Origin: Branchiostoma floridae
Taxonomy: Eukaryota > Chordata > Leptocardii > Amphioxiformes > Branchiostomatidae
Assembly (NCBI RefSeq): GCF_000003815.2
Contig: NC_049982.1
Coordinates: forward strand, 6,865,283-6,929,282
Direction: 5' to 3'
Length of the DNA stretch: 64,000 nucleotides
Below, piece after piece: positions 1-64,000 of the stretch. A program made the position numbers and the translations under genes. Each line of letters begins with the position of its first letter. Within the stretch, counting starts at the first letter, position 1. The notes below the pieces were generated by a model. It was not told the origin of the DNA and searched no databases. It saw nothing but the letters and a program-made list of their open reading frames with translations.

Positions 1-18
1 ATGGCCTGATTTCCACAG

Positions 19-3000
19 AAATGACAGTATCGGCGGTGTGGTACAAGGAGATCTCTACCTGTCCGCTGCAGGAGGCCCGTACTATGTGTCCGGTGACATC
101 ATCATCCTCCCAAACAGTTCTCTCTCCATCGAGGCTGGGACAACACTTGATTTCGCGCAGGACATAGGTTTGTTCGTTCAAGGAAGATTGGTTGCAAATG
201 GCAGCGAGCAAGAAAGAGTACAGTTTCTGTTAGCTTGGAAAGACAACGACAGTGCGCCGTCTGGCAGGGAGGACTTCATCAAGCTTGTTGGCGGCAATCA
301 CACGAGGGAGGGGTATGTACATGTCTTTGCGAATGGATCTTGGCAGACCGTTTGCCGGGATGATGACTGGGTTTGGACAGATTCTGAGAGAGTTTGTCAA
401 CATCTTGGCTACAGGGGAATAGAGTCGGACGTCGTTGACAGGCGACCATTTTCTGAATCCACATGGCAACGCAACTTGACATGCGGCGACCTCTTCGAGG
501 AAGGGGAAACGCGATGCGTGCATCCCATCAACACCACAGAATGTGCATCCGTTTTGTATGTGGTTTGCGAGTATACCCCCTGGTTCGGATTACACTTTAC
601 ACTAACAGCAGCTCCCAGCATCCTGCGGAACGTCGACGTGTCCGGGAGCAGAACCGGACTGCACGTTGACTTCCACAGCCACAGGATGTCCGACATCCGC
701 GTGCGTGACGTACAGGATGACGGTATCATTATTCGACACCATGATGCTCTGCGGAATCCCTCCGTATGTGACGACTGTAGTCTTGAAAGCATCGGAGGCC
801 ACGGCATACAGGTCTATTCCGCGCCTTCGTTAATCAGAAAGACTTCCATTGAGAACGTCGTAGGAAACGGCATAGACATTAGGGGCATCACACCAGAAGA
901 CGTCATGAAGGCAACATCACTGATACCACTTTCTGCCAGACACTCTATTTGCTCCGGTAATAAAGCCTTGGATCCAGGCGAACGTCTTTTAGTAGAGCTG
1001 ACAGGAGTGGGTAGCTGCGTGGAGTTTTTGTCCACAGTGCCAGGCCACATCATTGCGGTACAGGCCATGTTTAAGACTAGCAATACAATGCTGTCGCTGA
1101 GCGTTCACGATGGTGGTTCAGCTGAATCAGGACAGGTATGGACCATTGATGACGAGGAGTCAGAAGTAATTGTTTCAAGCGGCCAGACCATTGCCCTTGT
1201 GTATGAAGCCTCGGGACCAGAAAACAAGACATATCTTCTGGTAGAGGCATTAAAAGATGACGACAGGCAACATCCAGCTGGTGACAACGCTAACATAAAA
1301 CGGGGCATCGTTATTGAAGACGCAACCATATATAAAGCCGAAATAGGAGTTAACCTCGACCAATCAGAGAAAAGTAACCTACGCCACCTCCAAATTACGA
1401 ATTCATCCGCAATGTACTGTAATCAGGGCATGAAACTGCTGAATATTTCGGCGAATATCATCGTAAAAGATAGCAGTTTGAAAGACAATAAGGAAACCGG
1501 CATCATAGTGGAAGAAGTAACACGAAACAAAGCATCCATCAGTTTGAATGCATCGGAAATCTCTTGGAATGGGGGAGCGGGACTGGAAATGACATTTTCA
1601 GATTCGACGTACGAAAAAGAAATCGTGGTCTCTGGATGTCGATTCGAAAGGAATGCGCTTGTGGGTAGTGAGGGGAATCCTGCAGTAAGTCTCACGGGAC
1701 ACGCTGCCAAATGGGACATAAGAGGAAATACGTTTGACAACAATCCAATAGCTGCGGTGGAAATAGCTGGAGCGATGTCGATGTGGAACTTTGAACAAAA
1801 CTGGTTCATTCGTAACCGCGTTCAGAGGTATCTAATCAGTACCGCCGATGTGTCATTTTCTACAGTCACCTTCGAGGGAAATGCCTTTACTGACAATCAG
1901 GTAGAAAACGGTGGTTTGATGGATATAAGTGGGTTTGAAAACAACTGCACGATTTCATCAAACGTGTTCCAGAACAACTCGGGGTGGTATGTTATCGACA
2001 TCGCAGTTTCTGGACATGGAGTCGATGGTACAATCTTACCCTTCGTCACAGTGTCTGATAACCGTCTGGAGGGCAATGTAATCAACCAGTCACATGAGTC
2101 TTTCGGCTGTGCTATTTTTGTTGGACTGATGCAGAACGTCCCAATATTCCAGTTCAACCGTCTGCATAACCCTCATTTTACCTGGGAAGTGTGCATGGAC
2201 AGAGCCGATACGTTATCTGACAACGTGTTTGAGGCACCGCTGAACTGGTGGGGAAGTGAAGACCCAACTACAATCCGGGACAGGATTTTCGACTTTGACG
2301 ATTGGAACGATCACCCTCTTGTCGACTTTAGTCCTTTCCTGATATCTGCAGAGGGGAATATGTCACGCCATTGGGTCAGGATCTCAGAAATAGGAGGACG
2401 GATCTTTGGCAACATGACACTTACGATTGATGGCAGTCCGTATCTTGTATCCGAGGATATCACAGTTCTCCCGAATGCAACATTAAACATCCATCCCGGC
2501 GTCGAACTGCAATTTGCTCCAAACATAGGAATATTGGTAGAAGGATCATTACAAGCCATGGGAGAGGAAGATAACAAAATAGTTATGACATCAGGTTCTC
2601 AGCATCAGAGGATACCTCCAGGCATAACAGCGGACAGGTTTTCCGGAATACGCCTTGCCAATGGTGCTAATCCATTCGAGGGAAGAGTGGAGATATTTGT
2701 TAATGGACAATGGGGAACTGTCTGTCATGATTATTGGGGACCATCTGACGCCACTGTGGCTTGCAGACAACTTGGATTTGGCCCAGTGGTAGATTACTGG
2801 CATCGCTTTGGTGGTGGATCAGGTCCCATATGGTTGGATAACGTCAACTGCAATGGGAATGAGTTTGATCTGCTTTCATGTAGGTCTAGAGGGATAGGGT
2901 CCCACAACTGTGATCACAATGATGACATAGGTATCAAATGTGGTCGGCAAAGAACAGCTTTATTCGCAAGAGACGACCACTGGGGCAACATTCGTGTCCA

Positions 3001-3719
3001 AACCACACACACAGAGTCACCGAGAGATGTACCAAGCTCCGTATTGCAGTATGTCACAATTTCTGGGGCAGGCATGTTGCATGGGATCGAGGTTCCGGCA
3101 ATACAAACCATTGGTAATGTCATAACGCTGCATCACGTAAACGTGTACAACTGTAGCTCACATGGTATCGAACTGGTGTCACCATCAGAATCAGCAGATT
3201 ACAACACTGTCAATGTGAACATGACGTCATCGACCACAGCGATGAAATTGGTGGAGTATAACAAAGATGTAGTATTGGAGAACATAGAGGCCACAGGAGG
3301 CAAGCATGGTATCCAGTTCAAGTCTCTTTGGGATTATAGTGTGACAACTCAGTTCCTGGAGACAAGTTCAGACATCTTTGTTGAAATTTGTGACAAAACC
3401 CCGACGGCGTATGTGACCTCTTCGACGATGATTTTCCACCGTAGCTCGTATCTGAACGGCTTTGCTAGGTCAGTCCACTGTAGTGTGATTATAAAAGCTC
3501 GGAGGAACCGTAGAATTCACATGAGACTGGACATATCATCGGTTAAGACAGGAAGTCGACTCAGCCTCCACCATGGGACATACAATGGAAATACAATCTC
3601 GCACTACGACAATGCACAAACATACGAGCTGACATCCTCCTCAGACACTGTTCGGATGGTGATGAGCGGACGTATCTATTTCACCTGCCAAGCTACAGTA
3701 GTTTCAAGTAACAGAACAG
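19..3719 (+). CDS. bark: Exon 1 in window: beta-helix unit 1 with SRCR domain, start of unit 2 with second SRCR
   Basis: This is a single 3.7-kb open exon, with acceptor TTCCACAG before 19 and donor CAG|GTAAGG after 3719. It opens with the unit start [11 protein letters not shown] followed by a [20 protein letters not shown]-type strand-turn. SRCR 1 lies at about 278-566 ([25 protein letters not shown], paired Cys). Long runs of short 'N.F..N' beta-helix rungs follow, then [16 protein letters not shown] near 2243. Unit 2 starts near 2410 ([19 protein letters not shown]). SRCR 2 lies at about 2644-2940 ([37 protein letters not shown]). Numerous N-glycosylation sequons support an extracellular position. 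The reading frame is already open at the left edge, so the protein starts upstream of the window. Confidence 0.93.
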
Positions 3720-6700
3720 GTAAGGCCGGCATAATTTTACCATTAGATATGAATTTTAGAATTTTCTGAACAAGATAATGCCCCATCTGCCCAACAAGAT
3801 ATTATTACAAAACTCATATAGCTTAGAGTTGTATATATATGTGTACCCATCTTTGTGCATAAGTGGGTTTAGTTTATGATAGTCTGATTGTCTTAGCATA
3901 TATTTCTTGACAAATTTAACAATTTTTTTTCTTCAAAATTGCTCACTCCGCAGTTCGGGTGAATCATGTCGTAGCTAACAGTGTGATTCAAGGAAACAGA
4001 GAGGGCGGACTTGTTTACACGGAACAGGGCACAGCAAGCACGCGTCTCCGCATCGTGAACACGGTCGTAAGGGACAACAGTGCTACGTCATCGTCAAGCC
4101 ATTCGGCAGCCATTTCAGTTCGTGCGAAGGATATCCTGATTGACATGTTCAACAATACCGTGCAAAACAACAACGGTGGGGTCAGAGTACAGCTAGATGG
4201 ACCGGAGACCAACAACACTGAAGAGACAAGAATGCATAAGATTACAAACAGTACATTCAACAACAACTACGGCTCAGACGTACTATATTTTGAACTTCTT
4301 CAGTCCCAAACGGACCATCTAATTCTGCAGGGAAACATAATGGAAAAGAACGAGGTGCCTAGTGCTGGCAGAGGCATAGTCACACTCACGGGAGTCCATA
4401 CAGATCTCACGCAGAATACGTTCGGAGGAAACAATGGCGAACATGTCCTCAAGTATCAAGATCGAGACAATGGAGATGGCCATAGAAGCATAAACATCAG
4501 TGCAAACGTTTTCGAAGATACTATCGAAGTAGACCGAATTGTGGACATATCCGGAAACAGTACAAGAGTGGTCTCCGAAGAAAATGTGTTCCAAACTAAC
4601 CAAGCCACTCTTATGCGGATCAGAGTTTCTGAGGGACAAGTCCAATTATTGGACAACGACTTTCACGGAAACAGAGGCCGGCTTCTTTCGTTTGAGCAAA
4701 GCAGTATGACTAGTGTCGAAATGATGGGAAACGACTTTCGTAACAACATTCGAGCTTCAAATTCTCTTTTAGACCTTCGTGGTGACAACTTCTACGCAAT
4801 AACGCAAAATCTACTGTCAAATAACAGCGCTCCTATCATGATCAGAGTCTCCACGGCATTTCTGCATGATAACAGCTCAACCACTACAGATGTGTCGATG
4901 ATTGGAAACATTCTAAAGGACAACATTTACTTCAATATTTACGACAACATCACCAGTCGTGACGTTGTAAGTTCATGCGCTGTTTTTTTCGCATCAGACC
5001 AAAATGTCCCAAGCTTTAGCAAGAACACACTGCAAAACCACAAGTTTCAGTATGAGCTATGCATGGATGCCTCTATTGCTTCCCTCAATAACATTCAGAA
5101 TGCATCTGAGAATTGGTGGGGAAGTCAAAATGAAGACAACATTCGGCTGAGAATCTTCGACTTTGATGACAGAAATGACCGCAGGATCGTTAACTTCAGT
5201 CCATATCGAGCCAGTGAGTACGGAAACAACAGTATGTACGCGGACATCAGCAGAGATGAGGGTAGTATCTTACATGGACGGATACACAGATCTCTTACAC
5301 TGGAGTCATCAAAGAGCCCATACATAGCCACAGGTGACGTCACCATCCTGCCAAATGTTACTCTCAGCATAGAGCCAGGTGTTGAGATCCGTGTCCAACA
5401 GGATGTTGGGATCCTTGTCTTGGGGAGTCTCCTGGCAAAGGGCACCAAAGAGGACAGGATAAGATTTTTACCACTCCATGAAATGGTCTCTTCCCCAGTA
5501 GCAAGTACATGGGAAGGGAACAACAGTAATTCGTGGGGAAACATCCGAATATCAGTTAGTAATTCTCAACTGACCATAGATCAGAAAATCACACTCGAAA
5601 ACGTAGATTTTTTACATGCTGGTCAGCTACACGGACAAGACGTTCCTAGTCTGCAAATTATCGGCATTCACTTAGAAATTAGTGACGTAACCATCGCAAA
5701 TTGCGTATCGGACGCGATTGAGGTTGTGTCTGCAAACCGTGTCAAGATAGATCGATTGTTTGCTGATAGCTGTAAGACTGCTGTCTCTCTCGCTGATATA
5801 TCGAGCGACACTTACATAGGCTCATCGACCATTAGCTCGAACGAGATCGGAATCAGCATGACAGAAGCTTTAACCTACAGAGAGGTCTACATACCTAAAG
5901 GCCATGTCAGTTCCTTTGGATTCGTCGACATCTGTGATCACCAAAACGTCATCGAAGTACAGACAAGTTTGAAACTTTATCACAACTCCCATTACTCCAC
6001 GCGTGTCTCATGTGTTAAAGTAGTCAGAACAAAACCAGAATTTCTTCTTCGCGCAAAGATATCGAGTCAGGACGTACAGCAAACAGTGACAATATATGAC
6101 GGGGAGTTGCCATCAAATGATAAGCGCCTTCTTCACCTAACGCCTTCTACAGTCATCAGCTCCATGACGAAGAAAGTAGTTTTCTCTGTATCCAACAAAT
6201 TGCTGATTGTGGCAAATGATCCGATAAACTTTCTAGTAGAAGTGAACGCCATCAGGAAGTCAGGTCAGTGTCATTTGTTTTCAGATTTTATTTCTAAGCC
6301 ACGCATGTAATTGTCAATTTTTAATTGTCCTGTAAGCGTTGCCGAGATATCATTTTTCTGCCCTACTCACCTACATGCCATCAAAACGATATTACGTAGA
6401 AACAGTACAATGATAGCACGTATCGTTTAAATCACATTTCCTGCAGCCTATATATCATTTGAACTGTTAGAGTAATAGCAAGATTGACCTATATGCAAAG
6501 AATGCGGCATTCAAAAATTCCGCGCAACAATACAATTTAAGTATCAGAACTTCACATATTTTGTAACCGTTTGATAGCAATATTTGTAAATGTCTTCTAT
6601 GCAATTTCTTTGTTCTGTCCAGAGAGCTGCAGTTTCGAGGATCTGTCATGCCCCTGGACAAATTCCCAAGACACGGCATGCCGGGAGGAGGATATAGAAC

Positions 6701-9700
6701 AGGACTGGAGACTGCGGACCCGTGAAGTCGACCATCAGTGGTTTTCTGGACCACCGACGGACAAAACATATGGTATGTTCCATTAAACCAAAAATGTTTA
6801 ACTTTGTTTATGTACAAATAACGCAGCAATCCGTCTGATTATATTTCACTACATACCGTATACATGGCAGTGAAATGTATTGTTCCTACATTTCTCTCCT
6901 AACCATGGGTATAGGAGTGAAATATTTTGTTATATGTCAACTGTGTGGCATGGGTGAATAGATATATTGCTATATTTCTTCACCCATGCCAAAAGTATGG
7001 GATGAAATAAATTTACATATCGTTTGTGTTTATGTTTCTTCTTCTATCTCCTCCTGTCAAATCTTCAAAGGTATTCATCTTGGACGATTGTGGGTCATAT
7101 TGCCTGAAATTCTGCACAAGGGAAAAGCGGACCAATGCCCCGAGATTTTTTTTCATGTTTTACCGGATGGGAGAAAACATATTGTTTTAACTGGGAGAGA
7201 TCGCGTGGCACAGCGGCAGCGTGTTTGCCTCGGGACTGAGAGGTCTCGAGTTCGAATCCGGCTGCGTGTCACCGATCTTGTGCCCTTGGGAAAGGCACTT
7301 TACACGGCTTTCCTCACTCTCCTCAGGTGAAAATGAGTACTTAGCTTCGGTCAGGGCCGTCCCTCGGATAGGACGTTAAGGTCCCGTGTCTGAGGAGAGC
7401 CATACGCGATGGCGCGGTGTGAGTGGTTCAAAAACCTACAGTCCCTTGGCCGCACCTGGGGCAATTACTGTCGTATTGAGGTCACCTGAGTGGCACCGAA
7501 TGGCAGCTCGCTCCAGACCCTTTCGATTCAGCTAAGCTGAGGTCAGAAAAAACTGGCATGTTAAAAATTCTTCTGGAATCAACCAATGAAAAAAAAGAGG
7601 TGCGGTCCCGCTTTCCAGCTTTCAGAATTCGGAATAGGAATAGCTTTGGCATTAGATGAAAGTGGTGTAACATGGAGACTTCCATTTTGAAAAAGGGTGT
7701 TTGGGGAGAGCCCATTGTTGTATGGGGGGGGGGTCAAATAAATATCTATTTTTGAGTGGAATGATGTTTGGATAGTCTATTTCTGCAAAATGCTGATATG
7801 GAACATCATTTTTTGTACCGTGAAGAAGACAGTGGAGTAAAATATTCTGTATTTGCTCGCGAGCAAATACTGGCATTCCTAGTCTTCTTCTATTTTCTTT
7901 CTGTACATGCATTCAACGGTAGCGTTGGCATACGGGAGCAAAATGAATGTTCATCGTTAGTCTGCAAGGATTTCTGTTCTGTATTACTATTATATACTTT
8001 AGCTGAGATTGTGTGCATACTCCCAGAGCTGTATTCAATACATAAGATAATCATCTGCCTCCATGATTTGAAACTTTCAGGACTTTTAAGTGCAACTTAT
8101 GTAGCTTTTATTAGATTTATAAGCTTGAAATGGACAAAGATAACAACAACAACAAAAATGAATTTCAGAGTCAGCTTACTACTCCCTCGGATGCTGGAGG
8201 GATTCATCAAGTAGTGCTATCCCGTCCCTCGAAGGGACAGACCCTCATCTCGATGGTCACTACAGCTCCAGAGAAAACCCCATACAGAAATGTCATGATG
8301 TCGTGGTGAGTCGAGGCTTCCCAGTGTTTGCCGTACGAAATGGCGGCCGATGCTTATCCGGACCTGACGCAGAGTCAACATACATGATGTATGGCCAGTC
8401 AACAGGATGTAGGTCAGACGGTGAAGGCGGCTCCTGGGCCAACCAAGTCTACAAGACTGTCAATGCCAATGGTGAGCATCACATGTACAGGTTTAATCAT
8501 GACACTGCTGCAATTTCATATCGGCCATTTGAATTTCTGGTCTTCAATCTTCATTCTCAGGCAGACATCATGACGCGCACTAAACTGCGATGAAAATACT
8601 TGCGTATACAATATACTCAAGAACTCAAGGATCATGTCATGACTTAGCAAATTACAAAGGAAATGTTAACTTAATTTTTTTTTAGACCAGTACCTGTACG
8701 CCGGGTCACACTACGTCGGCCATCCGCAATACCAGATCCACGCGACATTGGAGAGTGCTGCCGAACCCGCCTCTACCATCTGTGGACTGTCGTTCTACTA
8801 TTACCTCGGCTCAGACAGCTCTAACCACCCGGTCTCTCTCTCTGTAACCGCGGGAACTGAGTACAACAAATCTGACGTTTTCGCAGTCACTGCTATCAGA
8901 TCCAGCGACTGGGAGCTGGCAAACATCGTTATCAAAGAAACTAAAAATGTCTCCTCGGTTGCTATAATAGCAAGGTATTGGAAGGGCCAGAGAACAAGTG
9001 TATCCATCGATGAACTAAGGACATTCTACTGCAAACAGAGTAAGTTGTGCCCCTATTTTCTAACGCATTCAATTGCTGTATATTATATTAGGCTATTTGC
9101 CAAATCACAATGCCGTTGATACGTATGATCAAGAGAATGTCAATCTGTTTTTTTCAGGTATCAAATCTTCAGTGATAATGGAAACTGTCGTTGAGAACAA
9201 CAAAAAGAGCGGCATTGTGTACAAAGGTGAAGATGGCGCTGTGAAAGTAGAAAACTGTAAAATTGTTGGTAACGGCGTGGTGACTGCCGAAACAGAATCC
9301 ACGCATGCTGTTTCCCTGACACTTAAGAAGACTTCCCTCATCTTCAAGAACAATTACGTCGCACACAATCAAAACGGAGGCGTGAATGTGAACATATTGG
9401 CTGGAACTAATTGGCTCACCAAGTCACAAAATGTCACCCATTCACTTTTGAATAACTTCATTTCCTACAATAACCAATCAGAGGCGCTGGTCATTCAGGA
9501 CAACGATGAGGACGGGTATCTCTCCGTGCAACTGAGAGGTAACACAATCAGTCACAATTTTCCGGATGATACCAGAAACGTTATCGACATAGAAAATGCC
9601 GGATGTCGAGTTTATCGCAACACCCTATACAACAACACCGGTCTTCACGCTGTGAAATGGAGAAGGACTGTAAGTAACGAGACAAGTGTGTTCCGCGGTA

Positions 9701-12700
9701 ACCGTGTGCTGTACAACTTGGGGCAGTCACCATCGTCAAGGATATCGGTCTTGACAAGTTCGGGCATCGAATATCATAACAACAGATTTGTGAATCCGGC
9801 CAACATCTTTGAAATAGGCAGCACGGACAGAACGCAAACATCGTCAGTGATAAACGCCACCATGAACTGGTGGGGCTCTGCTGACGAGGAAGTGATCAGA
9901 CGACGGATTCGCGACGATGACGTGGAGTCAGAACTGACAGACATCAACTTCATTCCTTTCCTGACAAAACTTCCCCTAGTTACATCTTCAGGTTCGTATG
10001 TTTCAGTCTGTTATTCTCTCTGCATTACAGATGGAATTTTCTATTCATGACTTACACGTAATCAAGACTAACTGCCTACTTAAATGAAGAAATGTCAAAT
10101 GATATTGTTACGTTGTGTCCTGTGATTATTGTTTGTTACAGGAGGATGCCCAAGTGACTGGTATGCCTCCACGTTCGGCTGTTACATGTTTGTGGTTGGG
10201 TCACTCAACTGGCAAGAAGCTCAAGAAGTTTGCACAGTGAGTTTGCGCAATCCTCTCATTTCAGAATACGTAGTAAGTTAAAAGTGAACAAAAAATTGTC
10301 AGTGGCTTAAGGCAATGGTTTGATTTTGACTGTTGTACATTAGTCCAATGGGGCACAAGTGGCGACCTTTGCAAGCCTGGAGGAAGTGTCGGATGTTGTC
10401 ACCAACCTGATCTTCGAGGCGGGTGATCGGGGTGACGAACAGAAGATCTGGATCGGCAGAGGGGGACTGCCCGCAGTTGTCACGGGGATTCCCGGTCCAG
10501 ATGAAGAGTTGCTGACAGTGGTCATTGATGAACCGCAGCAGGTATGGAATCATGCATCGTTCAGTAGTCGTTTATTTCACGAGTACTGGATTGACTGGAA
10601 GGGTAAGACAAAAGACATTTCCACACAATACCTGTTCATGGAGAATACACTATCTCCGTCTGCTTAGCTCTGAACCACACAACTGCGCAACAATACAGCA
10701 GAGGGGGCAGTTCGCTGTTGATTTCAATGGTGTAACGTTATATTTCATGCTGGGTGCGAAGCAGTCCTTGCTATAACTAGGCCAAGAAGCGAGGTTGTAA
10801 CCTTCCGAATGTAAAGCGAGTACTCTAACCACTAGGACAGTGCACTGGGAGGTGACCTTGATTAATCATGTCCTGTACTTTAAACAGGTGTCACCCGAGA
10901 TGGGCAGCCAGAGCAGCACAGCGGTCATCTTGATTTCTGGCGGGTCTCTGGTGACGATTGAAACTTCGCCTGCTGAATCCGAAAGGAATCCTTTCATTTG
11001 CAAGAAAGAACTTGGTAAGAACCTGTTTCTTGCATTGTCGCATCTCTTAGTTGTTACGTTTTGTAGTGCCCTTTGCAAGTCGCACATATGTTCACCTCTA
11101 ATGAGTGATCAAAGTTCATTTACATAAAATGATGGCTTTCATGTTATCTCAAGCGACAACCATGTTTTTAATTCTTCACAGTTGTCCGGTGCCCGTTTGC
11201 GTGCTTCCATAGGGGACAGTGTGTCGGCAGAACGTGCATCTGTAACAGAGGCTGGGAAGGAGAAGCGTGTGCCGACTTCCACTGTAGAGATGTCAACAAC
11301 TGTGGAGCTTTCGGAACTTGTGTTGGACCAAACAACTGTAGATGTAAGTTCGGATGGCAGGTACGTACACCAGCTGGCCCATGTTGATGACGAAATTGCA
11401 GAACACGCTTTTGAAATACTTAGTTTTAGTTACTGCATGTGAATGATACCAATACCGTACATTAAATCATCATGCATGATCATCAAATTCCAGGGGCGCG
11501 CATGCTCTGTGAGCTACTGCAATCGCTTCGACACGTGCAGAGCATGCGCAAGAGAGACCGGATGTGGATGGTGTGATTCGTCTCAGCAGTGCCTACCGGG
11601 TACCGGAAGTGGTCCAGATACGGACTCCTGCTCCGCCTGGTTTTACTACGGCTGTTTGACCGCTGGGACCATAGAGACATGTTCGGAACAGATTCAGGTG
11701 AATGAATCTGCAATGTGTATTGACGTTAAAATTTCAGAGAAATGGAGAGTCATGTCAGTGATGTAAGTGTTACTGTTTGATTAGTTGGACGTAACGCATG
11801 TTGTTGATGGTATACAGAAAATCGACTGTGAAAGGCGGCAGTGCAATGACACCCTGCCTTCGTCCAGCATAGCAACGTGCAGCAAATGTCTGGACACCCA
11901 ATACTGCTATTATCAGCCGGTGAGTTCTGTAACTTTGTTGTTACTGTTATATCAGGGCAACGTTACATATGCTTTGTAACTGTGTAAAGAGTATGTCAGA
12001 TGATGATGAACTGTAAATACTATGATAAAGTTTCGCCAAAAATAGTTACTCAAGCAACTGGATATGGTTTTGAAACGGTCAGACGTTTCGGATAGAATCC
12101 ACTATCCTTCGTCAGTGACACTGAAGAGATCTGGAAGAAACAGGTCTTTTATACTCTAACTATGAATGAAGACAATTTCCGATGTCCAATAGGAAAGGTT
12201 GTAAGACAATTCAGATTGAAGACAATTTGGATTCCAAAGAAAACAAAGCTAAGCCAAAGTCAAGCTGAAGACAATTTGGATTTCAAAGGATATCAAGGCT
12301 AAGACACAGTTAATGCAAATGAGTCAATTAGCTCCTGTTGTTTTAGTTACAGGAGCTAAAATTTTTGTTGGTGGGGGGGGGGGGGTAGTGCTATGTCCCA
12401 AGTGCCGAAAAAGTTCCATACGTAGCCCCCTTTTCTGTTGAGGGTGGGATTGTATATTCTCTCATATATGGCCTCTCTAACTCCCCGTTCAAACCAGCGG
12501 GCTTCACGGTCTAGGATGTCGGTAGATTGGAGGTTGAAGGAATGTCCTTGGTTGTGTTCTAGGTGGTTGAAAATAGCAGAAGAGTTGCCGTTGGCCTTTG
12601 GTTTGCAATGTTCTTGGTATCTTGCTTTTAGTGGACGACTAGTCTCACCAATGTATGTGTTGTTACAGTTGGGTTCCTCGCATTTGAGTCTATAGAATAC

Positions 12701-15700
12701 ATTGGCCTTAGTACCTTTCTGTGGTTTGTCTTTTGGATGTACCAGTTTGTGTCGGAGGGTTGAGTGAGGTTTGAAGTTAGTGGCGATGTTGAAGTTTTGG
12801 AAGATCCGTCTGAGTTTTTCCGAAACTCCTTGGACATAGGGGATGGTAATGTTGGCTTTCTTTCTGTCGGTAAATGGTTTGCACTTGGCTGTTTTCTTTG
12901 AGTGGTCCGAGGGTTTGAGGGCTTTGTTGAAGGTCCAGTTTTGGTAGCCACATTTGTTCAATGCACTTCGGAGGTGATTGTGTTCCTCTGTTTTGGCTTT
13001 GTCAGAGGAAACAATGCTGTCTGCCCGGTATATAACTATGATAAAGTTTGTTTCCTTTACCCGGCTTTCTTGTTTCAGGACTTTTTGGGCTGCCATGGCT
13101 GGAACGAGACGAGATGTCCCCACGGAGTCGTCAGCCCAGACTACAGTGACCCATCGAGGATAAACCGGGTCCAGTGGAGGGACAACGTTCGTCCGATCGA
13201 CCCTAACGTCACCACCTTGTTCCTCTGTCAGGTCACTCTGGCAAAGGAGTACGGTGCGGAGGCTGTGCTCTTCGTGGCTCCCACTCCGACTGACTTCGCT
13301 GTTGGTAACGTTGTCATCAGCGGTCAGGCGGGTGGGGTAATGCATCGAGTTCTGGACATTGGCCCCGCAGGTAACAGAATTTCCTAAATAGTTATAGACT
13401 AAGTATATTAAATGTGTGGTACCGCAGGGGTCAATTTAAGGCCCTTTGCTAATTTTGATCCACATCAACGAACTAGCGAAGGCCATCCTCAATACTTTAT
13501 TTTATACTGTTTGCCAATGACACTAACATATTCCTTTCTCATGAAAACTTTGATTTTTTTTATACAACTGGCTAATCAAGAATAGTGTAAAGTAGCTACG
13601 TGGTTAAAAGCAAACAACTTATCAATTGATACTAAAAACTCTTCCTCATATTTTGTAGAAGAAATAAAAGTTATGACATCAGCAAGGCCATAAGTTTCTT
13701 ACAGAATGTTCCTATTAGGAGAGTTGGGCTAAATTCTGTGGGGTAGTGACAGATGAAAAATTGAAATGGAAAGCCCATATCTCTGCCGTAAGTGACAAAG
13801 TTGCTAAAATAGTTGGTGTTATTGGGAAAATTGAATACACTATACCTCATAAGAGTCTCATAGCTATATGCAACAGCCTTATATACCCATACTTAACTTA
13901 CTGTAACATTGTTTGGGGATGTGCCTGCCGTACAACTCCTACATCCTCCTATAACCCTCCAAAGGAAATTTACAAGAATAGCGACTGGTTCTGACTTTCA
14001 CTCTCACACTGCTCCTCTATTTCAAAAGTTGAAAATACTAATCCATGATATAAACAAGTTACAGATCAGATAATTCATATTTAACTTTCTATCCAACAAT
14101 CTCCCTGATATGTGTGATAATTTCCTAAACCCTAATTCTCTTGTACACAACTTTTATACCAGGCAAAGAAATGAACTCCGTATTCCTCTCGTTTTCACAT
14201 CACTAGCACAGTCCTCCGTAAAATACAAATGTATTCCAATATGGAACAGTTTTTAGGAAGATATACAAACAACATCTTCTTTTCTAACACTTAAAAGTGC
14301 CTTGAAAAAACATCTAACAAACAACCCTAGCCCCCTGTAGTAGAATTATATATTCAGTCTCTATATCTTTATCTTTGAGTTAATTCATTACTTGATTAGC
14401 CTTATTTTCTATTTCCGCTACCACACTAGAATCTATGTCTATTAATTACTTGTATTATTTATCGAATGTAATTGATTTAGCCTAGTATAGGGGAGAAGGT
14501 CGTAAGCTATAGTATTCTTACGCTTTTCCTCCCTCCTTCACCTTTTTATGTATTGACTTTATATCATTATTATTTATTTATTATTATTATATTATTATTA
14601 TTATTTTATTACTTCCTTATGCAAACAAATAAATAAACATTAACATTATTGTATCATGCTCATGACCGTCATAAACATTGTCACAATCCATGCATGAACA
14701 AACTTTTATATTCAGTTCTATTGTTGAAAGAATATGGTAAACTGTACTCAGAGCCGTTAGCTGATTTTCTGACCACTAAAGCTTAAGTTGAAACCTTCTG
14801 TTTTCCAACGTAGGTTCCTACGCCTTTGTTGTTGGCATACCTGCGGCTTTGGAGGAGACGGTTGCGTACAGCGACTTCCGGCAAAACGTGGAGCTACGGT
14901 CCATCGACGACAGCGCGACAGTAGAGGACATCCCTGACGAGGACCTACTGAACAGAGTTCTGAATGGCAGTCTGGCTGTGAATGCGACCATCAAAAACAT
15001 ACATGAGGGTGAGGAGATCTGGTCCTTTATTGATTTACATCAGTGATGATCTCCCATCACAACCATGAAAACATATTTTAGCAGTGTTAATGCTTTGAAC
15101 ATTAGGTTAGGCATCAGTGAATCACTATTTGTGTTGTCATGATGATGTCAGTCCTGTGTTGTTACTGTCACAGCATTGATTATCTTACCTTGTAACTAAT
15201 GGGCTTGGTTTGTAAACAAGACTATATTGTGTGTTATCACAGGAGGTGTCGTTTACAAATGTGTCGGAAATGTCTACGGTGACAATGACAACGAGTGGAA
15301 GTCAGAAGTCCTTGTGATGAACTCCAGTCTGTTCTCCGAGCTGCAGCTGAGTGTCGGAGACTTTGTTGCGAGTACAGTAACGTCAGGGTGGATGGAAATC
15401 GTTGAAGACGTTACCGAGAGTTCCCCTTTGCTATTCGTGGCCACGACATTGACGAGGTGTGGCGGCGATGTACCGACAAAACCAAGGTATAGCCAGTAAC
15501 TTGTCTCTGTTGATCTTAGTTGAAAAGTCTATTTGGGTCAAAATAAATCCGGTTTAAGGGAAAAAAGGATTTGGGAAAAAACGTNNNNNNNNNNNNNNNN
15601 NNNNNNNNNNNNNNNNNNNNNNNNNNNNNNNNNNNNNNNNNNNNNNNNNNNNNNNNNNNNNNNNNNNNNNNNNNNNNNNNNNNNTAGAAGCGTCAGTCTC

Positions 15701-18700
15701 ATGAGGGAACAAGAGTTCGGGGATATCGTACCTATGTAAAAGACATTAATTGTGCAAATGAGTTCCACATTTACATAATCGATGCATGGTTATTTTAACT
15801 TATAACTAACACATGTTACAGTGGCTCTTCTAGGGGCTGCCGCGGTTTTGCTTCATATCATAATCATCATCATCTTCGCCGCATGTCAGTGTTCACTGAG
15901 GTGCGCCGTCATATTATATCTAAATCAATGCGAAAGGCATATATGGCATTGGCCTGATGAACTATGCATCTGTTCAGGCATGATGTTATCTTATCTTTTT
16001 TTGTATAGGATACATCTACAGTCAAACCTGGTCTACCGACCACCTGTGCATAACGACCCACTGTCCACTACGACCGCCGAAAAGCGGTCCCTTGAATTTT
16101 CCCATAGACGTAAGCATTAACATTTCTGTATATGACGACCACTGTCCAACGGGACCACGACCACCACTAAAGGCGACCGCACGTTACCTAAACACTGCCA
16201 AAACGACCGCGGCATGTGATTTTGTCACGCTACTTTAATGTTCACGGCGAAAAATGAGCGTAATTACCACAAATTATGCCCCCTCCCATTCTCTGGATCG
16301 GCACTTCACTCTACAAATTTTCGGTGGCTTCGTGATGAGAATCTCAGGCTAAAATGCCATTATATCCAGGGAGCAGACATGAAAGCGTTTAGTTTCACCA
16401 GGCTTTTCGAAGATAAACTAAAAAAACGCATTTTCTGTCATACTAAAACATCTGACTCGCTGTTCTTCCCGAGAAATACGTATTTTACACAGCGCGGTTC
16501 TGAATCGCGGCGTCTGCAGGTCGGAAATACGCACCTCTGATTGGTTGAAACCACCTAAACAACAACAAATGCATGTATAATGCCGGGGAATCCCCGGCGA
16601 TCTCGCGCTCTGATTGGTTGGAGCGGTGCATCATGGGAACTTTGCTGCCAGCTCGACGCCATCTTGTTTCAAAGACTTACTTTTTAAAACGCAAAAGAAC
16701 GCTATTTTCCACGATTACGTAGCACCATCCTAGTTGAAAATGCATAATCCAAAGAACTTTTCGTGGAAACATGTGTTAATATGTGAATTTATGGTGTCTC
16801 AAGCGTAATTTTGGGTTTCGATGCAGCCGTAAAGTGTGCTGAGAGTTAGCGTGGGTTTCCAAAATATACCCCGAAAATAATGTCGCATTTTTCATGTCAC
16901 ACAAAAACAAAACTCCCGCAAAGAAGAAGCCTGCAACATTTTCTGATCATAGCGATTACGTTTTGGGTAGAAATGTTCGTCGATGTGCCGGCGTGCAGCT
17001 GCGTGATACCTCAGTTACAGAATATTTGTTGTCACATTAGGGCCGCGGTATGAGAAAAAAATTATGCCAGCCCCGGCACGGCACGCTGCAAAAAGCCGGA
17101 CGAATTACCACCGTTTTTCTTTTTCAAATTATTCTTATAATATATCTATTATAAATATCATTACAAATATAATACTTTTATAATACAAATATAATACGAA
17201 GAATAACATAAGTATACGTAATTTTAGCATTATATAACATCGTGTTATCTTGTAAATAATAAGAAAGACAAATGCGTTTCATGCATAAATTATCGATGTT
17301 CTGACTTGTCAGTTTCTTTACTGCCGCCACGTTGTTTTCTATATAAAGACCACCTATGTATGAAGACCACTTTTGCTGGGTCCCTTGAGTGGTCTTCTTA
17401 TACAGGTTTGACTGTATTTAATACCACAGAAAAGGCATATTTGGGACCTGACACTTCGTGTATCGGAGGAGACAACAACCCGGCACTTTTGATCTACGAA
17501 AATACATCCTGGGACAGCTTTGAAGTAGGCAACACAATCATTGGAAGACCAAGTGGACCCGTCTTGTCAAAGGTGCGACAGAAGAATCTCACTAGATGCT
17601 ATTTGCTTTCGGTGTATTCAATTTCAATTCTAAACCTTTAATTCGACAAGATATCGCTACAGTCTTCTCAGTGTTAACACAGTGTATAGACGTAAAAAGT
17701 GCATTTTGCCATTGTTTTTGTGTATGTAATCAAGTGATTTGACGATAAATGAAGATCTGTCAAATGCAAGTTGTTGCACATGTAGCATCTAGTTGCAGTC
17801 TTTCCTGGTATACATTATAGTTACACACATGTATAACTGCGTCTCCAGGTTATTTCCCTGACAGACAGTGACGGCTTGGTGTACGTGGAGGTCCGGGCGG
17901 TGTCTACAGTGGGCGATTTCTCCAGTGATGCAGACGGGGACAACACGACAACTAGTACTAGGAAACGGCGAGCAACTATCGGAGATTACATACATGGAGC
18001 TACAGTTAACGTTGGAAGATACACAAACATTGAGGTAACTTTTCTGCTGTATCCATTAAAATGTGACAGATTGATTAATTTTATCTGGGTTCCAGCTACT
18101 CATGTGTCAGGTCTGGAGAAAGGTCTCGCCGGCGATAGATAGATGGGCTAGCAGGCACCCAACATGCACATGGTATGACGCTCCTACGCCCCAGGAATCT
18201 ATTCTCCGAGCAGAGGTTGGGTCGCGGGGATACTAGTAGTAGTGGCCGGGATTTTTTCCCGGCTCGCTCCCCTTGAACCTCTGCTTGAGAATAAATGGAG
18301 GCAACACCGGTAGTATAAACCATAAACTCAATGTCTCCACCTTCTCCCCTCCTTCAGGAATAAGCGGAAGGATAAAGTTAAAAAGTTAAGGCCTTAGTGT
18401 ATCATTGCTATGTTTCAGAGTTCAGGCAGTGGCACACTCACAGTGACGCCGGGTCTTAGCCTGCACCAAGGCCTGGAGCTCAGCCTGGAGGTCGGGCTGG
18501 ATTACCCCTTTGTTCACTCGGCGAGTGTAAGGCTCTTTGGATCGGCAAGCATCGACCTGGAAATTCGCTTTGACTTTGAGGGAAGGTATATATAAGACCG
18601 AGTTATAAAATCTGTGTTTTTTAATATATCTAAAGATGAATACCAATGGATACTATGTTAGCTATGTCATTGGTTGTGAAGCTACGGCGAAAGGTTCGTC

Positions 18701-21700
18701 TTTAAGTAATTTGCGATTGAACTGCCTTGCAATTTGTGCGTTTGGGGAGCAACTATTTGAAATTCTCCACGTACAACCGTTACTGAAACGTTTTTTTATA
18801 ACGTTATTCACTGTCTTTACTGCGAAAAGTGCAACAGTATCGTGGCCAAGGGACCAAAGTAGACCCTACGCGAGTGGAGTGGCCAAGAGGAGGTTTTGTA
18901 TTCCGATAACTCCCCTGTTCTGTCTGCCTGGGAAAATACTGTACGAGGTTTATGCGTCCGTCGTGGCAACGGCATCGGTAAGCATATTATTTTTAAACAT
19001 TGTTATCACAAAAAAATTAAGAATAATTGTATTGCTATATGGTCAACAATCATAGCGTGGTTTTCTTTTTCATGCCTTGTAGCAACGTTCATTTTGGACA
19101 TGTATCTGTGTGAGTGTCTTTTCATAGGAGTCTTGTATTTCACTATATACAGCCGAATAAGTCAAATCAATTTACTTCACATTGTGTACTATATGTTTGT
19201 TACCAACATTTTCATTGTTATATTTCAGCCATACCATATATGGTATGGTGAAATATATTGTATTCGTAATGTTTCTTTCTTTCTTTCTTTCTTTCTTTCT
19301 CCTGTCAAATCTTCAAATCGAATCATCTCCGTCGTTCCGGGACCGAATGACCTGAAATTTGGCACAAGAGTAGAGTGGGTCAATACCGAGGTGCTTTTTT
19401 CTCATTTTTTTCATATCTGCCTCTAAAATGATTTTATTGAAGTTTAAAGGTCACGTTTTGACCACAACGGTATATTTTGACCCCCTGTACCATTGAATTA
19501 CAATGGAATGACCTTAAATTTGGTGTAGATAGGCATTAGATAGTTGGTAAAATGATCCAAGTAAAATTTTTGGCATGAACCAATTTCAAATTATTAATTT
19601 CTGCACTTTTCTGAGGGGAAATTGGTTTTCTTTCGGCCTTCTCCCGTGAACTCCCGTGACCCCAGAGCCCACAGGTGCCAGGTGCCATCGGTCTGGGGAG
19701 AGCGAGAGTTAATTACTTTATGGGCGCCAGCCAATCAGCGACGAGAAAGGCGAATGCTAGCTAATATTCATAAGCGGGGCCTTGCAATCCCGTTTATACA
19801 CAAACAGATGCATATTACAGCCTTACAGTGGCTATATGTTTCCCTGTGCCCGGTTTGAAATTGTAGTTTGCGAGGATTTGGAGCTCAGACAGGGTCATTT
19901 GAGCGGTAGCGGACGGTACGCGTGCATTGAACGTCAGAATACAAGTCTGTGTCGATGAATTTACCAACATTCCGCATGGCACTATCAATCATTTTTGGCA
20001 GATTTGACTTTGGGGGTTAGTTGAGACAATCGAGAAAATGTTACTTGGCAGAAAACGCGGGAAAATTGGACAGTTTGCGTTTAGTTTTGATACGTAAGTT
20101 TGACAGTGGCGAGAATGCATGTATTTTTTCCCAAACAAATGTAGGTACTTCTAACGTTAGTGTTGTTGTTGTTCTTTTTTGACGTAAAGTTTGTACATTC
20201 AAATTGTAAGTAACTTAAAACTGCCAGAGTTTGAGCCCAATAAAAAACTCTTAGTACCAGAGTATCACCACTGACCTCCGAAAAGAAACCCCCGAACAGG
20301 GTAGAAACTCCTATCCTCTAGGTCTCGCACGCTACGAGCAGAAAATTACAACACTCAGACAAGATTACGTCCGATGGCTGATTGCATACAAAGTAAAACA
20401 CTTTAACAGTGGTATGCAGGGCATATACTTAACAAAGAATTCGAAGGAAAATGAAATATATAGATAAAGCCAAATCAAGTTAACTTGTTGGTCCTGGGAT
20501 TTTTCAGAAAAGAAATGAAGCGACAGGGTGGTAAAATTCTTGTAAAAATTCGAGACGTCTCCGTTTATGCTCATACAAAACAAGAAGATTGAAGTTTTTA
20601 GCTTGAAAAAAACAACAACAACAACAACACACTCCTACTACACAACACTTGCACCTGCTTGACAATTATTAAAACGTATGCCCTACTTGATTAAAAAAAA
20701 AGTTCAATGCAATAATAAATGTACCCACATCACAAAGAGATTATGACGGTACTTAGACCTAGTTATCGAAGTGGAAATTGTTGAATGGCGTCATGTAATT
20801 TCATGATGAAAATCTTCTGAATGGAAGATGCGTTTTTTTTTACTCTCGGAAAAATAGGAGCTGCCGCAATTCTAAAAGCCAATCAGTTATGCATACGCGC
20901 TCCTGTGGAAGATTATATTCTTCCATATGGGCCCGGTTCATATTGGGCAAGCTCTGTTTTGACCTGGAATCAATTCACAATATTAGTTCTCTTTTGGGGA
21001 TAACTTACAGTTTAAATATTGCACTTTTGCGCAGGGGTGACTTGGAACAGTCCAATGTTGCGTGGGAATGGGTATGGCTGAAATATGTTGTATTTGCACC
21101 CAAGCAAATGTCGGCCTTTCTAGTTTTTCTCTATCTTTGTTTTGCTTTTTGCCTTTATGATACTATTCCCTCCAGGTGAAAGGCTTCGTATCAGTGGATT
21201 TCGGCATGTCCGGTTCAGCCTCTATGGGCGCGACGTGGAGACACTCAGGAGGCGTTTCCCTCGAACGAGACGTGAGTCGGTATAATGTAACGTGAATTGT
21301 CATAATGCCGTCAAGTACACGAAGTTAAACACACTACAAGCAAGAGCTCTACGAGTGCATTAACTTCGTCAAATACAGAAAACAATTCAAAATGACCTGA
21401 AAATAGTTTGACGGTTCAGAGAGAAGTACACTTATTTATTTCTATTAAAATTGTGGAATGTCTTGTGGGGCAGGTGTTCCTTGTCAAAGGATTGGCAAAA
21501 AGAGGCATAAGAAAATAAACGGTCTTTCAAATAAAACCAGCTGGAGGGGGTTTGCCAAAGAGGATCGCTTGAGGGTCCCAACCTATACCATAAACCCTCT
21601 ACAATATGAATTTTTTGTGCTATCTACTCAGAAATCACGACCAGAATTCGGGATATCAAAACCTTACCTTCCACTGCAGTACCGTAGAGAACGTATTAAA

Positions 21701-24700
21701 AACTCCCTATTTCTCGACCCCTTCTCCCTTATTGAATATAGTAAAAATCCACCCACAGCCTTTTAACTTACTTGGTCCACAAACAGAAAAACCTACTCGA
21801 CCACAAAACATTAACAGCAAAAACATAAAGCATAAAGATATATTAACCTTCTTGGTGAAGGTAAAAATGATTAATTGGAAGATATCTAATACCGCAGCCT
21901 CAGTGGCTTTCAAGACATCCATAAAGAAATGATAATGATACCATGAGATCGAGAAGGCCTTGATGACACTGGTTTAATGGGGAGGTCTTATGGTACTACT
22001 TTGCAGCTACAATTCTCATCACCGAGACCAACGCACGACGGGAACCTTGAGGAAGCCGCAGCGTCCATCACAGGGACCCTGACTCCGAAGCTCATCGTCC
22101 ATTTTCCATCAGCCGCAGTTCCTGTAAACATTCCGAATTGGATCAAAGTACTCTTGCCGAGTATTCAACGCTTTCTTAGTAAGTCTACACAAAAGAGCAG
22201 ATAGCATCTAAATTACAATCATGGTGGCAAGTCACGAGTGATTAGCAACACATACGTTTTGAACGCAGTAATTATTATAGTCACATGTACAAATTTAATT
22301 TTGCATTAAAACAATGTATAGATAACTGTTTCTACCAGACCATACTTCTGTTAATAAATTTTTTTTATCTCCTACTTTGCAAAAGCGGGTCATTAACGTC
22401 TAGGAAAATGCAACGAACATTCTATCTATTTTGATACATTCTACTAGTATCTATTTTGATAATTACATTTGGTAATATCCCTTTCCACCAGAGGCTGCGA
22501 CCGGGCTGCAACCGCTGAGCAGCAGAAGATTTGACAAATCACTCAAAGAATTCTATAGTTAAATAATGGATGTTCTTATCGCTTTGCGTGTTTTGTTGTA
22601 TTTCAAATCATGCTTTTACATCTTGCATCATATTTGATAATGGAATCAATGGCCACACGGATTAGATTCGTCTAGTTAAAAGGGGACACAGTACAGCTTT
22701 TGCAATAATTGCTTTCATCATTCCAGACCTTAGCCCTGAACATAATACGTCGAGATCCGCAGTCTCCGTAATCGTGGCTACCGTGGACCTGCCGGTTGTA
22801 GCTTCAGTTTCTGCCGAAGCCTGCTCCTCATCCTGCCCCGATCCGAGAGAACCACTCAAGTTGGCTGCAAGAGCCGGCGTGTCAGGAGTTGGGGCGCAGA
22901 TCAACATCGGGTTTGAAAATTTCAACTATAACTCGGGTCGTCTGTCGGCAAGTCTTCCTTTCGTGGCTACAGCAAGGTACCATTAGTAGAGATCCATTCA
23001 ACATTTACAGCAACGTTAGCAAAGGTTCTATGCAAATCTCAATTCAATCTCATTCTAGTCTGCGATATATGAAACTTGTTTATACATAAATGGCATATAA
23101 GGTGATAAGTCATGCGTTTTATGGCAATTGCAACAGAACTATTTAACACTAAGTATTCATTCTTCGTTATTTTCAACAGAAAATGTATTTCTCAAGAGGT
23201 TCCATGCTGCATCTGTGACGACGGCGAACCAGGACTAAAAGACCCGGAAACAGACGAGTGCTTTTGTCCATGTTTCTGTGATCCACCTGAGAACACCATC
23301 AAGGGATTAAAGGTGGTTAGTGCCCCTTAATTCTTATGATTACCATAATTGTCACGTAAGCTTAAAGACGCGCCCTGAGGTCAATGCAATGTCATTAAGC
23401 AGTCTCGGTTCCTATTACGGCCTCATAAACGAATGAGTTCACCTCATTCGGCAGTTATAGGAACCAAGTCAAATTAATTCTTTATGAACAAAACGTTATG
23501 GGGTCAGTTTTGACTCCATACGGTAAGAAAAAAAGCTACGGTCGTAAAAAAGCTACGGTGGTTTGAGGGTTAAGGTCCTGAAGATAAGATAGATCTATCA
23601 ATTTGCTTTACGCTATATTAGTATTGTAATGTTTCCATTATTTTCTTTATGATGCCGTGAGGCTAAACATAACAAGCATTTCCCAACTTGATATGTGTGT
23701 GTGTTCCCCAGCCTAAAAGCGGTGGGGAGTGTGACTGTGAACGGTGTCCAGACAACTCGCTGAAAAGGAAAACTAACCCAATAGAATGTCCATGCACGTG
23801 TGATGATGGAAAGGAAATAGAGATGGCAGAAGACGGGTCATGTCCTGTAAGTAACTTGTTTCCCTAAAATGCTGTTTAACGTATTGCGGTTTATGTGACT
23901 AATCATAATCCCAAATTTCCATGTGTAACTCCAGCTGCGTCAATATTTGCTAAGTAGAAATTTGATATATCATATTGTATGCCAAGCTAAAATGATAGAT
24001 GCAGCAACGAGAGGTACATTATCGTCGTCTTGTCATAAAGCTTACTTTTGATACTTGGCGCAAAATAGCTAACATATAGCTTTAAAACTGTTGCTGACAT
24101 GCTGGTGGCATGGCGGGGGCACTGGTAGGGCATTATGGAGTTGTATTGCCACTTGCGGTATTTCTTAACTTTCAAGAAAACGTCGCCCTTGCAACAGGCA
24201 CATCGGGGTTCGTTTACAGCACATCTATGTTCCGTGGGGGTACCTCTAGGTTCCGTGAAGTACAAACCCCGAAGTGCATCACCAGTACCCAAAGTGCAGT
24301 GAGATACAGCGTTTAGGCAGAGATGTGCACAATAAGATGAAAATTATCCAAATCAGGATTTAACATGCACGAAGAAATTCTATAATTTCTTTATCTTTTG
24401 AAATAGGCGATGCAATTGATGGCAGGTGGCAAAGATACCAATTTTGCAAATGGTACCCTAATTAAGATAATAAATGCGAAAGTGCTATAATCATTAATTA
24501 CATACTTGTGTAAGTTATTGTGTGCATCACTATGCATTGAATATGGAGATGTGCAGTTTATTGACAGTCTATAGTATGATGAAATGTTAACATGGGACTT
24601 GGTTAAATCAGAAGACTTTTTCACATATAATATATGCAACTTTGGTGGAAAAGACCACCAGTTAGATTATATTAGGTTACAACCTTATTTACATTATCAA

Positions 24701-27700
24701 GGAGAAACAATAAAGCAGTACATCTACAAAGCTCTAAATAATTGAAGGCATGAGGTCTCCAAACTCTTCTGTTTCTTGCAGTGTGAGTGTGAATGTGCGG
24801 ACGGCAGCACGGACACGGTCGCCCCAGACGGAAGCTGCCCCTGCCGCTGCGAGTGCAAGGACTGCAGCGAATCCGTGCTGGGACCGGACGGCTGTATCTG
24901 TCCGAACGATAAGTACGGCCTTGACCTGTTCATGGATAAGGACGCTGTATATGTGTATAACAGAATCCAAAATAGGGAAAATCCTTATTATTCCTATTTT
25001 TCTACTTAATATAAAGAAAACTAAGTATTGAATTTTATACAAATCAAGTTATCTTGGATTGATATATACATTTTTAAGACAGCCATTTCGCGAGAAATAA
25101 GACTTGTGTGGGCGATTGTCCTATTCAAAGTCAGAATTATCCAGCCGTCTCGCCTAGGTTTTCATTCGTTTCAAGGGAAATTCGGGGCGATCGCCCTGCT
25201 AGGACTTGGGGGCGGCCGCCTCCAGTCTGCTATGACTTGGGGGCGATTGCCCTGCCAGGACGTGGTGGGCCAGTATAGGGGCGATTGCCCCAAACTGGAC
25301 TAAGGGTGCCAATGGGGGCGATTGCCCAACAGGACATCTGTTACCAGACAACGAAGAGTAAAGCCGTCCAACAAAGAGATTACGTTACCTTATAGAAGAG
25401 CCATAATTGTGGGGAGGGCGCCTGACATGGAAACACACTTTTACGTGGGTGTTGTAGTTTGATGACACGAAATATCAGCTGTCTAATACAAACTTGTTCA
25501 CGTTCAACATATTGAACCATCCTGTGAATGATGCGTTACAGCTGCCCGATATGTCCGGATGGCAGTGAGACGGTCTCCGTGAACTGTAAGTGTCAGTGTG
25601 AGGAGCCTCATCCAGACAATGGAGAATCTCCCGCATGCGCAGTTGGGTGGAAAGGTCCCGGATGTGATCAGCCCGATTGTGAACCTTGTCAGAGTGAGTT
25701 ATCAAATTGTTACAGCTGTCTCTTGTGTCGACTGTTCGAACCATTGACTTACAAATTAAAGGGCCGTACGCGTCACATATAACGGCCATTTAGAGGATAG
25801 ATTGGTGTTTTATTTGCATTCATTTTGCACTTGATTACAATGGGCTGTTTATTTGCAGGCTGCTCGGGTCACGGTCAGTGTTCACCCGCCGGGGAGGTCG
25901 GTAACGTGACGTCGTCCTGCAGCTGCAGCCCGCAGTGGATGGGCACGTGCTGTGAAACCAGGCGACCTCGTCCAGCGGGAGGTGATCCGCACTTGGAAAC
26001 GCTTGATGGTATGTCTTTGTTTTGGCACTTTTGTGATATACTAGTATTGGCCCAAAGGTGGCTCAAAAAGATACATTTAAAAAAAATTGAAATCGTTGAA
26101 CTCTAGCAGTCTATATGTCTATTATCTACTATTAGATTCTCTACTCAAAATGAACAAGATGCAAGAAAAATAGCTTTCTATCTTCGACAGAATAACAAGC
26201 ATTTGATTCAATCGTCAGGTATCGAGTATGACTTTTACGGCATAGGAGAGTTCTGGGACTGTAAAAGTCGAGTGAACGACTTTGGTATCCAAGTACGGTA
26301 CTTTGCCTACCAACGAGCCTCTTTAAAGGCCCCCTCTCACTTGACGTGCGGCACGCTTGCGGCATTGCTGCGTTCGTTCACTGCGTCACTGTTTTGTTAT
26401 TTTCTTTGATTTTTTATGATTCAGATATTGCGCAATACGTAAAAGTATAACATAAAAGACGACAAAATATACAACAAGTAAGAAAATTCGTTCTTTATCT
26501 CTGAAATCCGGTGAGCATCTGCCGAACGCAGCAATGCCGCAAGCGTGCCGCACGTCAAGTGAGAGGGGGCCTTTACCGGCGCTGTGGCAATAAAGGCTGG
26601 AGAGGACGTGGTGACAGTCACCACTCCGACCTACGGGTCTGCTCAGGACCTTCCTACTGTCAGGTAAATACCAACTCAACTGCGTTTTGTTAGGTCCCTT
26701 TCACGTTTCTATTTTATAGAATTAAAGCTATCTCTCTACTTCATTTTCGTCACGGTAAGTTACGGCACTGTCACATTTGTCGAAGGTCATCATCCAATTT
26801 TGATGTCTTAGAGGTAGCCGTAACAGAACCGACCGTCGACAAGGATCTATGATAGCCTTTTTGGTAAGATAAGAGTTGAATTATCTTTTAGAACACATGC
26901 GTGACTAGCCAAGAATGTCGTGTGCAGATCGTACGACGAATGTAACTTGCTTACTTGGCCCTCAATTATACTTTATGGTGTTGCATGTGATCATTCAAAC
27001 TGAATTATCAAAGAATGAATAAAAAGTGCTGTACCAATTAGTATTGTTTCATCTGATCGATCTAACATCTTGTCCACCAACCAGGTTAGATGGCACCATC
27101 TTGCAACTAAAAGGCAGTAACCAGTACAAGTTGGGGAACGGGTCGGTACTGTTGGACATTCAGCGGCCGGCAGCAAACTTGACGGCCGGCGGTGGAGTCC
27201 TGTTGCTTTCATTTCAGTACGCCTCTGGTACGTTATCGTTTTACCGCTCCATATCTCGTTCTGTGATGACGACTGAAAGGGCCAAACCGTAAATGCACTC
27301 ATATTCTAGAGATGGAGGTTATGTTTTTTTAAATTTGAGAGATGATAAATATTTTTTCTTATCCTGGCTGACTATGTGTTTTAGTCGACAAGTCATTCCA
27401 CACATTATCATTATAACAGCAAGTTTTTGGTAGAAGTTGCAATTGCTAACTAACATTAAACAAGGTTGAAGAATAGATGAAACGTGAGAAAGACTCGATA
27501 TATAACAGATTTCTTCGTGCTCTTCCAAGCCATACTGAAAAGAAACCGGGCTTACACTCCTTTATCCTACAGGAGTTACAGTTACCCTAGATGTACAGTA
27601 TGGAAAGGTTGTCGGCCGGCAGTTCATCAACTTGCTGTACACACCGACTGCGGAATTCCTAGAGTCAACAGACGGACTGTGCGGATTCATGGATGATAAC

Positions 27701-30700
27701 CAGGAAAACGACTTCCGTGGCCCTGATGGCACCATCTACTCAAACCCGATAGACTTTGCAGAATCATGTAAGTTTTAGTTCACTGAACCTGTTTACTATA
27801 TATACGTTAGAAATGTAATTCTTTTGGAGTGGGTGATACTTGAGGTCAATGTCATAAAGATGCAATTGTGTACACTATGCAGGGCGGATCACTTCATCCC
27901 ATGACGCGGGAGGGCTCTTCGGAAGTTGGTCATGGAGCAGTTCAAACTTCCATGCCGATGACGTCATGGACATATCTTACACCAACCCGACATTCGTCCC
28001 CATATACTCCACCGACGATCTACCAGAACATCAAATATTGGTATGTTTAATACATATTTCAGTCAGACTTGTTTTTTATACCAATTTATTTGAGTATGAA
28101 GCCAATAATGTTTCATGAGACATCTAAATTGACTTTGATCAGAATATAGTGTGTTACATCTTCTTAAAGCAATGCAATCGAGGTTATTCACATTTTTGAT
28201 AAAGGATTTCTTGTTTACTCCTTGTTTCCTCGGTTGTTCGTGCATCACTTAGTTGGCGACAAATCTATGTGAGAGTCTGGGGATCAGTGGAAATCTTCTG
28301 GCAGGCTGTATCTATGACGTATCTGTGACCAACGACAGCAGCTTACTTGAGCAAGAATCATTAAAGACAGGTAAGACGACCTGTTATAGATTCGCATGAG
28401 AAAGAAGCTGAGAGTCCAAATAAGCACATTTATTCTACATCAATCTGCTTTTGTTCGTAATATAGCTGATACTTATCTATTTTTCAGGCTGCCCTTCAAA
28501 GTGTTCAGGAAAAGGCCGCTGTGTGAATTCCAGCTGTGAGTGTTTGGAAGGCTGGTCAGGGTCCGACTGCAGCAAAGGTTGTCCCTCCCTAGTTTTGTGT
28601 AGGCTCCGATTTACATCAGTGTGCTGACTTAGACTAAGACTCACAGCAATACCATAGTCACAGTATGACAGACGAATTTGATTTTAGATAAGCATGCTGG
28701 GTGTCGTCGATAACCTGGTTGGCATATGGCTCTCTTGAATCACGGGGCCTCCGGCTATATGTCCCATCCTGGAAGACGTCGCTAATGGATATTGTTTATA
28801 TTCATTTTCACCCGAGTGAACAAATAGGTGTAAAGTGCCTTACCAAGAGTACAGAATTCAATGTGCTTAGTGTGTGGGTAGCACAAAACCAAATGCATGC
28901 AATGTTAATAATTGGACTTGGATGTCTTTATATCATTGTTAGGATCTTGCGGGAAGTGCTCTTTCGGAAAATGCGTGTCTGGATTCTGCGAGTGTGTGCT
29001 TGGATGGGAAGGCGCAGCCTGCGATCAAAAGGGTAATATTTCACAACACATGCCTTCTCGATGCAGTATAAACAAGTACGTTGTATGGCAAAATGACCTA
29101 TTATGTATAACATAAAGACAAGAAGGAATATCTGCAATATCTGAAAGTCTGGTTTCATCCGAAATCTATCAATTATGGGAATGATATCGAGATAAAAATA
29201 CGAATTATTGGATGGAGTACGATTTTTCACGAATGCAGTCAATGAGTGAAGAAAATTAGTAAACCTCCTTTAAATAAATTCGGCACATTAAGTTTGGACT
29301 AGTAAGTTTGGTTGATCATTTTTCTGTTGTTTATGCATCAATCTCAGTGTAATATATATCAATAGAAAACTTGTGTAATTTCCTTTACTTTGATATTCTG
29401 TATGCCAAAAATTACGTGAAAAATAATTGATTGACTCATTGACACCCGCACCCAACAGGACGGTACAGTGTTGAATACAATGTTGGGAAATTTCGGTACA
29501 TGCAATTTTGTGACCCACTCACGAAAACCTGCCTGGTGCTCGTTCCATGAGTTTACAATCACAATGAGCTTGATGCTATAGGAAATGATGCACAAAGTTA
29601 ACGCTTTCTACTTATATATGATACGTACACATTGAAATTGAACAAAAACAACCGAAAGATGATAAACCAAACTTAGTTTTCCTTACTGAGTTTATATGCA
29701 GTATGAAAGCAATTTACAAAGATAACAATTTTTCAATTTTTCATTTAACAGCGACGTGCAACAATGTGAACAACTGCACCAGCCCAGCTAACGGAGCGTG
29801 TAGGACGACAGACGCCTGTCAATGTAATCCTGGTTTCATCGGTAAGTGTTTTTAAAATACCTCTAGAATGCATTGAGCAATAAACTACATGCAGCACAAA
29901 TACAGTTAAATCGTGTAATATACATGTAGCGTGAATTGATGATGATGATGACTGGTTTATTCAAACAACAATTCATATATACATGACCCAGATAGCAGCC
30001 CTAAGGCTGAATTGATAGGCACATTCACATTACAATTGGGATAAAATCTGTTAAAAATGTTTACAGCATGTCATCATTAAAAGAAGAATTTCACTGAATA
30101 ACGCCATTAAGCAATTAAATAAACTATTCATACAGAGTCATCGTTTAGCAAGGAAACCATATAGTTAATCGGACTTCTCTTGAAACGAGTAGTATTCGCT
30201 TTCAGAGTCTGGAGCCTGTTACTAGACCGAGTCTCTCTACCTGAGATCTCCCCACGGCATGGTGGGAGCCAGTTTCTGCAGATTGGGGATTTCCAGAGGG
30301 AGCTGGCATACGTTCTGCACAGTTCTTCTCGCGTCACACTATAGAGAATTACGATTGATCGGTGCTAATAATCATCATTCTCATTGTTGTCTTGTTCTTA
30401 ACGTCAATGTGTCATTCTCCTGTTCGGAAGGTATTGATTGCAGTATACAACCAACTTGCCTTGCCGTGGCCAACTGCTCCACGCGGGGGGTCTGTGTGGA
30501 CTGGGACACCTGTCTGTGTGATCACGGCTGGGGAGGGGAGAGCTGTTCCAAACCGACCTGCAAAGATCTGGACTATTGTTCAGGTAAGCCGTCTTTAACC
30601 ATTATTGTCAGAAGTGCATGCATTGTCAAAGCTTTGTGAAACTAACACGCTTAGTAATGTTGACAGAGAGGTGTATGTACCAAATGTTGGAATTTATGAT

Positions 30701-33700
30701 AATGATCATCTATATTTTCCTGTATCACTCATGGTTCTTGTCTGATTTTAGGTCATGGCACATGTGTTGAGTATGATATATGTGAGTGTAACCGGGGCTG
30801 GACGGGCGTTAGCTGTGCGCTTCCCGACTGTAGCGGCGTGAGCGACTGTTCCGGGCGGGGTGAATGTGTAGGACCGGACGTCTGTGAGTGTTACAGCGGG
30901 TTCAGGGGACAGAATTGCAGCCTGACGTTGAACTGCACCGAGTTGGATGACTGTAATGGACAGGGACTCTGCGTCATCACACCTGGAGACGGACAGTCGA
31001 ATGTTTCATGCAGGTAATTGAAGATAATGAAAGGGTAGATATTGGAGTTTTCCGTTACCAGTTATTCTCACCTGCTGACGTTTCGATATCGATGTCTTTC
31101 AGACATATGCATCTTTCTCAAAGCTTCTAACTGGAGTTCTGCTTCCCGCCGCTTTATGTAGCGCTTTGTATTGGTAGCGCTTTTGCGGCGAGAACACTAT
31201 CCCAAAAGTGGCTAAGTTTGTTTACTCCCTCGTCGTCCCCATTCATCACTTTTGTTTATTACAACGAAAAGGACATACAGTACAAAGTGGTGCCGCACTC
31301 AAGCATACTGTCTTATATTAACGGAACCACTGGACAAAACATGATACATGATGACAGAAAATATGTAAGTGGGAGCGTCTGATGTACATGAACAGTGTCG
31401 GACAATTGAATTATAGTAAGAGAAAATAACGGCTGACATTGGTTATTGTGGTGAAAGTACTTGTAAAAGGTACCTGTTGAAATGATGCAATACAAATTAA
31501 TGCAACGTATCCGGTGTATTAAAGAAGCAGTCCGGATATTGAAGTCAACCCCAGCGAGGGAGGATACAAACTTAATATTTACTACATATAGCGGCGAGAA
31601 GCAAAACTCCAGTTAGAAGCTTGAGGAAGATGTCTGACAGACATGGAAACGTCAGCAACTGATCGTTTGAAAGAAAACTCAGATATCCCATGATCTGCCA
31701 ACCTGATAAAATGATTTTATCTTATTTTGTCCATATTAATAATGATTTGTCGATATTCATTATTCAAACATCCCGTACTTTAGGTGTTTCATAGGTTTTA
31801 CCGGGGCCAACTGCAGTGACGTCTCGTGCCCCGATGTTAACGAGTGTTCCGGGAACGGACAGTGTGTGGAGCCGAACCTCTGCTCGTGTGACGCCGGTTT
31901 CACAGGGGCAAGCTGCGCCAATTTCTCGTGTAAAGCAATGGACTTCTGCTCAGGTATACATTCTTTCTTTGTAAGATATCTTTGTAACGATAGTTTAACC
32001 TTAAGTCGTAAATTTTGACATGAGTGTGACTTCTTAATAAGACTTAAAAATATTGGGCATACATGTAATCATTTAGCGTCACGTTGATCTGCTACTTACT
32101 ACAAATGACAGGAAACTAATTTGAAGGATTTTTCAAATGATTCATGCCAGACGTACAAATCAATGTTTGGTCCAAATACACAGATTTGTTTTTTTTCTTC
32201 TTTCGCCCAGGTCATGGGGAATGTGTCAGCTATGATGAGTGCCGATGTTACGAATCCTGGAGCGGACCGTCCTGCTCGATTGCAAACTGCAGTGGTGTCA
32301 ACGACTGCTCTTCAAATGGTGTATGCCTCTTGCCAAACACGTGTGAATGCACTAGCGGGTATGACGGGCTATCCTGCGACCAGTTTAGCGCTCCCAATGA
32401 AAATGCCCCAGTGTTTACAAACGAGACATTCGCCGTCAGTATTCGTGAGAATGTACCGATCGGAACAAAGGTTACCACAGTTTCTGCAGACGATGCCGAT
32501 ACAGGACGTAACGGCTGCATCACGTATTCTATTTCACCCGGTAGTTCAGCGGAGATGTTCCTTGTTGATAGTGAGACAGGTGAAATTTTCACACTCACTA
32601 CTATTGATTACGAAACACTGACTGAGAAGACAATATCTCTTGTTGTTATTGCAAGAGACAAAGGTGTTCCTTCCATGTCTGCCTCAGCGACCGTTGCGGT
32701 GACTGTGCTGGACATGAACGATAACTGTCCGACATTCCAAGACGACGCCACAACCATCCAGCGCACGCTTCGCCCCGGTCAGTCATTTAACATCACGGCT
32801 ACTGACAGAGATAGCGGCGTGAACGGCAAAGTTACGTTCTCAATACTAGGAGAGGAAAACAGCCGTCGATATTCTGTTAACGAGTCAACCGGTACGGTAA
32901 CCTTTAGTGATGGCATTACGCCGGGGAAGTACACATTCGTTATTGTGGCTAGTGATCAAGCAGTCATCCCCTGTTCATCCCGTATCACCGTAACTGTGAT
33001 TGTTGTGGATAGCATGCCCGAACCAGAACCGGTAATGTCATCTACAGGTGTAAACGCACCGAGTTTCACAGTGACGGATACTAGTACCTTGTTCAATTCT
33101 GCTCATACATCTTCCACGTCATTCGATGCATCAACGCAGCTACTTTACCCGTCAATACCTCAAACATCAACGCGCCATCCCACGTTCTCCACCCCGACAA
33201 TACCATCTCCAGGCCGTTTAACGTCGACGCCCCTGGCACCATCACAAGTGACCTCCAAGCCACAGCAGATTTCTTCAACCGAAGTACAACAGCCTGTCAC
33301 ACCATCTCTAATGCCTGTACCTGGTCAAGCCGCCTGTTCATCCCCTGTCACAGTAACTGTGACAGCTGTGGACAGTACATGCACAACAATACCCGAACCG
33401 ACACTCTTGTCGACTACGACAGATGGAGACCCATCAGGCATCACCGCATCACAGACGACCATCACGTCAACGCCACAGCCCACAGCTGCAACTTCACCAG
33501 CAAACACCGTAGAACAACCAGATCAAAGCGTCACAACAACAACAACAACATTCCTTCTGAGGAATGTCGGCATCGAAATGATTCTGGACATGGTATGGGA
33601 TGAAGATCTTGCTTCTCCCACGTCGGAGAAGCACAGGAGGCTTTCATCAGACATATCAACTGCAGTAAGTTTAACAATTTCAGACACAACAGTTTTGGAA

Positions 33701-34794
33701 ATGAAAAAATCATCTTGTCACATATATGTAATTTCTATTTCTGTCAGAAAATATTACGATGTTGTAACAACTTGACTTGTACTTTTTTCAGATGGCGTCC
33801 GTTTTTAGGAACGAATCGAGATTTGTTGGTGTTGTCGTCGCAGGGTTCAGGTAAACATAATGCATTGTTCTCCTTAAAACAAAACCTTTACAGACATCAG
33901 AAGTTTACTTCAATTCACATATTTCTATAGCTACAACATGCTACAATCGAGATTGTTTTCATGCTCAGGGAAGGGAGCACGGTCGCCGATTTGCAGCTAC
34001 TTCATAATGGCGGGGAAGGTTTTGACGACGTCGCCACGAGTATGCTAAGGCAAGCTTCAACAAACGGGCTGCAAGTGGGAGGGACGAGAGTGACGGGGCT
34101 TGACCAGAAAGGTATGTTAGCCTCTGATGTTGTACCATATCATTCGAATTCAGTACACAGGTTTATATGTTTATCAGTACGTATACAGGTAACGTTTCCT
34201 GAATACTCTGATGCCTCAGTACCATATTGTAAGTGAACTTTCACGAAATGGTAACATAACGGTATGTGTAAAACACAATGTCAATCTTCACTTTCCTATA
34301 AATCCTGAGTTGTGCCGTTAAACAGGATTCTATGTTGTGCCATCACATATCATATATACGAATGAGCAGAAAATTGTTCAAACAATTATCCAGTGAAAGA
34401 ATTTGGCTTTCTGTATGCAGTATAATGACGTCATGAAATAATAAATGCCTCGATTCATTCACAGAATACTTGTCCCTGATACAAACTGAGCATTATGTGC
34501 GATACGTTTATGAAAAGTAATTTTCAGTTCACTGACTTAAAATAATTTTTCTGTTATTATCATTTTCATTTTCTTACAGTAAACGAGATTCCAGGAACTT
34601 CACAGGGGTTTGATTTCCAGTGGCTTTATATATTGGGCGTTATCCTAGGGATCTTTCTGATAGCGACTACTATCATAGTGATACAGCAGAATAGAAAGCA
34701 GAAAAAGAAACAAAGGGCAACAAGCAGGGTGTCGCGGCGACGGCAACAACGTTACACGGCGACGCATGGTTCTTATATGGAAAGTGCTTTTTAG
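19..34794 (+). CDS. bark: Bark beetle-like giant type I membrane protein, about 42 exons, 5' end outside window
   Basis: The exons join with consistent codon phase from 19 to the stop at 34792-34794, except between 15486 and 17430. Exon coordinates are given in the module entries below. The coding sum is about 14.6 kb (about 4,870 residues) without the signal peptide. Drosophila Bark beetle/Anakonda is a single-pass protein with three beta-helix units, SRCR domains and a C-type lectin that organises tricellular and septate junctions; the order seen here up to about 13370 is the same. The extra C-terminal half (VWD, ten EGF, cadherins, SEA, membrane span) is not what I know from the fly protein. 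Alternatives are a lineage-specific fusion, or two neighbouring genes whose boundary lies near the assembly gap. The predicted role is an extracellular adhesion or junction receptor. I am confident of the family and exon chain, and less so of single-gene continuity and of each exon edge. Confidence 0.75.
3954..6263 (+). CDS. bark: Exon 2: rest of beta-helix unit 2 and start of unit 3
   Basis: Acceptor CACTCCGCAG precedes 3954 and donor TCAG|GTCAGT follows 6263. The translation ([17 protein letters not shown]...) is a chain of beta-helix rungs rich in N and G ('[12 protein letters not shown]', 'GNDFRNN'). It carries the unit-terminal motif [20 protein letters not shown] near 5110, directly comparable with the one in exon 1. 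A third unit opens near 5293 ([19 protein letters not shown], then [12 protein letters not shown]), but no SRCR domain follows where units 1 and 2 have one. The exon ends in phase 1. The fold assignment rests on repeat pattern and family knowledge, not on a profile search. Confidence 0.93.
6623..9039 (+). CDS. bark: Exons 3-5 (6623-6772, 8235-8471, 8686-9039): MAM-like domain interrupted by a small secreted module
   Basis: All three exons begin and end in phase 1. Exon 3 reads [20 protein letters not shown]...DQDW-like, the classic start of a MAM domain (CxFE..LC.W). Exon 5 ([12 protein letters not shown]... [14 protein letters not shown] ... [11 protein letters not shown]) fits the second half. 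Between them, exon 4 continues [13 protein letters not shown] and then adds a 60-odd-residue piece ([41 protein letters not shown]). That piece resembles a short module I associate with invertebrate secreted and lectin-like proteins. The start of exon 4 at 8235 was chosen by codon phase and the weak acceptor CCCTCGAAG; it is less certain than the others. Confidence 0.75.
6975..7890. mobile_element. Repeat element A (intron 3), with a SINE nested in it
   Basis: The left part (ATATTTCTTCACCCATGCC, later CTCCTGTCAAATCTTCAAA) matches the start of element B at about 19215-19400. The right part near 7830-7890 (GTATTTGCTCGCGAGCAAAT, then TTCCTAGTCTTCTTCT) matches the right end of B near 21085-21140. 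No coding capacity is seen. The boundaries are approximate. Confidence 0.5.
7195..7500 (+). mobile_element. tRNA-derived SINE
   Basis: A pol III-type promoter is visible: box A TGGCACAGCGG at 7206-7216 and box B GAGTTCGAATCC at 7248-7259. A non-tRNA body follows, containing GTGCCCTTGGGAAAGGCACT and then AGGACGTTAAGGTCCCGTG, a sequence style common in deuterostome SINEs. Flanking stems do not form a functional tRNA acceptor. The 3' end is uncertain. Confidence 0.75.
9158..9991 (+). CDS. bark: Exon 6: end of beta-helix unit 3
   Basis: Acceptor TTTTTTTCAG precedes 9158 and donor TTCAG|GTTCGT follows 9991, phase 1 on both sides. The product starts [20 protein letters not shown] and continues with beta-helix rungs. 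It finishes with [20 protein letters not shown] near 9860, the third copy of the NWWG unit-end motif in this gene. This confirms three beta-helix units, as in fly Bark. Confidence 0.92.
10142..11014 (+). CDS. bark: Exons 7-9 (10142-10236, 10344-10541, 10888-11014): C-type-lectin-like domain
   Basis: The translation begins [19 protein letters not shown] followed by [20 protein letters not shown]. This is the canonical CTLD start (C..GW......CY.F....+W.+A...C...G..LA.+). The end, [11 protein letters not shown], matches the terminal 'FICE' motif. The middle ([20 protein letters not shown]) holds the WIG position, but the usual WND and EPN/QPD calcium- and sugar-binding motifs are not seen. Binding of sugar in the classical way is therefore doubtful. 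A minus-strand tRNA-type SINE head lies in the intron before exon 9. Confidence 0.85.
10775..10845 (-). mobile_element. tRNA-like SINE head, minus strand
   Basis: Read on the minus strand it gives CTAGTGGTTAGAGTACTCGC, a tRNA D-arm/box A, followed by a degenerate box B (GGTTACAACCTCGC). It is a fragment in the intron before exon 9. Confidence 0.55.
11182..11360 (+). CDS. bark: Exon 10: two tenascin-type EGF repeats
   Basis: The exon reads [19 protein letters not shown] and then [19 protein letters not shown], followed by [19 protein letters not shown]. The spacing C-x(3)-C-x(n)-G.C-x-C..G..G..C is that of EGF-like repeats; the second is completed by GRAC in exon 11. Entry is phase 1 and exit phase 0. 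Acceptor is TTCTTCACAG, donor CAG|GTACGT. Confidence 0.85.
11494..13370 (+). CDS. bark: Exons 11-13 (11494-11697, 11818-11919, 13079-13370): PSI-like Cys-rich modules and an unrecognised tail
   Basis: Exon 11 carries a clear PSI (plexin-semaphorin-integrin) signature, [20 protein letters not shown] followed by SSQQCLPG. Exons 12 and 13 give a second, weaker one ([38 protein letters not shown]). Fly Bark also has a PSI domain after its lectin. The remainder of exon 13 ([19 protein letters not shown] ... [14 protein letters not shown]) is not recognised. Phase is 0 into exon 13 and 1 out of it. The intron before exon 13 contains the Penelope-like insertion, which ends only about 30 bases from the exon-13 acceptor. 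Confidence 0.85.
12034..13049 (-). mobile_element. 5'-truncated Penelope-like retroelement with GIY-YIG domain
   Basis: On the minus strand from about 13045 down to a stop at 12356-12358 lies an open frame. It contains [16 protein letters not shown], followed by [20 protein letters not shown] and [17 protein letters not shown]. This is the GIY-YIG endonuclease end of Penelope-like elements. The upstream part ([32 protein letters not shown]) is the end of the reverse-transcriptase region; the polymerase core itself is missing. A perfect 15-base direct repeat, ACTATGATAAAGTTT, lies at 12019-12033 and 13035-13049 and is a likely target-site duplication. A poly-G run lies at about 12371. Confidence 0.9.
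12081..12120 (-). ncRNA. Hammerhead-ribozyme-like core in Penelope-like element tail
   Basis: The minus strand reads CTGACGA (12109-12115), a 6-bp stem GGATAG/CTATCC, then GAAAC (12085-12089). Hammerhead cores are CUGANGA - stem II - GAAA, and Penelope-like elements are known to carry hammerheads. One extra A between CTGACGA and the stem departs from the strict consensus. Helix III would be only three base pairs, and helix I is not obvious. Confidence 0.45.
13411..14640 (+). mobile_element. Degraded CR1/Jockey-type LINE reverse transcriptase fragment
   Basis: Frame-broken remnants read VPQGS (13419-13433), [20 protein letters not shown] (catalytic FADD altered, 13510-13521), then [20 protein letters not shown] and [14 protein letters not shown] (13750-13920). 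These are reverse-transcriptase motifs B to E in order. Several stops and frameshifts make it dead. A TA-rich tract of ATT repeats at about 14566-14615 and AATAAATAAA mark its 3' end. Confidence 0.85.
14814..15486 (+). CDS. bark: Exons 14-15 (14814-15008, 15243-15486): unrecognised module, first copy
   Basis: The phases fit exon 13 (G|GT, then G|GA) and exon 15 ends in phase 2 (CCA AG|GTATAG). Exon 14 encodes [20 protein letters not shown] followed by acidic sequence. Exon 15 encodes [37 protein letters not shown] and [14 protein letters not shown]. The latter resembles exons 16-17 in layout: a Cys, an Asp-Asn pair, N..SL/W..F..L.VG, then SG with a hydrophobic run. I do not recognise the family. 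The next exon in phase is not visible before the assembly gap. Confidence 0.7.
15585..15684. other. Assembly gap of 100 N
   Basis: A run of exactly 100 N is the usual placeholder for a gap of unknown length. It lies in an intron of the giant gene, between exons that do not join in phase, so coding sequence may be missing here. Confidence 0.99.
15822..15900 (+). other. Candidate extra exon with hydrophobic stretch in one frame
   Basis: A good acceptor (CATGTTACAG) and a possible donor (CTGAG|GTGCGC) bracket 79 bases. In the frame continuing from exon 15 it reads [18 protein letters not shown]-, which is not convincing. In another frame it reads [20 protein letters not shown], which would make a strong membrane segment. 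Neither reading joins the CAG acceptor of exon 16 in phase. It may be a real exon preceded by one lost in the gap, an alternative terminal exon, or chance (the ATC run is a microsatellite). Confidence 0.25.
16019..17414. mobile_element. Tigger/pogo-like non-autonomous DNA transposon, about 1.4 kb
   Basis: The ends are perfect 12-base inverted copies, CAGTCAAACCTG and CAGGTTTGACTG, flanked on both sides by TA (16017-16018 and 17415-17416), the target duplication of Tc1/mariner/pogo elements. Subterminal sequences also mirror each other (ACCGACCACC... and ...AAGACCACC). No transposase reading frame is visible. A hypothetical long frame at 17306-17641 mixes the element's right end with host exon 16. 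The right end stops 15 bases before that exon. Confidence 0.85.
17430..18034 (+). CDS. bark: Exons 16-17 (17430-17572, 17849-18034): unrecognised module, second copy, with furin-type site
   Basis: Exon 16 reads [19 protein letters not shown] then [19 protein letters not shown] and SGPVLSKV. Exon 17 reads [19 protein letters not shown] and ends [13 protein letters not shown]. The pattern echoes exon 15 and suggests a duplicated module. RKRR at 17960-17971 fits the furin consensus RxK/RR. The acceptor AATACCACAG at 17420-17429 demands phase 1, which exon 15 does not supply. An alternative AAAAG acceptor one codon later would give phase 0. The family is unknown. Confidence 0.7.
18190..18300. mobile_element. 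Short MITE-like inverted repeat
   Basis: ATTCTCCGAGCAGAGGTTGG near 18201 is mirrored by TGAACCTCTGCTTGAGAATA near 18274-18293. An inner perfect hairpin, GCCGGGATTTTTTCCCGGC, lies at about 18244-18262. It is in the intron before exon 18. Confidence 0.55.
18419..22976 (+). CDS. bark: Exons 18-22 (18419-18585, 18830-18977, 21176-21271, 22007-22178, 22727-22976): unrecognised beta-rich region
   Basis: Five exons join in phase. Typical stretches are [58 protein letters not shown] and [16 protein letters not shown]. They alternate hydrophobic and small or polar residues, as expected for extended beta structure. Cysteines are scarce until the pair in [10 protein letters not shown] near 22820. I recognise no family. 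Exon 19 was placed by codon phase with the weak acceptor GCGAAAAG before 18830. Intron 19 (18978-21175) holds repeat element B. Confidence 0.65.
19215..21150. mobile_element. Repeat element B filling intron 19
   Basis: The left end (ATATTTCAGCCATACC, about 19220) is matched in inverse by GGTATGGCTGAAATAT near 21070-21086. This suggests terminal inverted repeats of an element close to 1.9 kb. Internal parts match element A in intron 3. A (TTTC)n microsatellite lies at about 19263-19300. No coding sequence was recognised inside. Confidence 0.45.
21272..22006. other. Intron 20, nothing recognised
   Basis: A 102-codon frame at 21458-21766 has no recognisable motif and no splice logic with the neighbouring exons. 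It may be old transposon sequence. No repeat was identified. Confidence 0.4.
23180..25693 (+). CDS. bark: Exons 23-26 (23180-23312, 23712-23846, 24782-24912, 25542-25693): Cys-x-Cys-rich repeats
   Basis: The peptide is made of short repeats with paired and alternating cysteines and acidic turns: [86 protein letters not shown]. Each repeat is close to 'C-x-C-x-DG-x(6-10)-DGSCP'. The exons join in phase. The tail [15 protein letters not shown] leads into the next EGF. The pattern looks like a disulfide-rich rod, and metal binding cannot be excluded. I have no firm family name. Confidence 0.8.
23406..23468. repeat. Intronic long hairpin
   Basis: The outer arms GGTTCCTAT and ATAGGAACC enclose an inner stem CGAATGAG/CTCATTCG around a short loop. 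It may be a MITE remnant or a structured RNA. Direct copies of AAAAGCTACGGT follow near 23530-23560. Confidence 0.4.
23847..24781. other. Intron 24, nothing recognised
   Basis: AT-rich intron between two Cys-rich exons. The open frames on both strands here lack known motifs. No inverted repeat was seen. Confidence 0.4.
25185..25327. repeat. Five short palindromes in a minisatellite-like array (intron 25)
   Basis: GGGCGATCGCCC lies at 25185-25196, GGCGGCCGCC at 25211-25220, and GGGCGATTGCCC at 25241-25252, 25279-25290 and 25316-25327. They are separated by 14-26 bases of partly similar sequence (AGGACTTGG, CAGGAC). Each unit is a near-perfect palindrome and could form a GC hairpin. Confidence 0.75.
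25859..28370 (+). CDS. bark: Exons 27-32 (25859-26008, 26219-26663, 27085-27227, 27573-27767, 27883-28040, 28253-28370): EGF plus von Willebrand D domain, interrupted by a MITE
   Basis: Exon 27 holds an EGF ([16 protein letters not shown]...[12 protein letters not shown]) and the VWD start [11 protein letters not shown]. Exon 28 continues [18 protein letters not shown] and, after the insertion, [19 protein letters not shown]. Exon 30 carries the VWD end motif [15 protein letters not shown]. Exon 32 ([19 protein letters not shown]) is the Cys-rich tail seen in SUSD2/Muc4-type VWD proteins. All junctions are in phase. The coding sequence of exon 28 is split by an inverted-repeat element at 26324-26575. 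The codon register is the same on both sides, but reading through it meets TGA at 26407-26409. Confidence 0.88.
26324..26575. mobile_element. MITE with 53-bp perfect terminal inverted repeats, inside VWD exon 28
   Basis: Bases 26324-26376 and 26523-26575 are exact reverse complements, starting TAAAGGCCCCCTCTCACTTG. The centre is about 146 bases of AT-rich sequence with no open frame. VWD coding sequence is recognisable directly on both sides, so the insertion is in the exon. TA (or TTTA) at each edge is the likely target duplication. Reading through it adds a few dozen foreign residues before TGA at 26407-26409. Confidence 0.85.
28488..31953 (+). CDS. bark: Exons 33-38 (28488-28577, 28943-29032, 29752-29841, 30431-30583, 30752-31013, 31784-31953): tandem tenascin-type EGF repeats
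   Basis: Eight complete EGF repeats and the first part of a ninth are encoded here, for example [39 protein letters not shown] and [19 protein letters not shown]. Exons 33, 34 and 35 are each exactly 90 nt, phase 1-1, one EGF per exon, the mark of exon-shuffled domains. Later exons carry one to three repeats. With exon 39 the array totals ten repeats after the VWD domain. The repeats are short, with six Cys, and resemble tenascin EGFs without the hydroxylation-type calcium motif. Introns carry a LINE tail (29940-30400) and an inverted Penelope-like pair (31060-31665). Confidence 0.92.
29033..29751. other. Intron 34, nothing recognised
   Basis: AT-rich intron between two 90-nt EGF exons. There are no recognisable motifs or repeats, only short random frames. 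Confidence 0.4.
29940..30400 (-). mobile_element. 3' end of a LINE (CR1/L2-like), minus strand
   Basis: On the minus strand a frame ends [20 protein letters not shown] and [27 protein letters not shown]. This is the typical C-terminus of CR1/L2-like ORF2 proteins (..RFK.S...YM..LLN). It is followed by a 3' UTR ending in ATAAACCAGTCATCATCATC, a simple-repeat tail. Confidence 0.7.
31060..31665. mobile_element. Inverted pair of Penelope-like termini (intron 37)
   Basis: About 85 bases from 31071 (CTGACGTTTCGATATCGATG ... CTTCTAACTGGAGTTCTGCT) are repeated in inverse at about 31575-31660 (AACTCCAGTTAGAAGCTTGA ... GAAACGTCAGCAAC). The arms carry TTGAGGA - ATGTC/GACAT stem - GAAACGTC, similar to the hammerhead-like tail of the element at 12034-13049. 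The 430 bases between encode nothing recognisable. Confidence 0.6.
32211..33664 (+). CDS. bark: Exon 39: last EGF repeats, two cadherin repeats, Ser/Thr/Pro stalk, start of SEA domain
   Basis: This is one 1,454-nt open exon. It begins [19 protein letters not shown] and a further EGF ending at CDQF. Cadherin 1 starts near 32401 ([19 protein letters not shown]) with the calcium motifs DADTGRNG and DMNDNCP. Cadherin 2 (CPTFQDD ... [14 protein letters not shown], ...ASDQ) lacks some of the usual calcium residues. Positions of about 33010-33540 encode a Ser/Thr/Pro-rich mucin-like stalk. The end ([20 protein letters not shown], then YRRL-like [11 protein letters not shown]) is the first part of a SEA domain. 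Donor GCA|GTAAGT is phase 0. Confidence 0.92.
33792..34111 (+). CDS. bark: Exons 40-41 (33792-33850, 33969-34111): SEA domain core
   Basis: Exon 40 gives [19 protein letters not shown] and exon 41 gives [19 protein letters not shown] followed by [10 protein letters not shown]. Together they match the SEA core, F......GV.V..FR.GS.V.D..L. The EG-STVAD turn lies where mucin-type SEA domains self-cleave (G-SVVV), so autoproteolysis is possible but the site is not canonical. The internal ATG at 33792 is a codon inside the chain, not a start. The position just outside the membrane is usual for SEA. Confidence 0.85.
34580..34794 (+). CDS. bark: Exon 42: membrane span, basic cytoplasmic tail, C-terminal ESAF, stop
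   Basis: After [15 protein letters not shown] comes [20 protein letters not shown], a clear single membrane segment. A tail of about 36 residues follows, very rich in K, R and Q ([20 protein letters not shown]). The last four residues ESAF fit the class I PDZ-ligand pattern S/T-x-hydrophobic. The stop TAG is at 34792-34794. The positive-inside rule makes the protein type I, with all preceding domains outside the cell. Confidence 0.92.
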
Positions 34795-35650
34795 TTCAAG
34801 GTAAATGTTGAATATGGCCCCTTACTTGGGGCTTTTGATTGTGTTCAGTTGTTCAGCGATTGAGAGTGATTGTCTATCATTGTGATTTCTGAGATGTGCT
34901 TTTTGGTTTTTGTTTACTTAAGTTGTACGGCTTTATTTGTTTTTTGTCTCTGACGAAGTTTTGTCATTACTAATGCAAATGATAACTACCACACCAAAAA
35001 AAATGCAAGCAACTTTGACACACAAGTGAAGAAAAGAACCATCGATGATAAAGAAAGCAAGGAAATAATATCAACAACAATGATATTACATGGAGCCCTA
35101 AAAGACAGAAAATTTCACACCACGAATAAGTTACTTCACCAGAAACATGTGCAATCACCACAACAGGGCCATTTATGAGCATGGAGAAAAGTTAACTGGT
35201 ACTTTTTGATACTTAATGATGCGCAAAAAAGAGCGTTTTCCTGTTGATTACTTTAGTACACCATTGTGCATGCATGACTGCTGGTTGGCTGCTTAATGAG
35301 AGCTATAATCCAAGTGTGTAACAGACAATTTATGCAAGTTAAATTCAACAACACGTAGTGTAGAACTGATACTGTACTTTTCATCAGTTTTAATGCATAA
35401 CTAGGAGTAATTTAGCGTGCCATTGTTTCACATTGTATCAAAATTGATGATTTTCTTGGAATTTTGCAACAAAATCACAGAATTTTCAAATTTATACACC
35501 TCGTAGTATATCGTTATTTTAAGTAATATTTGATTGGAGTTACGTAACAACGTAACTTGTCAATGTTAAATCTAAGTGGATATCTTAACGTAGAAGTATT
35601 GCTGTTCTATGGTGTATTCTTTTGGTGCAAAATAAACGACAGACAAATTC
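34795..35650 (+). promoter_or_regulatory. Probable 3' UTR with polyadenylation signal at 35631-35636
   Basis: AT-rich sequence without a believable reading frame follows the stop. The first canonical AATAAA in the expected strand is at 35631-35636, about 840 nt after the stop. Another AATAAA-type signal lies near 36053. No transcript evidence is available here. Confidence 0.45.
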
Positions 35651-38600
35651 AGTTGTTATTTGTATTTACCTTTGGATTTATTTACAAGATATTCAGATTA
35701 TAGCTTTTAACACACTCAGTGGCAGTTTGCCCCAGGAGAATATCGACAAGTCTCATATACTTACGCAATGCAGAAAAAGTCGTATCCCTAATGTAGGTCT
35801 TCATTTATTCACAATTATATAATCATAAGTTTGTATGATGATGATTGTATGATTGTATAAACTCTATAGAATAGTTTAGGCCGGAGAACGTATATCACAG
35901 CTGACCGAGAAACTTGATCTGACTTAAATATACTCCACATAGTCCAGAGGGATAACCAAGATAACAGAGTAACCCAGGTATAAGGACATTAAACACCTTG
36001 TCCCAATCCACATGTGTAGAGCTTGATATTTCTGGCCGGGTACACAGACGAAAATAAATGTAACATACCCTGTGGGGCCACAGAAAACAACCAGGGGGCA
36101 TGTTTACGCCAGAAAACTGAGGCGAGCGTGCGAATAAAAACAATTTGACCCAAAAAAGTTGTCTTCATTGTGAAATCTAACGCCCCTCTGTGCGAATGGA
36201 CACTATGTATAACGGCGCCCCCTAACGGATACACGAACTCGTCACACACAAAACGCATGCTTGACGTTTAACCGTGTGGTCGTGTTTTGCACGTGCGTGA
36301 TGTTCACACAGTGCTAGCATGCCAAAGATGTACAATGCCATATTTGCCTTTCTCAGTAATATCACCCAGTACACAAACACCTGTATAAAATACCATTAAA
36401 TGTGGTCATGAAAATGCGGCCAATATGCTTTGAAACATATGCAGCTGTAGTCAGAGTTCGCAAGAGGTCGTTCAAGATATCTCAAGCTGTGCTAGTAAGT
36501 TTTTTTGTTTTTAAATCTTAGCCTATAGTATTATTTTAGAACTGTTTAAAGACCGTCTTCAAAGATCCATCATGTCATTCTCGTGTACCGAACTCGGGGT
36601 CACCCTGGCTCTATAGCCGGCGGCAGATAAAGTCATTCCTACCGATTAGCTTCCTCTCATCGTCCCCTGAGAATTTCCCGATGACGACCATCGTGAATAA
36701 TTTACGAAGAGCATAAACAAAATCCCTGATATCATCTCCCTGTATCCTCACTGAGAAATCACGATCTCTTCACAGCTGCAAGAAGGCAGTGTTCGGTATC
36801 AAGGGCTCTCTTTCTGGAGATGTTACCAAACTTTCAAGAATTTCAATGGAGCATTGTGCTCAGTTGAAATCATTGTTTAATAGATATAGTGATAGCATAG
36901 CTCCAGATGTATTGCTTATCAATTGTATAAAAGTATAGCAGCGTGGCATAGGTTTCATATATGATAATGAGTACCGTAGTACCTGTTTATGACTCGTGTG
37001 CAAAATTTGTTTTCATACAAAGCATGGAGCTTTCATCAGTCTACACCGGCCAATAGAACCACTCAGCGAAATAGACTCCGTTTTCTTTTTCTGTTACTCT
37101 AACAAGTAAATACAAAATGCGATTTCAAAATGCGATTTCAGGATATTATATACAGCAAACATTCTAACTTCTGAAGAAATTTGTCTGGTTAGCACAATAC
37201 CCAATTTCTGCAAAGGTTTACGTACTTGTTGTCAAGTAAAATGTTACCTTGCAGCCGTATCCATGTAAAAAAACAGGTCACTATTGGGTCCACCCATTGA
37301 ATTGATACTATTGTTGTATAAAAACGTTTATACCAAGTTTCATGGTTTTATCAAGATTTGATAAATTTTGCATCAATCACTAAGCCTTGTAAACCTCCGT
37401 ATTTACAAACCGTCTTCGACCAAAAGAATGAGTGCTTTGTAAAGTTCTTTTTTCATTGTAGAAACTGGTGTGCCATTCTAAAGAATCATCATAGTTTTGA
37501 GGCTCACACCTCTAAAGTTATTTTGATTTTAGATTTGGCCCCGAGACAGATTTATCCTAGATGGAAGAACTAAGCACAGCTAACACCTGGCACATCCACG
37601 TGATCCTCCTTCTCACATCTCCGGCTGGTTGATGACTTCCAGAGGACATCACGGATGGCGATGAGAATGGCCATGGAGTCACGTGATAGCCAAATCTCAC
37701 GCGGCTGCTGACGTCGTACTCTGGGAAAAGTCATCTTCGCGCGTAGTTCTGTTCAGGCCATGGCGTTCAAGCTTATTATACCTGCCGACTTACATCGCCC
37801 TGTTACGTGCAAAAGGACCAGGGATCTCGATATCTATAAAAGGTTGGAACACGCAGCTATGTAGTTTGTAAATGGTCACCGAAGAAAATAGCTTAAAAAC
37901 AAATTCGTGATGATAGGACTGTTATATTAATAATAATAAGGAAAAATTCCTCTCCCATTGCCTCAAAAGCAGACGTCAAACCTAACAGTCAACAAAGCTA
38001 ACTCGATCTATGTTTTAGAATGGACCGCATTGTATCTATTGTATTTTCATCACTATATTTCATATGTCATGTTACATGTACGTGCAATTAGCAATAGGGC
38101 ATGTATTTGCAATAAAGTTAACGTCAGTGAATTGATAGCTGAAAAGACGGTTAGATAAAGTTAGATGATTATCAAACCTGGACCAAAAGTAAGCAAGATC
38201 ATATTTCTCAGAAAACTTCTCACGAGAGCCTGCACTCCTGATGAAGATACATTTCTGGGAAGAAAATTGGGAAGATGGAGAAACGTAATAAATGACACCA
38301 TAACAGTCACCAATGATATCGAAGCTTACGTCAACAACCCAATGATCTGGACACGTGCGTGTCTACTGGACCTGAAGACCGCTATCAGGTTTCCACTCAC
38401 CGAGTCGTGCAGCTACGTCAACGATGACGTGCAATGCTGGAGAAATTATCTCTCCCTTCATACACAACTGCACAACCATACATTATTGGTAGTCTGGACC
38501 AACTGATCAGACCACGGGAGACTGCAACCATGGTACAATCGACGAGAAATCAAAGATTTCACGGATCGCTCGATGAAGTCTGTAGATAAAGATCAATTCA

Positions 38601-39240
38601 TTAACACTTGTATGTTTTGTTGTCTTTTAATGCATATCTATATCTTGCTTGTTGAAATCAAGGGTGGCACAAATCTAATTTTGGTCGCTGTCCGGTCGCC
38701 GTCCAGTGGAAAGATCGCCTTAATAATGTTTAGTGACTTCTACATAGAACTAATCTCATGTGCCTCGGCCCCTATTGATTATTACGTAAAACATATCATA
38801 TAAAACATTTAGATGCACATTGCAGAACCATGAATACAAAATCTAACATTTTAATACAGAGTTTATGGCTTTGACTTGATACGTACAACTTCTCAAGGTT
38901 CGTCGAAACGGCTGAAAAGGGAGAATCCTATGATGTTCTGGCATTATGTATACAATTAAACACATTACTCTGCCACTAACGGTATGTAATGAATGTATCG
39001 ACCTGAATGATTATGTGAAAACTAATTTTTACAAGGTTAAAACTTCGTCCAAAGTTAGTTGATTGAATTATTGAAGAAAATTGCGACCCGGAACATTCCA
39101 TAATTGGTACAAAATGTCAGTGGAAACTTTTGGTAAGGAAACGAATTGCCAAACAAACTATTTTTGACATGTTATGATGAGTCAATGATTCAACACAAGC
39201 AAATGTCTACATTTCAAAAATTGTAGAAGACAAAGGTACT
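35651..39240. other. Intergenic, no convincing gene
   Basis: Mostly AT-rich. A GC-richer patch near 36560-36730 and one near 37600-37860 look non-repetitive and could be regulatory. A 113-codon frame at 38165-38506 is listed separately. A fragment near 38685-38725 (GTCGCCGTCCAGTGGAAAG) resembles one arm of the MITE at 39250. Confidence 0.4.
38165..38506 (+). other. Unrecognised 113-codon open frame
   Basis: The frame (GTDE-free; reads LLTRACTPDEDTFLGRKLGR, IWTRACLLDLKTAIRFPLTE, VQCWRNYLSLHTQ) has a more protein-like composition than the surrounding sequence. I see no family, no clear splice sites and no promoter. It could be an exon of an unseen gene, a gene relic or chance. Confidence 0.2.
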
Positions 39241-39249
39241 TGCAAACAC

Positions 39250-39505
39250 ATCTGTTGAGGCCCCCTTTCCACTAGATGGCGATCGCACTGTGCTCTCTCT
39301 GCGACCTAATTAGAATATGTATAACCTTCGCTTTCACATTGGGTATGTTATACGAAAGGTAAAAGTGTGACTGGGAAGACAACAAAACGGACAAAGCGTA
39401 AAAAGTTTCGTTTCTTTTCTATATAATTCGATAATAGATTTGTCAAGCTTTAGGTCGCAGAGAGAGCGCGGCGAGAGCGCCGTCCTAGTGGAAAGAGGGT
39501 ATCAA
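39250..39505. mobile_element. MITE family C, copy 1
   Basis: The left arm (GGCCCCCTTTCCACTAGATG, GCGATCGCAC, CTCTGCGACCTAA) is matched in inverse by the right arm (TTTAGGTCGCAGAGAGAGCG ... CGTCCTAGTGGAAAGAGGG). About 150 AT-rich bases lie between. A second copy lies at 63205-63445 in the opposite orientation. Confidence 0.75.
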
Positions 39506-40929
39506 ACAAACAATAGTGGCCTGTTCTCCTGTCTCAGCCGCATGTCATTGTGCGTACACGGCCAGCTGATATATCGTCTCATTACTGTGATCACTAGGTC
39601 GTGTCGGATGTACCAGGTTTTACCGGGTGTTTCTAGTCACCAATGAGACTTTATGGCGTGAATGTTAACAGCTTACTACCTACATGTTGTCGTTTTAATG
39701 GTCTACGTAAAGCTAATATTTGTCCTACTATATATCTATGATATATAACTTGCGTGGATTATAACATTGTACTAAAACAAGACAGACTACACTGATTAAC
39801 TGGTTGATTCTTGTACTTTTGTGAATTGTTATTTTGCGAAGGATCGTGATGGAACACTTTTTACAAGTACTTAAAAGCATTACTTAAGATACTTCAAAGT
39901 ATTACCTCTGCAGATGTGTCACTGCGATGAAACAATTATTACTAATTGTCACTGCTATAGATATGATTATTTAAACCTAGTATTTCCTTAGTAGAAAATA
40001 ACATTTTTTTAATTCAACTTACTAAATTTAAATTTCTAAGTGGAGCACACCATACGTTTAATTTGATAGTACATTAAAGATAATCATACCACACGGATGG
40101 ATTTGCAATGTGATTACTTGCTGCGATGACTTGATATCCTTAATTTGATCTTATACATAAATATTTGCGCTTCAGATATCACAAGTCATACCTTTAACGG
40201 TTGAAGGTATGAACGTAAAACGCACTGATGACTTGCGTACATGTTTATAATCCACTAAAGCCGTGTTTGAGCGAGCGTCGATGACTATATTTGTGTGTCA
40301 TGCCTAACATTTATTTCCTCAATGTCATCATCTTATACCTGCTAGACTTTTATTATGAATATTTGCGCTGGATATTAGGTAATATCTAGTTTCATTACGT
40401 GTGATGAGGCGGCGATTTGAGATGAGCACATCAGGTTGATCAGCACTACATGTCGCTGTAAACGGTCTCCAAATCGTTGGTGAGAATAAAGCAATGGTTG
40501 TGTAAAAAGAGTCTCTTTATTGAGATCAGTGACGTACCAACCCTAGAAAACTTGTCGTCAGAATATGGATGCGTCGACAAAGTCACAGAATATCAAAACT
40601 CTTTGGAAAGATGAAAATAAACTTCTAGCCGAACTGGTCAGTAAAAATAAATAAAATAAATAGCTAGAAGCTTATGTTTCTGATTTTTTCGACTTTCATA
40701 GAAAAAATATAAGTCATATTTCAGTTTATTTGTAACTATACAACTGACGTTACGCCGGTGTTCTGAAGATGTGCGAACTACAACTTCGATATAAAAACAA
40801 CAACTTTAAATTGTCGCAGTATTTTCCAGTGGCTTACAGCCGTGGTGACAGGTAAAGACGAATTCTTCACGGTGATATTCACAAATAAATCCGGGGATAC
40901 ATCAAGAAGCGAAACTGTTCAAATATCCA

Positions 40930-41230
40930 TTCGAATTTACGTCTGTCAGACTAACGGTCAATTTATGTTGGTGAGTGATTTCCCCGGGGAGCACCGCTGT
41001 CTGTGATTGACAGCCGCGTCTGACGTTCTTTGACAGTTGACTGAGCCACTACCTTACCGTAACCATGACAACGGAGGAGAGTCGGTGCGGTTCCGCCAGC
41101 CTGGGTCTCGTCCCCAGGGTGACGCTGCAGGCGGGGAATGCCCGCTATAACTCTCTCCTGCCGGAGTAATTTGTCGGCTCCTCGCAGGTGCCTCACGAGC
41201 GCGCATGTTGTGTTTATTGGGTATAAATTG
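40930..41230. promoter_or_regulatory. GC-rich candidate regulatory block with Pbx-Meis site
   Basis: Compact, non-repetitive GC-rich sequence in an AT-rich desert. It contains the exact Pbx-Meis decamer TGATTGACAG at 41004-41013 and a second Meis-type TGACAG nearby (about 41032). No frame has coding character. Regulatory function is inferred. Confidence 0.4.
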
Positions 41231-41344
41231 GCGCTGGTGGTGTAAACTTTATGCCTGCTGACGTCCTGGGGACGCGCCGGGGGGTCGCGTAAGGGGAACT
41301 ATGAAACAGTTTTTCCGCATAAAGGCTAAGATCGTAACTGTAGT

Positions 41345-41460
41345 CTTTACATGACTCTGGTTTGGCCGAATAGTAATAGGGAACTTTAGCCAAGTTAATA
41401 ATGAAATTCTACTAGGAGTTAATTGGCCTAGGAGTGAACGGCAGATAGCTGGATAGACTG
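41345..41460. repeat. Dispersed repeat D, copy 1
   Basis: The segment GGCCGAATAGTAATAGGGAA ... GCCAAGTTAATAAT ... TAGGAGTTAATTGGCCTAGG has a diverged reverse-complement copy at about 43384-43505. Confidence 0.65.
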
Positions 41461-42499
41461 CAAAAGACAGACTGAAAACCAATGGCAACTTACTCGTATT
41501 TGTCCCTATTTGGCAAAAGTGTTTTCTGTTTTCATCCAGTTGACACGTCTGCTTGGAGGCTTTCGTAACTGGACATGAGTATAGATATAGATGAACAAAA
41601 AGAGATCTACTAATGTAGCATAATCTATCCTCATGTGAGGTTATGCACACTGCAGATATCTCGGTGTTCTTGAAAAATTTCAATAACACCTTTTGGCGGG
41701 CTTAGCTACTGGTGTAGGGTACTAAAGGAAGCATAAGAGTTGACGTTATAGTATCAATTCTGATTTACAAGAGAAATTTTCGGATCATCAGTTATTTTTT
41801 TCAGCCGAATAAAAAAATCTATATAATGATAATAGCTTGGTGGAGGATTGAATGGCCGGATGAATGAGTGAATGAGGCGATTTACAGGGTGAATCATTGA
41901 TTCAATTAACATATAGAAAAAGAAGAAGAAGAAAAATGATTTTATTGTGCGACATGTTGAAGTACATACAATACATGGCAACTTGCACAAACAGTTGAGC
42001 TACAAAAAAATGAATGGAGTTCTAAGGAATAGAAATACCGAAAGAGGAACAAGATCTCAGATGCGGATGACGTCGACATGCGTGTGATTTACACCAAAGA
42101 CTAATCAAACGTATCTAACGTTAACGTTCAGATTCTTTTCATCGTATCATCAACTATCAATAAACAGATTAAGACCGTACCCGAGTGTAGATTAAACTCG
42201 TCAGTACCAGGTTTGGCTAAGTGCTTTGTAAGGTTGATATTGATTTTAAATTGCACAATTTAGAGCACTTGTGGCAGATTCAATGATTTGTGTGTGCGAA
42301 TAAATATTGAGGTAAACATGCAAAAAAGTTGTAGTTTTTAGTTCTATTCAATACGTTGTTCTTTCCTTATAAGTCATGATTTGTGCGAATTGTAATCATG
42401 TATGTACATGATGTGTTTTTATTATGTATGGACTGTATGAAGAAAGTATAGTTTACATTTATTCTAATTAATGAATATCCAATTAAATATTAAACTTCG

Positions 42500-43020
42500 A
42501 TTATCATCTTTCTAAAAACTTGCACGTCATTCCTTTTCGTGCCCCTGTAAATGGCTCCCTTTCCATATTACCATATTAGGACTGGGACTGTATGCTGCCA
42601 TCCCAATCTCGTTCCCAGTATCCACTCGTTTTGTGCAGAGTTTGTGTGAAAGGTCACGCGCTCCGTGCTCAAGGTCACTTGGCAGATAACTTCTGTTCCT
42701 CAAAACCACTTAAACACAGCGGCACACCACGCTAATGGCTGTTTGCCGAGAACTTATCAAATTTCTCCTGGACCGTTATCTCAGCATGCCATTCTCTTAA
42801 CTCTCTGTTCAAGTCTCGCGAGACAAAACGTGACTTTGACTCTTGTGTCAGAGAAACAAAGCGGCGGGGTCCACCCTAAGTACAGTTGCCAGTTTGTTAG
42901 GTCAGTGAGTCAAGTGGAGACACGAGCGCTGAGGAGTACCAAAGTGGGGTGAGTTATTAAGGTCTTTGTCACTCTTAAACTTCCGGAATGGGGCGGGAGG
43001 GAGGGCGGGCGGGCATTAAT
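42500..43020. promoter_or_regulatory. Candidate regulatory block with CArG box
   Basis: CCATATTAGG at 42571-42580 equals the core of the c-fos serum response element, preceded by a second, imperfect CCATATTACC overlap. The flanks are GC-richer than the surroundings and unrepetitive. A G-rich run (GGGCGGGAGGGAGGGCGGGC) lies near 42993-43012. Confidence 0.3.
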
Positions 43021-43383
43021 GCGCACTGGGGGTGAATACAAGTCAAGTCAAAGTTTGTTGCACAATAAGTTTATCAGACACAGTTTAAAAGCAAATTGTT
43101 GCGACTTCTGGTAAGTTACATTAATCTATCAATTCACACATACATCTAAGTCATACAATATTGATAGAAGGCATGATTAGGTGCTGTATGTCTGCATGTG
43201 TTGATACTCTTAAGTCGTCTTGCCCCTTCGAAAACAATCCAGAAAATATAGCACCGATACCGAGTCAATAAGATGACTACAGATTTGTACTTTTTCCACC
43301 ATGATTTCCTTACGTCTCCGAGCATACGAGTCAGTTAAATTTAAAAAAAAAGGATCTCAGTCAGTCTTTTGCAATTTTCAGCT

Positions 43384-43505
43384 ATCCGCCGGCCGGTAAG
43401 TTCACTCCTAGGCCATGGCCAATTAACTCCTACTAGGCTTTTATTCCTAACTTGGCAAAAGTTCCTTATCACTATTCGGCCGTGAGTCAGGAATCTGGTA
43501 GAGAT
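43384..43505. repeat. Dispersed repeat D, copy 2 (inverted relative to copy 1)
   Basis: Reverse complement of about 41345-41460 with scattered differences: AGTTCACTCCTAGGCCATGG, CCAATTAACTCCTACTAGGC, CTTGGCAAAAGTTCC, CACTATTCGGCC. Confidence 0.65.
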
Positions 43506-43692
43506 TGAAGCTTCTTCTCTAATAGTACTTTTATGGCATTATTACTAATTTGTGACGAGAAACACGACCGTACCGAGGCTGTTATTGTGAGTGCTCGGAG
43601 CCCTGCCGAGTCTCAGCAACACGTTGGCTCGTGTCGTGATGACGATAACAGCTGACCGACCCCCGCGCTAGTACCGTGGTTATCAACCCGCT

Positions 43693-43903
43693 AAAGGTGG
43701 ACTCTCACTGCACTTGGGGCGAATTTTAGAGATAAAGCATAATTCTCTTCCGTTTTTTTCTTTATTTTTTTTTTTTGTCTTATAAGTCATACTTTAACGT
43801 ATTACGTGTTAAAAATCGCGAAAATAACAAATCAGTGCCGCAGTGAGCGAACCCCGCAGTACCGCACCGGTGGTGCCCCAAGTGCAGTGAAAGTCCACCT
43901 TAA
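43693..43903. mobile_element. MITE with about 28-bp inverted ends
   Basis: AAAGGTGGACTCTCACTGCA-CTTGGGGC at the left is matched in inverse by GCCCCAAGTGCAG-TGAAAGTCCACCTTA at the right (one or two mismatches). The AT-rich interior holds a long T run. No coding sequence is present. Confidence 0.65.
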
Positions 43904-43909
43904 TCTGGC

Positions 43910-44815
43910 GTTGGGACAAGTTTACCACTTACGGAATATGACATGAACTGTCGACCCGAATTAATGTAGAAATTAAAGCAAATTAAGGAAAGTTTAAAAT
44001 CATTCCAACCTTGTTGGAATATCTTTTGCTACAAATAAGTAGATGACGTGACCGTACTGTTTGTGGTGTCTTTGCTACTTAAATTTATCTATTTTATTTA
44101 TCAATCTTGTAGGGTAGACCCTTCCAATGGTGCCCTACAAGTTAACAGTAATTATATAACATAAAAAACGCACATAATCGAACATAGAAGTAATAACTTT
44201 TCTGATTAATTCAAAACAAGTTAAACACTAACGACTCAAAATCATATAACAAAACGTTGTTAGATTTGGGTGAGCTTGGTTATTAAAATGAAACAAAATT
44301 AACCTCCACAAAATACACATTATCGGCATTACCTTTACAGTTTGGCACGGCAGCACCATCAAGTGCAGGGCGCTCCCATATCCAGATGATACCGCCTCAC
44401 AAAAAAGAGTTGTGTACAGAAAATCCCCATAGCGCTTATCTTATCTTCCGAGTCGTCAAAGTCTGTGCATTCTTCGCCGTACGGAATGGTACGACAAGGC
44501 AGAAATATGCGGATAACATGGCCGGCATTTCCGCGGTCTGGGTGGCAGGTTCATTCTCATAAAGAGGTTCCTAAAGAATTAAATATAGATCAACGTAGTG
44601 GGGTTAGACATTGATGGGAACGGTGGATTAAAATTAATGGCTATATCAGCCTGATAGGACTTGCCGAAATCATTGGGTGGCAGGAAAACTTGTTTTCTTT
44701 ATCCTAATCCGCAAAGGTTTGGTTACAACAAGCACTTGATATATCAAGAGGTATAGAGACAGAATTTGGGGTCATATCATGTCTATTCATAGAATCGGGA
44801 CTTTGTCTCTAACGG
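43910..44815. other. Intergenic, nothing recognised
   Basis: AT-rich sequence with short inverted words (GGGTAGACCCTTCCAATGG, then TGCCCTACAAG). No gene, RNA or clear repeat was seen. Confidence 0.4.
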
Positions 44816-44819
44816 GTTA

Positions 44820-46125
44820 AAACATCACTTTTATAATTCAGGCGAGTTAGCAACCCGCCCGATAGCGGCGTGCCGTCGCCTTGGTTCCCGCGCGAGAAAT
44901 GCATGCAACGACGAGTCCCTGAGGAAATTTCCCCTTCGATTTTTACCCACGTCGAATGTATTCGGGGCGTCGGGCTGTAATTTGAAAATTGTGCAAATCC
45001 AAGGTCCCTGACGACCGAGCACTGCCCTGCATAAGGTTTCCGAGTTCGGCTCTGCGCCGAGACCTTGGTTGAACCTGCCGCCGTCTCCGCAAAAACAACA
45101 GCCGAACATCCACAAGACTCTCTCAAGACCATCCTTGCATCTTGAGGGAGACGCCTCGTCTTCGAGCTCACAAGGTTCGGCTGGTCCTTAAGGTAACGTA
45201 TCATGATAGTTCAGTCTAACTGAGAAGTCACGCGGTTTTGTATGTTGCTCGCTGTGTGTGGTGCATGTTGTTGCATAAGGTCTATCCACTTAAGCCAGAA
45301 ACACTGCGCCGTTAACGTTGTGGATAAAAAGAACAAAATGGCGACTTGTACCAAGATGAAGCAAAAGTAGCATGTTCTGCGGGTTTACATAGATCTACCG
45401 AGAAAATGCGCGCTGTATGGAAAAGTTGACACACTTTGAAATTGAGACGTTTATCTCGGGGCACGGGGCAATTATTCTAATCGATGAAAACGCACCCCAA
45501 ATTGACAGTAAACGAGGGCCTCCGGACCTACCCGGCAATTACCGAGCGTTTAGGCGAACATGGGTCGGGACCGAGCGCCCTCCCGTCGGCCATTCCCGTA
45601 CCGTCGGCTCGCGTTGGTAATAACAATAATATTAATACCTGCGCACCGAGAATGGCGACTTTATAAGGGGATATTCATCATACAGCGATGGGAACACACC
45701 TGACAGGCGGCTATAACGTGAGAATGCCGTCCCCAGGGACGCCATGGGTGTTGTATGGCCAGTACACCTGCATTATTGATGACTCACTGCAGCTACAGGG
45801 GAGGGACACACAGGCATCCCGGATCATCCCGGTGGTAACACACCAACAATTCTGACTCACGTATATACTGGCATAGAAATCGGCTGTAAGGCCCCAAATT
45901 TGATTCTAAAATGCGTGACATATTCTTAATTAAGACACCAGGTGTTCTGGAAATCATTAAATCTCTTTAATGGTTCATCTGCAAACTCAAGTGTCGAGGT
46001 CATTTAAAACAAAACACCTTCGCATTCCTGTATTGTTGCGGCAAAAGACTACAGGATACATACTAAAGATCACTGTAATCCATCTAGAGGTTCTTGAGTT
46101 ATTCTGACTTCAAAAATTCGGAAAC

Positions 46126-46156
<31 letters not shown>

Positions 46157-46900
46157 TACACACCCCAAACTATAACTCCATTTTTGATGGAGATAATTAC
46201 GAAAAGCTTATGGACTTGTCACAGACGTTTCTATCGCACGTCCAACAAAAGTCGAACAATCTATAATGCGCCTTGCTAATTGAGAGATGATAGGCCGAGT
46301 GACAGTCTCCACGCCCAGGTAATTTACTGGTTATTAAGCAAAACAAACAAATCATAAAGAAGTAATGCCGGGCGCGTGTGCGCCATTATGTTTCTCCCCG
46401 CCCGTCCCTCTAGAGGTGTGTGTGTGAGAGAAGGCAGGAAACGCCAGAAGGCGGATTGCTCTTAGCCATGCCGGGCGTGCGGAAGTTTCCTCAGGGTGAA
46501 ATTACCCCCGCCACCTCGCACTTGTTGTTCACCTGGCAATAGGCGTCCTGCGCCACACCGCGCCCTCTGCAGTGGCCTAATTTGTGCTCAGGTAAAAAAA
46601 TCCCTCACCCCTCCTCCCAAGCGGCCAGGGAGGAGAATCAGGTCACCTCCTCCAGCACAGGCGAGAAATTTCAGACCTTTTTGATCTACACTACAAGAAA
46701 GATTGCCCACGAACGGGAAAACAGTGTCAGTGCACGCTCCGTGAGACGTGTACACGGTCTGTGAAGCCTGCTTATCCTTCATCAGTCAGATTAATATCTA
46801 AATCAAAGCGGAGATGGGACAGGGCACATGTTTCAGTAGTCAGAGATGAAGGCGCGTTCCGCGGACCGACTTTCCCTCGACTTTCATTAATGGCGTGTCG
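44820..46900. promoter_or_regulatory. CpG-rich, non-repetitive blocks upstream of the second gene
   Basis: Blocks near 44830-45200, 45440-45720 and 46360-46700 are GC-rich with many CpG and no coding signature in any frame. They alternate with AT-rich stretches and a (CAGA)n microsatellite at about 46124-46154. The location upstream of a probable CpG-rich promoter suggests regulatory DNA; this is inference. Confidence 0.35.
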
Positions 46901-47506
46901 AGGCGTCTATTGGTGGAATCCCGTTCAGCCCGCGGTCCACAGAGACATGTTGCTCTCTCCTAAAAGCCTCGGCAAGCGCCGGAGCTCCTCCTGCGCATGC
47001 GCTCCTCCCGAGCGGGCCGTCCCTTCCGGATATGATAAACAGAGTTGCAATATTTATGCCAGGCGTCATCAAATAAATAATTCGGAGAGGGCTTGATGTA
47101 AATTCAATTAGCTAATGTGTGACGAGACCGGGCTAAGTGTTCACGCTTTTTTTCTCTCTCTCTTCTCTCTCGCCCACAGTCGACCAGGACGTGCCTACGG
47201 AAAGATCCGACCGGACAAGTCGAGTCGGGTCGAACATTGTCTTCTTCTCTGATACGGAGGTGTGGCGGAGGAAGAAGGCAGGATCGCGCCCTGCTGCACA
47301 CTCAGGTTTCCTGGGCGCCACCGTGGCAAGTTTGTGTAACTCGCCTCCGAGCAGAGCGCAGTGTGAGACCATGACTGTCCGTCTAGCCGAGCGGGCCTGA
47401 ACCTCGCGGCCCGCAGTTCCCCGAACGCCAGCGTTCCATCAGTCCGAGGAGTCCTGAGTTTTCCATTACAGCAGTCTCGGACCGGGAGGAGAGGACGGAG
47501 TACGCC
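46900..47506 (+). promoter_or_regulatory. CpG-rich promoter/5' UTR of the second gene
   Basis: CpG-dense sequence leads to the ATG at 47507. A pyrimidine tract ending CGCCCACAG at 47171-47179 is an excellent splice acceptor. The exon with the start codon may therefore begin at 47180, with a non-coding exon upstream; alternatively the tract is a TCT-type core promoter. The sequence between 47180 and 47506 has stops in the coding frame, so it is untranslated. Confidence 0.5.
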
Positions 47507-47601
47507 ATGCCGTTCGGAGGCTTCGACTCGCTGAAGGAGAAGGTGCTGACCCCATGGAGCGAGAAAGACCCCATCGCAAAAGTCAAGTCGCCGATTACAA
47601 A
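47507..47601 (+). CDS. First coding exon of an unidentified gene
   Basis: ATG in good context (TACGCCATGC) opens a 95-nt frame reading MPFGGFDSLKEKVLTPW and then SEKDPIAKVKSPITK. It ends at a strong donor, ACAAA|GTGAGT, phase 2. The peptide is hydrophilic, with no signal peptide or membrane segment, so the product probably starts in the cytosol. I do not recognise the family. No downstream exon is found before 64000, so its first intron would exceed 16 kb, typical of regulated developmental genes. Confidence 0.55.
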
Positions 47602-50100
47602 GTGAGTACCACATCTTCACACACACACACAACTTCTACCTTAACCCGGGCTTCTTCCCTTCATTTAACGTCCAATTAGGTTTCGGACATGGTTTGAACC
47701 ATTGTTTAATCTATGTATAAAACAAGGATCCAGCTAGGCTTTAGGACAGAGTCGACTGAGCTGTCTGGCTTGATCAGAAATGGCAGGTGTCTTATTCTTT
47801 TCCCTTCTGAAGCCGTGCGCACCTGTGTAGCGCACTACTGTAGCGACTTCGCAGGCCGTACCTTAGTCGACGTTATTAGTTGTGTTCCAACTCGGCATGT
47901 ATGTATATTCCCCGGCCGTAACTTACTCCGGGCGCCGCTGGACGCCCTGTTCACTTGATAAACGTAATTGACGTATAGTATAAACATGGGGCGCCTTAAC
48001 TGGTCACTTTATCTATGGCCCCACGTCAGGGCGAGCCTCTAATGGAACAGCCAGCAGGGCAGCGACAAGTATCAGGTGTAGGGAAGAGAAGAAAGGAGAA
48101 AAAAAACCCGTGGGGTGTGGAATGCATTGAGAGCGTCAGTGTCTATTCCACCTGTCCGTGCAAAAATAGCCTAGATGAGCGCCATAAATTTTTAATGTCC
48201 CCGAGAAACACTAGACATAGTCGCCATTGTTGGTTGCCACGCAAGGTTGACAAAGGTGAGCCTTTATTAGCGAGCTCGGGGAGAAAGGTGGAGGAATGCA
48301 CTGCATGAAGGTGTGTGTGTGAGTGTGAGTGTGAGTGAGAGTGTGCGTCTCCTCTCCCCACACAACAGTCATCCACAGCCGCACCGCACCAGAGATGCAA
48401 GACGAATGGGCTGTTAATGATGTTAGGCAACAATGTGTATAGACCGGGCTTTCCACGTAATTAAATAGCAATCTGCTGCGTGTATTGCCGCCGTCATTAC
48501 GGCATTACCTCTAACCTGCCTACATCCAGTCACCACAGCTGCGCTAGCTGTGCCGCTGGGTTGGTAATGCTGTGACTCCTTTACTGTGGAAGCGTTGTAG
48601 CTAGTGCTAGCTAGCTGGAGACGGCGAATTGAGATCAAGCGCTGGCGGCAAGCCCGTCACACACACTTACCCGCGCATTGTCGGCAACAAGTCCGTGTAC
48701 GGAGCCCGACAAAGGGGGCAGGGATTGCGTTTTCACGGCTGGGGAGAGGCGAGAAATTGCGTTTGGGAGCGGAACGCTTGTCTGACGGTTACAGGTAAAG
48801 GCGTCTGCTCATGCGTAGGCCTCAAATTGAGTATATCGGCAGACTTTGTCACAGTTAGTACTGTGAACAGGATTGATAGGATACTTGTGACACCTCGTGG
48901 CCGATGTAAGGTCTGTATGAATGTGAAATTTCGCTATGGACCCTATTCTATATCATCCATATACAATAGTTTTTATGGGTTTGGAATATTGCTATTGATT
49001 GTGATTCTGCCCTTGTCAAATTCCATTTGAACTGTGTCTGTCAGCTAGCCTAGCCCTCTGTATCTAAATAGCCACATACTAGTCTGGCAGTCCTGGCTGT
49101 GCGCGCTAAATAACTTGAATAAATTGAACTTCAGGGAGAAGAAACTGTTGATCATCTTCGGCAAAGTACATGAAGAGCAGTAAACTTGGGGTGTTCACTT
49201 TAAAAGCAACGTATGGTATTTACATAATTCAGTAAAAAGGGGCTATTTTTCTTCACAAAATATAATCATTCCGAAGAATTGACAAAGTCTTTGGCACATT
49301 CTAGTACCCTGTACTGTACTGTATTCATAGACACTATTGAACAAACTTTTGTGGCTTCGGCAAACTCATGCCATCAATCCTGTTAGTTGACTAATGTGAG
49401 CACCATACATAAACGTCCCTCCCGATTCGTGCGTTAACCAATCAATAACTATGCATATTAGTGAAAGACTAAATCAGGGGAAATCGCGAATCAGAAAGGA
49501 ATATTTTCACGTTACTAGAACATATTTTTGTTGGCCTCGATTATATTTTCGAATGAATAAGTAAGAGACAATTTGTCATCCGACATGCAGTTCGACAGGC
49601 TTCCGTGCTTGTGTGGTTATGACTGTATGAATATTTAGGTGTCGGACATGATACTGCGCTGGGTAATACATTAAAGTTACAGTAACACAAATAGGGACGC
49701 CGGAGGGGGGGGGGGCGCAGGGATGTCCCTGTCACAATTTTCCATGGAGTCATGTAGGCAGATGGAGCAATGAAGATGTTAAACAACAGGACAACTATTC
49801 ACGGATATAAGACAGGTGTATCTTTTGGTGGAAAAAGTTACATCTCTAATGGGTTTTCCGAGTCATCCTCTGCAAGAGTTCATTAACTGTTGAGAAAATG
49901 AGGAACTTGTTGATAGCATAAGGGGGGATTTTCTTCAAGTTAAAGGTGTCTAAACATCTTCGTCCTGACCTAGATTGCAAAGTTATTGAAGAAAACGTTA
50001 ATAAACCACGCCCAGCTTATGTAAAATAAAATGTGCAAGTAAAATCTTAACCAAATTTTGAAAGAAAACATAAACTTTTCCCTCGTCATTCGTATATTTT
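47602..50100. other. Start of the long intron of the second gene
   Basis: CpG-rich up to about 48800, then AT-rich. It holds a (GTGA)n-type microsatellite at about 48308-48347 and a poly-G run near 49706. Open frames here are short and lack motifs. Confidence 0.4.
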
Positions 50101-51660
50101 CTTTCTAATCTGTAAATTTTCAGAGACTCTCCGACATGACATGGATGAATCAGACGTCAGCTGACGCGCCCACCGTTCCGTGACCCCTCCTCCCCTCCCT
50201 GTCCGCCATGATGGATCACGGGGATTTCTGGGATATGCTCTTTCCACACACCGCGCCCATAAAGCCGGATAATGATATCTGGAAAATGTATGGGGGTCAG
50301 CTCAGGAGGGCACAATTGTTCGACTCCGGACAAGCCTGCGCTGCATTATTAAAGCCGGGCCGGGTCCTCCGGGTCCCCGCAGGACCGGGCGATTGGCTCG
50401 CTACGATATTAATCTGCGAAAACATGTCATTAGGTCCAATAAACCCGGCGTTGATGGCATTGATCGCCGAGCGCGCGGCGGATTTTCGCACCCGGGCATG
50501 GAGCGAGTAACGCCTGCTTAGACAGCCTGGAGGCTGGAATGGGATGGAAGTTTATGTGAATTTCCACATCTATCCCAGCCATAGACAGAACCCCCCCCCC
50601 CCCTGTTCCGAGGTACAATTAGGGTGTGTTGTGATGCCCTTGCAGGTGGCACACACCGTGGATGATGCCGGCTCGGGTAATAAAGCGATAAAAGATAAAG
50701 TAATGAGCCGAGCGTTAAGATAGGGATGATTTATGAACTCCAGTCCCAGATTGAAGGTCCAGATTATTCAGAAGCCGTAGAAAAAACAGCCATTTCAAAG
50801 CTGAGGATGAGAAGTTGGTGAGAGAATGGGGCATTAGGGCTGTACATTACCTGTAGCTGACGGGGAAAGCTATTGCTACAAGCACGTAACGTTGTGGTAT
50901 ATTGCCTCACAGACCGCATGAAAGGGGCGATTAGCAATTTGTCCCGAATAAAGGTGCAAATTTGTCGCGCAAATTGGTAAATTGCGAGGTAAAATTGCGT
51001 AATTTTGCGGCTATTTGCATGCCTGATTGCCGATTTGTTCCCTGCCCGGGTTTTTGAGGACGTGCTGTGCCGATATGTCAGCAACACTATCGCCCCATCT
51101 CTCTCAGGGCCGTGCACCTAATTCAGCTCGCGCCGAAAATTGTCTCTGTTTCTCATTTCTCTATCGATTCCCTGTTCCGGCAGCCTAATCTACCAGTAAG
51201 GGGAAGAAGATTACATTGCAAGGCTATAACCAACCGTGCAAAATTAGACCGGGGAAGACGGAACCCGCTATTAACACGGGAGACGTACTGCGGCGGGCCG
51301 ACCTCAACTAATTTTCGCAAAGAACGTTTTGATGCCGCGGATCAGCTCGCCGCATTTGCGCGGATTTGTCCGCAATACCGGCGGATTTCGGGCAATGGAA
51401 TTACGCGGATTAGGGGAGGGTTTCCTGTTGATGGAGACTGACGTTTCCGTCTCCGGCGGGGAAGGTAGCTGCGGAAGGGCAGCGATGTCTCAATTTGGGC
51501 GGCCCGAGTTTGTCTGAGCGATCGTTTCCCACCATCCCGATGTCACGGTTTCCGCACGTAATGTGTCGACAAGGTCGATACGAAGTTTTCTCGCTACAAT
51601 GTGTCATTAAGAGATCACAGTGGCGGGCAATTAAACAATGCAATCATGCCGGGGTCGTTA
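50100..51660. promoter_or_regulatory. Large CpG-rich non-coding block, candidate conserved enhancer cluster
   Basis: About 1.5 kb of GC-rich, repeat-poor sequence in an AT-rich intron. It includes a SOX-type palindrome ACAATTGT at 50312-50319, GATAAAAGATAA near 50687, and the exact octamer ATTTGCAT at 51013-51020. Frames such as 50208-50510 are open for up to 100 codons but have no protein-like pattern and no splice sites. Function is inferred from composition and motif content. Confidence 0.4.
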
Positions 51661-52765
51661 TCTAAATAAGAAATCTATTTCTCTTCGGGCGGAGGCAGGC
51701 GTCTTTTTCATTCAGGTAACGGGCACGGAATAGGTGACTGGAAGTGTGAATGGAAGAAAATGGCACAAAATATCGACACCTTTCTTTCTGAATCTCAGGG
51801 AAAAAAGTTGGACAATCATGCCATGGTACACGTAGATAGGTGTCGTAATGGTAATGATATTGAATAGAAAACACACAACAATGGAACCATCGACAACCAC
51901 TAGACACACATTATGGTTTTATTGCATGCTGGACAATACTCATATGTAGGGCGTGTCCCTTCATACAGTTTGTCAAACTCCTTTTGCTTTGAATCCTTGA
52001 CAGTGTGTAAAGCTCTAAGTTTGACATTTACACAGTCTGTATGCTTTTTGTCCATGTTTTGCGGAATAAAGAAATCGGCTGTTAGGATTTGTGCCAATGA
52101 AACTTTGAAGCACAATTATGTCTGTGTGCCAACATTGCCAGAAAACAATGCAATTCGCAAAAGGATACAAAATTTAATGTACCTCATGGAAAAGTGCAAC
52201 AGTTTATTGAGATGCGAGTATGTGTATTGAATATTTTTAGCATGTCCCAAATAGTAAGAGAATTGCCAAATTTTAGGTTTATTTGAAGTGCATATTTAAT
52301 TATGTACATATTTCTTGTCGGCGATTCTTGAAAAAGTGTCCATAAACGTACCAGGAAACTACCAAGAAGGTACTAGTAGTTTTACAGGTGATGTAAACGC
52401 CCTTCCCTGTCGGCCAGAGGAATCATTCAAAAGGGGTTACCTGGTGAAGCACAGGTGCATTTTGATGTACATATAATGACAATAAGGCTCTGGACGCACA
52501 TGTTATACGCACATGTTATTTACATAATATACAGAAAATCTCTAAAACAACATCCTTTACGATGATTACCAAGTCAGACACCTCATCTAACGAACCCTCC
52601 TGATGTATGATGCATCATACAGTAGTGCAGGGCGCTGACACACGCATTCATCACTGCCAGGGCGCGCTGTACGGCCCCGCAGAGACCCGCACCCGGGAAT
52701 ACATCACCGCTGCACCGCCGACTCACCTGCTAACGAGGGAACACTAATTTGTCACTGAATTTCCG
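51661..52765. other. Intronic, mostly AT-rich
   Basis: No gene or repeat was recognised. A short GC-rich patch near 52620-52740 could be regulatory. Confidence 0.4.
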
Positions 52766-52769
52766 CGTT

Positions 52770-53260
52770 GACATTTCGCGGACTTAATGTGCCTTGGAAG
52801 CTCGTGCTTATTTTGGGATAAAGAGAGAGGCATGTCTGGATGGATGAGGTTCAGTGATTGCAATAATTATTGACAATTGGTTTTAACCTACGATTATGCT
52901 ATCACACACAACACAAATTATATGTAGACATTTCACGGACTTAATGTGCCTTGGAAGCTCGTGCTTATTCAGGGATATAGAGATAGAGAGAGACATGTCT
53001 GGATTGATGAGGTTCAGTGATTGCAATGATTATTGACAATCGGTTTTAAACCTACGATTATTGTATCACACACAACACAAATTATATGTAGACATTTCAC
53101 GGACTTAATGTGCCTTGGAAGCTACTGCTTATTCAGGGAGATAGAGATAGAGAGAGACATGTCTGGATAGATGAGGTTCAGTGATTGCAATGATTATTGA
53201 CAATCGGTTTTAAACCTACGATTATTGTATCACACACTACAGAAATTCTATGTCGACATT
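52770..53260. repeat. Three tandem copies of a roughly 160-bp unit
   Basis: Units starting GACATTTC begin at 52770, 52927 and 53091, and a fourth starts at 53255 and breaks off. Spacing is 157, 164 and 164 bases. Shared text includes GACTTAATGTGCCTTGGAAG and GATGAGGTTCAGTGATTGCA. Copies 2 and 3 are the most alike. Confidence 0.9.
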
Positions 53261-53332
53261 TTACTTGAAGCTTTGATAATAGTAGTATATCAGTCTGTTG
53301 CCTTGTGCCCACAACGTATTGTTCTAGTCGCA

Positions 53333-53406
53333 ACTAGAACTAGAACTAGAACTAGAACTAGAACTAGAACTAGAACTAGAACTAGAACTAGAACTAGAAC
53401 TAGAAC
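53333..53406. repeat. (ACTAGA)n microsatellite
   Basis: About twelve perfect copies of a 6-base unit (ACTAGA). It creates a meaningless Arg-Thr open frame. Confidence 0.97.
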
Positions 53407-55439
53407 CTGAATGAAGTCAAAACCTTACTAGATATTAGCTGAAGTCAGGCCTAAAAAATACGTGATAAAGATTGGGGCCGGAGGTGCCACCATGCGGATA
53501 TCTGGTATGCATCTCAAAGTCAGTTCCTTCAGTATCAGATCTCCATCCTGCAACATGAAAGTCTTTTCTTCTCTCACTGCGCGCCAAAATATTCCGCTCT
53601 ACTTCATAGCCCGTTAGTGCTGACATTTGAGCAGTCTTTGATCTTTCACAAGGTTTCTCCCCCGACGACGCCGAACCGACTGCATTCATGTTTATTGCCG
53701 CGCTCGGATTGATAGATGAATACATCGGGGGCCTGGCGAGAGATTTTTAGGTTCAGCCTGAATAAAGAGAGCCCACAACAGTATCAACTCGACAGGAGAT
53801 AAGGTTCGCGGGTATTATTCACCCACCACCGTCAGCGCATCGCTCTTTCAGCCGCCGTCAAAGGGGAGAGTGGCTGATAAAGGATCAGCTTTTCCTGGGT
53901 GCAAACTGTACATTTCCGCTACACTTCAAACCTTGTTGTCATGGTCCCAAATCGCAAAATTAATCATTTTGAAGTAATGCATGCCAAAAGTGTGAATGAA
54001 TGCACATGACATAGGCATCACCATGCCACTTTTAAGTCATTACCAAGGCCCAAAATATGCACTTTTGGTCTGAAAATGGTAAAAATGTCATATAATTGAT
54101 TCTGGGCAGAAACTGAGATTATTATTTTATTCAGAGTGAATACAACTACATGATATTAATTTACTGCGCCGTGCCAAATGTAGTTATATCGGACAAATTT
54201 GCACAATTGTTTTTAAAAGCTATGCCCTTCGACTATAACGGCGATCTCCCCTCCTCTCCTGGGCATATGTGTTATGTTAAAGCTACCCTCTTATCTACAG
54301 AAGGACTGCGTGTTCCTGTCTTTTAATTTGTACGAACGATTACTAGTACATACCAGAGCAATTCTTGGCGGCTAACATGTGTTACATTGTGCCAAGCAGT
54401 TCACTATAAAGAGCAGATTACACAAAACACGGCTCCCATAAGCAGATTGCCCTGTCAGACTGCGTGATTGATGTTGAAGCGGATGTGGAAATATTACCCC
54501 GCCAGGGACTCCGCAATTAGAAAATCAGCTTGAAAAGGATGAAGGTAGATTGGAGAATAAACACACTCGAACACTAAGGGGTAAAATGATAGTTTCCCGT
54601 CTTCAAAACTAAGGAAAACTCATTCATCTTGTACTTTCTTTCTTGCAAGGCGTTTGATGAGTTTTAAGATGACTCAGATACGCAAATAATATAGTAGACA
54701 CGACAAAGCTATGGTTTAATCTGGAGATTATATTACAATATACACGTCATAAGTACGGTTTAATAATGGCTTATCTGATTAACATTAAGCACTCGGTAAA
54801 TACGGGTTCATTCACAGAGTAACTCAAGTGGAACATGCAATAACTATGGTTACGTAATTGGTTAATCGTACAACGAACCCGCAATCGACTTGCATTAACA
54901 TATGTATTACATCAATATTCCATTTGTCTATTCACTGTCTGAAATTCATTTTTGTCAATTGGTCCATGCGTCTGATTTCAACAGTTTTAAGAATATATGT
55001 TTAAAAATCTACTAAATGAAGAAATTATCATCTTTTATATCGGAGTTCCGGTACATACATACATACAAAGATAATACTAACATGCTGAAGTCTTTTTGCA
55101 GACAAAATATGACAGCTATCAAAATGAAAAATGTAAAACGTGATTTTCAGTGTAAGGTCGGCATTCAGTTTATCGTATTTTAACGGCACTCTTCAGGCGT
55201 TACGTATTTCACTAAAGAAATATGCTTCTCAAAGATATAAACTGGTCCTCCTTCTTACGGTGGTTATTCAGCACCAAGGACAGGACTGATTTACTGTCAC
55301 CAGAAAGCTGTTACTGTGTCGCTAGGAGAAGCATAGCGAAGGAGAAAAAGCTTAAATCTTTTAGATTTTGCCCAGACATGTTTTCACTGAAAGTTTGTTT
55401 GACTTTTGTTCAAAAAGAATCACATGGGGAACAGGGAAA

Positions 55440-55960
55440 CCGAGTAATAGCAATACGTTTTAGCGCTGTTATTTGTCTGAAACTATCCGGGGAGGAGACT
55501 ATTTGCACAGGTGACATGGTGGAACGTGAGATCCACACAAATTATAACTCCGAGATGTTCCGTAATATCGTCAGCGGGACCGGGAAGGCTCGCGGGAGTT
55601 TCTGCGGGTGGGCTCATTACCCATGCCGAGAGATCCTTTATGAGCAACCCGGTCCCCACGAGAGCAAGCCGAGCCCGATGATTAACTACGCCGTCGACAG
55701 CATAAGGGGAAGGGGCTATGGGGATCACATTAGGTAGGGCCCACTCCCACCTATGTGTCCTTGACAATAGGCAAATTTGCTTTTCTCATCAGGCGGTAAT
55801 TTGGGAGGTCTTTCCGTAATAAAGTATGGAAATGAGAGCATCGAAGCGCGAAAGGCTCAATTTGTCGTCTCCTGGGGATATATCGGCGCGCGCTGGCAAG
55901 TGTGGCATTCCTGGTAGCTTACGTAGCAGACTCTACGAGTTTTCGCTTTTAGTTATGTTT
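55440..55960. promoter_or_regulatory. CpG-rich non-coding block in the long intron
   Basis: Non-repetitive GC-rich sequence with abrupt AT-rich borders. The open frame over it (55222-55737) runs into AT-rich sequence and lacks domain signals. Candidate regulatory element by composition only. Confidence 0.3.
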
Positions 55961-57225
55961 TTATGGCATACCAGTTCTGATTGTAATATGTAGATAAACA
56001 TATAGATAAATTGTAATCGGTTGCGTGTGGGTAACAGACGGGCTCACAATGAGATTACAATGAGAACTTACATACACCGCCTAAACAGGGACATTATAAC
56101 TAGATATAGTTTAGCTACCTCTTGTATACTTGTATAACCTTTTGTTATGAATTTCTGCTTATCCTGTTGTTTTGTGACAACATAAAAAAATGGCTACAAT
56201 GTGAATTATCAAGCTGAACGTGGGGCTCAATAAACTCGAGTCAAACTCAAAAGAAATAACGATTCTGATAGCCTGCTATGGAATCTAATCCCTGGCGTTA
56301 CAAGCCGTACAGAGAGAACCTCGCAGATATCATTTTTCAGCAAACGCATCAACATCCGGGACATTCGAGTTGTTCAAATCCATTCCATGCAAGGCCTATC
56401 AAGATGAGAATTGTGAACAAAACGAAGAGACATGCGGGTGTAAGATATGCTTGTTAGTTTATTTCATATCCTTCTTTTAGCGTAGGCTTATACATGTATC
56501 AACAATACTTAGATTTCATAGAGATATGTAGATGTATTCTTCAATCATACCTTTATTCACATCCATGTGTCATGCTGGATCGATCACAGTTGTAAATGGA
56601 TGTGTTGAACGGAAAGGTCGAGGGGTCCTTTGTTGTTTCCGACACCTGTTTGGCGTGAACAATGGATGATTGTTTGGCGGGTGAAATGAGATGATGGATA
56701 GCGATGTGTGGAGTGATGGTTCAGGACAAGTATCACGTATTTCGGAATGAACTACTGTGTGTTATTCGTGCCATCTTAAGTACATAGCTGTCAACCGTCT
56801 CCCGAGACAAGAGCCGAAGAGTATTTCGTTTTGTAAAATTATCACAGGAAATATTCCGTTGATGATTATAATTTTAATCGTGTTGATATAACATCTATCT
56901 AAAAAAATGATTTCTTAAGTTCCAAAGCTCTTAAATCGACAAGAATAACCATTTTAGCTAACCATAAATAAACTATCTAACCAGATATTTGAATGGTGAC
57001 GCTACAATTTTTTCCGGTGTGATTATGAATTTTCATGGCACAAAATTATTGAGTGTAGGTTGTAAACACTGGGGCTCATTATGAAACTATGATGAAGTCA
57101 TTGCTCTTAAAGATATCTTATTTATGTTATGTCAGAGGTATGTGCAGTATGATATTAGAGTGTTTCATGGTGCTGTGTGCTCCAGTCAAAATATCGAGTG
57201 AATAAATATTGCGTTGAAAAGACGC
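55961..57225. other. Intronic, nothing recognised
   Basis: AT-rich sequence without coding pattern or clear repeat. Confidence 0.4.
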
Positions 57226-57229
57226 CCAT

Positions 57230-57600
57230 TCAGACGGTTCTCCCCAGTTTCCAGGTCACGCCCTTCTACACAATACAGCCGGAAGTTAGCACTATACCCG
57301 GGTCGCTTCCGTGCCTGAACTGATGTACATTAGGACGGAGATTACAGGGCGTTTCCCCGCCAGGCATCTTTCCATACAAGCGAAATCACACTCCAGTGCA
57401 GCAGTCATCCCCTATCAGGAGCCCGCGCCCATTCAGCGGCGCCGGGAAGATTGCGCCCGGCGGCGGGGAGGGTCGCCCTGTCTCTCCGAGACCGTAAAGC
57501 CGTCGCCTCGGTCCTGGGAGACGTGACCGGGGAGGCAGCCGGAGCAATAACCTGCCCGTGTAACGGTGCTAATAACGCTGGGTTTTAGTGCAGCGTCCGT
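57230..57600. promoter_or_regulatory. CpG-rich non-coding block in the long intron
   Basis: GC-rich, non-repetitive patch with inverted words (GGCGCCGGG, GCCCGGCGGCG). The 71-codon frame inside has no recognisable motif. Candidate regulatory element by composition. Confidence 0.3.
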
Positions 57601-58021
57601 TAGTGGCAGGAAATACGTATACGGTAGTAAAGTTTGTGGCCATTTTCGTATAGCCGTCTATGTCTTGATCCTACTATGTCGAAGAAAATGTGTTCCGCAA
57701 GTTACTTATCACTTAGTACATCTTAAAATGTTAAGATTCTTCCTTTAGAACTTTGGAAAAAGAGCATCTCAGAATTTTTCACCTTAGGTCTTATGATCCG
57801 GGAGCATTTGGAGTCAGGAATTGATAAGACTATGTGTACAGTATAAGTACCATTGTCATCTAGCTTCTGTTTCTCGAAAGTAACCGGATTCCAAGACAAG
57901 GCTACTGGAAATACATCTAAATTTATATTACCTTCGTTTGTCGTTCGTGACAATGACAACACATATATGGTACAGAATGATAAAGAAATGGCAGGTTCAT
58001 GACATATTAAAAATGTGAGGT

Positions 58022-58140
58022 ACGCACAGACAGGCAGACAAACACACACACGCACACATGTACGCACACATGCACGCACCAATGCATGCAGCTACCTATA
58101 TGAGTATACGCACACACACAAAACACACACACACAAACAC
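58022..58140. repeat. CA-rich microsatellite tract
   Basis: Interrupted CACACA/CGCACA runs. A short ACATGTACTATATGTACATG-like palindrome follows near 58153-58173. Confidence 0.9.
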
Positions 58141-58179
58141 CCCCGCGCGGGCGCATGTACTATATGTACATGTACACAA

Positions 58180-60230
58180 TATATAATAATAACACAGTGA
58201 CATAGAAAATGGAGTTTTCTTGCAGTTCAAATCACGTAAAGATAATGCATAAATGTGATTACCCGTTCACCCAATCGCGCCGTTTTCATTCCCCATTAAG
58301 TTCTCATTATGATTTCATAAGGAGATGAATACGAAGCAATATGAAGCAAGAGTTCCGTTAAATTGTCTTCACGAGGAGTAATGTAAACCTTATCGCGGGG
58401 AAAAAAGATCGGAGAACATGTCATGGATGTATATCGTCGTCTTCATCTAGCTATGCATTCTAACGCAAAATGATTATAAAAAGCACCCAAAGGATCATGA
58501 CATGAAGCAGAATGAGAGCAGGAAAACGGTTGTTGACTTAGTGTCCAGTGGGAATATGCAAAATACTCTCTCCCCAAATGAAAAGATCTATCTTTTAAAA
58601 GAATTTGGAAAAAAACGCGTCCAAAAACTGAAAGACAACTGTGCAACCTCTCTAGCTCATGTATTGACAAAAGCAGACATTTTGTGTGTAACCATTTCAT
58701 GCTAGCAGAGTTATGTTTCTGATACTGGAATATTGCAAAATCTGCATGTAATAAGTCCCACTGTTTTAGGATCATTTGATTTGGTTCCAACCTTATTCCC
58801 TTGTGGGATGTCAAACCCTCTACCCTATTCCCTGATGTGATCACATAAGGGCTGTCAACGCCTTACCTTATTCACGGGTGTCCCCTGCTGTCATCACTTC
58901 TGTACTCACCTGTCCCCAGGTGGTCTAATTAGATAACTTTCAGATTCGATTTCAAAGGTTACTCTACATCATCCTGACATTCCGATAGGTCCTTAATGCC
59001 AGGTCTGGCTGAGATCCAGATGCTACACGCAAATTTGTTTAGGTTTTCAACATTAAGTACGTCAATAATACTTTCCATGAGATGTGAAAAGGAGCAATAG
59101 TATGAAGAAAGTATTCTCTGCGAAATTGAGACAGCTACAAAGATGAAAATTTTACATCTGAAAAAACAAAAAAATGTGTATACAAATTCAGACCAATGTG
59201 GTTTTCAGTGTAAGGTTAACAATTATTACAATACAGTTATTAGTTATATATATCATGTATATTATTGATGGCACATATAAAAGTTTATTGTTAGCACGCA
59301 TTTTACTGTAGAGAAATGCTTCGCAAAGCTATAGCTGGTCCTCCTTCACTCGACTGTTTCTTACGTTGGGGTTTCAGCACCAAGGAGAGGGCGGGGTTTT
59401 GGGGCAGCATATGATGAGCGTTCTTAAAAGGATATATTCATACCTCAAACAATGACCTTTGTTACACGCAATTTCAGTGATAACTGTACAATAGACGAAA
59501 TTTTCGTAGGCTTTCATCAGGAAAGCCACGACTGCTTTGTCACGAATTTGCCAGCATGTACAAAGATTTCTAAAGAACTGCGTTTTAAAGATATTTTACA
59601 AGGTGGATTCGGAAACAGGGTAGCATTCTCTGTTACAATATTAAAAACAGGTAACGAGGCTTCCTGTAGTAAGTGTGTTAGACAGGTGTGACATATCTTT
59701 GACCCGCTAGTGTTTGTAATAACGCCGGGAATAGAAAGACATTTTGTTTGACACAGAAAAATGTCGGCCCTGGCAACCTGGCAACCCCGAAACGGTCACA
59801 CAATTTTTCCGCGTCTTTCGCCTGACCTTATCCCCAAATATGGGCATTCATAAAACTGCAATTTTCGCTCAATATTTTCGGCAATTGACACATTACCTTG
59901 ACCTGTTTGTCATGATTGAGTGCTGAGTATGTATGGTGAACATTTGTTCAGAGAGTGGTTGTTTTTTGTCTTTTATATACCAGCTGTTGATGAGCATTTA
60001 CCCTGGTATATTTCTGGCATACATCAGATATGTTTCCATTTATGTACAACGAAAACAGGATTTAAGAACTGAATGTTTGCTTTCGAACTATGTTAGGAAT
60101 TTCAGCATGATTTTAGTTAGTTTAAACATATCAACAACACTTTACAAAGCTTACGTATTTTTTTAGGATATAACAATTATGAACATGGTAGTTATCAAGG
60201 AATATAATTGTTATGTTTTTGTGGAAACGA
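58180..60230. other. Intronic, nothing recognised
   Basis: AT-rich sequence with only short random frames. No repeat family was matched within the window. Confidence 0.35.
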
Positions 60231-60240
60231 AAAATATTCC

Positions 60241-60440
60241 AACATCTCACGTTTATTCGTAAAAGATATAGTTTCATCAGGATGTGTACTCAATTGAACA
60301 TAACAGAACGTATGCACACAACCTAATTTTCTGACATAAAACGTTCTGACAGTCTTTTCTGCTTTATTTCTCAGTGAAAATTTAATTTTCTGTTTAAGTA
60401 CTGATGAAAACAGAAGAGAAGAATGTCGAAACGTTTTTAT
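60241..60440. mobile_element. Inverted pair of Penelope-like, hammerhead-like termini
   Basis: The right side reads CTGATGA (60401-60407) then CGAAACG (60427-60433). The left side reads on the minus strand CTGATGA (60274-60280) then CGAAT (60255-60259). Both resemble the CTGANGA...CGAAAC tail of the Penelope-like element at 12034-13049. Stem II is weak here, so the copies look degenerate. Confidence 0.4.
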
Positions 60441-63200
60441 TTCAAACAAAAGATTGCACACAGAAGAAAATTATATTCAATCCCATTTTCATGTTCTGTA
60501 CCGACCGCTAGTTCCTTAAATTTTAATGTTGAGGAAACAAAGGCGCAGCGTACTAGTTAGAATTCTCCCTTGCCACCTTCCTAACTTAAATCTCAAGAGA
60601 TCTGTCGCAAGTCGTCAGAGAAGGAATGAGTGAGTTATCGCCTGGTGCAAGAACGGGAAGTACTCAAACTCCCAGGGGTGAGAGAAATGCTAGTGCAGGG
60701 CCGCGTGCAGCAGCGCAAGCCTGGAGGCCCGCGAAGGGGAAAATATGCGGCAGAACTATATGTTGTGATTTTCAGCTGAAGACAACATCATTTAATTAAA
60801 GGATGTAATTAGATAGATATGACTACCAGATGAAGTGATACACGAATGAAAAATTCCTTCGGATGTTTCAGGAAACGTGATCATCACCATCATATACTAT
60901 ATGAATATAATATGCGGCATGACGTTATGTTGTGATTCTCAGAACATCTTTCGAATTCTTTGAAAAGCACATCTTTTTAAAGAACACAATCAGATACATG
61001 TGACTACTAGGTACGTTGATAGCTTGAATGACACATTCCTTCGAATGTTTCAGAAAACATTTCGTTCTCAATGTCATCATATTGACCCCTACTTTCCATG
61101 TTCGTTGATCAGACATTTTCTAACTACTGTGGCCGGTCTTCGCATGAAATGCAACACTAGAAGGAACCATATTTGCTGACTGGTTGGTTAGTAATTGACC
61201 CGTTGTTTTGTGTCTACTGTGCTGGAATGAATCTTTCCTGATTATAGAAAAGCAACGAAATACACCGTTTGTTTATCTACCATATAAAAGAGCTCTCGTA
61301 GTAGAGAAACTGTCGACCCGATAGCAATGTTGTTGACCATAAAATGGCAGACATGTGAAGTCGCGACAACATAAGGAGGACTCATTGCTAAAACAACAAG
61401 CATATCATAAGAAAGACACCTAGTTTTGTCTTCAAACCTAAAGCACAAAATGCCTATTTTATAAGAACTAATACATCGAATAGAAAAATATGCTAGAATG
61501 GAGAAAGAAAAAACTTGTAAACGAAAGCAGATACAAAGGTAAGATAGAGCTCAGAGGCAACAACATAGGCCTGGCCATTCTGATATCACGGCGTTGAAAT
61601 ATCAATATTTCATACGCTGGAAAATTCGCCTATTGTACTGGATGATGAAATAAAAATATATACTTTAGAACAATCTGACGGATATTTATTTCGTTGCAAT
61701 GTTATTGTTCTCTTAACTTACATCATATGACGTATTTTGCTCCATATCAAGGTGCCCTTCCGTATCACAACGATGTATTCGAGGGCATCAAAAGATGGGT
61801 GAAACAGATAAAAGCGAAAAGCACTCTAGTTTCTGCTCTAAGTGCACCGAAAATAGCAGTATCTTTTTCGTATTTATCCCGGCAAAGACAAAAAATGACG
61901 TGTGCAAATGGCGATACCCGAATGGAGTGGAGGCCAACACAGCTCTTGTAGACCGCGATACATAGAATGTCATAGGCACTGCAACTAAATATTTAGCCAC
62001 TGTAAATGTGCTATATTATACTTGAAGCAAGAGCCACCATTAGGAGAATCGCCAGTGTTTAGCTGAGACGTCTGACACATGTTTGGATGGGTTTGCTCCT
62101 GTTCGCATCAGTATCGATAACGGTAGTACGAATATGGCGATTGAACGCAGAGCTTTTTTTCTTGACGCTAACTGTCAGTCGCAGGCAAAACGAAATGTTT
62201 GTGATTGTCCATTTTTGCACATCCCTGGGTTATAATACTTAACGAAATACACTTTCTTTACACAAGTACAGAAGAGAACGTTAGACTGCGGCGGATATGC
62301 TGCCAACTAAACTCAGTTCTTCTGTTTCACATCTTAGTAGGTTGAAAGAAGAAGGCGACAATGCGTTGGTAGCATGTAATCACGTTTACTTTTGATGAGT
62401 GTCCATAGTTGCATCCTGTACAGACGAGATACTGCACAGACAGGTGTAACGGGTTATGTTATGGGACACTTAACAGGTTTTTAAGGTTGCTGCAAGTAAT
62501 TTGTTCCACAAAGCATGACCAACCTCATGGTCTTGTAGTAGAGATATTTCTTTTACTCAATGTTTTAAGAACATAGGCACATTACGGTTGGTACTACTCT
62601 TGAAATTCGAGGCTTCTTTAACAAGTACCAAAGAGTTCTATTTCCTTTAAACTCACAGATAGGACAAACATAAAAGGTGCATGCAGGATAGTTCCATTAC
62701 CATTACGATTCTAATACTCATTTTAGAGAATTTAGAAAATGCGAACCCTTTGTTACGTTCTTTGTGTGGGCATTTTTCCATAGATCTGCTCCGATTCGTG
62801 TTCTATTTTCCATAGATATAGCCTGACATGCTATATGTGCTATATGTGTTAATATGTGTATGGCAAATGATGTATGTCTACAAAGCATGCACACGACATA
62901 GATGTATTGTCGTCAACGTTTTTTTTTCTTTGTTGCGATTTATGCAAGTTTCTGTATATTTTACTACATTATAAAGGTTTATACGGGTATTGTATTTTGT
63001 AGAACGATAAGATATAACAATTAACATGAGGCATATCCAACACCTTGCAGACATGTTTATACTAGCATCTGTTTAATAAAACAAAACCGACCTATGCATG
63101 AGATATACGATGTCCTAACGAACAGTGCTTGTAGACAGCACCTAGCATAACATGTTGAACGCTGCAACGTAATTTAAACATTAAGCCACGGTAAATGTAC
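60441..63200. other. Intronic; one GC-richer patch, otherwise nothing recognised
   Basis: A CpG-containing patch near 60590-60760 may be regulatory. The remainder is AT-rich with short random frames. Confidence 0.35.
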
Positions 63201-63204
63201 GTTA

Positions 63205-63445
63205 TACCATTTTCCACTAGGACGGCGCTCTCGCCGCGCTCTCTATGCGACCTAGAATTTTACAGATCGCTAAATGAATGGTATAGAAAAAAAACGATTT
63301 TTTTTACATTTTGTGTGCTTTGTTGTCCCCTCAGTCACACTTTTACAGACTGTATGATATACCCAGTACGAAATCAAAGGTTACACATATCCTATTTAGG
63401 TCGCAGTGAGAGCGCATCGCGATCGCCGTCTAGTGGAAACGTGGC
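63205..63445. mobile_element. MITE family C, copy 2 (opposite orientation)
   Basis: The left arm (TTCCACTAGGACGGCGCTCT, CGCCGCGCTCT, GCGACCTAG) and right arm (TAGGTCGCAGTGAGAGCGCA, CGATCGCCGTCTAGTGGAAA) match the MITE at 39250-39505 in reverse complement. A further partial arm-like sequence (TTTCCACTACACGGCGATCT) lies near 63876 at the window's right edge. Confidence 0.75.
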
Positions 63446-63479
63446 CTTATTGATAACGCTAGACACCCAGACATTCATA

Positions 63480-63780
63480 CTCGTATCTGTCTAATTACAT
63501 GTTCAGCACCTGCGCGAAATCATTTCTCGCGGTTGTCAGCAACTTTCCCTCCCATTCTAGGCACGTTCAGGCGCAGCCTGTCAAATTAAACTCCTACAAG
63601 TGCGTGATTTTGTAGTCACATCGGGCACTTCCGTGCGCGAGTTTCGCACTAAAGCAGGAGACGACGGAGAGCATATAGAGAAGGGTCGCCTTATCTCACG
63701 TCGGGAATTTCTGTCTTATTTCACGGTGTTTTTGTCGGGTAATCTCGCCCCGTATCCCTAATGGGTAAACGTGCCTGGTA
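63480..63780. promoter_or_regulatory. CpG-richer block near the right edge
   Basis: Non-repetitive, CpG-containing sequence between AT-rich flanks. No coding frame is present. Candidate regulatory element by composition only. Confidence 0.25.
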
Positions 63781-64000
63781 AACAGTCATGTCAGACATCA
63801 GCGGAAACGACTTCGTGACTGTACAACAATTCTACTCCTCTTTTCTCACAACGATTCCCTTAATTCTTTTGCTTTCCACTACACGGCGATCTTGCTGCGA
63901 TCTTGCTGGGATCTAAATTGGACTTGTGTAACCCTTGATTTCATGATTGTAATACCATGGACAATGTAAAAGTGTGAATTAAAAAACAATTTAAAAAAAT

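Follow-up and report, generated by a model that had tools for sequence, protein, structure and literature searches.

A stretch of DNA on contig C4 of the lancelet genome raises the question of whether a Bark beetle-like receptor and a mucin- and cadherin-like membrane protein, whose exons follow one another there on the same strand, are products of one gene or of two neighbors. The window, i.e., the whole 64,000-nucleotide stretch that was analyzed (C4:6865283-6929282 of a 513-Mb genome in 431 contigs), contains one plus-strand exon chain that spans from its start to a stop codon at 34794. The best explanation is a single gene, among at least nine of its sort in the genome, whose product is a very large Bark beetle/Anakonda-like type I membrane protein.

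Extent and domain layout of the gene

The gene model was obtained with a home-made splice-aware search and then corrected by hand and with the C4 paralogue (EGF exon 11182-11360 and exon 18875-18977); domains were checked by Pfam on pieces of the spliced model. Most of the gene is inside the window. A preliminary description had placed the gene start at position 19, which was not borne out: the remainder begins ~12.5 kb upstream, where a start exon with a signal-peptide-like MAPQPRLLVATCLLMFICGTGVAAS (C4:6852755, assigned by hydropathy and position) precedes the SRCR domain of a first unit (Pfam, 1.2e-18) that closes with NYWG instead of NWWG. Splice phases, counted by hand, are compatible from this start exon into the window. 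Once the upstream exons are added, the precursor is estimated at ~5,650 aa (~792 aa upstream of the window and ~4,860 aa within it), which replaces the ~4,900 residues originally proposed. The 28 exon pieces modelled between 2 and 26008, among which a transposon-split exon counts as two, are stop-free when joined, as are those from 27085 to the final stop, and a 100-N assembly gap (15585-15684) falls inside an intron. At a threshold of 0.01, Pfam matched none of ten further frames that the model leaves out (eight in 38-59 kb and two in 12-14 kb, on both strands).

The first half of the protein comprises four SRCR/beta-helix units, a MAM domain with a WSC-like insert, a CTLD, EGFs, and two PSI-like modules. 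Its features within the window are as follows:

2..3719, plus strand: exon continuing from upstream, with the end of unit 1, unit 2, and the start of unit 3 (open frame, Pfam, motifs)
about 272-571, plus strand: SRCR of unit 2 (Pfam)
2243-2254, plus strand: NWWG end of unit 2 (motif)
about 2648-2950, plus strand: SRCR at the start of unit 3 (Pfam)
3954..6263, plus strand: exon with the rest of unit 3 and the start of unit 4 (Pfam, paralogue)
5111-5122, plus strand: NWWG end of unit 3 (motif)
6623..6772, plus strand: exon, N-terminal half of MAM (Pfam MAM; 90% in the paralogue)
8235..8471, plus strand: WSC-like module, a phase-1 symmetrical exon between the MAM halves (78% in the paralogue)
8686..9039, plus strand: exon, C-terminal half of MAM (Pfam, paralogue)
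9158..9991, plus strand: exon, beta-helix end of unit 4, with NWWG at 9865-9876 (motif, paralogue)
10142..11014, plus strand: CTLD, exons 10142-10236, 10344-10541, and 10888-11014 (Lectin_C, PDB)
11182..11360, plus strand: exon, two teneurin-type EGF modules (EGF_Teneurin 8.8e-7, two stretches; 95% in the paralogue)
11494..11919, plus strand: two PSI-like Cys-rich modules, exons 11494-11697 and 11818-11919 (Pfam, by eye)

The three NWWG-ended units described earlier hold for the window (2243, 5111, and 9865) but not for the whole gene, which has four units with the upstream NYWG unit included. The reported SRCR, CTLD, and PSI content of this half was recovered. Exon 2..3719, which is 75% identical to the C4 paralogue, contains two SRCR matches (9.7e-40) and Beta_helix (4.7e-15), with a further Beta_helix match in the following exon under the Pfam cut-off (2.7e-5). 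Lectin_C (7e-5) is narrowly above its cut-off, at 24 bits vs 22.6, and CTLDs are among the PDB matches to the lectin-like region. PSI was matched in the first module only and below cut-off (0.002); the PSI-like exon pair was recognized by eye in four further genomic stretches. The WSC match of exon 8235..8471 (1e-3) is likewise below cut-off, and MAM scores 2.1e-14 with this exon skipped vs 1.4e-10 with it kept. The earlier domain list is correct as far as it goes but incomplete, as MAM and the WSC-like module are also present and the gene is multicopy. Unit 2 displays a CUB-like insert by eye; Pfam, applied to three segments of the gene, did not report CUB at E ≤ 1, and its CUB match in the C1 copy (0.1) is below cut-off.

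In the middle of the protein, three repeats of an unnamed module are followed by an unnamed beta-rich domain and Cys-rich units:

13079..15008, plus strand: unnamed module A, exons 13079-13370 and 14814-15008 (relatives on C1, C4, C11, C12, and C13)
15243..15456, plus strand: unnamed module B, one exon (alignment, profile comparison)
16009..16018, plus strand: first 10 bases of the module C exon, cut off by a transposon (acceptor score 6.0)
17417..17572, plus strand: rest of the module C exon (77% in the paralogue)
17849..18034, plus strand: exon with the end of module C and a linker with a furin-type site (motif)
18419..22976, plus strand: unnamed beta-rich domain, exons 18419-18585, 18875-18977, 21176-21271, 22007-22178, and 22727-22976

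In an alignment of 17 hand-chosen sequences, modules A, B, and C line up as repeats of a single module in which a Cys, a Gly, and a Val are invariant, and profile comparison pairs A with B (hhalign 90%, E 1.7e-6) and B with C (75%, E 2.6e-5), both being single-pair E-values. Pfam returned no family at E ≤ 1 for the 580-aa unnamed stretch, submitted with exon 18875-18977 left out, and for the 17 module sequences it returned three families with one member each, too weak to use (best E 0.062). A PDB profile search with the modules gave four matches, all at E 0.097 or worse, and predicting the structure of module B from three window rows gave a poor model (mean pLDDT 48.6). The beta-rich domain was without PDB matches at E ≤ 1; its paired cysteines are kept in the C11 copy, at 27% identity over pieces that were put together by eye. 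With no convincing match in either database, this domain and the three module repeats are new targets for structure work.

The last part contains a VWD, ten EGFs, two cadherins, a Ser/Thr-rich stretch, a SEA domain, and one membrane span:

23180..26008, plus strand: Cys-rich units, one EGF, and the VWD start, exons 23180-23312, 23712-23846, 24782-24912, 25542-25693, and 25859-26008 (Pfam, paralogue)
25978..27767, plus strand: VWD, at the end of exon 25859-26008, then 26219-26324 + 26575-26663, 27085-27227, and 27573-27767 (Pfam VWD 6.2e-8; motif at 25978-26010)
27883..28370, plus strand: post-VWD module, exons 27883-28040 and 28253-28370 (paralogue, genome matches)
28488..32390, plus strand: ten EGF modules, counted by eye (EGF_TEN 1.1e-60)
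32396..33020, plus strand: two cadherin repeats (Pfam Cadherin 2.3e-34, two stretches)
33021..33550, plus strand: Ser/Thr/Pro-rich mucin-like stretch (sequence)
33551..34111, plus strand: SEA, the end of exon 32211-33664 + 33792-33850 + 33969-34111 (Pfam SEA 7.8e-9)
34580..34794, plus strand: last exon, with the membrane span, a basic cytoplasmic tail ending MESAF, and the stop (acceptor 5.1)

The Pfam scores of VWD, EGFs, cadherin, and SEA support the earlier reading of a chain that continues through these domains, and the single membrane span expected at its end is located at 34621-34683 (peak hydropathy 2.76). EGF_Teneurin covers 11 stretches in a piece that also includes the EGF preceding the VWD. 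Within the ~180 aa Ser/Thr-rich stretch TRF identified no tandem arrays; T-rich repeats are visible in the C11 copy.

Transposon insertions and relatives within the genome

Two coding exons of the window copy are interrupted by transposons:

16019..17414, no strand assigned: DNA transposon in the module C exon, 1,396 bp (12-bp inverted ends, TA duplication)
26325..26574, no strand assigned: MITE-like element in the VWD exon, 250 bp (perfect 52-bp inverted ends)

The first 170 bases of the larger insert occur at at least 40 genomic places with 95-100% identity, its own included and ten identical, and the smaller insert at at least 40 near-full places with 97-100% identity, again with its own included. 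Both families look young, and with two young transposons in coding exons the allele of the window copy may therefore be impaired. For the smaller insert, the exact target duplication is ambiguous and the exon frame is not joinable with certainty. A dying gene or broken allele, with the full protein provided by relatives only, is a plausible reading toward which we lean somewhat less than half the way. The larger transposon enters the module C exon after 10 bp and the MITE splits the VWD exon, both from young families, and the corresponding exons of the C4 paralogue, that of the VWD included, are uninterrupted. However, the remaining modelled exons are open and constrained, the larger insert holds a donor (1.1) and an acceptor (1.7) that would allow most of it to be spliced out in frame with ~30 extra residues, and other chromosomes may be insert-free.

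To place the gene among its relatives, the genome was searched with four protein parts at E 0.001, a threshold that a very divergent head-only gene might escape. The search retrieved 28 matches to the head, 30 to modules A-C together with the beginning of the domain after them, 23 to the beta-rich/Cys-rich part, and 42 to the VWD. When we group the listed matches by place, the head occurs at nine loci, counting the window gene: one on C1, two on C4, four on C11, and two on C13. All nine display module A, a Cys-rich unit, and a VWD downstream in identical order and strand; in one C13 copy the VWD halves are ~14 kb apart. Trees of head pieces and of tail pieces share one common unrooted topology for seven of the nine copies; for the two excluded copies no tail sequence was available. 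At two loci, on C12 and at C13:10471673, module A is present and the head search gave no match, the latter locus having a Cys-rich unit and VWD, and C13:6463214 has a module C match only. Beyond the C4 pair and the C11:4.53-Mb, C1, and C12 copies, the loci are known from matched places and short flanks.

The C4 paralogue (~C4:7.21-7.25 Mb) matches 42 of the 43 exon pieces in the same order, and because the pieces are ordered alike, a chance origin of the exon chain is excluded. The membrane-span exon has no counterpart within the paralogue DNA compared, where a CTLD-like frame follows SEA. In the C11:4.53-Mb copy, the reading runs from beta-helix units through a frame resembling a CTLD (by eye), EGF, PSI, and modules to Cys-rich units, VWD, EGFs, three cadherins, the T-rich repeats, SEA, and a probable membrane span AWYSNPVYILLVCVGAAVVITSIVVLVICC, chosen by eye. 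SEA scores 6.1e-7 there, on two frames that were combined by eye. The C1 copy was followed from its beta-helix units, accompanied by frames taken by eye for MAM and CTLD, as far as the post-VWD module. In the C12 copy, PSI and modules are present. The preceding 13 kb yielded no head match at E 1 and contain a frame that resembles NHL and a putative signal-peptide exon, both by eye.

Constraint was compared by Nei-Gojobori between the window gene and its C4 paralogue. Ka/Ks pairs are 0.110/0.378 from the head to the CTLD (2,297 codons), 0.058/0.275 for EGF-PSI-modules (441 codons), 0.109/0.317 for the linker, beta-rich domain, and Cys-rich units (498 codons), 0.069/0.336 for VWD-EGF (586 codons), and 0.163/0.476 for cadherin-SEA (538 codons). 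Given these values across five segments, all parts are under purifying selection and are alike in age.

The weakest stretch of the chain is 15456 to 17572, where an assembly gap lies in the intron and the larger insert interrupts the following exon after its first 10 bp. The paralogue supports the acceptor at 16009, whose exon resumes past the transposon, and the disputed module C exon is unbroken in the C4 paralogue, with the same frame, splice phase, and length. A hydrophobic frame at ~15.82-15.90 kb was considered as a separate Bark end near 15.8 kb and rejected: it has no paralogue counterpart, the two introns being unalignable, and its acceptor phase misfits the preceding exon unless the gap hides an exon.

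It is scarcely credible that a Bark gene ending near 12-16 kb is merely the neighbor of a separate VWD-EGF-cadherin-SEA gene from near 17 kb, for although the gap at 15585-15684 could conceal an exon, the hydrophobic frame offers an end, headless tails occur on C12 and C13, and four signal-peptide-like ATGs in 11-34 kb (19245, 24951, 28893, and 28902) are candidate starts, the tail is kept in order and strand at 9/9 head loci, the head and tail trees are concordant, the border exon matches the paralogue in splice phase, the hydrophobic frame is absent from the paralogue, and modules A, B, and C, repeats of each other, straddle the supposed border. The single-gene proposal of the preliminary description is sustained by the same loci and trees, and a check for relatives split into two genes found the tail parts downstream, in like order and strand, at each of the nine head loci retrieved.

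Predicted cleavage and proposed function

A furin-type site, RKRR/A, is located at 17960-17974, directly after module C, where it separates the Bark-like portion from the portion with the VWD. All five copies examined display such a motif after module C, with those of C1 and C11 placed by eye: STRKRR/A in the window gene and the C4 paralogue, STRRRR/A in C12, STKRKKR/A in C1, and TRRRRR/E in C11. The C12 place is backed by alignment (E 0.006), while the C1 and C11 motifs sit in frames outside any alignment. Further R-rich motifs in nearby C11 and C12 frames were judged non-coding. The SEA domain of MUC1 cleaves itself at a G/S motif, and its halves stay together. In the window gene the spliced SEA frame reads GFREGSTV and the C11 frame GSINV; the C4 paralogue is without the G/S motif, its frame being GRTVSD. 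Both the furin and SEA cuts are predictions from sequence, and the conserved furin-type site may make the mature molecule two chains.

We infer that the product, structural part included, is probably a one-gene, Bark-like receptor on a long stalk that acts in cell contact or at a barrier. A furin-type protease would cut the precursor at RKRR/A after the third module into two chains, a head that stops near residue 3,960 and a tail anchored in the membrane, and SEA may cut itself at G/S and stay associated, as in MUC1. Like the ectodomain of fly Bark, the head would bind where epithelial cells meet, and the VWD-EGF-cadherin-SEA part could act as a stalk that lifts it across the glycocalyx or a barrier. 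Two cuts would permit the head to be held non-covalently or released. Against this explanation, the membrane span of fly Bark sits after the CTLD, and function need not transfer; the headless loci on C12 and at C13:10471673 also imply that the tail can exist alone. The two inserts in coding exons, the departure of the C4 paralogue from the G/S motif, the unmatched membrane-span exon, the C1 and C11 furin motifs placed by eye, and the missing CUB match likewise weigh against it. Even more speculative, and improbable as it stands, is an expanded set of two-chain Bark receptors in which furin-cut heads with homophilic or ligand-binding activity and cadherin-mucin stalks would pair at epithelial vertices, the copies giving cells distinct contact identities while the barrier is sealed.

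The contact/barrier receptor is favored, with an immune receptor next; the likelihoods given to the alternatives overlap. An innate immune or scavenger receptor family, in which SRCR and CTLD would bind microbes, copies would have multiplied for recognition, and the VWD-mucin stalk would anchor the protein in mucus, is possible though unlikely. Nine or more copies, some near each other, and the presence of SRCR and CTLD domains are consistent with it, as is crab SpBark, whose CTLD binds bacteria and LPS and is tied by its authors to phagocytosis (PMC6716108). However, the C4 pair is strongly constrained throughout, with no fast-changing binding part at such resolution. Doubtful to a greater degree is a reading in which furin turns the head into a secreted matrix protein and the tail serves as a separate membrane mucin, with a common precursor and no joint action. 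The furin-type site between the parts in 5/5 copies examined, and the headless C12 copy that retains modules and site, point in this direction, whereas the co-occurrence of head and tail at 9/9 head loci speaks against it, as does the fact that fly Bark is a transmembrane protein (PMC11698045).

Comparison with known systems

No recognizable description of the full domain order was found in the open-access literature. Like Mesh, a smooth septate-junction protein, the lancelet protein is a membrane protein with a VWD, but Mesh has an otherwise different domain set, and the likeness is one of resemblance only. VWDE (von Willebrand factor D and EGF domain protein) shares a VWD followed by a run of EGFs and is not known to have the Bark head, cadherins, or SEA. 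The tail resembles the membrane mucins MUC4 and MUC1 in its VWD, EGF, Ser/Thr-rich stretch, SEA, and one span; unlike them, the lancelet gene possesses teneurin-type EGFs, cadherin repeats, and a Bark head, and Pfam reported no NIDO or AMOP match in it.

Bark/Anakonda is a marker of three-cell corners in insect epithelia, and to our knowledge little is established about three-cell-corner proteins outside insects. Fly Aka/Bark combines SRCR, CUB, beta-helix, and CTLD domains with a TM and forms homophilic contacts at three-cell corners via its ectodomain (PMC11698045), and crab SpBark has three SRCRs and a CTLD, with microbe binding mostly via the latter (PMC6716108). The lancelet gene shares with these Drosophila and crab proteins repeated SRCR and beta-helix units, a CTLD, a predicted signal peptide, and a type I membrane topology, the units numbering four vs three in fly Bark (PMC11698045, PMC13042304); its CUB-like inserts are recognized by eye only. 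For the fly and crab forms the sources list SRCR, (CUB), beta-helix, CTLD, and TM only, whereas the lancelet gene extends beyond Bark with MAM, EGF, PSI, three unnamed modules, the furin-type site, VWD, ten EGFs, cadherins, and SEA. In Bark the TM comes after the CTLD, and no other ectodomain is listed between them; here ~2,100 residues separate the CTLD from the membrane span. This architecture bars an "ordinary Bark" but not kinship of the head, which is identified as Bark-like by domain order only.

If the two are true relatives, a chordate-side lineage retained the head, fused it to a mucin/cadherin stalk, and multiplied the gene, and the loci named here would allow three-cell corners and barriers to be studied beyond insects. 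The conserved cut site provides a handle on whether head and stalk work as one molecule. The gene thus presents a familiar junction protein on a far larger scale.

An exon within the MAM domain

The plus-strand Bark-type receptor gene of the window carries a phase-1 symmetrical exon between the two halves of its MAM domain:

8235-8471, WSC-like exon

In Pfam searches, the MAM match improved when this exon was omitted. The exon is conserved (78%) in the close paralogue on the same chromosome, at about C4:7.21-7.25 Mb, and none was seen by eye in the C1 copy.

Transposons, retroelements and tandem repeats

Coding exons of the gene are interrupted at two places by inserts of young DNA transposons. 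The LINE-like fragments, named by eye, are intronic; positions refer to the window or to the upstream DNA holding the early part of the gene (L009, own numbering):

window 16019-17414, DNA-transposon insert 1
window 26325-26574, DNA-transposon insert 2
window 13.7-14.3 kb, LINE-like reverse-transcriptase fragments
L009 2.9-4.3 kb, LINE-like reverse-transcriptase fragments
L009 about 2780-5960, short-repeat array, by eye
window 52770-53261, tandem array, 164-bp unit x3
window 53332-53406, tandem array, AACTAG x12.5

Insert 1 contains splice sites through which it could act as a new in-frame intron. The LINE-like piece at 13719-13991 gave no Pfam match at 0.01. By eye, the large intron following the first exon holds a long, interrupted array of the short repeat CCCAGCGCGGCTAAAAGCCTCCCGT and its variants.

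Relatives elsewhere in the genome

In the C4 paralogue, a CTLD-like frame noted by eye directly follows the SEA domain (paralogue positions 31191-32013, L032/L035), occupying the place of the membrane span in the window gene; the window holds no relative of it at E 1. This frame is either an extra domain or part of the next gene.

The relative at C12:17267535-17299434 lacks the Bark-like head; it retains PSI, the unnamed repeated modules and a furin-type site, with no match to the Cys-rich unit (E<=0.01) or to a VWD of the window-gene type (E<=0.001). It possibly includes a signal-peptide exon.

At C6:15469235-15504898, the VWD search showed near-identical VWD domains following one another in a long series, many about 1.9 kb apart.
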